Source: Siphonodentalium dalli
Taxonomy: Eukaryota; Mollusca; Scaphopoda; Gadilida; Siphonodentaliidae
DNA: 64,000 bases
Reading direction: 5' to 3'
Assembly: GCA_032622095.1 (NCBI GenBank)
Contig: CP136062.1
Coordinates: 138,402,351 to 138,466,350 of the forward strand
Of this stretch, positions 1 through 64,000 are shown piece after piece. Every line of letters begins with the position of its first letter. The first letter of the stretch is position 1. The notes beneath the pieces were generated by a model. The model was not told where the DNA came from. It saw only the letters and a list, made by a program, of their open reading frames with translations, and made no database searches. The position numbers and the translations under genes are program-made.

Positions 1-544
1 AGGCACACACGCACGCACAAGCTCGCGGACACTCACACACTTACCCCCAAGCTGACGTATAGTACGGATACAGACACGTTTATGTTACATGCGAGATAAA
101 CTATAAGCACACCTAATTTGAATTTTTGCCTGAATTACACGTTGAGTACGGACCACACGAAGAGCGCACCATGCACACAACTATATGGCTATATAGAGTT
201 TGATCATCTGATGATCGCTTTCATACGAAAGGAATATTTATGTAAGAACAAGCATGTATGTGTTGCGCCTATAGATATATTCTTGCACTGCTGGCAAGGA
301 AGATAAGAAATCGTTAAGTTGGGGAACCGAGGTCATGAATATATATTTATCACATGTAATTAACATGAGTGGATGTAAGGTTGTTTCAGCTACCCAATTT
401 TAGTTTCGGAAGAGGGGCGATGACTCTACATGTAATACACATCACCCGGTCAACTCAGGTTGACCCCATTAATACCAGAACTTAGACACAAGTGCATTTG
501 AATGTACAGGCGCAAGGTAGGCTACGATAACATATGGTAGAACA
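1..544. other. No gene seen; LINE 3' flank
   Basis: The first ~60 bases are a CA/CG-rich microsatellite-like stretch (CACACACGCACGCAC type). The rest is unique AT-rich sequence with only short chance ORFs. Because the retrotransposon ORF that follows is on the minus strand, its 3' untranslated region should lie in roughly 300-544, but I see no clear poly(A) tail or target-site duplication marking its end. Confidence 0.5.
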
Positions 545-2212
545 TTATACGCCAGGCGTGAACAAATTCGATACAAACAGGTAGGTTTGCCACAATGTGT
601 GCGTATGGCCAACAATGAACGACACATAGTACATTGGATCTTCGATAAATGAGAACAGTTCAACAGGAAGATTTGTCAAATGTAACAGAAGGAGTTCTCC
701 GTCGTCGAGCTCATTTGCCCATAGATAAAACAAGATGCCAAAGTTGTCGATCAACTCATACCACATTTTATTTCGAGAACAGCAAAGAGCTGGATGGCTG
801 CAGTGAATAATAGCATGTTTAATTTGATCGTCATAGCTCATGTTGCATATCACACAGACGTCTGCCTTTGGTGTCGCTGTTGCAGCGATCAACTGAGCAA
901 CAGAATAAAATGCGATTTTGTTCTCTGAATACAAGCGACAGGAACGCCATAGATGAGACATTTGAAAATGAGTTTGAATTTGGCTAAATCTATCGAAAGA
1001 CGGATCAGTTGCAACACTTTGTTCCCAGTTATGCACGCGTCGGTTATTGATTTCGGTTTTGACTAGGCGATTCCATTCCAATTTTGCAGGGAACAATCCG
1101 TTCTCCGAAAAGCTGTCCATATATTGGCTTAATTTGTAATAACTCAATTTGTCTTCGATATCTGCAAAGAACGAGCTCTTGTTTGGAATTTCATGTGACA
1201 AGTGCAAGTGAAACCGGTTTACAAAAATCTCTTTGCAAGCCTTCGATGGCGAGAGGCGACAGAGGCTTCCAAAGAGGCTACGTTTACGGGCACCAATGAA
1301 CGAGGAGATTGGGCCTATGCCCATGAGACCTTGAACTATGTCCGTCCGCGTTCTGACAGGAAGGTTCTGTATACGTTTGAGACAGAACCGATGGATCTTT
1401 TCCAGAGCACATGCATCCGAAACAGACATGCCACATAGAAATTCTGAGCCATATAGACCTTTTGGTAAAACGATCGTCTTGTAGATGATTGCACAGCTTG
1501 TCGGGGTTATTCCCCCAGCATTGCTAAGGAGGAAAAATGTTGATCTAATTTCGTCGACAGCTCTCTCAGAGAGCTCTTTCACAAAGTTTTGTTTGCTAAC
1601 ATGAATACCTAAATGAGTTATTTCGTCTGTTTCGGATACGTTTCCAGCGCCCAGTCTCCAGCATCTGTCTAAAGTGTCATTTTGCCTGTGTGTTTCATTG
1701 AACACGATTACCTTACATTTGTTAGGGTTATAAATAAAACGCCATTTTTGACTGTACATAGAACATATATCACATAAACGCTGGAGGCCGTAACTGGAAA
1801 GTGATAGCAACGTCATGTCGTCAGCTTGTGTCGGCGCTGAACAATTCGTGGAGAGAAGACGGAAACCAAAGTTTGTAGCTTCGAGTGCATGTATCAGATC
1901 ATCAATATAGATCATGTACAGCAAGGGTGAGAGTATATCTCCTTGTCTAGTACCTTGCTTGATTTCGATAGATCTCGAAAGTATGGAAGCGTGTTTGACA
2001 ACGCATGTAATCCCACGGAGAAATTCATTTAGTAGGAGCCATATTCTCCCCTGAAATCCACGAAGGTTTAGTTTCAACAGAAGTCCATTTATCCAGACTG
2101 TATCGAAGGCTTTGTGTACGTCTAGAAAACAGGCAAACAGAAAATATGGGGGCAAAGACTCCTCAACCATCAACAAATCTTCACCAGTCTGATCACATGC
2201 TTCATATTCTAA
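545..2212 (-). CDS. Non-LTR retrotransposon (LINE) reverse transcriptase, 5'-truncated ORF2
   Basis: An open frame of ~550 codons runs from just after a TGA (2213-2215) to a stop at 545. It encodes the central and C-terminal parts of a LINE reverse transcriptase, which copies element RNA into DNA at a nicked target. Numbering from the TTG codon ending at 2176: RT motif A is FLDVHKAFDTVW (catalytic Asp ~19), motif B is QGTRQGDILSPLL (~74-86), motif C is QADDM (~117-121, Gln where Phe/Tyr is usual), followed by motif D (KWRFIYNPNKCKV) and E-like HLGIHVSK. A late Cys-Cys-His-Cys cluster (C441, C444, H454, C459) resembles the zinc-binding motif found after the RT in several LINE clades. The endonuclease domain and the fingers N-terminus are missing, and sequence above 2215 is unrelated, so this is a typical 5'-truncated copy. 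The remaining frame has no internal stop, which suggests a recent insertion. The clade is not assignable by eye. There is no RNase H motif. Confidence 0.88.
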   Translation of the reverse strand, partial: LEYEACDQTGEDLLMVEESLPPYFLFACFLDVHKAFDTVWINGLLLKLNLRGFQGRIWLLLNEFLRGITCVVKHASILSRSIEIKQGTRQGDILSPLLYMIYIDDLIHALEATNFGFRLLSTNCSAPTQADDMTLLSLSSYGLQRLCDICSMYSQKWRFIYNPNKCKVIVFNETHRQNDTLDRCWRLGAGNVSETDEITHLGIHVSKQNFVKELSERAVDEIRSTFFLLSNAGGITPTSCAIIYKTIVLPKGLYGSEFLCGMSVSDACALEKIHRFCLKRIQNLPVRTRTDIVQGLMGIGPISSFIGARKRSLFGSLCRLSPSKACKEIFVNRFHLHLSHEIPNKSSFFADIEDKLSYYKLSQYMDSFSENGLFPAKLEWNRLVKTEINNRRVHNWEQSVATDPSFDRFSQIQTHFQMSHLWRSCRLYSENKIAFYSVAQLIAATATPKADVCVICNMSYDDQIKHAIIHCSHPALCCSRNKMWYELIDNFGILFYLWANELDDGELLLLHLTNLPVELFSFIEDPMYYVSFIVGHTHTLWQTYLFVSNLFTPGV

Positions 2213-2390
2213 TCATGTTAGCCAGAGGGTGATTGTGTTTACACAGTATTGACTTGAGTGTTGGCTATTCTTGTGTATATATTATGTTGGTCTTTTCATG
2301 ACGGCGTATATAGCTCATCTAGCTTGAGTTTGTATCTGGTGGTGGACACATGCTCGTTATAAATTATAGGTTGCACTAACTTGCACATGT

Positions 2391-2883
2391 CACGGTGGGG
2401 AATCACGTGGTTTCGAGGTTGGTGAGTACCACGCATTCAAAATGTGCAAACTCAGAAAATCACAATATAGGAGGAACTTACACAAAACATAGCAGTTTGA
2501 CTGTTAAAGAGCATATGCTGGTTTATTTTTGAACAAGTCGATACCTTATTTGTTTTCTATAACATTCTGACCAAAGTTGCCAGTCGGTGGTACGCGGAAT
2601 ACACCAGTCCATACATCTTGGAAAATCCTTCGACTGACAACTTTGGTCAGAATGTTAGAGCAAACAAATGTGAATTTGGACATAAATGAGGCATCAGTTT
2701 ATTTGAAATGAAAAATAATATAGCATCTGCTCGTTGCTGTCAAAATCATGGTCAAAATACTACACATTTAATATCTTAGTTTATTACCTTTTTTCACTCG
2801 CTTCTGGTCGCGTTTTAGATCGCCTCGGCCATTTTTGAGATCGCGATACTCATTAACTCGAAACCACTCGATTCCCCACCGTG
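2391..2883. mobile_element. MITE with long terminal inverted repeats (493 bp)
   Basis: The left end (2391-2417) begins CACGGTGGGGAATC and its reverse complement closes the element at 2857-2883; 25 of 27 bases match, and weaker similarity extends to about 44 bp. It has no coding capacity. Flanks ACATGT (left) and AGATGT (right) may be an imperfect 6-bp target-site duplication. It is a non-autonomous DNA transposon; the superfamily is unclear. Confidence 0.75.
2551..2666. repeat. Internal hairpin of the MITE
   Basis: The arms 2551-2586 and 2631-2666 are ~36-bp reverse complements (core AACATTCTGACCAAAGTTG) around a ~44-base loop. It lies centrally within the 2391-2883 MITE, so the element is a hairpin within a hairpin. 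Confidence 0.75.
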
Positions 2884-3778
2884 AGATGTATACTCTTCAT
2901 CTTTCTTCTCAAAAACATTTACAATTTGTTCCATTTGTATGTACCGAATAGCATATATTTATATTCAATTATATAATGTTTGAATCTTGAATAGCGAAAA
3001 TAAAGGTATATATATTAAATTCGATTGCCCAAGTAGTTTCGTAGTATGTGAAACAATATATTTGAACAGCCAAATGGGCCAGGGAAACACTGGTGTGCCT
3101 TCTGCTGCGTCCACACCCTTTCTCATCGGCTAAATGCCCAATTTATCACACAGAACCCACACATGCTATTGTGTTCGTCAGTTTAGGTCATAAGGATATC
3201 GGTTTACATGATATCTGGTGCTAGCTTTTTCTGTCCAGAGTCTATTAATCTTTACTAAATGGATTCTCCCAGTCAGTTAAAACAGTACTTTGCAATTGTT
3301 CATCTTGAGGAGTTTTTAGAAAACAAGCAGACAACAGCTAATATCATGACAGTACAGGAGTCGTATTTATTGCAGGCAAATGTTCAGATACATGCAAGTT
3401 CTACAAACGACCATAATTGAACATATTAAAATATTCACCTCCGTCAAAAACCGCCATCATTAAAATATAGAGACTGTTCTTACACCAATCAGAAATATGG
3501 CATAAACAGTATGTTATTGTCAAATGTTTTTCCTTTGTTATGTAAACAAAAGCAATAAACGTTACAGAATCTGGCTTTAGTTTAGATCCGGATATGACAA
3601 ACATAAAGAGCGTTATTTGTTACCGTTTTCCCAGATATGGAAATAACAAGCAGTCGCAGATGAAGTTACCCCACCCCCCCCCCCCCGCCGAATTGTGCAG
3701 TTGGGGAAGTGCATTCTCAATGTTTGCGTTCTCAGTATGTTCTAAACAAAGAGGTGGGATTTTGTCAAAAAGCGTGGA
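2884..3778. other. Unique AT-rich stretch with a poly-C run
   Basis: There is no supportable gene here. A run of about 15 C sits near 3671-3686. Small ORFs on both strands in this interval lack any recognisable domain. Confidence 0.4.
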
Positions 3779-4275
3779 TTGCGAACTCATTTTAGGTACC
3801 AACATTTGTGGAAATTAGCCATGTGACGTCAAGTCCAATAACTCTGCTGAAAATATCCGGCCGGACCTGGTTTGCGAACTCCTTCCAGATACTGGTAATG
3901 TGAACTCTTACCAAAAATCTTTGAAATCCGTCGACATTTGTGGAAATGAGCCGTGACGTCGTCCATTTGAACACAAAAATAAACAAAGTCCAATAACTGC
4001 TGAAAATAACCGGCCGGACCTGGTTTGCGAACTCATTTTAGGTAATGGTCAGGTGAACTCATATACCAAATATCTTTGAAATCCGTTGAGATGTGTGGGA
4101 ATGAGCCCTGCGACGTCGTCTATTTGCTAAATTCGACAAAAATAATAAACAAAGTCCAATAACTCCGGTAAAAATATCCGGCCGGACCTGGCTTGCGAAC
4201 TCATTCTAGGTAATGGTCAGGTGAACTCCTCAGTATACCACAAATCTTTGAAATCCGTTGACATTTGTTCAAGTT
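3779..4275. repeat. Tandem repeat, about three 150-170-bp units
   Basis: The motif GGCCGGACCTGG recurs near 3858, 4011 and 4180. Each is preceded by a CCAATAACTC-like block and followed by 'tttgcgaactc', 'taccaaatatctttgaaatccg' and a 'gacgtcgtc' block. The unit is a diverged member of the 'ataactc...cggac' core module that recurs at 23660-24190, 24440-25000 and 32340-32900. Confidence 0.7.
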
Positions 4276-4597
4276 ATGACTTACCAATTCGGGACGGAAC
4301 CCATTCCTTTTCCCCCCGCAAATTTTCAATTTGGCGGGGGACAATAAAGAGCGTTTATATCATTTCTGTGTGATTAACCAATAGAATTGCGCTGCGTTAT
4401 GTAAAGAGAAGAAAAACTTCTGTAACACGAGCAGGCTCTTGTTTACGTACACCATCTTACGTCTTGACGATCGATACTATACTATTTACGCGCCGATTAT
4501 GTTGGGCATATGAACCAAACTATGTATATTTTAATATTCCTTCCGTTGATGGCCATTTGAACAAATATGAATATTTCTGCAACGAAAGCCGCCCGTG

Positions 4598-4704
4598 CCT
4601 TTAAAGCGAGGTCATGTTTTGAACATTTGACTACTTATTTCATTAGATGCATCTTATATATTAAGTATTCATATTTTCAAAACATGACATCACCTGTAAT
4701 GGCA
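4598..4704. repeat. Short inverted repeat, possible MITE relic
   Basis: GGTCATGTTTTGAA (about 4611) is matched by TTCAAAACATGAC (about 4675), and weaker complementarity continues outward to GCC/GGC. It looks like a small decayed fold-back element. Confidence 0.4.
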
Positions 4705-5566
4705 TAAGAATAGTCAACAGGCGATATTGAGCGTTTGCTTAAGAACCTTGTTCAAAGCATAAGGGTTAACGTAATATGTTCAACCCAGTTGACTCTATAC
4801 AGTCATCTGATAAAGTATATTTATCTGATTATTGAACAGATAATTCAAATTGCTAGCTGGTTAATGTTGGATTATTGACAGCATGTGCCTATGGGATAGA
4901 TGGAAAGTGTTAATTTCTAAACCAGATATCAACCAGTCGATACCAAACACTATACAGATCAGGGGCGTGTCTAAAACTGTCCATGACCATATGTATATTT
5001 ATGTTGGGACACTGCAGGAACTGTTACATCGGAAGTCGTTCTATCGCCTGTTTGTGATGGTTCTTGAATGATTTGTGACGGTTCCTCATGATAGAAATTA
5101 TACATTTTCGCGAGTTTTTGACAGTTAAAGCGCAATTATTGAGCCATCTAGCAGACAATTCGACTAATTTTTCCTTTCCCTGCACATTCGATTTCCCAAT
5201 GAGCGTAATAAAAAAAATTCATTGTGCGAGTCATGACGAAAACCGCAAATTTTTATATTTGTTTGGGTTATCTCCTGATAGTCTGTTCTCTCCCAATTTG
5301 ATCGGTTCTATACGGTTAATAATATGGCTAATATTTGGCAGTCCCCCCCCCCCCCGATACATGGCTCAATCTGACCATTTCGTAAAATTTACCAAAGATA
5401 AACAACAAAATATGCATTAAGACGTTTTTAATCAGCAAAAAATAAGGCGTTAAAAGTTCTTTGACACCCATACAATGTTCTTATTACGCAATTTATGAAG
5501 TTAAAATTGGGTGGTGTTGCTAGTTTTGCAGATTTTGTGGTCCAGTGGGCGATTTTTTTGGTACCT
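4705..5566. other. No gene seen
   Basis: This is unique AT-rich sequence with a C-run of about 13 near 5343-5355. A 110-codon ORF at 5088-5420 has no domain, low-complexity content and no splice context, so I do not call it. Confidence 0.4.
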
Positions 5567-5728
5567 TACTCAATCGTACCGATATAATCGCGTAGATGCT
5601 GAATTTGCAAAGTTAACGCCACCGGTGTATAATATGTTTTTGAAAATATGACTCAATCGTATCGATAGTCAGGACAGGCTGAAATTGTAAACTTAAATTC
5701 ACCGGTGTAATAATGTTCTTGAAAATAT
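5567..5728. repeat. Two-copy tandem repeat (~80 bp)
   Basis: Two diverged units begin 'actcaatcgtaycgat' (about 5568 and 5651), both containing 'caccggtgtataat' and ending 'tttgaaaatat'. A second short direct repeat, GGTCACAGGTTAAATGTAC, occurs near 5978 and 6043. Confidence 0.6.
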
Positions 5729-6162
5729 AAATAATCTGATAGCCTGAAAATAATGTACAACCCATTGGGAGCCCCTGGTGTAGTGAAGTGAGTTATGGGT
5801 AATTTTAATTGGAGTTCGCATGTCTGTTCTGTTGGATCTAGACTTGGAGTAACCGCCATCTTTAATTTTCTAATTACCGAAAAGTCGAGAAGTAATGGCT
5901 CCCAGCCCCCCCACACGGGCGGGAATTGATATCGATATGACAGCGGCTGACTAACTATCAAGGCGAGGTACAGTGAAAGGTCACAGGTTAAATGTACCCA
6001 GGTGAAATGAACTCAAAATGTCATCAGCCATGCGCAGCGAACGGTCACAGGTTAAATGTACTCAAAGGTCATCGGCCGTATAATTAAATATTTTGAAGCC
6101 AAAATAGTACGGTGATAAAGTCAAAATTGTATCGTATACACAATGTGTTTGTACCGATGAAT

Positions 6163-6232
6163 GCGACTCGACTCGTTTTCGTGGTCATATAGGCCCTATA
6201 TAACCTATGATCACGAAAACGAGCAGAGTCGC
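6163..6232. repeat. Hairpin (29-31-bp arms)
   Basis: GCGACTCGACTCGTTTTCG (6163 onward) is complementary to CGAAAACGAGCAGAGTCGC ending at 6232, and the complementarity continues inward to a ~10-base loop. It is a small fold-back with no coding content. Confidence 0.7.
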
Positions 6233-7485
6233 GATATCTGATAGAATTCGAGGAATCGTACATTCACTTTCAATAGTATAGATTCACTGCAATCTGCCGC
6301 GGAATTCCCAACATTAAGGCTACTTTCATTTTCAATAGGTTTTCCGAATTTCCACTTTTACCACGCAAAGCGACCTTAGTTGACACATATATATGGCACA
6401 CTGGCCGAGTCCATGGCAAATAGTTTATGTAGCATTGCTTCTTTCGTTTAATTAAAGCTCACCTCGTTAAAACGCATGTCAATCGTATTTGTTTACAAAT
6501 TGCATTGGGTGCGACGTTTTGCAGTAGGTCCCTATTTGCGGAGATCACTATGCGGAAGTCCCCGAATTCGCGAGGTCCCCTAAAATGGGCGATATATGTA
6601 TATTTTAATGAGGGAACGGGTGCGTATATGTCAATTGCTACGTATTTTAAACAAATAACGACACGATAATCGTAATAGAGGTCTGTTCTATCAATTATAT
6701 ATGCCCCGAGTTCACTTGGTGCAAATCAAACGGCGATAAACATTCTCGTGTGCCAGAAGGACTCAAGTTGTGAATAAGATGAATATTTATTAGATGTTAT
6801 TTAACAAGTCAATCAAATAATATTATTCATTAGCGCCTATATTAGCGCCAACTAATGAATAATATTTTATATTATAATTTATGGCTAATAATATGATCTT
6901 GGTGGCATTACCATTTCTGACTATGGTTTTCTTGTCACACTTGTTCTGCTGTTCCCGACAATCACTCAGGGTTTGCTATAACTTCTAAGCCTCTAGACAT
7001 GAAGCCATGCCGACTCAGATTCCTGTTATGAGATACCCGATTACAACCAATCATGCAATTAATTGTATACACTCACTTGGCAGGGGAATAATTGTTTATA
7101 CTAGTAAAGTCTATCTTTTGTAATATTTAATAAAATAAAAATTGTATGAAGTGAAATCAAAAAATTTTGGTCACCCGCTTTAACTTACTAGTAGTCCCGA
7201 ACAATACGAAGAGCCGACGCGAAGTTGACCTGAGAAAAGTCGGCCCCAATGATTAGATAGGAATTTAATATTGTTAATACTATTTTAAACTAGCTGATGT
7301 GCGGACTTCGTCCTGGTGATTTCTTTGCGATCGCCTCCATCTGTGCAGAATATACAGCATCTGGAAACATGCCTATATGAGTGTATATGAGCAAGGTCAA
7401 GGACACGATCGCATGTGAAATTGGATCCACCCATATTGTTCCTGGGATCAAAGTAGGCCTACAAACCAAATTTTTGGTGATGGAT
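6233..7485. other. No gene seen; small AT-rich palindrome
   Basis: This is unique AT-rich DNA. Around 6818-6872 there is an inverted repeat (ATATTATTCATTAGCGCC against CTAATGAATAATATT), with the word 'attagcgcc' repeated. I see nothing else. Confidence 0.4.
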
Positions 7486-7716
7486 GGATTTTTATAATCA
7501 GAGATGGCCACATTTTTTATGAATGACCAGGAATGACCCTCAAAAATTACTTGTTCCGAAATCTACATGTCAATGTTAACATCCATGACAAATTTCAACT
7601 TGGGGGGAAGCGATAATTTTATGCTGAGCAGTCAATGGAATGATAATGGAAGTCAAGTCTCGGAAGGGATTTTATTGTGCAGAATAAAATTATTTTCATT
7701 TCAAAACTTTAATCCA
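7486..7716. repeat. Decayed family-1 core fragment
   Basis: Recognisable pieces of the family-1 monomer ('agatggcc', 'gaatgaccctcaaaaattac', 'tctacatgtcaatgttaacatccatgacaaattt') and of a left-end block ('cagtcaatgga') precede the intact copy at 7717. This is an older, degenerate member. Confidence 0.55.
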
Positions 7717-9024
7717 ATGAAAGTGTCAATGACACTGTAGCTCAACTTGGAAAGGGAATAATTTAATGTATTACAGTCAATGGAGCGATTAGGAATGTGG
7801 AAAGTTGAATGTCTAATACTAGTTTATAGACATGAAGAGAAAAGTAAAATCCAAGATGGCTGCTGGCGGCCATGTTTTCGGCCGAATGACTCCAAAATGA
7901 GTCGTTCCCATCTACATGTCATCGTTAACATCCATGACAAATTTTATGACGATCAGACTAAAGGTACGACCTGTAGCCCATGCTAAAGAATTTAGTCATA
8001 CAAAGAGTAAAATCCAAGATGGCTGCTGGCGGCCATGTTTTTTGGCCGAATGAGCCCAAAATGACTAGTTCCCATCTACATGTCATCGTTAACATCCATG
8101 ACAAATTTTATGACGATCAGACTAAAGGTACGACCTGTAGCCCATGCTAAATAATTTTGTCATACAAAGAGTAAAATCCAAGATGGCTGCTGGCGGCCAT
8201 GATTTTTGGCCGAATGACCCCATAATTACTCGTTCCCATCTACATGTCAATATTATCATCCATGACAAATTTTATGATGATTAGACGAATAGTACGACCT
8301 GTGGCCCATGCTAATGGATTAAATTTTGAAATCCAAGATGGCCACTGGCGGCCATGTTTTTTGTCCGAGTGACCCCAAAATGACTCGTTCCCATCTACAT
8401 TCCAATTTCAACAGCCATGACAAATTTTATGATGATCAGACTAAAGGTACGACCTGTAGCCCGTGCTAAAGGATTTAGTCGTACAAAGAGTAAAATCCAA
8501 GATGGCTGCTGGCGGCCATGTTTTTTGGCCGAATGACCCCAAAATGACTCGTTCCCATCTACATGTCATTATTAACATTCTTGACAAATTTTATGATGAT
8601 CGGAATAAAAGTACGACCTGTAGCCCGTGCTAAAGAATTTAGTCATACAAAGAGTAAAATCCAAGATGGCTGCTGGCTGCCATGTTTTTGGGCCGAATGA
8701 CCCCAAAATTACTCGTTCCCATCTACATGTCAATATTAACATCCATGACAAATTTCATGATGATCAGACGAACAGTACGGCCTGTAGCCCGTGCTAATGG
8801 ATTGAGTTTTGAAATCAAATATGGCTGCTGGCGGCCATGTTTTTTTTCCAAATGACCCCAAAATTAATCATTCTGGTCTAAATGTTGATGTCAACAGCTA
8901 TGACAAATTTCATAATGATCCGATCAAAGGTACGACCTGTAGCCTGCATTGTTGATGCCTTACGTACACACGGACGACAAAGCCATGGCAATAGCTCCAA
9001 CTTTACAAAGTAAAGTTGAGCTAA
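7717..9024 (+). mobile_element. Family-1 array element (Helentron/pearl-like), copy A
   Basis: The left end is ATGAAAGTGTCAATGACACT, containing the palindrome GTGTCAATGACAC, followed at once by the inner inverted repeat TAGCTCAACTT. The right end is a CACACGGACGAC microsatellite remnant, then CCATGGCAATAGCTC and the hairpin that closes with AAGTTGAGCTAA. Between them lie about seven ~160-bp monomers carrying 'aatccaagatggctgctggcg' and 'ccatctacatgtca'. This plan (subterminal inverted repeats, tandem cores, 3' hairpin, no TIR/TSD) is that of non-autonomous Helentron-associated elements, including bivalve pearl elements. No coding capacity is expected. Confidence 0.75.
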
Positions 9025-9164
9025 TAAATGGTTTGCAGGGCGCACCGATGGATTCAAATATGAAATCTAAGATGGCTGCCGGCATCCACTTATTTTTATA
9101 TCAAATTGATAGCTCACATCTTGGTGATCTTAAACATGCCTGTTATTTTCAAAACATTTCTCCA

Positions 9165-11180
9165 ATGGAAGTGTCAATGACACTGTAGTTCCACTTTGAA
9201 ATGGGATCATGCCATATATTACAGTCCATAGAGGATATGGAACGCTGACAGTTTATATGCTTGTATAACTCTGAGGTTACGCTGAAGATGCTAACAGTTT
9301 GGGATTAATCGGATGAAAAAGTTTGACTGTATGGAGTGCCAAAGGATGCACTAATACTACTAGAAAGAGCAAAGCTGAAATGGCTCCCATCAACAGGTCA
9401 CCCCGAAGATCCATATTAAGTTTGGTGATGACCGGATGAGGGAGTTGGCCTTTTGGATGCGCAGAAGGATTTAGTCCTACAAAGAGAATAATTCAAGAAG
9501 ACCGTTGGCGGCCACGTTATTCAATGAAATATGGAAAATTTGATGGCTCCCATCCAGTAGTCACCAAAAAGAATCATATGAAGTTTGGGGACGATCTGAT
9601 AAGGGATGTGATCTGTAAAGTGTGCCAAATTATTTAGTTTTAAAGAGTAAAATCCAAGATGGCTGGCAGCAGCGCAATCTTTTTCATTGTTCAAATTTGA
9701 TAGCTCCCATCTAGAGGTGATCCTGAAAATGCAAATCAATTTTCAAAACAAATCTCCAATAAATGCGGGCTGCAGGCAGTGTTCACGCTGGCCCAGAAAT
9801 TCCTTTAGCCATTATTTTAGCCAAATGCTAATTTTTTTTAGCCACTTTGAATTTACTTTAGCCACTTGTTTGAGAAAGTTTTGGAGATAAATTGAACGTA
9901 TATTACATTTTATTGACAAAAGAACACAATAACAATGTAATATGAGCAATGACATCCTGCCAAGCGAAAATATGCAATACGATATCTGAAGTTTTATTTA
10001 TTCGCGATTTTGTGCCTAGTTTTATCTATGCCTATGCGTATCTAGTGCATATTTGTTCAATTCGCGGGAAAATAGTAAGTATACCCTGGTGACTACGCAA
10101 TTAGGATAAATTTAATCGTGGCTAGTTGGCCAAATGTCACTGTAAATAAATGTTACATGACTCTAATTTGTGCATAATAGTACGATTGAGTTATCAATAA
10201 AGCATCTATCTAAATTCATTTTGGAAACTTGACTCGCAACAAAACCCTCCCGTCACTTTAAGTGATTAAGCATTTTCCCTTATCCCCACTCAAAAGTTGC
10301 GTTTATTACAACACAAAGCGTCTGCCATTGACACTGCATGAAATCAACACCAATGTACTCCTATTACTAATTGCTCCAAGCACATCGGATCGCGTAACAT
10401 ACACGAGGTGGCGACGCTTTTGTTGTACGGATGTCAGCTGCGCGCATGTCCAGATGGACATATTTGAGAGGAAATTAATTTGGTAAATTTTTTCGCCATT
10501 TGGTCATTTTTTTTCGCCATTTACAATTTATTTTCGCCAATGGCTAAAATGGCTACCGACAGCGTGAACACTGACTGCAGGGTGTGCCGATGGATTCAAA
10601 TTTGAAATTGGAGATGCCTGCTTATGGCCATGTTATTTTATCCAATATTTATGGCTACATCTAGATATCAGCCCAAAGATCCATATGTTTAGAGATGATC
10701 GGATGAGGGAGGCGTCCTGTTAAGTGTACCAAAGGATTCAGTCATTCAAAGAGTAAAATCCAAGATGGACTCTAGCAGCCATGTTTTTCAATGTGATTAG
10801 GAAAAATCTAGAAATCAGCTCTAAGATCCATATCAAGTTCGGTGATGATTGGATGAGGGATGTGGTCTGTTGGGTGGGTGTGCCAAAGGATTTAGTCATG
10901 CAAAGAGTAGAATCAAAGATCATTGCCGGCGTCCATGTTTTAATCGTTCCAATCTAGAGGTAATCCAAATCATGCCTGTAAATTTACAGAACATTTCTGC
11001 GATATGACCCCAAAATGACTTGTTCCCATTTAAATGGGAATGTCAACAGCCATGACAAATTTCACAATGATCCGACCGAAGGTACAACCCGGTAGCCCAT
11101 GCTAATGAAATTGTTGACAGACTTACAGATGATGGACACCAACCCATGGCAATAGCTCAAACTTTGTCAAGTTGAGCTAA
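9165..11180 (+). mobile_element. Family-1 array element, copy B (old, diverged)
   Basis: A mutated left end (ATGGAAGTGTCAATGACACT, then TAGTTCCACTT) begins at 9165. The right end (CATGGCAATAGCTCAAAC ... CAAGTTGAGCTAA) closes at 11180. The monomers between are strongly diverged ('aatccaagatgg' blocks near 9650, 10575, 10756, 10900). A hAT-like element at 9777-10573 is inserted inside. The sequence just upstream of the left end (ttttcaaaacatttctccaatg) resembles that upstream of copy A. Confidence 0.6.
9777..10573. mobile_element. hAT-like non-autonomous element (797 bp) in copy B
   Basis: The terminal inverted repeats are CAGTGTTCACGCTG (left) and CAGCGTGAACACTG (right). The flanking 8-mers GCTGCAGG (9769-9776) and ACTGCAGG (10574-10581) match at 7 of 8 positions, as expected for an aged 8-bp hAT duplication. 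The subterminal regions carry repeated TTTTAGCCA / TTTTCGCCA words. There is no transposase. Confidence 0.8.
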
Positions 11181-11614
11181 ATATGCGAACATCATTGGGC
11201 ACTCTTGATCATGTCTCCAGATAAGGAACCACCATACTGAATTTCCTTAAATGCAAACTTGTTCATGACATTTGTGCTGATGGACAGAAAACCATTTCGA
11301 GATGCACAAAGGAGGATAACTCCAAAACAGAAAATGCGAAGGTCATTGGGCACTTTTGAGTTAGTTGAACTTATTATCTGAACATTTCCGATTAATGAAT
11401 ATGACTACTCCTGCACTTGAATTACCCGTTAGTCTGCTTAATTTTCCTCAACAACCTTCCAAATAAATGATAGGGCATTCTAAAATGTATTTCATGCTGG
11501 GTGGGAGAATCCATTTTGTATACAAAGTGTTAAAACACAGTTGAAAGAAAAACGTCATTGAACCCTCTTTTGAAAGTACTCCAGTTTGAAGTCAATCCAG
11601 AATATCCCTCATTT

Positions 11615-11620
11615 TTTATT
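11615..11620 (-). promoter_or_regulatory. Candidate poly(A) signal AATAAA of the nucleoplasmin-like gene
   Basis: The plus strand reads TTTATT here, which is AATAAA on the minus strand, about 257 nt beyond the stop codon at 11877. It is the first canonical hexamer I find downstream of the stop. Confidence 0.5.
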
Positions 11621-11876
11621 GAAAAGTGGACAATAATTAGATCACAATGCCCATGCAAAATACCCTAATGTACCAGGGAAGAACAAAAGACTAAGATATG
11701 ATTAGTTCTTTGTTGTATACTGAACTGTGTATAAAATAGCTTGCCATTTTGCTAACATGTCAGACCAGAGGTATACAATTTGTGGAGGACTAGAATATTC
11801 AATGCACACAGCATTATAACAAATAAAAAAAAAAATGTTTTATCACATAGCACTGGATTTGTCGGAGTCTCAACAT

Positions 11877-11906
11877 TCATTTCTTCTTTCCTCCTTTCTT
11901 TGCAGC
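11877..11906 (-). CDS. Nucleoplasmin-like gene, terminal coding exon (30 nt)
   Basis: The acceptor is TATTCTCTTCCAG, then AAKKGGKKK and a TGA stop at 11877-11879. It enters in phase 0, matching the exon at 14292-14339. The 3' untranslated region follows to the candidate poly(A) signal near 11615. Confidence 0.82.
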   Translation of the reverse strand, partial: AAKKGGKKK

Positions 11907-14900
11907 CTGGAAGAGAATAGGTAAAAATTTACTTGCAGAATAGAGAAAGATCTCATCTGCGCTATCTTGGCTAATACTCCACCTCCAGATGTTTTAGTTA
12001 ACGGCCTGCCTTTTAGCTGATCAGTTTAGCATCCCAGAAGGGTCACAAATGACTGATAATAAATTTTCACCTTATGCAGACAACCTTGAGTTACTCAGCC
12101 TCACTAACTTGCATATTCATAAAATGACATGCAGCGATATTGTTTGTATATTCCAGATTTTTTACCAAAACATTGAGCACAACTTAGATTATTTTTAGTT
12201 TGTATTTTTCCAAAATACGTAATAACCAGAAGTTATAACAGATACTATACTCGACTCCGATAAATCATGCCCAGCTCTAATAGAATCAGGTCAAGGATTT
12301 CACATCAAATCGAATCACTAATTAATTGATAATGAAGGCTGAGCATGTTTCATCCAGCATATTTTTACAAATTTACGTACATTAGAATTCTAGTACCGGT
12401 CGAATTTCCCTGATCGGGATAGGAATTAGGTAAACATGCCTCGAAATTGGCCACAGCAATAAGCAATGCCACAGCATTTAATTTGCTGTGGGACACTTTT
12501 CATAATTATCTAGTGCTGGCTATACAACAGCCGGCTTTCACAATTTGACAGTACCCCATTTCATTTTATTGACTTGTTCCGAAATGTAATTTTTGGTGCA
12601 AATTGTATGATTACATTACTTAGAATATTATATTTTTGTCTCAGAACTTCTTAAAAGAATTTTCAGCGAAAAAATATATGGTTATAAGTAATGTAATCGT
12701 ACTGTTTCATACAGTTTGTGGAAATGGATCGATAGACCTGCGACGGCCTGCACCATTGATTGTGACCACCAGATCGTATTCACATCAAATACATATACAA
12801 ATATAATACAAAGCAGTGTCTATTTAAATTTTCACAACTTTGATGGAATGAATGGTGCACGTTATTAAAGTATTTCAAGCAACAAATTTAACTAGAGGTG
12901 TGACTGTCCCAATGGGACTACGGATACCCCCCTGTTTTTAAAATACTAAGATGTTTCACATGTCAGTAAATATTTAGTTAAAATAATAAAATAACAGTTC
13001 CCATTGCAGGTGTACAACCATAACCCTAATCTTAAACCTATTGACTGAAAATATGTAGGAATAAAAGCTTGGACAAAATTATGTATGTTGCGAAAAAAAA
13101 TCGAAGTCGAAAAAGGGGAATAACTCCGACAAAAAAATGTCGGACAGACGTCATAATCGCAGGTGCACAAGTTCCCATGGAACTAAATATCTGTGCCACG
13201 TTTTTAAAAAATTGACAGAAAAATGTAGGAAAAAAAGCTCTGACAAAAGTATACATGTTGCGAAAAATTTCTAAGTCGAAAAAAGGGGGATAACTCCACG
13301 AAAAAAAGTCCGACAGACGTCATAATCCCAGGTGCACAGGTTCCCATGGTGGTTGATGTCTGTGCCAAGTTTCACGACAATTGATTAAAAAACGACTGAG
13401 AAAAACTCCGGACAAATTTGTGTCCACGGACGGACGACAGACGACGGACAAGCCGACTCCAGTATACCCCCCCCTAACTTCGTTGCGGGGGGTATAATTA
13501 CTGATCACTGAAAGTGGTAGGATATAAGACATTTGCAACTTGCAGCCTTAAACTTCACTGGCACAAAGGTGATCAAATCTAATAATTAAATTGTTTTCAA
13601 TCGAACATTAAAGTTCGGAAACGTATATGACTAAAAGTTCATAACATTGAATCAACCAACTGACAGAGCGAGACTCCGTCACTACAAGTCTGTATCTCAT
13701 CTATGCATTCAAACTGAGGACAGTATAATGTATTAAGTAACGAGCGACCATTTCATTTTATTTTAGATTCCAACTTTTCCGAGTGGACTGAAACTCAAAA
13801 GTTTGCCACATGTTCGGATATTGGCTGTTGTCTTTACTAGAAAATACATGTGCATTGGCTTAATTCTGCTCAATTTTCATGAAATGGAATTAGGAAATAA
13901 ATGGTGAACCAATATTCAAAATATAAAAAACTAATCTCCTGGCCGACTTCTTTATGAAAAGTTTAAAATGTAAATTTTTATTACTCAACCATTCTAAAGA
14001 AACCCACGTAAGATATTATTTTCAAGCGTTAATTAACCAATTTTGAACCTCAGAAGCAACTCCAGCAATACTGGGTTTTATTTGAGGCTTCAAGGTTGGA
14101 TATTGCTTTGAGAATGATATCATTAGTCTCATGTCCCGAGACACGAAAGTAATCTCAAAAACTATGTCTCAGGTAACAGTAATTAACAGTTGCAGTATTC
14201 ATTAAAATCAATCATAAAGCAAGATTAGTTCATGGTATAAGCTAATGACTATTTGAACAAAGACTAATGTGAATATGTTTTAGGTACTCACTTTCGTCTT
14301 CACAACTTTGTCTTTTTTCACTTCCACTTTCCTTTGAGCCTGGAAAATGAGTAAACATAAAAGGTCAGCTGACCACAGTGTCCCCCGAAATTTTTTTTTT
14401 TTTCCGTCATCTATATACATGTTGCACATCTCCAATAAATGGGTAACAATACTGTTAAGTTTCAAATATCTACGATCAAAACTGGAGGAGTTGATTACAC
14501 CATGAAGGTACCCTCATACAGAAAATTCAAAAAAATGTTGAAATTTTCCAAGTCGAAAAGGGTTAATAACTGTCAAAAAGTAATTTTTCCGTCATCTATA
14601 TACATGTTGCACATCTTCAATATATGGGCAACAATATTCTTAAGTATCAAATCTCTGGGATGAAATCTGTAGGAGGAGATGATTACACCATGAAGGTACT
14701 CAAAAGTGACAGACGGATGGACGGACAGAGCCCGTGCCTCTTTAAAGTCATTTGAGATCAACAGCACCCATCATGTGACATTCTCGTCGAGTCATTTTAC
14801 ATTTTTGCAACAATTTTCACACATGGCATCTAGAATAATCAAGCTCTTTATTGATCAAATTTTCCCCTTTAAGTCTGAGGTCAACGGAATTCTACAGACC

Positions 14901-17900
14901 AATTTGTCCCCCATGTTTCAATTTTCACCGACCAGATTGCAACCATTTTAGGAAATAGATAATTATTTAGTTAAATTAATTAGTAGTGCCCTTTTAAGAC
15001 TCTTGAGGTCAACAGGACCTAACTAATAAGATGAACAGCAAATTACCCATACAAATTTTCAGCTATGGGGGTCCAACCATATGGTCGCCTATAAGTGAAC
15101 AAAATTGACTTTTATTAGTATAGATAATCTTCAATAAAAGGCCACTCTGCCAGTGTCCCCAGACACGGTGGCTTCGTTTGGAATGGGGGCTTTTTAGAAA
15201 TATATTATGTGGATACAATACTTGTGCAGTTGCCAAATAATTGAGTTGCATACAAATAACCAGATCAGAAAAACTTTTTTAAAGTTGAAATATAATCTCA
15301 AATTGGAAAATCAACGAAATTCTAAGTAGAATGAAAGTGTCAATGACACTGTAGCTCAACTTAGGTAGGGGAATAATTTAATGGTTGACAGTAAATGGAG
15401 GAATAGGAAAGGTGCTAATTGAAATGTCTAACATGCGCCAAAGGATTTAGTGATGCAAAGAGTAAAATACAAGATGGCTGCTGGTGGCCATTTTTTTTGG
15501 CCAATTGACCCCAAAAGAACTCGTTCCCATCTACGTATAATTGTTAACATCCATGACAAATTTTATGAAGATCTGACCAAAGCTACGACATACAAATTTC
15601 ATGATGATCAGATGAACAGTACGACCTGTAGCCCGCGCCAATGGATTGAATTTTGAAATCCAAGATGGCCGCCAGCATCCATGTTTTTTGGCCGAATGAC
15701 CCGACAATGATTCGTTCCCATCTACATGTCAATGTCAACGTTCATGACAAATTTGATAAAGATTAGACCAAAGGCAACCTATAGCCCGCGCCAAAGGATT
15801 TAGTCATGCAAAGAGTAAAATCCAAGATGGCTGCTGGCGGCCATGTTTTTTGGCCGAACGACTCCAAAATCACTCGTTCCCATCTACATGTCAGTGTTAA
15901 CATCCATGACAAATTTCATAAACTTCCGACCAACACAACGACCTGTAGCCCGCGCCAAAGGATTTAGTCATGCAAAGAGTAAAATCAAAGATGGCTGCTG
16001 GCAGCCATGTTTTTTGGCCGAACGACCCCAAAATCACTCGTTCCCATCTACATGTCATTATTAACATCAATGACAAATTTCATGATGATCAGACGAACAG
16101 TACGACCTGTAGCCCGCGCCAATGGATTGAATCTTGAAATCCAAGATGGCTGCCAGCGGCCATGTTTTTGGCCGAATGACCCCAAAATGACTCGTTCCCA
16201 TCTACATGTCAATGTCAACATTCATGACAAATTTCATAAAGATCAGACCAAAGGTACGACCTGTAGCCCGCGCCAAAGGATTTAGTCATGCAAAGAGTAA
16301 AATACAAGATGGCTGCTGGCGGCCATGTTTTTTGGCCGAACGACACCAAAATCACTCGTTCCCATCTACATGTCATTATTAACTTCAATGACAAATTTCA
16401 TGATGATCAGGCAAACAGTACGACCTGTAGCCCGCGCCAATGGATTGAATCTTGAAATCCAAGATGGCTGCCAGCGGCCATGTTTTTGGGCCGAATGACC
16501 TCAAAATGACTCGTTCCCATCTACATGTCAATGTCAACATTCATGACAAATTTCATAAAGATCAGACCAAAGGTACGACCTGTAGCCCGGGCCAAAGGAT
16601 TTAGTCATGCAAAGAGTAAAATCCAAGATGGCTGCTGGCGGTCATGTTTATTGGCCGAACGACCCCAAAATACCTCGTTCCCATCTACATGTCAATATTA
16701 ACATCCATGACAAATTTCATGATGATCAGGCGAACAGTACGATCTGTAGCCCGCGCCAATGGATTGAATCTTGAAATCCAAGATGGCTGCCAGCGGCCAT
16801 GTTTTTAGGCCGAATGACCCCAAAATGACTCGTTCCCATCTACATGTCAATGTCAACATTCATGACAAATTTCATAAAGATCAGACCAAAGGTACGACCT
16901 GTAGCCCGGGCCAAAGGATTTAGTCATGCAAAGAGTAAAATCCAAGATGGCTGCTGGCAGCCATGTTTTTCGGCCGAACGACCCCAAAATCACTCGTTCC
17001 CATCTACATGTCATTGTTAACATCCATGACAAATTTCATGATGTTCCGATCGAAGCTACGACCTGTAGCCCGCGCCAAAGGATTTAGTCATGCAAAGAGT
17101 AAAATCCAAGATGGCTGCTGGTGGCCATGTTTATTGGCCGAACAACCCCAAAATGACTCGTTCCCATCTACATGTCAATATTAACATCCATGACAAATTT
17201 CATGATGATCAGACGAACAGTACGACCTGTAGCCCGCGCCAATGGATTGAATCTTGAAATCCAAGATGGCTGCCAGCGGCCATGTTTTTTGGCAGAAACA
17301 CCCCAAAATGACTCGTTCCCATCTACATGTCAATGTCAACATTCATGACAAATTTCATAAAGATCAAACCAAAGGTATGACCTGTAGCCCGGGCTAAAGG
17401 ATTTAGTCATGCAAAGAGTAAAATCCAAGATGGCTGCTGGCGGCCATGTTTTTCGGCCGAACGACCCCAAAATTACTCGTTCCCATCTACATGTCATTGT
17501 TAACATCCATGACCAATTTCATGATGTTCCGATCGAAGCTACGACCTGTAGCCCGCGCCAAAGGATTTAGTCATGCAAAGAGTAAAATCCAAGATGGCTG
17601 CTGGTGGCCATGTTTATTGGCCGAACAACCCCAAAATGACTCGTTCCCATCTACATGTCAATATTAACATCCATGACAAATTTCATGATGATCAGACGAA
17701 CAGTACGACCTGTAGCCCGCGCCAATGGATTGAATTTTGAAATCTAAGATGGCCGCCAGCGGCCATGTTTTTTGGCCGAATGACCCCACATTGATTCGTT
17801 CCCATCTACATGTCAATGTCAACATTCATGACAAATTTCATAAAGATTAGACCAAAGGTACAACCTGTAGCCCGCGCCAAAGGATTTAGTCATGCAAAGA

Positions 17901-20900
17901 GTAAAATCCAAGATGGCTGCTGGCGGCCATGTTTTTTGGCCGAACAACTCCAAAATCACTCGTTCCCATCTACATGACAGTGTTAACATCCATGACAAAT
18001 TTCATAAACTTCCGACCAAAACAACGACCTGTAGCCCGCGCCAAAGGATTTAGTCATGCAAAGAGTAAAATCCAAGATGGCTGCTGGCAGCCATGTTTTT
18101 TGGCCGAACGACCCCAAAATCACTCGTTCCCATCTACATGTCATTATTAACATCAATGACAAATTTCATGATGATCAGATGAACAGTACGACCTGTAGGC
18201 CGCGCCAATGGATTGAATCTTGAAATCCAAGATGGCTGCCAGCGGCCATGTTTTTTGGCCGAATTACCCAAAAATGACTCGTTCCCATCTACATGTCAAT
18301 GTCAACATTCATGACAAATTTCATGAAGATCAGACCAAAGGTACAACCTGTAGCCCGCGCCAAAGGAAATTGTTGACGGACACACGGACACACGGACACA
18401 CGGACACACGGACACACGCACACACGGACGACGGACGCCAAACCATGGCAATAGCTCAAACTTACAAGTAAGTTGAGCTAAAAATGGCAATAACTTTGCC
18501 AAACTGATGCAGACTGAATGCAAAAATCGCAGGTGAGCAGGTTCTCATGCTGGTTGTTATCTGTGCCAAAATAAGTCGGATGGACCTCAAAATCGAAGGT
18601 GCGCAGTTTCACATGCTGGTTGAAATATGTGCAAATTGACAATATGGCTCTGACAAAGTTCTGGACGAATGCACACATGGACGAGGGTCATTACTATAGT
18701 TCTGCGGTGGTGCTAGAGAAAAATTATTTAATTTATGATGGCCTAAGCTAGATGATGCAGTGCGTTGTTTGCAAATATCTCTCATATTGCGAGGGTAAAC
18801 AGGTGTTATAGTATGATGGCATACATTGGTTATAAAGAAAAAAAAATTCCTCAAATTAATAATTCAAAATTTTGAGTTTTGAAAATTCATGAATGGAATT
18901 CCTCCTTAACCCTTTACCCAACAGAACGGCCCTGTGCCAATGCATTCTCTTATAGGTCGCCTCGCATATATGAGAATGCATTGGCCTAACACATTAAAAA
19001 TTATAAAATTGTTAAAGAATGTAAGAAAAAATGGTAAAAAGTGTTAAAAACAGATTTTTTTTTAGGCCAATGCATTCTCTTATATATGCGAGGCGACATA
19101 TGGTCAACTCGCATATATAAGAGAATGCATTGGCACAGGGCATAACTGTAATCATCACAATGTGATCAAGGAGCCGGTTCCAATGATATCCATATTTGTA
19201 TGGTTCTATTGAGACAGACCGAAGATATTTTAGGCTGTTGAAGCTTTATTTGGCCGGTGTTGGCCGGTTTGTTGGGTTAAGCCATAAATTAATCTAATAT
19301 TCCAATAATTCTTAAATATAAAAAACTAATTCCAAATTCCGAAATTTTACATATATAAATGAATGAATACATGAATATGTTTTCCGTGGATTTACATTTT
19401 CTAAATTTTAATAGCATTGTGGTACCTAAACTAAAACAAAACAAGAAGCACAACTAGAGGTGTGACTGTCCCAATGGGACTACGGATACCCCCCTGTTTT
19501 TAAAATACTAAGATGTTTCACATGTCAGTAAACATTTAGTTAAAATAATAAATTAACAGTTCCCATTGCAGGAGTACAACCATAACCCTAATCTTAAACC
19601 TATTGACCGAAAAATGTATGAATAAAAGCTTGGACAAAATTATGTATGTTGCGAAAAAATTCTAAGTGGAAAAAGAAGAATAACTCCACACAAAAAATGT
19701 CGGACAGACGTCATAATCGCAGGTGCACAGGTTCCCATGGTACTAAATAACAGTGCCAAGAATAAAAAACATTGACCGAAAAATGTAGGAATAAAAGCTC
19801 GGACAAAAGTATACATGTTGCGAAAATTTTCTAAGTCGAAAAAGGGGGGATAACTCCACCAGAAAAAGTCTGACAGACGTGATAATCGCAGGTGCACAGG
19901 TTCCCATGGTGGTTGATGTCTGTGCCAAGTTTCACGGAAATTGATCATAAAAAGACTTGAGAAAAACTCCGGACAAATTTGTGTCCACGGACGGACGAGC
20001 TGACTCCATTTTACCCCCCTAACTTCGTTGCGGGGGGTATAATAATAGCAGTTAATAACTGAGTATTGTATGAATCCGCAAAACCATACATGCATCTGAC
20101 ACACCAGTGGCATAATCATGGATGGGTGAAATAACTCAACATTGATTTATGATGAACTAAAACCACAACTCAGGATCTAAATGAGTCATGGGAAACGTCA
20201 TCAATAAGGTGGAACTAGTATTGTCATATACATCTTGACTGACTTATAATGGAACATCCTAGCAAAATACGAAGTTTCTGAAACCATAATAGGGAATGGA
20301 AGCACTCGTGTGACGACTGTGCAACATGACAAAGAACAACAAAGATTTCATATTTAGTTATCTGAAAACAGTTGTTTCCCTTCTTGGGAGACATGTATTA
20401 AGATTTGTCACCTGCTCGAGAATGAAATGTCTCCATGGGAGCTCCCCTCGCCGCGATTTCCAAGGGAGACATTCTGTTTGAACGGGTGACAAATCTTAAA
20501 TGTCTCCTTCGACAACAACTGTATAATGTCCCATTTTATCCACAATCACAAGTTTAGATAGGCTTCTAAAAGAAAGGTTACTCTCATGTCCGGACTAAAC
20601 GTACATATACCGTTTATTTTTTTCATGAAATTGCTGCCCTGTACGAGCTTATTCCGGCCTATACATTTATTATTTTAAACTGGCAAGATCGTAATTCAGA
20701 AAAACGCGATAAAAACAAAAATTTGAAAGAGTAATTTTTAGACTGGAAGAATGGAACAGGAGTTTCTATTAAATGCTAGGAAACTAACTGGAAGTGTAGT
20801 ATTAATATGAACGAAAGCAAATAATGTAAATATTCTTCGCTGTTTGAATGGCGATGTTTTACAAACTTTTCTACCAATGTAAAGCATGGGGAAGTGTTTC

Positions 20901-23900
20901 AAGCAATTGAATACTTCATTGTAAAACCATTACTGGTGTTAATAGGCAGTGGCGACTAGTGTAAGTACCAAGCAAGTTTGAGTTTCTGGTATTAAAACAT
21001 AGTTTTGTTTGCGTAAATTATATTCCAGCTTAATTTCACTATTTATAAATTTAATTCCAGGAATCAACGATAGACAAGCATAAAACCTAACTGGTCACTC
21101 GACAAAACAAATCAGTACACTCGCTCATTAGGAATTTGAAAGTAAACAAATCAACACTTCTATAAGGACGTATAAAATGTTCTGCCCTACACTTCTACTC
21201 CGGTCTGTACTATTATTGAAATTTATACCATTTGTCTGCCCTGTACTACTATTTCAGTCCGTTTTTCTATTCGGGACACAAGAATATTGGACCAGAGATT
21301 CTCTGGATGTCTTGGAAAATTGTGAGATTTTACGTCATAAAAGCCTAACCTCTCACATCCAAAACTGTACATATGTAACTGCCTATGAATAAATTAATTT
21401 ATTTTCAGAGGATTAAATTTTCTAAAATTAGCATTGCTGCATCTGAACTAAAACAAGCAGCATATTAATATGAGCAGTTGATTGAGAGTTGTATGAATCA
21501 GCAAAACCATACATGCATCAGACACAACCAGTGGCATAATCATGGATGGGTGAAATAACTCAACATTTATCTATGATTAACTAAAACCACAACTCTGGGT
21601 CTAAAATGAGTCATGGGGAACGTCATCAATAAGGTGGAACTAGTACTGTCATATACATCTTGACTGACTTGTATGGAACATCCTAGCACAATACAAAGTT
21701 TCTGAAACTATAATCGCAAATGAAAGCGCTTGTGTGACTGACCACTGCAACATCGTGCATGCGAACAAGAAATTCATATTTATCTGACAACAAAACAGTT
21801 GTTTACCCTTCTCGGGGAGGCATTGAGATTTGTCACCCGCTCGAGAACTAAATGTCTCCCTCTGAGCTCGCAGCTCTGACAAGGGAGACATTCTGTTGGA
21901 GTGAGTGAAAAATCTCAATGTCTACTTCGAGAACTGTATAATGTCCCACTTTATCCACAATCACATGTTTACATAGTCTTCTAAAAGAAAGGTTAGTAGA
22001 CCAGAGATTCTATAGATGTCTTTTATGCCATAAAAGCCTCCCTCTCGCATCCAAAATTGTACATATATAACTGCATGTGAATAAATGAATTTATTTTCAG
22101 AGAATTAAATTTTCTAAAATTAGCATTGCTGCATCGGAACTAAAACAAGCAGCACATTAATATGAGCAGTTGATTGAGAGTTGTATGACTCCGCAAAACC
22201 ATACATGCATCAGACACAACCAGTGGCATAATCATGGATGGGTGAAATAACTCAATTTATCTATGATTAACTAAAACCACAACTCAGGATCTAAATGAGT
22301 CATGGGGAACGTCATCAATAAGGTGATACTGAGACTGTCATATTAATGTGTTATGTTTGACATGCTTGGGAGTATGAAACTCATTTGTGAAACAGACAAT
22401 TTCTCAATAGCTTTCGGGGAAGATACAGTAATGCCCTAATTAATCGACTCCATAACCACAGCAGAATTATGGGTAATTTTTCAGGATTTAGTCGGAATAT
22501 GGCTTGTTCCGACTAAATCCTGAAAAATTACCCATAATTCTGCTGTGGTTATGGAGTCGATTAATTAGGGCATTACTGTACCTCTACTGAAATTAACATC
22601 CCGCATCAATTTCCCAGACATGACGACATGCTGTCCATTAAGATGACAAACTGCCGAAGCGGATTACATACTTCTCTTATTGGTTTACATTCCAAGGACC
22701 AATTTCCACGATGAACCACCAAAGTTTTTTAAATCCTAAAATCTTGACCAAATTATACCGAAAAGGAATCCTGGGCTGGGATGATACCAACTTACTGAAA
22801 CTCTTCGTGAGAGAATTGAAGGCACTCAAGCCTCGACTATGCAACATCGACAGGTAGGTCAACATGAAAATGACAAAGAATGCATCTTCTTTAGTTATCC
22901 GAAAAAACAGTGTCACCCTTGCTTGAAGGGCCTCCGATGACATTCTGGTCTCCCCAAGTTTAAATAGGCTTAGTGGATGAGAAATTATATTTATTTGAAT
23001 ATGGCGAGATATGCCAGAAACATATCTACAATTCCATTAATTCTTGAAAAAAATCAAAATGCTTCCCTCTCGCATCCAAAATTGTACATACTAGTATATG
23101 TCTATGAATAAATGAATTTATTTTCCGTGGATTATATTTTATGAATTTAGCATTTATGTATCTGAACTAAAACGAAACAGCACATTAATATGAAGAGTTG
23201 ACCGAGAATTGTATGACTCCGCAAAACCATACATGCATCTGACACAACCAGTGGCATAATCATGGATGGGTGAAATAACTCAACATTGATCTATGATGAA
23301 CTAAAACCACAACTCAGGATCTAAATGAGTCATGGGGAACGTCATCAATGAGGAACTAAAAGCCATATATTGATAATATATGCCATACACATATTGAATG
23401 TTATGTATTTTACTTAATATCACTAACCTTTGGCTTGGCACCTTTTTTTTTTCTGAAAATAAAAGATTGGAAATAAGTATGGAAAGATTAAATTAAGATG
23501 GAACTTTTATAATGAACAATTCTGTTGTAATAGTTATGGTGCCTTGTGTTGTGAGTAGATCTTTGTGTTACTCTCGAGTTAACATGGCCTTGTATTTTAC
23601 ACCTTCATATCAAGTGCAAGAAGGGTTGCACATCGTTTTCGAACCAATATTTTTGAACCGAATACGATTCTAATAAGAAACAGAATCAAAAAACGAATCT
23701 AACATCGAATATTCGCAGGACCCAAGGTCATAACTCTACGAAAAATATTGTGGTTGACCTGATATATTGTTGAAATCGGTTAATTTTGCATCGAGTTATC
23801 GCGACAACGGTGATAGAATTGCTAAAAATAGACAAAGACCCATAACTCCGGAAAAAAAAATCGGACAAACCTGGTTTTCGAACTCGTCCGAGATATTGTT

Positions 23901-26900
23901 GCAAGAGTCTCATATACCAAATATTGTTGAAATTGGTTAATATTTGCGTGAGTTATCGCGCTAACGGTGAAAAACTTAACTAAAAAACATCTAAGATGGA
24001 TAACTCTTGTAAAAAAGTTCGGATTGACCCATTTTCTACAGGCAGTAAATAGTCATTGGGAGCAACTGACATACCAAATTTTTTTTGAATCCGTTCACAA
24101 TTGTCAAAGTTATAAGGCATTCTTTAGGTCCGCCCGCCCGCCCGCCAACCGTCCATCGTCAAACCCATAAGTCGAGTTTTTGAAAAACTCAACTAAAAAC
24201 TAATTCCAAAATACGAAATTTTACATATAATGAATGAATACATGAATTTATTTTCCGTGCATTTACATTTCTAAATTGAGCATTGTGGTACCTGAACCAA
24301 AACAAAACAAGCACAATAACAACAAGTGCACCGCTAGGCGGAGGTAACGCCCCCGACTGTACAATCAGAGAAACTTTCTGGTTAAGCGCTATAAAAATGC
24401 CACATGTTGTTCTATATTAGCTTCAAATTTGGTCTGGTGCCACAAAAATAGAAGGAAAACTGAATTTTCTAAAAATAAAAATGAATTTTTTAAGTCGAAA
24501 AATGGTCATAACTCTCACAACAATTATCCGATTGAACCAAAATTTTACCTTGACCTGTATTGCGATATTGGTAATACACGAAAAAACGGGTTTTGCAAAT
24601 AAACAATCCAAAATCAAGTTATCATCTGGAAACAAAAAAAAGTAGCAGAAAACTGAATTTTCTAAGTCCAAAAAGGGGCGTAACTCTGGAAAAATTGGGC
24701 GGACGAAACCACGGCTATGGGGAAATCTTGTCCCCCGGCTGGTCTATTGGCATACCAAAGATCAACTGAATTGAATTAGCGAAACCAAAGTTATGAGTTG
24801 AAACGTTCGTATGCCACAGAAAACTGAATTTTCTAAGTCCAAAAAGGGGCGTAACTCTGGAAAAAATGGGCGGACGAAACCGCAGTTATAGGGAAATCTT
24901 GTCCCCCCGGCTGGTCTATTAGCATACCAAAGATCAACTGAATTGAGTTAGCGAAACCAAAGTTATGAGTTGAAACGTTCGTACGGACGGAAGGACGGAA
25001 GGACGGAAGGACGGAAGGAAGGACGGACGGAAGGACGGACGGACGGAGGGCTCCACTATATACCCCCAAATCTCCATCGGAGATCGGGGGCATAATAATA
25101 GCAGTTGACTGAGAATTGTATGAATCCGCAAAACCATACATGCATCTGACACACCAGTGGCATAATCATGGATGGGTGAAATAACTCCACATTGATTTAT
25201 GATGAACTAAAACCACAACTCACGATCTAAATGAGTCATGGGAAACGTCATCAATAAGGTGGAACTAGTATTGTCATAGTCTTGACTGACTTATAATGGA
25301 ACATCCTAGCAAAATACGAAGTTTCTGAAACCATAATAGAGAATGAAAGCACTCGTGTGACGACTGTGCAACAATGACAAAAAACGACAAAGAATTCATA
25401 TTTAGTTATCTGAAAAAAGTTGTTTCCCTTCTTGGGAGACATTAAGATTTGTCACCTGCTCGAGAATGAAATGTCTCCATCGGAGCTCCCCTCGCCGTGA
25501 GCTCCGAAGGAGACATTGTTTGAGCGCGACAAATCTTAAATGTCTCCTTCGACAACAACTGTATAATGTCCCATTTTATCCACAATCACAAGTTTAGATA
25601 GGCTTCTAAAAGAAAGGTTACTCTCGTGTCCAGAATCTAACATCGAATATTCGCAGGACCCAACGTCATAACTCTACCAAAAATATTGTGGTTGACCTGA
25701 TTCTGTGTGAAGCGGTTACACATGGCTATAGTCTAACATACCAACACCTAAGTTATAGAGGATAATGGGCTGGCCGAATGATCTGACTTCAGCTGACCTG
25801 CCAACTGTCCCTTGTCCAATCACAAGTCGAGTTTTGAAATAAAACTAGTAAAACACAATACCCATTACCAGCAGCAACAAATACATAATAATATTTTTTA
25901 TATTCATCACTGCCCAATGACTGAGCAGCGGCAAAATATACTAATATTGCGAAAACCCAAAACCTGGGGGGGGGGGGGGGGGGGCGGGGGTCTTGAAATG
26001 CTGTTTCCTTTCTGAAGTAGAAACCATGGACCAAATTTTATCCAATTCAGATAACTATTATTTGTTTGAGTTATCTCACTTAAAAATTGGCATGTGAAGA
26101 ACAAATCAATAACTCCTGAAATACGATTCAAGCAGGACTGGTTTTCGATCAGAGTAAAATCAGATCAGAAACATTTATTGGATTTATCTTGGTTAAGTTA
26201 CGGCACGGACAGATGCCCAGTCATTCATCCAAACATGGTCGATTTGTCACACAACTCACTAAATGAAAGTGTCAATGACACTGTAGCTCAACATTGTAAA
26301 GAGATGGGCGGTTGTGAAAGTTTGCCTCGATTTCGGTTGTGGAAAAAGAGCCGAGTCTCGGTTTCGGTTTTTATTAATAAAAATTACTAATGTGAACAAA
26401 ATCTAATTATGCTTCATCATATTACAAAGAAAACACACCAATTGTATCACCATAACTTGTGAGGTACATGTCCTTTTATAATATTAAATTATGTATCATA
26501 TTGTTACTATTACATGTACTAGTATATTGTTAATGTCCATGTCGAGTGGCAGTGCTAGAATGCAAGTGAGTCTGTGTATTGTGTATGACTGCAATTCAGC
26601 ATCATATGATCATAAGTGTGAAATAATATAATGATCATTTATATTGGCATAAAACTAATGTGTGTGACTAGATATATGTGTATAGTTATGATTTGAAAAA
26701 TAAAATTGGAAATACAACAAAATGAAAATAAAACATGACTAGAATCTCTCAATCACATTATCTGGCTATATGCCTATTACCATATTTAGGGAACATAATA
26801 TTGTACACACTATACAGTATACATGCATCCAATACAAGTCACCCGAATGATTGCTATTTCTCAACAGTTTACCGACAAACGGTATAATTCATTCCGGCTC

Positions 26901-29900
26901 GGATTCCGGCATAACATTTTTAATCAACGGCGCACAAATATATTTGACGATTTAACATCCAAACAGTGATAAAAACTAATAGGGAATGCGGGGTAACAAT
27001 CATTGATACCTTTTGATATCGTATCCTCGTTATCAAATTCACCTTTCAGAGTATTTGTACGGCCTTAATGATTAAAATAACATGAGAAATAAACTGACTT
27101 GTGTTGTGTTTACTAGTAGTAATACTACGGCGAAAATAGGTGTACACGGAAGCAACGTAATTAATTCGTCGCGCGATTTCACCATGCGAACTCCTTTCTG
27201 CATATATTACAGGCGGCACACTTAGATTTCTTATCTTTCTTTGAAAAATATTTCCACACAGGACTCGTTTGTTCGTCGTGTTCTGCCATGATTACAGGAA
27301 GTTGTGACAACCGAAACTACGGGTTTTCCCAACTTACCACGGTTGTCATTTCCGGTTTTTCCCGACAACCGAAACCGAACTGATTCCACGGTTAACCGCC
27401 CATCTCTAATTGGCAATGAATAGAGAGATTAAAAAGGAGTGTAAAAAATGAGCAGTAAAGGATTTAGTCATACACATAGTAAAATCAAAGATGGCAGCTG
27501 GCGGCCATGTTTTTTGTCCGAATGACCCCAAAATGACTCTTTTCCATCTACATTCCAATTTCAACAGCCATGAAAAATTTCATGATGATCATACTAAAGG
27601 TACGACCTGTAGCCCTTGCTAAAGGATTTAGTCATACAAAGAGTAAAATCCAAGATGGCTGCTGGTGGCCATGTTTTATGGCCGAATGTCCCCATTATGA
27701 CACGTTCCCATCAGATCCCCCCCCCCCCCATCTACATGTCATTATTAACATCCATGACAAATTTTATGATTATCAAACTAAAGATACGACCTGTAGCTTA
27801 AGGATTTAGTCATACAAAGAGTAAAATCCAAGATGGCTGTTGGCGGCCATGTTTTTTGTCCGAATGACCCCAAAATGACTCTTTCCCCATCTACATTCCA
27901 ATTTCAACAGCCATGAAAAATTTCATGATGATAAGACTAAAGGTACGACCTGTAGCCCGTGCTAAAGGATTTAGTCATACAAAGAGTAAAATCCAAGATG
28001 GCTGCTGGTGGCCATGTTTTATGGCTGAATGACCCCAAAATGACTCGTTCCCATCTACATGTCAATATTAACATCCCTGACAAATTTTATGATGATCACA
28101 CTAAAGGTACGACCTGTAGCCCGTGCTAAAGAATTTAGTCATACAAAGAGTAAATCCAAGATGGCTGCCATGTTTTTTGGCCGAATGACCCCAAAATGAC
28201 TCGTTTCCCATCTACATACTGTTAACATTCATTTTATGATGATCAGACTAAAAGTACGACCTGTAGCCCGTGTTAAGTGATTTAGTCATACAAACAGTAA
28301 AATCCAAGATGGCTGCTGGCGGCCATGTTTTTTGGCCAAATGACCTCAAAATGACTCGTTCCCATCTACATGCCATTGTTAACATCCATGACAAATTTTA
28401 TGATGATCAGACTAAAGGTACGACCTGTAGCCCGTGCTAATGGATTGAATTTTGAAATCAAAGATGGCCACTGGCGGCCATGTTTTTCGGCCGAATGACC
28501 CCAAAATTACTCGTTCACATCTACATGTCATTGTTAACATCCATGACAAATTTTATGATGATCAGACTAAAGGTACGGACATGTTTTTTGTCCGAATGAC
28601 CCCAAACTGACTCTTTCCCCACCTACATTCCAATTTCAACAGCCATGAAAAATTTCATAATGATCAGACTAAAGGTACGACCTGTAGTGCTAAAGGATTT
28701 AGTCTTACAAAAAAGATTAAAATCCAAGAGGGCTGCTGCGGCCATGTTTTTTTGGCTGAATGACCCCAAAATTAATTGTTCCCATCTACTTGTTAATATT
28801 AACATCCATGACAAATTTCATGATGATCAGACGAACAGTACGACCTGCAGCCCGTGCTAATGGATTGAATTTTTTAAATCAAAGATGGCCACTGGCGGCC
28901 ATGTTTTTCATCCAAATGACCCCAAAATGACTCATTCCCATCTACATGCCATTGTTAACATCCATGACAAATTTTATGATGATCAACTAAAGGTGCGACC
29001 TGTAGCCTGTGCTAAAGGATTCAGTCATGCAAAGAGTAAAATCTAAGATGGCTGCCGGCGGCCATGTTTTTGGCCAAATGACCCCAAAATTAATTACTCG
29101 TTCCCATCTACATGTCAATATTAACATCCATGACAAATTTCATGACAATAAGACGAACAGTATGGCCTGTAGCCCGTGCTAATGGATTGAATTTTGAAAT
29201 TCAAGATGGTGGCCATGTTTTTTTTCCGAATGACCCCAAAATGACTCGTTCCCATCTACATGTCAATGTCAACATCCATGACAAATTTCGTAATAATCGG
29301 ACCAAAGGTACGAACTGTAGCCCGTGCTAAAGGAAATTGTTGACGAATCACACACGCACACACAGTAGAGATGGGCGGTTTTGATTTTTTACGTTCGGTT
29401 TTTCTGGGAGAAAAAACCTGTTTCGGTTCGTTTTTTTTTACTAGATAGTGAAATTATACTGAAATACATACAATTTGAGTATATACTTTCAAAGTAGCCG
29501 TAATTAGAGTCAATAATGTCCCAATAACGTTGAATATTTGAGGAAGGAAATGCAATCACAGGTAAACAACGGGACATAATGCTGACGCAAACTGAATCCA
29601 ACATGATAAGATGATACAATTCGGTATTTAAAAAAATAAACACCCCCATCTTCACTATTTATCCCTTTCTGACATGTTTAAACCATATTTATCATATTAT
29701 ATGCATTGGTATCTGAGAATACAACCGCAAACAGCAGCAAATTCACAAACCAGTGGGCGTCCTTGACCTCGTATATGACTAACAATTCTTGACACGTGCA
29801 TGATTGACCCACATTCAATGACTGCGGTGTGATCGCTTTGATGTCTGTGATGTTGCGACATAGTGTTCATACCATTTACTTGGTTTAGTTTTCGAGTTAG

Positions 29901-32900
29901 CAGACGCTTCCATTTTTTTGGTTGGCGATTATCGCCTTATTTGGACTTGTGTTCGGCATTCATATAGTTCGCCGTACTCTGGCTTAAGCGACGTGTTTAT
30001 GACATATTAAGCAGCAACATTTTTTGGAGTCGTCTCCAGTTAGACGCGTAAAATAACTCCAAACAGGGCTTTTTGTTGAACCCTGTTCGTTATTTTGTTC
30101 GGCCATGTTTTGAAAAAGAACAAAAACAGTCGCCTACGATATTATAACAACACATATCCGAGACGAAATGGACACATTCCGATATACTATTGATCAGAGA
30201 GGCCGATAATTTGATAACAATATCAAGTAATAAGTACCTGGGGAGGTATAATAAGTCGATTTAAGTGAAAAATAAACAAAAAAAACCGTAATGTCGGTTT
30301 GAGCAGAATCGCGTCAGTCGGTTTTCGGTTTATTGTTAAAAATCGAAACAGAGTTGTTTTCTCGGTTAACCGCCCATCACTAACACACAGACAACGGATA
30401 CCAAGCCATGGCAATAGCTCAAACTTTACAAAGTAAAGTTGAGCTAAAAACAAAAGCAAACATTTACAAGGTTCAGTTTTAACTTTTAAGCTTGTAGATG
30501 TGTATCCATTTTAATGTTTAGACCAACAGCAATACATCCTACATATAGCGCTGCACAGAATGACTAGTTCTAACTCACGTTTTAACAGGACTTTCTTCAG
30601 ATTCGTCATCATCTGAATCCTCCTCCTCATCGTCTTCTTCGTCCTGCATAAATTAACACAACATACAAATCTTGCATCAAATAATTTCCCAAGTTTTAAG
30701 GAGGATGTGAAGTGAACAATTTTTAATGGGGGATTTCCATGCAAATCTCTGGGGAAAAAGGTATGTATGAAGCACTTATCCAGAAACCAGAGCAGATAAA
30801 CTAATGCCCTAAATAATAGACTCCTTAACCACAGCCGAATTATGGTAATTTTTCAGGATTTAGTTGGAGATATGGCTTGTTGCTATTCATCGGAAAGCTC
30901 TCAGTGAGAGCTTTGATGAATGCCAACAAGCCATATTTCAGACTAAATCCTGAAAAGTTACCCATAATTCTGCTGTGGTTAAGGGGTCGATTATTTAGGG
31001 CATTACTGAAAATCATTAAACAGATAGAACATTTAACTGGCGGTGCACTATGTAAATTATAAAATTGCCCAATGTTTATTTTTGAGAATTATTTTTTACC
31101 TACTTTACACTTTAATTTACACTTTACCTACTTTTGAAAAAATATAAAATACAGAAATAAAACAGCAACATTATAATGGAATAAGAATGAGGTGGACCCA
31201 CCAGACAAATTGTTTTAAATACCACATCAACTTAACATTTGCTCTATAGATTTAGATGGAAAACCCCATTTAAAATTGCTCACTTGACATCCCCCTCATG
31301 GTGTTGTGACAATTGTGTTGATTTGTCATTATCAGGGTAGAGAAAAGCTGCATTAATGGTGATCAAGACATGATATTGTTCCAGGGCTTTGTTTAGCCGT
31401 TTCAGCAATCAAAAGTTTGAAAAGGCGAAGAACAAATTGGTCAACTTCACTTAGAATATAGAAATTAACTTACTCTACTCTAGTCATATCAAAGGAAGTG
31501 ACAATTAATTCAGAATACTTCAGATGACCATAATGCAAGCTGTGAGGCCAATAAAAATAGCCAACTTAATTATTTGTCGATACAAGTAACAAATTAAAAC
31601 AGATTTTGATCACCAACAAACTACTGCTTGAATGGATTTTCCTTAGTACGGATTGTTGTGTCCAATTTAAACGGCATATTTATTTTTTTTATGTTCCATT
31701 CATTGCAATAATTCAATCCCTGAAAAAGACTCATTTTATCAAGACACAAAAGTAACAGAGGTTATATTCAGTACCACATGTTAACCTTTTCTATACTAAA
31801 TACTCATTGACGAGTAGTTAGTTGTTCAGATAATAGATAATAAGATCAACAAACGACCATGTTGATCTTAAGCTAAACAATGCCCTCTGCACTATTATCT
31901 GTCTTATTCTTCTGAACACCCCACCAGATGAATAATAGACCATTCCAAAGTATACTTTTATAATATAACAGAGTGGAAGAATCGTTCAGTATAAAAAAGC
32001 ATTACATAAGCTGATACAGACCTCTTCCATATCTTCATCCTCTTCCTCGTCTTCATCCTCCTCATCTTCCTCTTCTGCTTCTTGAAACTTGCCACGCTGC
32101 TGAGACACAGAATGTATGAATTATAAGCCAGGTTTTCCACTAGGGGTTGGGGGAATGGGACCCCTATAGCTGCTGTGGGGAAATCTCAGTCGATAAACAA
32201 ATTGCAAATATCTAATATTGAAAATCTGCCGGTAACTCCAAGCACAAATTATGGAACATATACATACAGTAATACCAAGTACCCGTAGATTAATTCAAGG
32301 AATCGCAATTAACTTTTTATTTTTGACAAGCTGAATATTTTACATGAACAGTTCATATCTAGATTTTCTAAGTCAAATTACGTCCAAAAAAGGGGCCATA
32401 ACTCTCGCAAAAATTATCGGATTAAAACGAAATTCGGACTTGAGCTGTATTTCGATATATGTAATCCACAAAAAAAACGGGTTTTGCGTATAAACATTCC
32501 AAAATCGAGTTATCATCCGGAAACCAAAAAACATAAGAAAAACTGAATTTTCTGAGTCGAAAAAGGGGCATAACTCTGCCAAAAATTGTCGGACAGAACC
32601 CAAGTTTGAACTTGACCTGTGTTTTGGTGGGAGAAAGTAATATACCAAATTTGGATTCATTCCGATAAACTATACTAAAGTTATCATCCGGACAACAAAT
32701 TTCAAGGATTTTCCAAGTCAAAAAACGTCAAATAAGGGGCATAACTCCGGTGAAAATTGGCGGGCGGAACCCAAATTTGAACTTAACTTACTTTTCGGCT
32801 AATAAACCGACATACCAAATTTTATTAAATTTGGTTCACTCTAACTAAAGTTATCATCCGGAAACCAGGTTAACGGACGCCCGGACAGCTTGACAGACCA

Positions 32901-35900
32901 ATACTATAATACGACCGTTTTTTCAAACGGGCGTATAAAAAGTGTTTGGGTTCTGTGGCAAATTTTTTATCTTCAAATCAATGAGGGAGGGAGGGTTTTA
33001 TTTTTTATTTTTTTCTGCGCATAGTAAGCATGGACAAAGATAGCTTCCTCCGTCTAGTAATAACCAGAAAGGTAGAGAGAACTGTTATGCATATAAACTC
33101 ATTTAGTCTTATATAAAAATGACATTGTACTACCAGTGTATGACTGGGATTACCTAACAATATATAATGCCCCTAACATTAACTACTATTATTGTTGTCT
33201 AAAAACGGATACCTCCCCATTCTAATATGTGATCCTGAATTTAGTCCTGTGCCTTTCAATTGTATAAAGTTACAATTAGTGTAAGTTGTTCACAATGACT
33301 AATTGTAAGAAGAGCATGAGGATCAGCTAATCATTTTCTTAATTGTAGTCATCTACTTCATGTTGTAAGCCTGCAAGTCACTTTTTAACAAATTACATGT
33401 TAGAGCTCAATGCACACTAATATTCAACACATATCTGCTATTCCTTTTTTTGTCATAACATCAGGCATTGCAATAAAAAGGCCTAATGCGGCCCTTTTTA
33501 TTCAATGCGGCGAGGCCTGAGAACCAAAACCTTTTTTTTTTGGCCCAACCAGGCACAATAAAATGTGGGGCCTTAAGCAATCTACACATCAATATCTTTC
33601 AGAATACTCTTGGGTGCCTAATAAACGTACATGTACGATTGTTAAATTTGAGTTAAAATTCCTACCTGAAAGATCGTTATTTGGCCCTGTACGTTTATTA
33701 AATTTGGCGGTCGAAATATGTCAACCAATCTTTTTTTTATACAGGGATGATTTGTGATTATTGAACAAATAAAGCGTGTGTGTGTTGATTCGTACGCACG
33801 TTCAAAGACATCCGATATTAGTCCCCCCGGGAATCGCTTCTTGTATCATCGACGTCATTTCTTAAACAATCGCCCGAACACGTGGTCATTCGGTGCTATT
33901 TCTATCACAGACTTTCTTTGAACCAATCAAAACATCCGATAATAATTGCCCCGGAATAGCTCAATGACGTAATTTCTAAAAGAGTTACACTTTCGTGTTC
34001 GTTTGTTTGTCAACTGCATGGGGCATCGATCGATCCATTCGCCAAAATAATATTGTTATCAGCTATTATCCTATACATAGTTCCCATATATTGGGGGTCG
34101 TCATCATCGATTAAAAATCGGAGCGACCATGAAATTAGTTAATTCGTTCGACACGTTTCTGCTGATAAGTAGTACATGTACAGTACAGGGATGAGAACAG
34201 GCACTGATGAAATCAGCTGGAATGCGAGCGAAGCGATGCGTTGTCCATCGCTAACCACAGGCCGGGGGTTTGGGGGCTGCCTAGGGGTAAGGGGGTCATT
34301 TCCTGCAATCGGAGGCCTCTCCTAAGAGGGAAATCTGATGAGTGCAATTTTTAGTGGATAATTTTAATTTTTCCATTTTTTTTTACCAGTCTCAAGAAAT
34401 TTCTCACATGCAGAGAATGGATCCAGCATGCTATTAAATACAAAACATTTGTGTCAAGATGATTCTTAATGTCCCTGTACTAGACTATTAGTGTATATCT
34501 GAAAATATTTTGAAATAAATGAATAGATAATTCTAATCTACACCTACCAATTTATCAAACAGGACGGTCTATTTGAAATGAATATTCCACATCATACATT
34601 TATGTTATTCGGTATAAAAGAGTCATAATTAATGTACAGAATAACATATTATATGAGAATAATCTCTTTGAATAGACTATCTTCAGTTTTCTCTCGGTTG
34701 TTTTGTGACAACTAGCGCAAGCGAAACGGTCTTTTCCAACCATGCATTCCCAACGGAACTTTTCTTTCTCATTCTTGTCAATCTCACGCACACGGTGGTC
34801 GTTTTTCGCTCGCTTATTTTCAAAGCCGACATTGTCACGATTGTATCTGTAGATATGTCAGTACAGGAACAAATTCTGGTTATAGACGCAAAACAAAGCA
34901 AATCTCGCGGGTTATCGGAAAGCAGGTATTTTCCAAGAACTCTTGTAATTCTCGGTAATGATTGGTTATTTCCAAGAACTTCTAAGTAGCTCGACCAATG
35001 AAATGTTGCGACACGTAAATTACTGGGGGAATCCCATGACATCATTGTTTTACTCCTTGAAAGATGCCGCAATCTGACCAATCACAACGCGCGGTACACT
35101 TACCTGTGTCTCTCATTTAGCAGTCTTTCCGAAATTGTATTCCGCGCAGTCTTTTGGAGCCAATTCATTCAATTAAACCTCCCCCCCCCCCAATTATCTC
35201 AACGGATTTGTATCGATCTCAAAAATTGGTTTTTGCCTGTTAAAAAGCGGGAAACCGCGGATCCGCGGGAAATTCTCATCCCTGACAGTACTAGTACTGG
35301 TACAATTGTATAGTATTAAGGCTGAAAAAAAATCGGTTAGGGGTCTCCCTTCCTACTAATAGTATTAGTGGGCGATTTTTGTATATGTTAAAGTATCTCG
35401 CAAGACATACTACTAGTAGTATATATATCCTTGGATCCCAAATTGTATCTAGTATTAGTACTAGTACTTAATAGTAAGGATACTATTGCTGAATATACAA
35501 TCCATTTCTCAAAGTGGATTACAATGTAGTAATAACATATTAATTAGTACTAGTACTAGTATAACAATTAGGGTTGCCACGATTATGAGTTTTCATAATC
35601 GACTAATCGGCAGCTATAATCGACGGTTAGTCGATTAATCGGTAATATATGCGCCCTGTATTACATCCAGGTAAACAAGTGATAAATGCTAAATTACGAT
35701 GACTTCTTTACATTCATTTTTAAGACAGTTATAAACTGTCGATGTTCCGTGTTTACACTGTTTTATTGCATATACAACAAGGAATACTCATGCCCTCATA
35801 GTCTCATTCGTCCCGATGTAGTTTTTAACAGGCCCTTACTATTAAATACTGCCAAGTGCCCATATTGCCGATGTTTCTGGCAAAGTTAGAGCAAACTGCA

Positions 35901-38900
35901 TACGAGCACGACGTGACAGTAACTGTGCAAAATTGCACGAAGTAAAGTTAATCTCGATCGCGACTCCCAAGCCGCCGCTACGTATTTCGGCAAGTCACGT
36001 GCTTCACATTAATCAGTGAAATTGCGGCGAAAGGCGTGCACTTACACAATGCAGTTAACCAGGACATAGGTACTAGTAGACAGTGGGAGGTATTTGTGGG
36101 GGACCCTGGTGTGACGGGGATGCAGTCACAATTACTGCCGTGTATAACCTGGACATTTTCAATAAAGAATTGCAAGAAATAATGAAACAAATTAATAGTT
36201 TATAATATATACGCAACCCCTTGTCAAAGAACTCGCAAACATCGGATTGTTTTCTTGAAGCACCAAACGAGAATACATGTAATGGTAATTATTTGCAACG
36301 TTCCCAGGTCCGCCCATGGCCTAACATGCTGACAGATATTCCAACCAATAGCTGATCAGATTCCCCAACACATCGGCGATGACTCTGAAAAGTCGGCGCA
36401 GACATCGAAGACAAACTGAAGGATGCCGCCAACCAGGCACGTTCTGTGTGAACATGTCGCACACATAATTCTTTGAAGATGACCGCCAAATGTCGGCGGC
36501 GACATCAAAGGCAGAGGACGCCGCAACGGAATTGTGCTGCATACGCGGTTAACTGTTACTTCCAGGCATGACATCGATACACTCGATACACAAGTTACAC
36601 AACCATACCCACCCCCCCCCCCCCTCGGGCGATTAGTCGACGAAAGTAAATGAAAGTGTCAATGACACTGTAGCTCAACTTGGAAAGGGAATAATTTAAT
36701 ATATTACAGTCAATGGAGCGATTAGGAATGTGGAAAGTTGAATGTCTAATACTAGTTTATAGACATGAAGAGAAAAGTAAAATCCAAGATGGCTGCTGGC
36801 GGCCATGTTTTCGGCCGAATGACCCCAAAATGAGTCGTTCCCATCTACATGTCATCGTTAACATCAATGACAAATTTTATGACGATCAGACTAAAGGTAC
36901 GACCTGTAGCCCATGCTATAGAATTTAGTCATACAAAGAGTAAAATCCAAGATGGCTGCTGGCGGCCATGTTTTTTGGCCGATTGACCCCAAAATGACTT
37001 GTTCCAATCTACATGTCATTGTTAACATCCATGACAAATTTGATGATGATCAGACTAAAGGTACGACCTGTAGCCCGTGCTAAAGAATTTAGTCATACAA
37101 AGAGTAAAATCCAAGATGGCTGCTGGCGGCCACGTTTTTTCCGCCAAATGACCCCAAAATTACTCGTTCCCATCTACATATCAACATTAACATCCAGGAC
37201 AAATTTCATGATGATCAGACGAATAGTACGACCTGTGGCCCGTGCTAATGGATTAAATTTTGAAATCCAAGATGGCCGCTGGCGGCCATGTTTTTTGTCC
37301 GAATGACCCCAAAATGACTCGTTCCCATTTACATTCCAATTTCAACAGCCATGAAAAATTTATGATGATCAGACTGAAGGTACGACCTGTAGCCCGTGCT
37401 AAAGGATTTAGTCATACAAAGAGTAAAATCCAAGATGGCTGCTGGCGGCCATCTTTTTTGGCCGAATGACCCCAAAATGACTCGTTCCCATCTACATGTC
37501 ATTATTAACATTCATGAAAAATTTTATGCTGATCAGACTAAAGATACAACCTGTAGCCCGTGCTAAAGGATTTAGTCATACAAAGAGTAAAATCCAAGAT
37601 GGCTGCTGGCGACCATGTTTTTTGGCCGATTGACCCCAAAATTACCCGTTCCCATCTACATGTCATTGTTAACATCCATGACAAATTTTATGATGATCAG
37701 ACTAAAGGTACGACCTGCAGCCCGTGATAAAGAATTTAGTCATACAAAGAGTAAAATCTAAGATGGCTGCTGGTGGCCATGTTTTTTGGCCGAATGACCC
37801 CAAAATTACTCGTTCCCATCTACATGTAAATATTATCATCCATGACAAATTTCATGATGATCAGACAATCAGTACGACCTGTGGCCCGTGCTAATGGATT
37901 AAATTTTGAAATCCAAGATGGCCGCTGGCGGCCATGTTTTTTGGCCGATTGACCCCAAAATTACCCGTTCCCATCTACATGTCATTGTTAACATCCATGA
38001 CAAATTTTATGATGATCAGACTAAAGGTACGACCTGCAGCCCGTGATAAAGAATTTAGTCATACAAAGAGTAAAATCTAAGATGGCTGCTGGTGGCCATG
38101 TTTTTTGGCCGAATGACCCCAAAATTACTCGTTCCCATCTACATGTAAATATTATCATCCATGACAAATTTCATGATGATCAGACAATCAGTACGACCTG
38201 TGGCCCGTGCTAATGGATTAAATTTTGAAATCCAAGATGGCCGCTGGCGGCCATGTTTTTTTGTCCGAATGACCCCAAAATGACTCGTTCCCATCTACAT
38301 TCCAATATCAACAGCCATGACAAATTTTATAATGATCAGACTAAAGGTACGACCTGTAGCCCGTGCTAAAGGATTTAGTCATACAAAGAGTAAAATCCAA
38401 GATGGCTGCTGACGGCCATGTTTTTTGGCCGAATGACCCCAAAATGACTCGTTCCCATCTACATGTCATTATTAACATTCTTGACAAATTTTATGATGAT
38501 CAGACTAAAAGTAGGACCTGTAGCCCGTGCTAAAGGATTTAGTCATGCAAAGAGTAAAATCCAAGACGGCTGCTGGCGGCCATCTTTTTTGGCCGATTGA
38601 CCCCAAAATGACTCGTTCCAATCTACATGTCATTGTTAACATCCATGACAAATTTGATGATGATCAGACTAAAGGTACCACCTGTAGCCCGTGCTAAAGA
38701 ATGTAGTCATACAAAGAGTAAAATCCAAGATGGCTGCTGGCGGCCATATTTTTCGGCCGAATGACCCCAAAATTACTCGTTCCCATCTACATGTCAATAT
38801 TAACATCCATGACAAATTTCATGACGATCAGACGAACAGTGCGACCTGTGGCCCGTGCTAATGGATTGAATTTTGAAAACAAAGATGGCCACTGGCGGCC

Positions 38901-41900
38901 ATGTTTTTTGTCCGAATGACCCCAAAATGACTCGTTCCCATCTACATTCCAATTTCAACAACCATGATAAATTTCATGATTATCAGACTAAAGGTACGAC
39001 CTGTAGCCCGTGCTAAAGGATTTAGTCATACAAAGAGTAAAATCCAAGATGGCTGCTGGCGGCCATGTTTTTTGCCCGAATAACCCAAAAATGACTCGTT
39101 CCCATCTACATGTCATTGTTAACATCCATGACAAATTTTATGACGATCTCACTAAAGGTACGACCTGTAGCCCGTGCTAAAGGATTTAGTCATACAAAGA
39201 GTAAAATCCAAGATGGCTGCTGGCGGCCATCTTTTTTGGCCGAATGACCCCAAAATGACTCGTTCCCATCTACATGTCATTATTAACATTTATGAAAAAT
39301 ATTATGATGATCAGACTAAAGATACAACCTGTAGCCCGTGCTAAAGGATTTAGTCATACAAAGAGTAAAATCCAAGATGGCTGCTGGCGACCATGTTTTT
39401 TGGCCGATTGACCCCAAAATTACTCGTTCCCATCTACATGTCATTGTTAACATCCATGACAAATTTTATGATGATCAGACTAAAGGTACGACCTGCAGCC
39501 CGTGATAAAGAATTTAGTCATACAAAGAGTAAAATCTAAGATGGCTGCTGGTGGCCATGTTTTTTAGCCGAATGACCCCAAAATTACTCGTTCCCATCTA
39601 CATGTAAATATTATCATCCATGACAAATTTCATGATGATCAGACAATCAGTACGACCTGTGGCCCGTGCTAATGGATTAAATTTTGAAATCCAAGATGGC
39701 CGCTGGCGGCCATGTTTTTTGTCCGAATGACCCCAAAATGACTCGTTCCCATCTACATTCCAATATCAACAGCCATGACAAATTTTATAATGATCAGACT
39801 AAAGGTACGACCTGTAGCCCGTGCTAAAGGATTTAGTCATACAAAGAGTAAAATCCAAGATGGCTGCTGACGGCCATGTTTTTTGGCCGAATGACCCCAA
39901 AATGACTCGTTCCCATCTACATGTCATTATTAACATTCTTGACAAATTTTATGATGATCAGACTAAAGGTACGACCTGTAGCCCGTGCTAAAGAATTTAG
40001 TCATACAAAGAGTAAAATCCAAGATGGCTGCTGGCGGACATGTTTTTGGGCCGAATGACCCCAAAATTACTCGTTCCCATCTACATGTCAATATTAACAT
40101 CCATGACAAATTTCATGACGATCAGACGAACAGTGCGACCTGTGGCCCGTGCTAATGGATTGAATTTTGAAAACAAAGATGGCCACTGGCGGCCATGTTT
40201 TTTGTCCGAATGACCCCAAAATGACTCGTTCCCATCTACATTCCAATTTCAACAGCCATGATAAATTTCATGATTATCAGACTAAAGGTACGACCTGTAG
40301 CCCGTGCTAAAGGATTTAGTCATACAAAGAGTAAAATCCAAGATGGCTGCTGGCGGCCATGTTTTTTGCCCGAATAACCCAATGAAAGTGTCAATGACAC
40401 TGTAGCTCAACTTGGAAAGGGAATAATTTAATATATTACAGTCAATGGAGCGATTAGGAATGTGGAAAGTTGAATGTCTAATACTAGTTTATAGACATGA
40501 AGAGAAAAGTAAAATCCAAGATGGCTGCTGGCGGCCATGTTTTCGGCCGAATGACCCCAAAATGAGTCGTTCCCATCTAAATGTCATCGTTAACATCAAT
40601 GACAAATTTTATGACGATCAGACTAAAGGTACGACCTGTAGCCCATGCTATAGAATTTAGTCATACAAAGAGTAAAATCCAAGATGGCTGCTGGCGGCCA
40701 TGTTTTTTGGCCGATTGACCCCAAAATGACTCGTTCCAATCTACATGTCATTGTTAACATCCATGACAAATTTGATGATGATCAGACTAAAGGTACGACC
40801 TGTAGCCCATGCTAAAGAATTTAGTCATACAAAGAGTAAAATCCAAGATGGCTGCTGGCGGCCACGTTTTTTCCGCCAAATGACCCCAAAATTACTCGTT
40901 TCCATCTACATATCAACATTAACATCCAGGACAAATTTCATGATGATCAGACGAATCGTACGACCTGTGGCCCGTGCTAATGGATTAAATTTTGAAATCC
41001 AAGATGGCCGCTGGCGGCCATGTTTTTTGTCTGAATGACCCCAAAATGACTTGTTCCCATTTACATTCCAATTTCAACAGCCATGAAAATTTTTATGATG
41101 ATCAGACTAAAGGTACGACCTGTAGCCCGTGCTAAAGGATTTAGTCATACAAAGAGTAAAATCCAAGATGGCTGCTGGCGGCCATCTTTTTTGGCCGAAT
41201 GACCCCAAAATGACTCGTTCCCATCTACATGTCATTATTAACATTCACGAAAAATTTTATGATGATCAGACTAAAGATACAACCTGTAGTCCGTGCTAAA
41301 GGATTTAGTCATACAAAGAGTAAAATCCAAGATGGCTGCTGGCGACCATGTTTTTTGGCCGATTGACCCCAAGATTACTCGTTCCCATCTACATGTCATT
41401 GTTAACATCCATGACAAATTTTATGATGATCAGACTAAAGGTACGACCTGCAGCCCGTGATAAAGAATTTAGTCATACAAAGAGTAAAATCTAAGATGGC
41501 TGCTGGTGGCCATGTTTTTTGGCCGAATGACCCCAAAATTACTCGTTCCCATCTACATGTAAATATTATCATCCATGACAAATTTCATGATGATCAGACA
41601 ATCAGTACGACCTGTGGCCCGTGCTAATGGATTAAATTTTGAAATCCAAGATGGCCGCTGGCGGCCATGTTTTTTGTCCGAATGACCCCAAAATGACTCG
41701 TTCCCATCTACATTCCAATATCAACAGCCATGACAAATTTTATAATGATCAGACTAAAGGTACGACCTGTAGCCCGTGCTAAAGGATTTAGTCATACAAA
41801 GAGTAAAATCCAAGATGGCTGCTGACGGCCATGTTTTTTGGCCGAATGACCCCAAAATGACTCGTTCCCATCTACATGTCATTATTAACATTCTTGACAA

Positions 41901-44900
41901 ATTTTATGATGATCGGACTAAAAGTAGGACCTGTAGCCCGTGCTAAAGGATTTAGTCATGCAAAGAGTAAAATCCAAGACGGCTGCTGGCGGCCATGTTT
42001 TTTGGCCGATTGACCCCAAAATGACTCGTTCCAATCTACATGTCATTGTTAACATCCATGACAAATTTGATGATGATCAGACTAAAGGTACGACCTGTAG
42101 CCCGTGCTAAAGAATTTAGTCATACAAAGAGTAAAATCCAAGATGGCTGCTGGCGGCCATGTTTTTGGGCCGAATGACCCCAAAATTACTCGTTCCCATC
42201 TACATGTCAATATTAACATCCATGACAAATTTCATGACGATCAGACGAACAGTGCGACCTGTGGCCCGTGCTAATGGATTGAATTTTGAAAACAAAGATG
42301 GCCACTGGCGGCCATGTTTTTTGTCCGAATGACCCCAAAATGACTCGTTCCCATCTACATTCCAATTTCAACAGCCATGATAAATTTCATGATTATCAGA
42401 CTAAAGGTACGACCTGTAGCCCGTGCTAAAGGATTTAGTCATACAAAGAGTAAAATCCAAGATGGCTGCTGGCGGCCATGTTTTTTGCCCGAATAACCCA
42501 AAAATGACTCGTTCCCATCTACATGTCATTGTTAACATCCATGACAAATTTTATGACGATCTGACTAAAGGTACGACCTGTAGCCCGTGCTAAAGGATTT
42601 AGTCATGCAAAGAGTAAAATCGAAGATGACTGCTGGCGGCCATGTTTTTTGGCCGAATGACCCCAAAATTACTCGTTCCCATCTACATGTCAATATTAAC
42701 ATCCATGACAAATTTCATGACGATCAGACGAACAGTACGGCCTGTAGCCCGTGCTAATGGATTGAACTTTGAAATCTAAGATGGCCGCTGGCGGCCATGT
42801 TTTTTTTTCCGTATGACCCCAAAATGAATCATTCCGGTACAAATGTTGATGTCAACAGCTATGACAAATTTCATAATGATCCGATCAAAGGTACGACCTG
42901 TAGCCTCTATTGTTGACGCGTTACGTACACACGCACACACGCACACACGCACACACGGACGACGGACGACAAAGCCATGGCAATAGCTCAAACTTTACAA
43001 AGTAAAGTTGAGCTAATAACCGTCTACTACCGCACCTGCCGAAGGTTAGTCGATTAATCGAATAATCGTGGCAAGCCTAATAACAATAGGACGAGCTATG
43101 GTGGATTTTAAATGAGCGTTTCAATAGATTTGGGGAAATTTCCACCCTGTATGTTTATTCCGCCCTGTATGTTTATTAAAAAATTGGGAATATTCCGCCT
43201 TTTATGTTTATTCCACCCTGTATGTTTATTAGGCACTCAAGAGTAAGGCGATAGCTATGTGTATGACTGCATGAAAGAAAAGTATTAATTTCCATAAAAT
43301 AATCCACTATTTCAGAAATAACACTTGTTTCTATTAACCCTTTGAACCCGACTGTCCGCAAAAGCGGCCAGCCAGAAAACGTTCATACACCCGACTGGCC
43401 GCAAAAGCGGCCATGCAGCATTCAGTGACATCATAAACCTCTATGTAGCATGTGTATACATGTTATAACCATTGGTATATCCTCTTATATCTTTGTAAAT
43501 GATCCCAAGGAACTTCAGCAGTGCCATGGGTGCATGTGTATGAGTTTGTTGCCGACTAGTTGTGGTAGAAAAACATGCGCATGCTCACAGCGCAGAATTA
43601 AACAAACGTACATTATTTGAAGCGATTCGGGTAAAGCTCTACATTGTTGCGCGGTTCGCAGGATTGTAGAAAGACACCATTTCGATCACTCTTTTTGGTT
43701 TAAATTAGTATTGCATACATAATCAGTGTTCTGTCATATGTGAAGAAGGCGCACGCAGTTTCTTATGTGAGTCGATTTGTTTCGCACATGCGCCAGGGAT
43801 GTGCCAATACCCAAAATAGTCCCGGGCGGGAGGGTCATCGGTTGGATTGGGCGACCATGGTTCGGCCAATCTGAAGAAAATTTGGATTATTAGCGCCCGC
43901 AAACGCGTTTTCCTTGCATTTCAGGTGTAAAATACACCACAAGGTCTCTGACAAATTATCATAAAATAGGGACATTTCATATTTAAAATTTGGGCGAACA
44001 TAATTTGAAAGTCGGTGTAACTCACCCGGTATAAGTATCCTCTGCATATTCTTTATATAAATCCAATTATTTAACAAGTTAATCCGGTACAGTAAACTGA
44101 AACGGCGGCATTATATCAAAGGCTGTCTGGGAGAGAACTAACAACAGCGTCACACGAACACGTGCCAATCATCGCCTGAGTACTAATCGCGTCATGTCAT
44201 ATTTCCCACGTGATTTCCTTCTTTTTTCTATACACAGTGACGTATATTTACAATGTTTATACAACTTCTGTTACGTCACACTTTCATGGAATGGACTTTT
44301 AATCACCTATTCTTTCCGTCTGCTCAGTTTAACCGCGCCGTGGAAGGGGGCGGTCCTTCAATTACTATACGCATGACCGCGTCTAACGTTTCCTCAACCA
44401 TGCGGTTTCTGAGACATGATTTGAGCTTTTTACTTTTCGAAGTTTGAGTGAAAAATTTCAATAACTACATCGTTTTGGCTTAGGATCATTGAAACTGAGC
44501 ATTCCAAATTCAACCCGGGACTTTTAACTCCAGCGCGTGACTTCAGAGGTCAGCACGCGCGGAAAGTATTTGATTATGTCGGCTCTTTGTAATAAAATTC
44601 ACCGGTCATCGCAGACCTTTTGACACCTCATTAATCAAGGCTCCCCACGTGCTTTATAGGAGGCACTAAAATGCCACAGACGGCAACATGTCGTCGCTAT
44701 CAGACATGCAAGATGTCGTTTTCATCAAGAGAACTCCGCACAATTTACAATGCGAGTACAGTTGTGATCGTTAAAATGTGCCGGGCGCACCGGTTTGAAA
44801 ACGTAGTCACTCCCGGGCGATCGTTTTGAGTGGTGGGCGACCCCGCTCGGCGTGAGCACATCCCTGATGCGCATAGGATAAAATGATAAATGTATGGATT

Positions 44901-47900
44901 TTTGTGAAATGATACATTGCACCATTTCGATCACTCTTTTTGGTTTAAATTAGTATTGCATACATAATCAGTGTTCTGTCATATGTGAGGAAGGCGCACG
45001 CAGTTTCTTATTTGAGTCGATTAGTTTCGCGCATGCGCATAGGATAAAATGATAAATGTATGGATTTTTGTGAAATGATACATTGCACCAGAGTAGTAGT
45101 GTGGAAATGGGTCACAATACCATCTAGTCCGATCTACTTGCGATGTCTAAATCGGGACGTAATGCCATTGAATGCACAGGGAAGTGGTGTCATTCGATCA
45201 CTTCGGCTATATGCTTAGCAACCATTGATACCGTTAAATACAAACTACATGTAGGTTCAATCTTCTGACCTGATGTATCTCCAGTTTCACAATAGGGTAT
45301 TGACTGCATAGAAAATGCCGTTTCTCAGCGCGGAATTATACGACGCTAGAAGCTATAATTGCATTATACTTTCAGTTCCAGGTAGTTGCTTAGAAACCGT
45401 TACCAGGGAGTGATCGTGTGGCAAAGTATACCGTTCTAAAAAAAAATACACAGTGGCCCATGGGAACATACCTGTAAAATTTCAGACCTGTAGCACCATT
45501 TGAACATAACCATCAGCATGTGCATGCCAAGAATGTCTAAATTGGGGCATAATACAATTGGATTCACAGTGCAATGGTGTCATTCGATCATTTGGGGTAT
45601 TTGCTTAGCAACCATTGCTACCCTTAAATACAAGTTAGGATCAGACTTCTGGCCAGATATATCTCAAATTTCACAATAGGGTGCTGATTGCATCAAAAAC
45701 ACCATTTCCTTGGGCTGAATTACGACCGTAAAAGCTATAATTGTATTTTACTTTCAATATCGGGTAGATGCCTAGCAACCGTTACCAGGGAGTGACCACG
45801 TGGCAATGTAACCAGATCGTAAAATAATCAGTGGTCCATGGGGAACATGCATCTAAAGTTTCAGAAATGTGACACCACTTGAACATAAACACCATACATC
45901 TAAATACTGGCCACAATATAAAAATACCACTGGGAGCCCAGGGTCAGGGTGTCGATCGTTGTGGGGAGCCAGGGTTCAAAGGGTTAAAGATATGGGCGGC
46001 CTTCATGGTGGGCGATAGCTGTTAAAATAGTCACATCCGCTAAAACCGCCAAAAAACAGAAAGAATATTATATAACAGACACATGTTGTTCTTATACCCA
46101 TCATAAATATCACATGTTATTGTCACATTTGTACACTTTGTTATGTAAACAAACATCAAAAACGTTACGGAACCTTTTGTTTATAAACACTCGGAACAAC
46201 TAGATCGTCCAATGAAAATATTCTGTTGCACTGTGGAAGGCGAAGATAAAATTATTGGCGCCATCAACAATCGCATTCGAATCACACCAAATTTTATTTT
46301 AATTGACCACTCTACCCACAATCAGTTCAAAATCCAGCTAATCATAAGTTGCTTGCCTGTGTATGAATAACAATTTATCAGAAGTTACACATGCTTAATA
46401 AGGCCAAATAAAAAAGATAATATGTTTCCGATAACGGAGAGAAAAAATTAGGGTAGGTAGGTAGGGAAATGTTTTTTTTTAATTATTTTTTGATATTTTT
46501 TTCCAGCTGCAGAAATATTGAACTACCTCGACCGAAATGACATAAAATGCCTACTTGTGTTGTAGGGAAAGTATTACTTGTGGAAATATACATTAACATT
46601 GAACAAGATATCAAAATTGCTGTTATTCTTAATAGTGTGTTTCAGTATTCACATTCTGATTTTGGCCATAAACTCAGAGGGATGGGGCTCGGAATTTATG
46701 TCCGAAAATATTTTAGAACCTATATATTTGAATTGTTCATATGGGATATTCTGCCTGATTGTTGAAGATGTCAGTTGGGCTGAAGGGGGTCACTCACCAA
46801 ATAAAAGTGCTGAAGGGTATTTTACGGTACACAGGTTTTGAAAATCTGCTGAAGGGTACACAGGGTTTGTGATCAGCACTAATGCAGTTACTTTAAGTGT
46901 GTTCCCGAAAGTCTGGCAGCCACCAGCAGTTCGTCTTCAGTTAATTTTCAATTTCCTTGCAACCTATACAAAGATCCTCTAACAGAAATCATGACAAGAC
47001 ACGAATATACTGTTCAGCACATTTTCAAAACCTGTGTAGCATTAGTTGGTGTCAATTATAAAAGCAAGTTTATCAAAACAAAACATTTATTTTGAACAAA
47101 ATAATATATTAAAGGGGTACTGTACCATGAATCCGGTTATTTGTAGGACTATCTCCTTGTATACTCAACAGAATATATGCAACAAATGAATGAATTTGAG
47201 GCATGTATTAATGCCAAATACACTTATGTGCTCTATGAATGGTGCAAACAACATGGTAAGTATATTGAAAATGAATTTATGACTCCAGTCATATAAATTA
47301 CCATGTTGTTTGCATCGTTCTCATAGAACACATCAGTGTATTTGGCACTAATCCATGGCTCAAATGCATTAATTTGCTGCATATATTCTCTTGAGTATAA
47401 AAGGAGATGGTCCCATAATTGGCAGATTCAGTACCCCTTTAGATAGCACCCAGCATTTTTAAATGTGTGCAAAAGAAACATGGTGGGTGAAGCAATGAAG
47501 TGTACCAGTAAAATGTTGTTTGAATATTAAGTGTCAAACGAAATGTAAATGTACATTTCTCATGCTGTCAAGAAAATAATAAATGGGCATGCATGTTTAT
47601 TTGGAACTCATGAATATGTTCCATAAGTCCCAAACAAGGCATAATGGTAAAGTAGGCATGAGATCCACTCTCTTGAAATTAAAATTGCAAGATTCATGCC
47701 TATCAATCCACAACCCGTCACACACCTGTGGCTTTTGAGACAACTGTCACACTTCATGTCACTTATCACAGGCCTATGTTAGAAACCATGTGTTTTGCAC
47801 CTAATGATTATCAATATTTATGAGCATTGGCGGTAAAAACAGTAAAAAAAAAAAAAAAAAAAAGTTTTTTTTTGTAATTTTTTTTATAGAAAATTTTGAC

Positions 47901-50900
47901 TTTTTCTCAAAATATCAATAAAAAGATTAGGGTCGGCGGGTTATTTTTAGGGTCGGTCGATGTACGGAAACATATTATCTTTTTTATTTGGCCTAATCAA
48001 AACAATGATGATAATCACTATAAAGGTGGACTTTCTTAGTCACATGATAATACTTTACTGCTATGTAGTTTCACAGTACGACAATGTAGTGCTATTTTTA
48101 TGTTGATATACAATGCCAGACCTATTTCAGTTTTAGCATTTCCCCTTGTGCACATTTCAAACATCACTCTTGTCCAACTTTCAATTTCAGTTATTTTTGT
48201 GTGAGTGAGTTTCTTTTGTTTTAGTATCAGGTTTCTAGATGATGCTGTATTTGTTTTTTAATTTGTCCAAAGTTTCTGAAAAAAGGCCCAAAAAAAATCA
48301 AATTGCAGGAAATGGCCACAAGAATTTTCTCGCCCAGCATTATTCGTGATCCATACTTTATAATCTGAATCAAAAGCTGAATAGTTTTCATAAATATTAG
48401 CTTACATCATGAAAACATCTTTCAAATGCAATGCTACAGATAATTGGTGGGCTGCAATTGTTCCAGATCAACGGCAGATAAATAACAATTCTCTATTATC
48501 TGCTTCCATATTTGCATCCTACAAGTTAAAGGGGAAGAAAACACTCAACAAATCAGGCCGTTAATATATTTACTATGTCAACCATGGTGTGATAAAACAC
48601 CTCTTATTTCTCAGTTATGCTAAAACGCAATGATATCACATCGTGTTATACAAACTCGTGCTAATTACAGCGCGTCCATATTTATAAGATCATGATGTCA
48701 TAGCATCACTTCGCATTACTCATCCTTAGTACAGATATGTATAAAGGCTATCGCACTAAAATCATTTCAGCATTTTTGTTATTCTGTGCAAAATCCAAGC
48801 AATCACAGCCTATTGAAGACTACATACATGTATTATGAGGCAAAATGATTTACGCTATAATTTTGAATATTTAATTTACGGCCAGTTAAGCGAAAGGTGT
48901 CAAGTTCATAGGTATTTCATGAGTTGCCGTTTTTTAAAACAGATTTTTATCTGTCCGCACTTGCAAACCATTGGTACTATACTTGCTTCAATTTCTTTTT
49001 CATAACATAAAGATATAAATTATCTCCTTCTGAGGATACCATTGAAATGTGCATTTTGAAGTAGTCTTGATTCCACACATGACAACTCACGAAAAACCTA
49101 CGAACTTGAACATTTCGCGCCAGTTAAATTAATGGTGGCATAACATTTGAATGTGACAAGCTTGGCCAAACTGACACAACTTCTATATGTGCAAATATGA
49201 CAACCAAACAATCTTTCGCGAATTAAACATAATATATTCACCACAGGTATTCATGTATTGTGCACAACAAACATTCAATCTGCCGTTTTATTTATTTTCA
49301 TATCTAAAAACAGGCTATCGTATGCGATGCAGTTTAGCGTTAAACAGCCGAACTATAAAGAGAGATAATATTTCTTCCAAAATGGAGGTTGAGTTACTAG
49401 CGTAATTTATTGTGCGGGCTAGTTTGAGATGCCATCTCCGGTCTTCTGTGGAGAATTACGCTGAAATTTTACACATAAACAAAGAACAGCTTGCATATTA
49501 AGCACATGCCTTTCCGTTATGCGATAGTTTCCTTCCCCTTTAAAATTATCTATGACAAATAACTTTGACCTGAAGTAGAACTGAAGCTTCTTACCTTTCC
49601 TTTACCCTCTTTTTGGGATGATGCTTTTCTCTTCTTGGTTATTTTTAGATCTTTCTTTGGAGAGTCCTCTTCATCTTCTACGGCTTCATCCAATTCTTCA
49701 TCAGTGAAACCCGTCTCATCCTGGCTCACGTTAGGGTCTTCTGGGTACTCTATATGAACGTCAAATTGTTGATAGACATTACAAGTCAACGAAACATGGG
49801 TAGAACATTGCGCAGGCAATAACCAAGCCTGGAAATAATTTTGGTGCCGGATAAAATAACGGGCACCAGTTGTTTTGTGCCAGTCAGCAATAATTTTGTG
49901 CCTTTCAAATAAATATCACAAGGTATATACAGTAATGCCTTAAATAATCGACTCTTTAACCACAGCAGAATTATGGGTAATTTTTCAGGTTTTAGTCGGA
50001 TATGGCTTGTTGCCATTCATTGGAAAGCTCTCGAATGGCAACAAGCCATATTTCCGACTAAATCCTGAAAAATTACCCATAATTCTACAGTGGTTAAGGA
50101 GTCGTATGAAGTTTGGGAGCAATCAGATGAAAACTGTTGGTTGTAGAATTGTCAAAGGATTTAGAGTGAAATACAAGATAGCTCCAGTCTGCCATATTTA
50201 ATTGAAATTATTCAAATTTAATAGCCCTCATATAAAGTCCACCCCGAAGATCGGTATGAAGTTAGGAATCATTCAGATAGAAAATGTTGGTTACAAAGGT
50301 GTGCTGAAGGTTTTAGTCAGCAAAGATTAAAATCCAAGATGACAGCCATATTTTTTATGGAAAATCGTTCCAATGTGATAGCTCCCATCTTGAATGATAA
50401 ATATGACAAAGTAGAGCCTGGGATATTTCCAAACGGCAGGTCTGAATTAACAATTGTAGCTCAAGATCATGCAGTTAAGACAAAATATTTCCAGCAACGA
50501 TTTATAATTAAGAATACAGACCAAGTAGGTCATCACAATTAGAGTTTAATTCGGGACCGGGAATTCCCGGTTCCCGATTTCCAATTGACAAGTCCCGAAA
50601 TCCGGATTTTCAAAACCGGGAACCGGGAAATGTAAAAAGTCCACTGTGATGCGATTTGAGTCGGAACATAATGTATTTAATAGTGTGTATTTGTACGTTT
50701 TAAGCACAATCATGTATATCGTTTGATCGTTAGATTCGTTACCATCATATCTAGTGTTAACTGCAGTCTGCACGTAATTATAACGTTTTTGGGGCACCCT
50801 GGAATGGCCGGCATTGATGGTGTTACTAATATTATTATATAAACAGACACAGTGAAATTGACAAGTTGACATATAACTTGACAACACTGTCTCACTCGCC

Positions 50901-53900
50901 ATTTGAGGTCAAACACATCAATGCGATTCTGCGACATGAATTCCATGATGGCATCACTGACGCGGCTTTTCCGTTTGTCGGGGACTTCTTTGATCTAGAG
51001 TCTAGACAGTGTTGTATATTTCAAATGACCTTGCACGGTTGCACTGAACGTTGCGAGTTTGCAAAGCTGTGTGAACTTGTGAAGGTCGCTTAAGATGACG
51101 ACATCATGAGTCATGACGTCATTTGTGCTATATACATGACAAACGTTTCTTACGATAGTTAGATCATTTGATGCCGTCACGTAACTCACATTGCCGTGTT
51201 GTTCGTGTAAATCGTGTTATTATTAATTATTATACAGTGAATCAGTGACTGACTGGATATGGCTTGCAGGCAAAATGCCTCGCCGGTTTGGGAATATTTC
51301 ATTCGTCAGGCTAATAACAAAGCCGAATGCAAACAGTGCTCAAAAATATTGACGCTATCCGGTGGCTCAACGGGGGGCTTGAGCAAGCATATAAAACTTG
51401 TTCACAGGATCGAGATGAAACGCCCTGCAGATGTGAAGACCGAACCAGGTTCTTCTAAAATACCTAGACAAAGAACTGTGGATCAATTCCTGCGAAAGGA
51501 GAAGGTATCCCTTGAACAGACTCTCGCAAAATTGGCAGCTGTTGATGGTCTGTCCATTTACGCTATCGTCAATAGTGAATATATTCGTTCATGCATGGAG
51601 CGTGATGAACTCAAATTACCGAAAAACCCATCCGACGTGATGTCTCTTCTCGGTAAACATGTTGCCCAAATCCGATCAGATATGGGTGTGGAATTCGTGC
51701 GCAGGATTGAAAATGGTGAACGGTTCTCGCTCACTCTTGATGAATGGACTAGTATAAGGAACAGACGTTATCTAAATATCGACATACACGGGAAGGACGG
51801 TGTGTTTTGGAACACTGGTTTACGTCGCATTACAGGGAAATTTACGTCCGAAGCCACCCTCGAGGCCGTAAGGGAGCATCTGGCAGAGTTCAAGATAGAC
51901 ATTGATAAACATTGCGCTATTTGCACGAGTGATGGCGCTGCGGTGATGGTGAAGTTTGGACGTCTAATGCCAACGACGGCTGTACTGTGTTATAGTCACG
52001 GGATCCACTTGGGGGTTAGCGATGTCATGTATAAATGCACCCAATCAACACAACTTACACAAGACGATAATGATGAAGAGACCGACGAGAGTGGTGAAGC
52101 TACAGAGATTCAGAATCAGAACGTTGAACACGAAGAGAATGAAGACAGTGATCAGTCAGATGATGAGTTTGGAGATGCAGATATAGAGATACAAGAGGAA
52201 ACACCAGAGTTAGAAGTCAGTTATGCCGAGATAGTCAAGAAAGTGAGGAACGACTGCAAGAAATTTCGTCGTGGACGCGCTGACGAAATACTGCAGCAGT
52301 ATGTTGTGACTGAGTTTCGCACCGAATTAAAGCCATTGATTGACGTAAAGACAAGATGGAATAGCATTGAAACCATGTTCACGCGATATTTAAAATTGCG
52401 TCCGTGTATGCTGAAGGCGTTCGTTGACCTCAAATCAAAATCGTGCATCACAGAAGAAGAGCTTGTCGTTGTGACTTGTGAGAGATATCGCGGCGACGTT
52501 AAGGCCAATTACGATTGCGAACGAGGCACTCTGTAGGCGAGAGACAACGTTTATTTCTGCCGAGGGGATTCTAAAATTCCTGTTTACACAGTTGAATAAA
52601 GTGAACTGTGACTTCAGTTCCCAAATGTTCGAAAAGCTACAAGAGCGAATCGGCAAACGCCGAGATAAAACATTAGTAACATTGCTTCTGTATCTGCACG
52701 ATAACGAAGCATTTAGTAGGGCTGTCAAGCCTGTCACTGTAGCGTCACCTGCTCCTGCTTTGGTTGATAGTTCATTCTTCGAACTGTCAACCAAAGCAGC
52801 ACGGGTGAAATTAGCTAAAACGGAACTGATGCGTCTGCGTACCCTGGACGCCTTATCTGATGAAAACACGCAGGATCTCGAATCGAGTACCGATGTACCC
52901 ACTCCAGTAACGGTCCCCACACTGGAAGCGGAGCTGCAAGGTTTCATTGACGCTTCAACATCGCACAAATCTCGCACAGGTGGAAACGTGCAGCGAACCA
53001 CACCCAACATCGCTGCAGAGTTTAAATTGTACGAAGCGAACAACGTGCGGACGGAAAACTTAAATTTCCTATATGAAGCCCTGAAAACAGGCAAACCGAC
53101 ATCTGTGGAGTCCGAGCGTAGCTTCTCGACTGCTGGCAAATTTTCAACGAAGATTCGGTCACGATTAAGTGACAGTTCTTTAAGCAACCTTCTGTTTCTA
53201 CGGAAGTTCTATCGCAAAACTGCTACCATACGTAAAAGTTAAACAGACGGTTGCTTAACGAACTTTCACTTAAGGGTGATCGAGTCTTCGTTGATGCTGC
53301 TAAATTGATGACATTAACGGTACGGTACGCTAAACTACAGTACGATTTGACTATGAAAATCAATCATGTGTTTATTTTTGTTTAAATGGCGCAAGAATGC
53401 GGCAAGATTCGCGTGTTACATTGTTGTTCAACTGTAAGTTTTAAAAGTAATTAAAGAGATGTTACATTAAAACCATGTTGTGTATATATTTTGACATTCG
53501 GCAGTAAGTTATTATCATAATATGATGTCAACAAATAAACCGGGAATTTTCCCGGTTCCCGGATTCAGGGATGAAAAATTTCCCGGTTCCGTTTTCCAAA
53601 ATAAACCGGGAAATATTAAACTCTAATCACAATGCCGAGAAAGTTGAAAATAATATCTGCCTGTCCAAAACTAGCACAAACTGAATATATCGAACGACAC
53701 AATAATGTAGTGTGCTATGTTCAGTTGTTTACCACTCTGAACCATCCCATTTAACTGAACCATCCCATTTAACTGAACCATCCCATTTAAAAGACATAAA
53801 AAACAAGATGATAAATCAGGTTTGCATATGGATTTACGATGAGAAAGACAAAGTGAAGAAATATGTTGATTTACAGATTGAGTTGGTCATTGGAGTCAAG

Positions 53901-56900
53901 CAGGGAAAATTTTAAAACATGGTATTTTCCCCCCGGTCTCCCATATTCGATGTATAATGCCAATAAGTCACATTCAGAAAACGGCTCGGACTAGCCTGAA
54001 TACTACTTAACCCTCGACCACAAGAGACCGGAATACCAGTCCTTATATTCCTATAACCCAGAGACCAGAATACCGGTCCGGAAATCATACAATTTTTGAC
54101 ATGGAAATATAGCAGAGTAAACGCACATATCAACTAGAATTACACTTCTACATTGCACACATGAGTCACGTGTTTACCCATGTGACTTTGGCAGGCAAAC
54201 TGGTGACAGAGGGTCTGCTTATTCGCACGACAATTTATTGCTCGAAAATATTGATTTAATAACTAGGTCAAAGGCCTCTCAGCGGACAGGGAGAATGACG
54301 AGCCGATTTGTTCGGTAGATTCTGATATTATATCTCGACTTCTCTTCGTTCGATTTCGCCGAGTTATATGTCAAATGAAAGGGAATTTTATTGCCAATAA
54401 GGCACCAGGGGGATATTTTGGCTGCATTTATCGATTTCTAGTATTTGTAGGGTTTTGATGGTTGATGTGGTTTTAGCCACAATCGATCATTGGAAACTTT
54501 ACACTGGTATAGTCTATATTGGTAATTTAGAAATTTTCCCCAGGGGCCTGTGGTCCGGAGGGAGGGGGGGGGGGGGGGGGGGGTATTCATATTATTTTGA
54601 GCGAAGTTGAAAATAAAATGATAAAATGAAAAGCCAGCCGCCAGCCCCAATTTTGTTCTTGCAATGTCACCAGAAACACAGGTAAATATTTGTTTGGCCA
54701 AATGGAGGTGTTAACTATTCCAAAACCATATAAAACACTACTAATATAATTCTATTGTAATAGTTTCCTAAATTGAATGGTACCGATTGACCGATATTTT
54801 TTTCTTTATTGAGGAATTGAAAAGTGACTTGCCAAAACTTTTGCCAAATGAAGTGGCAGCGCGAACCCCGATTAACTCTCTACATTCAAAATCACAGCGG
54901 TTCCAATGTTGACGATTTGAAGCATATCTTCTTTGATGTATTGCAATCCAACAAGACCAAGTACCAACTGACCATTACACTAATTATCAATAAGGCATTA
55001 AATCTTCCCAACTACTTCATTTTTAATAAATGACAATATAAGCATTAACACTTACCAACCAACTGCTGAGCTGAGAGGTAAACTGGTCCAGATCCTTCTG
55101 TGAGTTTGAATTTGACTGGATTATTGTGTGTGAAGCTCAGATCTGAATAACACTGAAAAGGAAAACATTTAGTTCTCACTATAAAATATCAATCAGAATT
55201 GGATTAGCATGTTATGTTTTTGCATCTATAGATTCCACACACAAATGTTGCAGGCTTGCAGATAATACAAAATTTAAATCCCAATTTATCATGCATTAGT
55301 TTTCTTCCAGTTATAATGGCATGGTCAGTAGGTTGTTTACATAGATAGTAATCAATTTGTGTCGACGATTGAATGATATTCAGAAGGAAAGTCAGGCCTG
55401 GCAAAACACTGAGTTAGTGGAGTGAACGAAAACAATTCTGTTTATTACACTTTCTACCATTAAAATATTTGTTAATTTTATAAACACTATCCGACAAATT
55501 AGGCACAACTTTAGGTTGCATGGATGATTATTGGTGACAATGATTCCGCTTGACCATTTTCGGTCAATATGGATACAGAAGATACTATAATTATGACCAA
55601 ATAAAGTATCTTTTCGACTTGTCCATGTTTGTGCTGTCAAGTCATTTTAATATTCGCAGGGCCAAGACAATTCAAACAGACATGAGGCGGGGTTAAGAGC
55701 TGTACAAATGTGCGTGCTGTCACTGGGACCTAATTCAGTCATGACATGCTCACTTTATCAATCGAGAAATCCTTATGAATTGCCAATAGGTTGTGTAATA
55801 AAGTTCATTCTCAATGATACAGTTACTTCCTCCCCGATTGCCACATGAGGACAGTGATCCTGCAATTTTATACCAAAAACAATTTGAAATAAAAAGTAGA
55901 ATGCCATCAGATGAGGGGTTGAGTTGTGGTAATAGTAGCTATACCAGACATGGGCTTGGATTGAGAATTCCTTAAGTGTAACTGGCGATCATACATAGCA
56001 CTGTTGAGGAAGTCATAGTGATCAAAATTCACGAAAATGATCTAATTAAGGGCTGTACCAAGCTTGATTATAAGTACTCAGTCACCATCCTTGTCCAATC
56101 CAAAACATATCAAAATGGCAGACACAATCTAGTCTGTCATTTAGACAGACATAAATCAGAAAATTAGAATCAGACTTGGCCATCAGGTAATGCCATAAAT
56201 AGTCTATTCCTTAACCACAGCAGAATTATGGGTAATTTTTCAGGATTTAGTAGGAAATATGGCTTGTTGCCATTCATCAGATATCTTTCGAAGATCTTTC
56301 CGATGAATGGAACAAGCCATATTTCAGACTAAATGCTGAAAAATTACCCATAATTCTGATGTGGTTAAGAAGTCGACAACTTAGAGCATTACTGTATTCT
56401 GCAACTTTATTGCTATATTTTCTGAAAAGTGAGCTAGGTGTATTCCTTCAATATTATTTGGTAGCTTTTCCGTTGATCATTTAGGCCATTACTGTAACTC
56501 TGCCCAAAGTAGACATACCTGGCTGGTTTTCGAACTCTCTCAAGACATTGTTGAGCAATAAATTCAGTTGAAATTTTTTCTAAGTTATCTCGCCATCTCC
56601 ATTTGTAAAAGTTTTTGAAAAAAATCAACAAATTGATGATATAGAAAGGAGGAGAACAAAGAAATCTAACAAGTTATAAATACAACTTCTACAAGCTCCT
56701 CTCTCTCTCTTCCATGTATTATGCTAAGCTCTTTATGAGATTGTTTTGAATAGATTAGATCGCTTTATAAATTTATATTAATCTCTTACAGGAATTCATT
56801 TTGTGTGCCAAGTCCACGTAATGGATTAATCAATGTAGATTAAAATGTTTTAGTGTCAAATGTACCCCAAGGGTTTTCTAATGAAAACTACTATTTTTGT

Positions 56901-57980
56901 TTGCAGTGCTTGTCAAAACTGTGCTGTGTATCAATTGATGTAAAACAAACAGTCAATGATGTACAATGTACTTGTAATCTATAGAACGAATTCTCAATTG
57001 TTCACTAAAGTTATGAAACAAACCTAGTGATATCTAATCAGGCACCAGTTGTTATTGCCTGGATAAAGCATGCACCGAACAAACGACTGCAAAATGGGTC
57101 AGTACATTATAAATATCTAGCATTATGAGTAAATTTCTATACCGACATCTCCGCCTGATCGATATATGCTCTGGTCAGCCATTGAGTCAATGCTTATGTC
57201 AAAATATGATCGTTTCATCCACCAGAGTTATTTTCACAACAATAAGATTATCAAAGTTTGGTGGGTGAAGTTGAAAAAATAATATAACATTGTAAAACCA
57301 TCATCATAAATAACGCTAAAACATAAAGACCTATTTTCATCATCAAAAGTGATGGGACTGTGTGGAAATCAATTAAAATCATTGTAAACAAAAGATGTAA
57401 CCGCAAAAAGGGGGGGGGGGGAGACAAATATATTATGTCACTAAACCAATCATTATTATTGGTTTCAAATGAATACAAACAAAATGTGAGAAAAAGATTA
57501 GAGTGAAAATGTAAAAACTGGGTGACGAGATCGTCTAAGGTGATGAATTTCATGACATCAGGTTAACGAGAACAAGTGCCCAGAGAGTTAAAAGGATTAC
57601 AAAGTAACAAGTGTAACAACTAACATTCTCAGTGAGGCCCATGGTGAGTGAGAAGAGAGGCTGACTCAACGGCTCTTTTTCAAAATTTGTCGTCTCGATG
57701 CTAATTATATTCCTTTCTCCACTCACAGCCGATGCACCAAGTACAGCCTGAAATTATAAATTCACTAATTTTTCAGGTATTTGAAATAATAGCTACAAGG
57801 TACATAATGCATCAGTTAAGGAGAGCACAACATAAGACAATTTGGCAGAGCAAACACAGAATTTAACTTCCAAGCAGGAAATCCACATGGAATTTTGAAA
57901 GAGTTAACAAATAACAGTTAAAGATACCAAATTCAGATGTACACCTGGACATACACAGCTAATTTGTATACATCAGTGAA
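11877..57980 (-). CDS. Nucleoplasmin/nucleophosmin-family histone chaperone, nine exons, 5'-partial
   Basis: Nine exons joined by GT-AG introns of compatible phase: 57945-57980, 57625-57747, 55056-55152, 49595-49740, 32022-32099, 30579-30643, 23428-23452, 14292-14339, 11877-11906. They encode ~215 residues plus stop. The first part is a nucleoplasmin core: AVLGASAV and NIISIETTNFEKEP match the family's LGA.A and V.IE..N.E strands, and KLTEGSGPVYLSAQQLVG matches the hallmark L..GSGPV.ISGQHLV. Then come a K/R-rich NLS-like stretch, two Asp/Glu tracts and a Lys-rich tail ending GGKKK. Family knowledge: pentameric nuclear/nucleolar chaperones that bind histones H2A-H2B through acidic tracts; sea-urchin mitotic apparatus protein p62 is a relative with similar tails. 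The initiator exon is not visible and probably lies past 64000. Introns total ~45 kb and are mostly transposons. Family assignment is firm; the exact orthologue is not. Confidence 0.85.
11907..12890. other. Intron sequence, nothing else seen
   Basis: This is unique AT-rich intron DNA of the nucleoplasmin-like gene. It has no repeat family that I recognise and no ORF of note. Confidence 0.4.
12891..13498 (+). mobile_element. Family-2 array element, copy 1
   Basis: The left end ACTAGAGGTGTGACTGTCCC holds the hairpin GTCCCAATGGGAC and then GGATACCCCC. The core is three diverged units with 'aaaatgtaggaataaaagct', 'aataactcc', 'gtcggacagacgtcataatcgcaggtgcac' and 'ttcccatgg'. The tail is an ACGG-rich microsatellite, then the right hairpin ACCCCCCCCTAACTTCG ... 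GGGGGGTATAAT. The inner inverted repeat is ATACCCCC/GGGGGTAT. It shows the same architecture as family 1 with unrelated ends. The left flank ends in A and the right flank starts with T. Confidence 0.72.
14292..14339 (-). CDS. Nucleoplasmin-like gene, Lys-rich exon (48 nt)
   Basis: The acceptor is CATTTTCCAG and the donor AAA|GTGAGT; phase 0 at both ends. It encodes AQRKVEVKKDKVVKTK, part of the basic tail. Confidence 0.8.
14390..14740. repeat. Two-unit tandem repeat (~185 bp) with GGAC-type tail
   Basis: 'tttttccgtcatctatatacatgttgcacatct' recurs about 185 bp apart (near 14400 and 14585), as does 'gattacaccatgaaggtac'. The array ends in GACAGACGGATGGACGGACAG. It is probably another array-element family; I could not define its ends. 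Confidence 0.6.
15331..18481 (+). mobile_element. Family-1 array element, copy C (3.15 kb, about 18 monomers)
   Basis: The left end ATGAAAGTGTCAATGACACT is at 15331. The right end is a (GGACACAC)n microsatellite, CCATGGCAATAGCTC, then the hairpin ending AGTTGAGCTAA at 18481. Two monomer types alternate: one starting 'ggatttagtcatgcaaagag' with 'ggctgctggcgg', the other 'ggattgaatcttgaaatcc' with 'ggctgccagcgg'. The segments beginning at 16963, 17446 and 17929 are spaced exactly 483 bp, a three-monomer higher-order repeat. Monomers of ~161 bp shift frame each time, so the short ORFs here are chance. The element lies in the intron between exons at 23428 and 14339. Confidence 0.78.
18929..19141. 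mobile_element. Fold-back MITE with nested palindromes (213 bp)
   Basis: GCCCTGTGCCAATGCATTCT opens the element and its complement AGAATGCATTGGCACAGGGC closes it. The block with AGAATGCATTGG also occurs internally in both orientations around 'cgcctcgcatata', so each half is itself a palindrome. Confidence 0.78.
19453..20042 (+). mobile_element. Family-2 array element, copy 2
   Basis: It has the same ends as the 12891 copy (ACTAGAGGTGTGACTGTCCC ... GGGGGGTATAAT). It sits between 'aaaacaagaagcaca' and 'aatagcagtt', the junction that is empty in the related direct repeats at about 21470, 22150 and 23180. Confidence 0.75.
22424..22580. mobile_element. Fold-back MITE (TA-flanked), copy 1
   Basis: A near-perfect 157-bp palindrome opens TACAGTAATGCCCTAATTAA and closes with the complement. 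The inner arm words are CACAGCAGAATTATGGG and CAGGATTTAGTCGG. The TA at each end fits a TA target duplication of Tc1/mariner type. Other copies are at 30798, 49930 and 56184. Confidence 0.85.
23428..23452 (-). CDS. Nucleoplasmin-like gene, Lys-rich microexon (25 nt)
   Basis: The acceptor is TTTTATTTTCAG and the donor AAG|GTTAGT. One base completes the split Thr codon, and eight codons give KKKGAKPK, ending in phase 0. The 25-nt length fits the phase-2 entry exactly, which supports this tiny exon. It begins with a run of ten A. Confidence 0.72.
23660..24190 (+). repeat. Family-5 array module with 3' hairpin
   Basis: Three ~110-130-bp units contain 'cataactc', 'tcggacaaacctgg', 'ttcgaactc' and 'taccaaatattgttgaaat'. 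They are followed by a (CCGC)n microsatellite and the hairpin GAGTTTTTGAAAAACTC. A shorter relative lies at 25640-25850 ('atcgaatattcgcaggaccc' near 23705 and 25650). The left end is unclear. Confidence 0.55.
24316..25095 (+). mobile_element. Family-3 array element
   Basis: Near the left end are the hairpin CCGCTAGGCGG and GCCCCCGA (24349-24356). The cores carry 'aaaaaggggcgtaactctgg', 'gggcggacgaaacc', 'cttgtcccc' and 'cataccaaagatcaactg'. A (GGAC/GGAA) microsatellite spans about 24990-25050. The right end is the hairpin AAATCTCCATCGGAGATC..., with TCGGGGGC (25084-25091) complementary to the left GCCCCCGA. It occupies the same junction in its direct repeat as family-2 copy 2 does in another. 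Confidence 0.7.
26299..27408 (-). mobile_element. hAT element relic with TAGAGATGGGCGG ends (1.1 kb)
   Basis: Left AAGAGATGGGCGG and right CCGCCCATCTCTA are inverted repeats (one mismatch at the tip). The related copy at 29366-30382 has the same ends. The 8-bp duplication is not clean here. The right part, read on the minus strand, encodes a BED-finger N-terminus (27179-27289), showing that the element derives from a transposase-bearing hAT. Confidence 0.78.
27179..27289 (-). pseudogene. BED zinc-finger start of a hAT transposase (36 codons, truncated)
   Basis: ATG at 27289 opens MAEHDEQTSPVWKYF, then a Lys-rich stretch and CAACNIC, ending in TGA at 27179. W12, F15, C24 and C27 match the first half of a BED finger (W..F..........C..C), and SPVW-YF is shared with the hAT transposase at 51259. 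The His ligands and all catalytic domains are missing. It is a remnant in a non-autonomous element; expression is unlikely. Confidence 0.65.
29366..30382. mobile_element. hAT element relic with perfect 8-bp TSD (1017 bp)
   Basis: The ends are TAGAGATGGGCGGTT (left) and AACCGCCCATCACTA (right). ACACACAG flanks both sides (29358-29365 and 30383-30390), a perfect 8-bp duplication made inside the CACACA microsatellite of copy D. No transposase frame is left. Confidence 0.88.
30579..30643 (-). CDS. Nucleoplasmin-like gene, second acidic-tract exon (65 nt)
   Basis: The acceptor is TTTATGCAG and the donor AC|GTGAGT; phase 0 in, phase 2 out. It encodes DEEDDEEEDSDDDESEESPV then Lys and part of Thr. 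Ser residues set in acidic runs are casein-kinase-2-type contexts (inference). Confidence 0.85.
30798..31008. mobile_element. Fold-back MITE, copy 2
   Basis: It starts CTAATGCCCTAAATAATAGA and ends with the complement ...TTATTTAGGGCATTACTG. The arms share AATTATGG / GGATTTAG with the other copies, and the loop carries a second palindrome ('gaaagctctcagtgagagcttt'). Confidence 0.8.
31009..32021. other. Intron sequence, nothing else seen
   Basis: This is AT-rich intron DNA between two acidic-tract exons. I see no recognised repeat. Confidence 0.35.
32022..32099 (-). CDS. Nucleoplasmin-like gene, acidic-tract exon (78 nt)
   Basis: It encodes QRGKFQEAEEEDEEDEDEEE followed by DEDMEE in phase 0. 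The acceptor region is CTCAGCAG, a NAGNAG tandem acceptor, so Gln1 may be included or skipped. The donor GAG|GTCTGT is weak. The acidic tract is the histone-binding type (A2-like) of the nucleoplasmin family. Confidence 0.85.
32330..32940 (+). repeat. Family-4 array module with 3' hairpin
   Basis: About three ~170-bp units contain 'ggggcataactctg', 'aaaattgtcgga', 'gaacccaagtttgaacttg' and 'agttatcatccgg'. The tail has no long microsatellite, but the end is a hairpin, ATACGACCGTTT...AAACGGGCGTAT (32909-32936). The left end is not defined. Confidence 0.6.
33471..33502. repeat. Small hairpin
   Basis: AATAAAAAGG and CCCTTTTTATT pair around 'cctaatgcgg'. It is a short palindrome just upstream of the outer nested element. 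Confidence 0.45.
34186..35284. mobile_element. hAT-like element with 6-bp TSD (1099 bp)
   Basis: The ends are CAGGGATGAGAA (left) and TTCTCATCCCTG (right). The flanks ACAGTA (34180-34185 and 35285-35290) are a perfect 6-bp duplication. A minus-strand frame at 34600-34791 has FRWECMVGKDRFACASCHK, reminiscent of a Cys-containing transposase N-terminus, but it is short and its neighbours are in other frames. The 43794-44866 element shares the CAGGGATG tip and also has a 6-bp duplication. Confidence 0.8.
35285..35568. repeat. TACTAG-rich simple sequence
   Basis: The palindromic word ACTAGT / TACTAG and variants (TACTAGTACTGG, ACTACTAGTAGTA, AGTACTAGTACTAGTA) recur at intervals through the ~280 bp between two hAT insertions. 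It is a degenerate microsatellite. Confidence 0.6.
35569..43079. mobile_element. hAT-like element, perfect 8-bp TSD, filled by a family-1 array
   Basis: The left TAGGGTTGCCACGATTAT and right ATAATCGTGGCAAGCCTA are inverted repeats. ATAACAAT flanks both sides (35561-35568 and 43080-43087), a perfect 8-bp duplication. Subterminal GTTAGTCGATTAATCG words occur at both ends. About 1.1 kb of its own sequence remains; the other ~6.4 kb is the family-1 array. An ATG near 36485 starts a short frame (MSAATSKAEDAATEL) that may be a transposase N-terminal relic; confidence in that is low. Confidence 0.85.
36650..43016 (+). mobile_element. Family-1 array element, copy F: head-to-tail partial dimer (6.4 kb)
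   Basis: The left end ATGAAAGTGTCAATGACACT occurs at 36650 and again at 40382, but only one right-end hairpin exists (43016). The two left blocks and the monomers after them are nearly identical with an offset of 3732 bp (36713 versus 40445; 37013 versus 40745), about 23 monomers. The upstream unit breaks off mid-monomer at 40381 and runs straight into the second left end. Higher-order duplication is also visible inside: ~319 bp (37622 versus 37941) and ~1.78 kb (37602 versus 39381). Confidence 0.8.
43677..45093. repeat. ~170-bp tandem duplication, first copy interrupted
   Basis: 'atttcgatcactctttttgg' through 'gtgaaatgatacattgcacc' occurs as 43677-43793 plus 44873-44925, and again intact at 44926-45093. 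The first copy is split by the element at 43794-44866; the second copy is its empty site. Confidence 0.8.
43794..44866. mobile_element. hAT-like element with 6-bp TSD and an empty-site paralogue (1073 bp)
   Basis: The ends are CAGGGATGTGC and GCACATCCCTG. ATGCGC is duplicated (43788-43793 and 44867-44872). The neighbouring tandem copy reads 'cgcgcatgcgcataggat' with no insertion, so the ends and duplication are confirmed within the window. No transposase frame is seen. Confidence 0.85.
45139..45920. repeat. Two diverged ~390-bp tandem units
   Basis: Paired words recur about 390 bp apart: 'gtgtcattcgatca', 'gcttagcaaccattg', 'tttcacaatagggt', 'agctataattg', 'accgttaccagggagtga' and 'catttgaacataa'. 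They lie inside the piggyBac-like element. Confidence 0.7.
46401..47994. mobile_element. DNA transposon relic with ~30-bp TIRs (1.6 kb)
   Basis: Left AGGCCAAATAAAAAAGATAA and right TTATCTTTTTTATTTGGCCT (with TATGTTTCCG continuing inside) are complementary over about 30 bp. Next to each end is a 'ttagggtaggta' / 'ttagggtcggcggg' block. The target duplication is not clear. A fold-back MITE (47112-47439) is nested in it. Confidence 0.7.
47112..47439. mobile_element. Fold-back MITE type 2, copy 1 (TA-flanked)
   Basis: The ends are AAGGGGTACTGTACC and CAGTACCCCTT, each bordered by TA. The long imperfect arms share 'ggaccatctccttktatact', 'gaatatatgcaacaaatgaatg' and 'accatgttgtttgcat' in opposite orientation. 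Related to the element at 58069-58412. Confidence 0.82.
47995..49594. other. Intron sequence, nothing else seen
   Basis: This is unique AT-rich intron DNA of the nucleoplasmin-like gene, upstream of its basic-linker exon. Short ORFs (for example at 49187-49405) have no recognisable domain. Confidence 0.35.
49595..49740 (-). CDS. Nucleoplasmin-like gene, linker and NLS exon (146 nt)
   Basis: Donor AAG|GTAAGA. The acceptor CCCAG at 49741-49745 gives the boundary used here; an alternative ATATAG nine bases upstream (exon start 49749) keeps the frame and adds three residues. It enters in phase 1 and leaves in phase 0. The protein starts EDPNVSQDETGFTDEELDEA, continues acidic to DEEDSPKK, then becomes basic (KITKKRKASS, KEGKGK), a plausible bipartite nuclear localisation signal. 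DEEDSPKK also looks like a Ser-Pro phosphorylation context (inference). Confidence 0.85.
49930..50105. mobile_element. Fold-back MITE, copy 3 (one end missing)
   Basis: CAGTAATGCC starts after TA at 49930. The arms share CACAGCAGAATTATGGG and CAGG(A/T)TTTAGTCGG. The right arm stops at 'aaggagtcg' without the closing GGGCATTACTG, so the right tip is deleted. Confidence 0.78.
51259..52536 (+). CDS. hAT transposase, N-terminal and catalytic part (425 codons)
   Basis: This cut-and-paste transposase binds the element ends, excises it and inserts it with 8-bp duplications. A BED zinc finger spans residues ~9-49 (W11, F14, C24, C27, H44, H49). The RNase-H-like catalytic core follows: D161 in LTLDEWTS, D225 in CTSDGAAVM, the C244..H247 pair, and TRWNS at 365-369. 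An unusually acidic insertion (about 268-318, Asp/Glu-rich) lies between the second Asp block and TRWNS. After residue ~406 the frame leaves homology and stops at 425, while the expected continuation is found one frame over from 52478. The start ATG at 51259 immediately precedes the finger. It is a frameshifted gene, so activity needs either a correction of the read or recoding. Confidence 0.9.
   Translation: MACRQNASPVWEYFIRQANNKAECKQCSKILTLSGGSTGGLSKHIKLVHRIEMKRPADVKTEPGSSKIPRQRTVDQFLRKEKVSLEQTLAKLAAVDGLSIYAIVNSEYIRSCMERDELKLPKNPSDVMSLLGKHVAQIRSDMGVEFVRRIENGERFSLTLDEWTSIRNRRYLNIDIHGKDGVFWNTGLRRITGKFTSEATLEAVREHLAEFKIDIDKHCAICTSDGAAVMVKFGRLMPTTAVLCYSHGIHLGVSDVMYKCTQSTQLTQDDNDEETDESGEATEIQNQNVEHEENEDSDQSDDEFGDADIEIQEETPELEVSYAEIVKKVRNDCKKFRRGRADEILQQYVVTEFRTELKPLIDVKTRWNSIETMFTRYLKLRPCMLKAFVDLKSKSCITEEELVVVTCERYRGDVKANYDCERGTL
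52478..53242 (+). CDS. hAT transposase, C-terminal part in the +1 frame
   Basis: The frame is open from a GTG codon at 52478, directly after a TGA at 52472-52474, to the stop at 53240-53242. Its first residues (VRDIAATLRPITIANEALCR) continue the transposase. Near the end it has TSVESERSFSTAGKF with the catalytic Glu (residue ~213), then RSRLSDSSLSNLLFLRKF, the hAT C-terminal dimerisation region. Together with the upstream frame the protein would be ~660 residues, normal for hAT. One inserted base (or two lost) around 52474-52480 explains the break; a sequencing error cannot be excluded. Confidence 0.88.
   Translation: MRDIAATLRPITIANEALCRRETTFISAEGILKFLFTQLNKVNCDFSSQMFEKLQERIGKRRDKTLVTLLLYLHDNEAFSRAVKPVTVASPAPALVDSSFFELSTKAARVKLAKTELMRLRTLDALSDENTQDLESSTDVPTPVTVPTLEAELQGFIDASTSHKSRTGGNVQRTTPNIAAEFKLYEANNVRTENLNFLYEALKTGKPTSVESERSFSTAGKFSTKIRSRLSDSSLSNLLFLRKFYRKTATIRKS
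53634..55055. other. Intron sequence with an 18-bp minisatellite and a G-run
   Basis: Three copies of an 18-bp unit (ACCATCCCATTTAACTGA) lie at about 53740-53791. A run of about 20 G sits near 54564-54583. There is no gene and no recognised mobile element. Confidence 0.5.
55056..55152 (-). CDS. Nucleoplasmin-like gene, core-domain exon (97 nt)
   Basis: The acceptor is CCTTTTCAG and the donor G|GTAAGT; phase 0 in, phase 1 out. It encodes CYSDLSFTHNNPVKFKL followed by TEGSGPVYLSAQQLV. GSGPVY.S.Q.LV is the most diagnostic motif of the nucleoplasmin family (GSGPVHISGQHLV in vertebrate NPM), so this exon anchors the assignment. Confidence 0.93.
55153..56183. other. Intron sequence, nothing else seen
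   Basis: This is unique AT-rich intron DNA between two core-domain exons. Short ORFs on the minus strand lack splice context or domains. Confidence 0.35.
56184..56394. mobile_element. Fold-back MITE, copy 4
   Basis: It starts CAGGTAATGCCATAAATAGT and ends with ...TTAGAGCATTACTG before TA. The arms share CACAGCAGAATTATGGG and CAGGATTTAG with copies 1-3. The loop contains 'gatatctttcgaagatcttt'. Confidence 0.8.
56395..57624. other. Intron sequence, nothing else seen
   Basis: This is unique AT-rich intron DNA. It includes a short piece of the 'ataactc...acctggttttcgaactc' core module near 56490-56540 and a run of about 12 G near 57410-57421. Confidence 0.4.
57625..57747 (-). CDS. Nucleoplasmin-like gene, core-domain exon (123 nt)
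   Basis: The acceptor is TTTATAATTTCAG and the donor AAT|GTTAGT; phase 0 at both ends (41 codons). It starts AVLGASAVSGERNIISIE and continues with TTNFEKEPLSQPLFSLTMGL. This matches the second to fourth beta strands of the nucleoplasmin core (LGA.A...E...V.IE..N.E...). Confidence 0.88.
57945..57980 (-). CDS. Nucleoplasmin-like gene, exon (36 nt), first seen
   Basis: A microexon after a strong pyrimidine tract and acceptor (TTTTCCACTCTATACAG), with donor CAG|GTGTAC. It encodes FTDVYKLAVYVQ, which aligns with the early core strand (H.L...Q) that directly precedes the ALLG/AVLG segment in family members. It ends in phase 0, as the next exon requires. An earlier exon with the start codon must exist, because no Met is available here. 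Confidence 0.7.
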
Positions 57981-58068
57981 CTGTATAGAGTGGAAAAGTA
58001 ATACACAATAGTGCATGCGCAAGATGGAGAAATTTAAATAGACATTCAGAAATAAAATACACTGATTA

Positions 58069-58412
58069 AAGGGGTACTGTACACTAAATCCGGCCATTTA
58101 TGGGACCATCTCCTTTTATACTGAAAAGAATATAGGCAACAAATGAATGAATTTGAGCAATGGATTAGTGCAAAATACTCTCATGTTCTCAAAGAACGAT
58201 GCAAACATGGTAATTATAATGAAAATTATTTTATAACTCCAGCCATTTATTAATTTTCATTATAATTACCATGTTGTTGGTATCGTTAATAGAAGACATT
58301 AGGGTATTTTGCACTAATTAGTGCCTCAAATTCACTTATTTGTTGCATATATTCTGTTGAGTATAATAGGAGATGGTCCCATAAATGGCAGATTTAGTGT
58401 ACAGTACCCCTT
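58069..58412. mobile_element. Fold-back MITE type 2, copy 2 (TA-flanked)
   Basis: The ends are AAGGGGTACTGTACAC and GTGTACAGTACCCCTT, bordered by TA. The arms contain 'gggaccatctccttttatac' and 'caacaaatgaatgaatttga' and fold back over nearly the whole 344 bp. It matches the 47112-47439 copy. Confidence 0.85.
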
Positions 58413-58682
58413 TAAGATATGAATTTCTGCTACATATTATATTATTACTCACTTAAAACTTTATTTTTGCAACTGGGCGAAATCTGGTACAAGAGGTCAG
58501 AAATAGCCCTAGTGAAAACAAGTGCAGTAGTCCATGAGCATATTAAACATGATTCAAAGATAAGGTTCATCTGCGATAGAGGACAGAAGCAAATTCAATT
58601 TCATTTAAAGTTGGCATGAATGGATTGTTCATGCCAAGCAGCCCTGGAGGCCAATCAGGCCATAACTCTGCAAATGATAGTG

Positions 58683-59865
58683 ATGATAGTGTCAATGAGT
58701 CACACTATAACTCAACTTTGAGAGGGGATAATTTCATGTGTTCCAGTTCCCATGTACATGTTAATTGCAATCGCCATGAATAAATTCATGATGATCAGAC
58801 AGACGTTACTTTCTGTAGCCAAGCTAATGGATTGAATCCAAGATGGCTGCTGGCTGCCATGTTTTTTGTACAATGACACGTTCCCATCTACAGGTCAAGG
58901 TCACACCCATGACAAATTTCAGATCAGCAGTATGGCCTCTAGCCCATGCTAATGGATTTATATTGTTTATACTGAAAACCAAGATGGTTAATGGTGGCCA
59001 TTTTTTTTGGCTAAATGACTCAAATGATTTGTTTCCCTCTGTTCTACATGTCAATGTCAACATCAACTAGAGGTGTGACTGTCCCAATGGGACTACGGAT
59101 AACCCCCTTTTTTAAAAATACTAAGATGTTTGACATGTCAGTAAACATTTAGTTAAAATAATAAAATAACAGTTCACATTGCAGGTGTACAACCATAACC
59201 CTAATCTTATACCTATTGACCGAAAATTGTAGGAATAAAAGCTTGGACAAAATTATGTATGTTGCGAAAAAAATTCGAAAATGGGGAATAACTCCACACA
59301 AAAAATGTCGGACAGACGTCATAATTGCAGGTGCACAGGTTCCCATGGTACTTAATATCGGTGCCAAGATTAAAAAACATTGACCGAAAAATGTAGGAAT
59401 AAAAGCTCGGACAAAATTATGCATGTTGCAAAAAAAGTTTCTAAGTTGAAAAAGGGGGATAACTCCACCAAAAAATGTCGGACAGATGTCATAATCGCAG
59501 ATGCACAAGATGTGCCACGTTTTAAAAAAATTGACCAAAAAATGTAGGAATAAAAGCTCGGACAAAAGTATACATGCTGCGAAAATTTTCTAAGTCGAAA
59601 AAGGGGGGATAACTCAAAAAAAAAAAAGTCCGACAGACGTCATAATCGCAGGTGCACAGGTTCCCATGGTGGTTGATGTCTGTGCCAAGTTTCACGGAAA
59701 ATGATCAAAAAACGACTGAGAAAAACTCCGGACAAATTTGTGTCCACGGACGGACGGACGGACAAGCTGACTCCAGTATACCCCCCCTAACTTCGTTGCG
59801 GGGGGTATAATGACAAATTTCATTATCAGTTAAATGTATGGCCTGTAGCCCACGCTAATGGTTCA
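58683..59865 (+). mobile_element. Family-1 array element, copy E (decayed, with a family-2 insert)
   Basis: A mutated left end (ATAGTGTCAATGAGTCACACT, with 'ataactcaactt') is followed by two monomers ('ccaagatggctgctggctgcc', 'ccaagatggttaatggtggcc'). The second is split by a family-2 element at 59066-59810; the monomer then resumes ('tgacaaatttcatt', 'ggcctgtagcccacgctaatgg'). No right-end hairpin is left. Confidence 0.6.
59066..59810 (+). mobile_element. Family-2 array element, copy 3
   Basis: It has the same ends as the 12891 and 19453 copies. The intact monomer reads 'caacatccatgacaaattt'; here it reads 'caacatca' + element + 'tgacaaattt'. The insertion therefore lies between A and T with no target duplication, as for Helitron-class elements. 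The cores carry four 'gtcggacag' blocks. Confidence 0.78.
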
Positions 59866-59869
59866 AATT

Positions 59870-60524
59870 GTGTAGTGTTGAAATGGCTAGGGTTTTTCAG
59901 TCTACTAACCGACAGTCAAAAATAGAGTCGATATAGACAACCCCCGTTCCCATTGAAAACTTCCATTTACTATGTGGCTATTGAGTACTAGAAAATCACA
60001 GAGATAAATCACTGCTGTTCCAATTTTTAGTGGGTGTTGCTATCGGAAGACAGAAACTGGAAACTAAAGTTGTATGCATCCAGCCAATTGGTATCTTGGT
60101 CGAGTTGGCTTGGGTTTTATTGTGTATAGGTTTCTCATTTAGCGTTGTATTATGACACATTCATCACACTATATATGACACAGTCCATGCTCATATTGAA
60201 TAAAAGGTCGCAGGCCCCGAATCGAGGTGGCTTTTTGACACATTGCCTTTTTTTTTGACAAAAATTTAAATTCTGGCAAAATTTGACTCCAACTAGATGA
60301 TGACCTGCATGTTCTCAAAGGTGAGCGACACACCAAGTATCCAGAGATTCTTTTGATGAATGCTCAATTTATCATTGAGACAACACAATGTTTATACATG
60401 GAATAAAATAGAACTTGGCTTGAGTCTTCTCAAATGAGAATCACGTGCCAAATATCATGAAATTCTGTTGAATATTGTTAAAGTTATGAGGAAACCCAGA
60501 CAAAACCAGCGATTTCTAAGTTGA
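59870..60524. other. No gene seen; core-module flank
   Basis: This is unique AT-rich sequence. From about 60415 it contains a core-module piece ('gaacttggcttgagtcttctcaaatg') that resumes after family-1 copy G near 62695. Confidence 0.4.
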
Positions 60525-62651
60525 ATGAAAGTGTCAATGACACTGTAGCTCAACTTGGAAAGGGAATAATTTAATATATTACAGTCAATGGAGCCATTAG
60601 GAATGTGGAAAGTTGAATATCTAATACAATTGTTTATAGACATGAAGAGAAAAGTCAAATCCAAGATGGCTGCTGGTGGCCTTGTTTTCGGCCGAATGAC
60701 CCCAAAATGAGTCGTTCCCATCTACATGTCATCGTTAACATCCATGACAAATTTTATGACGATCAGACTAAAGGTACGACCTGTAGCCCATGCTAAAGAA
60801 TTTAGTCATACAAAGAGTAAAATCCAAGATGGCTGCTGGCGGCCATGTTTTTTGGCCGAATGATCCCAAAATGACTCGTTCCCATCTACATGTCATTATT
60901 AACATTCATGACAAATTTTATGATGATCAGACTAAAGGTATGACATGTAGCCCGTGCTAAAGAATTTAGTCATACAAAGAGTAAAATCCAAGATGGCTGC
61001 TGGCGGCCATGTTTTCGGCCGATTGACCCCAAAATGAGTCGTTTCCCATCTACATGTCATCGTTAACATCCATGACAAATTTTATGATGATAAGACTAAA
61101 GGTACGACCTGTAGCCCATGCTAAAGAATTTAGTCATACAAAGAGTAAAATCCAAGATGGCTGCTGGCGGCCATGTTTTTGGGCCGAATGACCCCAAAAT
61201 TACTCGTTCCCATCTACATGTCAATATTATCATCCATGACAAATTTCATGATCATCAGACGAACAGTACGACCTGTGGCCCGTGCTAATGGATTAAATTT
61301 TTTAATCCAAGATGGCCGCTGGCGGCCATGTTTTTTGTCCGAATGACCCCAAAATGACTCGTTCCCATCTACATTCCAATTTCAACAACCATGACAAATT
61401 TTATGATGATCAGACTAAAGGTACGACCTGTAGCCCATGCTAAAGGATTTAGTCATACAATGAGTAAAATCCAAGATGGCTGCTGGCGGCCATGTTTTTT
61501 GGCCGAATGACCCCAAAATTACTCGTTCCCATCTACATGTCAATATTATCATCCATGACAAATTTCATGATGATCAGAAGAACAGTACGACCTGTGGCCC
61601 GTGCTAATGGATTAAATTTTTTAATCCAATATGGCCGCTGGCGGCCATGTTTTTTGTCCGAATGACCCCAAAATGACTCGTTCCCATCTACATTCCAATT
61701 TCAACAACCATGACAAATTTTATGATGATCAGACTAAAGGTACGACCTGTAGCCCATGCTAAAGGATTTAGTCATACAAAGAGTAAAATCGAAGATGGCT
61801 GCTGGCGGCCATGTTTATTGGCTGAATAACCCCAAAATTACTCGTTCCCATCTACATGTCAATATTATCATCCATGACAAATTTCATGGTGATCAGACGA
61901 ACAGTACGACCTGTGGCCCGTGCTAATGGATTAAATTTTGAAATCCAAGATGGCTGCTGGCGGCCATGTTTTTTGTCCGAATGACCCCAAAATGACTCGT
62001 TCCCATCTACATTCCAATTTCAACCGCCATGACAAATTTTATGATGATCAGACTAAAGGTACGACCTGTAGCCCGTGCTAAAGGATTTAGTCATACAAAG
62101 AGTAAAATACAAGATGGCTGCTGGCGGCCATGTTTTTTGGCCGAATGACCCCAAAATGACTCGTTCCCATCTACATGTCATTATTAACATTCTTGACAAA
62201 ATTTATGATGATCAGACTAAAAGTACGACCTGTAGCCCGTGCTAAAGAATTTAGTCATACAAAGAGTAAAATCCAAGATGGCTGCTGGCGGCCATGTTTT
62301 TGGGCCGAATGACCCCAAAATTACTCGTTCCCATCTACATGTCAATATTAACATCCATGACAAATTTCATGAAGATCAGACAAACAGTACGGCCTGTAGC
62401 CCGTGCTAATGGATTGAATTTTGAAATCCAATATGGCCACTGGCGGCCATGTTTTTTTTCCGAATGACCCCAAAATTAATTATTCTGGTCTAAATGTTGA
62501 TGTCAACAGCTATGACAAATTTCATAATGATCCGACGAAAGGTACGACCTGTAGCCTGCATTGTTGACGCCTTACGTACACACGTACACACGGACGACGG
62601 ACGACAAAGCCATGGCAATAGCTCAAACTTTACAAAGTAAAGTTGAGCTAA
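60525..62651 (+). mobile_element. Family-1 array element, copy G (2127 bp)
   Basis: Both ends are intact: ATGAAAGTGTCAATGACACT / TAGCTCAACTT on the left and CCATGGCAATAGCTC plus the hairpin ending AAGTTGAGCTAA on the right. About twelve ~160-bp monomers of types 'ggatttagtcatacaaagag' and 'ggattaaattttgaaatcc' lie between. It is inserted within a core-module repeat, at 'ttctaagttga' | 'aaatgagcat'. Confidence 0.8.
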
Positions 62652-62886
62652 AAATGAGCATATCTCCATCAAAACTCTTCGGACCATGACCAAATTAGAA
62701 CTTGGCCTGCATCTTCTCAAATGTGAATCATGTACCAAATATCTAGAAATTCTGTTGAATATTGCTCAAGTTATCATGAGGACAAGGATTTGGATGGACG
62801 CACAGTCGTGCCGATTATAATATTCCTCTCAACTTTTTCGGGACAGGAGATGGTCATTGGGATAAAAAGGGGCACAACTCTAAAAA

Positions 62887-63130
62887 TAGTGTTGGGCGGT
62901 TAACAGAGAAAACAACTCGTTTTCGGTTTTAAACAATACTGACCGAAACCGACGTGATTCTGTCCCAACAGACATTAGGGTGTTTTTTTTTATGTTTATT
63001 TTTCATTTGAATCGACTTGTTAGTTGATACTGTTGTCAATTAATTGGCCCCTTTGATCAATAATATATCGGAATGTGTCCATTTCGTCTCAGATATGTGT
63101 TATATTGTAAGCGTCATTGCATTGACAGAC
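62887..63130 (-). mobile_element. hAT relic related to 29366-30382, inverted and partial
   Basis: TAGTGTTGGGCGGTTAAC starts here. The next ~240 bp are the reverse complement of the right part of the 29366-30382 element ('aatatatcggaatgtgtccatttcgtctc'). I find no matching far end before 64000; it may be decayed near 63460 or truncated. Confidence 0.65.
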
Positions 63131-63472
63131 GAAACTGAAATGAGGAAGCATGTCGTTGCAAAAATGAGAATGCGAACGAAAAGAAATGTTTAATTATGTT
63201 ATACCACGTGGGAAATGGTCTGGAACTTTTTGTTCTGGAACCTACGATCGATCGATGAGTGGCCAATACTGGCCACACAGTCAACACGAAATACATGCAG
63301 TAGGTCGTTGACTTTTGTCACCTTTATTGTCAACTGTCTTAGAATAAGTGTGCACTTTATTTGAATTGATGACGTGTGCATGACAAAACATTTCGTTCCG
63401 TGCGGAAATAAAGTCAGTAGTTGGAACTGCAATTTCTGAAACTTCATTCTCCCGGTTAATCGGTTAATAAAA

Positions 63473-63682
63473 TTGAACTTTTATCTACAACGTTCAACGA
63501 AATATTACGAATTTGAGCCGGCCAATTGCCGTGTACATGCACTTATTTGCGTCTTGTTGATCGCGGCAGTTATTGTTGCGTGTATCGGTATCTCTCACCC
63601 ACAAACTGAGCAGGAACATCAAACGCGTAATTACGTCATCATTGTCGAGGAACTGGGCACATGCTACACTGTAACCGATTGA
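63473..63682 (+). other. Unassigned 69-codon open frame with one hydrophobic segment
   Basis: The frame (no ATG, begins at TTG) has a hydrophobic stretch, ALICVLLIAAVIVACIGI, between polar ends. It has no known domain, no clear splice sites, and lies downstream of a hAT relic. It might be an exon, a relic or chance; I do not claim a gene. Confidence 0.15.
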
Positions 63683-64000
63683 TTACCACAGCCTTGTCTT
63701 TAAACGATATCGGTATCAATATAAGTCGCACGGGACTTCATCTTGTATGCATGAAACGTCGCTGTATTTGATTTCACTTTTATGTTTTGATTTTGGTATG
63801 GGGGAAATATTTGTGTATAGTTGGAAAAAAAAGTTTAGGGTCAGCGTCAAGAAATATGGTCAGTCGGGCACAACTATTTTGTGTTTGCTTAAACTTGATG
63901 GTTCAATGTGACTTTTATCTCAAATTCTCATTAAAGTTGATGATTTAGCAACACAGCAAGCTGTTCCCCAACTTATCATGACCCTCTGTAACTATATGTT

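What the first reader, a model, noticed from the sequence alone, without database searches (positions are those of the whole stretch)
11877..57980. Hidden 46-kb nucleoplasmin-family gene made of microexons
Nine exons of 25-146 nt on the minus strand join with matching phases at every junction to give a nucleoplasmin core (GSGPVYLSAQQLV), an NLS-like linker, two acidic tracts and a Lys-rich tail ending in a stop. None of it stands out as a long ORF. The intron-to-coding ratio is about 70 to 1.
Basis: partly seen in the sequence, partly recalled or inferred. Interest (0 to 1): 0.85.

Follow-up and report, generated by a model that had tools for sequence, protein, structure and literature searches.

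The report
Nucleoplasmin gene hosting U6-guide snoRNAs
The split gene is real: it is an ordinary nucleoplasmin (histone-chaperone) gene of an unnamed animal, spread over 60 kb, and its introns also carry five copies of a small RNA predicted to direct chemical modification of the U6 splicing RNA.

Summary
The gene is real. Two core exons hit Pfam Nucleoplasmin singly and jointly (E 5.8e-14); the rest join in phase to a stop. The 5'-most exon (57980-57945) is wrong: inserting it cuts the domain score from 85.9 to 72.3 bits. The true first two coding exons lie 8.0 and 4.6 kb beyond the window's right edge. With them the protein is 247 aa and covers 102/102 profile positions (84.1 bits). Ten exons over 60 kb are ordinary animal gene structure.

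Unreported: introns 7-8 hold five sense-strand SNORA79 H/ACA snoRNAs (71.1-85.0 bits, cut-off 55). Their two pockets fit U31 and U86 of this genome's own U6, the sites published for ACA65/SNORA79. Two more copies were found in the genome, one inside a ribonucleotide-reductase large-subunit gene. Both parts are known kinds; the pairing of host and guest I did not find in print (listings only). No RNA evidence was available.

The parts
57625..57747 (-). coding exon 3, nucleoplasmin core (AVLGASA...GLTEN), 123 nt
   Evidence: PF03066 18.0 bits alone, 52.9 with exon 4; phases
55056..55152 (-). coding exon 4, core with GSGPVYLSAQQLV, 97 nt
   Evidence: PF03066 29.9 bits alone, profile 77-102
49595..49740 (-). 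coding exon 5, acidic linker and KKRK (NLS-like) stretch, 146 nt
   Evidence: in-phase join, donor GTAAGA score 10.2 but weak acceptor 1.7
32022..32099 (-). coding exon 6, acidic tract, 78 nt
30579..30643 (-). coding exon 7, acidic tract ending ESPVK, 65 nt
23428..23452 (-). coding exon 8, 25-nt microexon (with the preceding codon: TKKKGAKPK)
   Evidence: only candidate with both splice scores >=7 in its interval
14292..14339 (-). coding exon 9, Lys-rich, 48 nt
   Evidence: acceptor 11.0, donor 8.4
11877..11906 (-). coding part of exon 10, AAKKGGKKK and stop, 30 nt; AATAAA at 11620
   Evidence: acceptor 12.6; poly(A) signal
25114..25253 (-). SNORA79 H/ACA snoRNA copy in intron 7
   Evidence: RF00600 79.6 bits
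23207..23347 (-). SNORA79 copy in intron 8, 80 nt after exon 8
   Evidence: RF00600 85.0 bits
22179..22317 (-). SNORA79 copy in intron 8
   Evidence: RF00600 71.1 bits
21487..21628 (-). SNORA79 copy in intron 8
   Evidence: RF00600 72.3 bits
20064..20203 (-). SNORA79 copy in intron 8
   Evidence: RF00600 80.7 bits

Best explanation
One minus-strand, single-copy nucleoplasmin gene of ten coding exons (744 nt, 247 aa) runs from C2:138474344 down past window position 11877. Exons 1 and 2 (MALAESREYFW and the first core strands) lie outside the window at extended coordinates 71994-71961 and 68612-68515 (L001:7994-7961 and 4612-4515). The protein has a full nucleoplasmin core, presumably a pentamer that binds histones, then acidic tracts, a KKRK signal and a basic tail. 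Introns 7 and 8 carry one and four copies of the H/ACA snoRNA SNORA79 in the sense direction. They are most likely released from the spliced-out introns and guide pseudouridylation of U6 snRNA at U31 (5' hairpin) and U86 (3' hairpin). Shown: domain, phases, family match, complementarity to the genome's own U6. Inferred: splicing, expression, processing, histone binding, modification.
For: Nearest solved relative Drosophila nucleoplasmin-like 1nlq, E 1e-10. snoRNAs: five RF00600 hits 71.1-85.0 bits; pairwise body identity 91-99% while 110-nt flanks are 13-94%; a diverged genomic copy (59-65% identical to the rest) keeps both pockets; U31 and U86 are the best U6 sites in 7 of 7 copies (scores 11-13 and 10.5-11.5); shuffled arms reach 13 in 1 of 5000 and 11.5 in 6 of 5000. 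ACA65 is listed as guide for U6 psi31 and psi86 in PMC7960923 (passages).
Against: No RNA data. Exon 1 was picked by eye from 55 loose candidates and was not in the stricter scan; its donor GTTAGC is middling. Acceptors of exons 3 and 5 are weak. The snoRNA folds are only modestly stable (z -1.06 to -1.77; minimum-energy fold is the two-hairpin form in 4 of 5). The 3' pocket has a U:U mismatch next to U86 in all copies. Pocket arms were chosen knowing the published sites. A bovine study predicts rRNA sites for SNORA79 (PMC12427106, passages); rRNA targets were not tested here. Four snoRNAs in one intron run against the usual one per intron (PMC11028025, passage). A whole-genome PF03066 search gave 0 hits because exons are short.
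Confidence: 0.85

Rival explanations
1. The gene is, starting with 57980-57945, and 46 kb long.
For: That segment is open, in phase, has a good acceptor (top 0.6%) and is the best phase-0 candidate in its intron.
Confidence: 0.03
2. The nucleoplasmin gene is real but the five SNORA79 copies are mostly dead duplicates; only one (or only the copy in the ribonucleotide-reductase gene) makes guide RNA.
For: Four lie in a single intron, against the predominant one-per-intron rule; copies arose by local duplication with shared flanks; other copies exist in the genome.
Against: Bodies are kept at 91-99% while flanks have drifted, and all pockets still fit U6. Recent duplication or gene conversion could also keep bodies alike, so this is not decisive.
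Confidence: 0.3
3. The joined exons are the remains of a nucleoplasmin pseudogene or a chance chain.
For: Some splice sites are weak; no expression data.
Against: No frame break over 248 codons, ten phase-consistent exons, full domain, and no other nucleoplasmin locus seen (3 of 7 matches are this gene; the loci of the other four, E 2.67-9.97, give at most 3.6 bits to a local profile).
Confidence: 0.03

Closest known systems
Nucleoplasmin/nucleophosmin family (PF03066); nearest solved member Drosophila nucleoplasmin-like protein, PDB 1nlq
   Same: Full core domain, GSGPV motif, acidic tracts, basic tail
   Different: No NPM1-type C-terminal domain was hit (one search lists only PF03066 and PF17800). 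Nothing in the protein sets it apart as a new kind.
SNORA79 (ACA65), Rfam RF00600, H/ACA guide of U6 psi31 and psi86
   Same: Full-length model matches above cut-off, pockets for U31 and U86
   Different: Five copies in a nucleoplasmin gene, four of them in one intron; in chicken, guides matched to ACA65 for U6-86 are listed in introns of HTR2C and EIF3S10 (PMC2653536, passages).

Membership tests
Nucleoplasmin (PF03066) | full core domain above the curated cut-off | tested here: met
   84.1 bits vs 25.8, 1-102/102
Nucleoplasmin (PF03066) | acidic tract(s) and nuclear localisation signal after the core | tested here: met
   sequence; acidic scan; nuclear import itself not tested
Nucleoplasmin (PF03066) | pentamer, histone chaperone activity | not testable with these tools
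   spliced protein was not folded; needs protein
NPM1 subtype | C-terminal nucleic-acid-binding domain | tested here: not met
   Pfam scan of the 247 aa gave only PF03066 and PF17800 at E <= 0.01
Sea-urchin p62 | sequence orthology to p62 | not tested
   no p62 sequence was available; mitochondrial-code evidence argues against an echinoderm
SNORA79 (RF00600) | covariance-model score above gathering cut-off | tested here: met
   5 of 5 at 71.1-85.0 vs 55 bits
SNORA79 (RF00600) | two hairpins | tested here: inconclusive
   family alignment fits both hairpins, but free folding gives them as minimum-energy form in 4 of 5 with z only -1.06 to -1.77
SNORA79 (RF00600) | guide pockets for U6 U31 and U86 | tested here: met
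   best U6 sites in 7 of 7 copies, own U6 sequence; U:U mismatch beside U86
SNORA79 (RF00600) | expression and modification of U6 | not testable with these tools
   no RNA data

The most novel reading that the evidence does not exclude
In this lineage the nucleoplasmin gene has become a dosage-amplified factory for U6 guide RNA: several of the five SNORA79 copies are made from one pre-mRNA, four of them from one 9-kb intron, so processing cannot follow simple one-per-intron trimming, and guide dosage rose alongside an amplified U6 gene array (at least 43 copies on C9).
Probability: 0.2. Interest if true: 0.55.

Novelty: new member of a known kind. Interest (0 to 1): 0.3.

Why it matters
It corrects a gene model that exon-by-exon searching misses (whole-genome Pfam search: 0 hits) and adds a nucleolar-chaperone gene to the hosts of guide snoRNAs. 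If several of the four copies in one intron are made, that intron is a natural test of how more than one H/ACA RNA can be cut from a single intron.

Tried and rejected
Rejected: exon 57980-57945 as 5' exon. Rejected: other nucleoplasmin copies. A first regular-expression search for the N-terminal exon failed; the profile search succeeded. No further Rfam families above cut-off in the window or in the 100 kb upstream; sub-threshold miRNA matches in the window were taken as chance. No other Rfam family near the two C5 copies or in the 20 kb downstream of the gene. The animal was not identified to species: a nuclear copy of COX1 reads with code 5. The host of the second C5 copy (C5:167002667) was not found: two nearby open stretches gave no Pfam hit. 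Structure prediction was not tried, since a spliced protein is not read letter for letter from the DNA.

Literature: listings only; passages of PMC12427106, PMC7960923, PMC2653536, PMC3349704 and PMC11028025.

Full report
Observation. The window is C2:138402351-138466350 of a 2.23-Gb genome held in 9 contigs. A nine-exon chain that fits (57980-57945, 57747-57625, 55152-55056, 49740-49595, 32099-32022, 30643-30579, 23452-23428, 14339-14292, 11906-11877) gives 215 aa, as it said. Eight of these stand.

Core. Exons 3 and 4 hit PF03066 separately, on adjoining stretches of the profile (32-70 with 18.0 bits, below the 25.8 cut-off; 77-102 with 29.9 bits) and together at 52.9 bits, E 5.8e-14.

The 5' end. 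The profile positions before 31 were missing. A small profile built from six recalled nucleoplasmins, run over minus-strand open segments of the window plus 100 kb upstream, put one segment outside the window third, with 15.2 bits, between the two known core exons (23.8 and 12.7 bits); the next segment had 7.5 bits. That exon, 68612-68515, has a CAG acceptor, a GTAAGT donor and ends in phase 0, as exon 3 needs. It starts in phase 1 with GCEL, so exon 1 must end ...[W/F/Y]G. A strict scan did not show a convincing exon 1; a loose one gave 55 candidates, among them MALAESREYFW at 71994-71961, chosen by its likeness to the family's N-terminus. It adds 6.4 bits (79.5 to 85.9). I put about 0.85 on exon 1 and 0.98 on exon 2. 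The full 247-aa protein scores 84.1 bits over 102/102 positions.

The tail. Exons 5-10 have no domain of their own, so the tests are phase, splice sites and composition. Phases agree throughout. The acidic exons are the only acid-rich 15-aa windows on both strands of 164 kb, and the 25-nt exon is the only candidate of its quality in the 16-kb interval where a change of phase is required. Splice scores are mixed: good for most sites, weak for the acceptors of exons 3 and 5 and the donor of exon 3.

Ordinary or not. Ten coding exons of 25-146 nt across 60 kb are ordinary for a large animal genome. No second nucleoplasmin locus was seen (3 of 7 tblastn matches are this gene; the loci of the other four, E 2.67-9.97, gave at most 3.6 bits to the local profile).

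Rfam finds five SNORA79 (RF00600) matches in the window, the only families above cut-off, each full length, 71.1-85.0 bits against a cut-off of 55, on the gene's strand: one in intron 7 (25253-25114) and four in intron 8 (23347-23207, 22317-22179, 21628-21487, 20203-20064). They arose by local duplication: pieces of the flanks are shared between some copies. Bodies are 91-99% identical pairwise; 110-nt flanks are 13-92% upstream and 30-94% downstream. Selection on the bodies is the simplest reading, but recent duplication or gene conversion is not excluded.

Elsewhere in the genome. Seven matches over cut-off were reported (41 of 398,760 first-look candidates scored, so a lower bound): these five and two on C5. 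C5:108320108-108320249 lies on the minus strand between segments matching ATP-cone (25.1 bits, just below cut-off) and ribonucleotide-reductase large-subunit domains (48.6 and 117.7 bits above cut-off; 17.1 and 20.3 below) on the same strand, 355 nt upstream of a segment that I recognise from recall as an RRM1 exon but which had no Pfam hit. So that copy too sits in an intron in sense. It is only 59-65% identical to the other six, yet keeps the pocket stretches; 77 of 147 columns are invariant over the seven.

Target. This genome's best U6 copies match the recalled human U6 over both regions. With arms read from the alignment, U31 is the best-scoring U6 uridine for the 5' pocket in 7 of 7 copies and U86 for the 3' pocket in 7 of 7. 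Shuffled arms reach the observed 13 in 1 of 5000 and 11.5 in 6 of 5000. In that output the column headed '31' was set one base off; the best-site column is the one used. The 3' pocket has a U:U mismatch beside the target. PMC7960923 lists ACA65 as guide for U6 psi31 and psi86 (passages). Against: a bovine study predicts rRNA sites for SNORA79 (PMC12427106, passages), and I did not scan rRNA. Free folding is only modestly better than shuffles (z -1.06 to -1.77; two-hairpin minimum in 4 of 5).

Mechanism. The gene makes a histone-chaperone mRNA; spliced-out introns 7 and 8 are the likely source of the guide RNAs. In animals the usual pattern is one snoRNA per intron (PMC11028025, passage), so four in intron 8 suggest that some are silent, that an unseen exon divides the intron, or that several are cut from one intron. 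No RNA data distinguish these.

Print. Searches for SNORA79, snoRNA host gene with nucleophosmin and nucleoplasmin with snoRNA host gene gave listings in which I saw no such host; I opened one of those papers (PMC12427106) for passages. PMC3349704 notes that snoRNA genes may sit in different hosts in different species (passage), so a new host is not in itself surprising.

Verdict. A correct but ordinary gene call with a wrong 5' end, plus an unreported cluster of guide snoRNAs that deserves a modest score.

Noticed in passing
G000 C9:133539523-133836326: At least 43 U6-like copies at roughly 1.36-kb spacing in two opposed blocks; the 3 copies inspected share an extra G in the internal stem-loop region and a change near the 3' end. 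48 U6 matches in all were scored.
   Followed up: partly
window 51259-53242 (+): Remnant or copy of a hAT transposon in intron 4: BED zinc finger and hAT dimerisation region in two overlapping frames.
   Followed up: partly
window 548-2176 (-): Reverse-transcriptase ORF (RVT_1 63.6 bits) downstream of the gene.
   Followed up: no
window 19363-19443 and 24234-24319: Copies of the snoRNA downstream flank without a detectable snoRNA body: traces of further duplication units.
   Followed up: partly
G000 C1:108127492-108128832 (L043): Intact nuclear copy of mitochondrial COX1 with five TGA codons; reads with the invertebrate mitochondrial code.
   Followed up: partly
L033:668-811 (+), C5:167002667-167002810: Another SNORA79 copy, 82-85% identical to the five window copies; host not identified.
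   Followed up: partly
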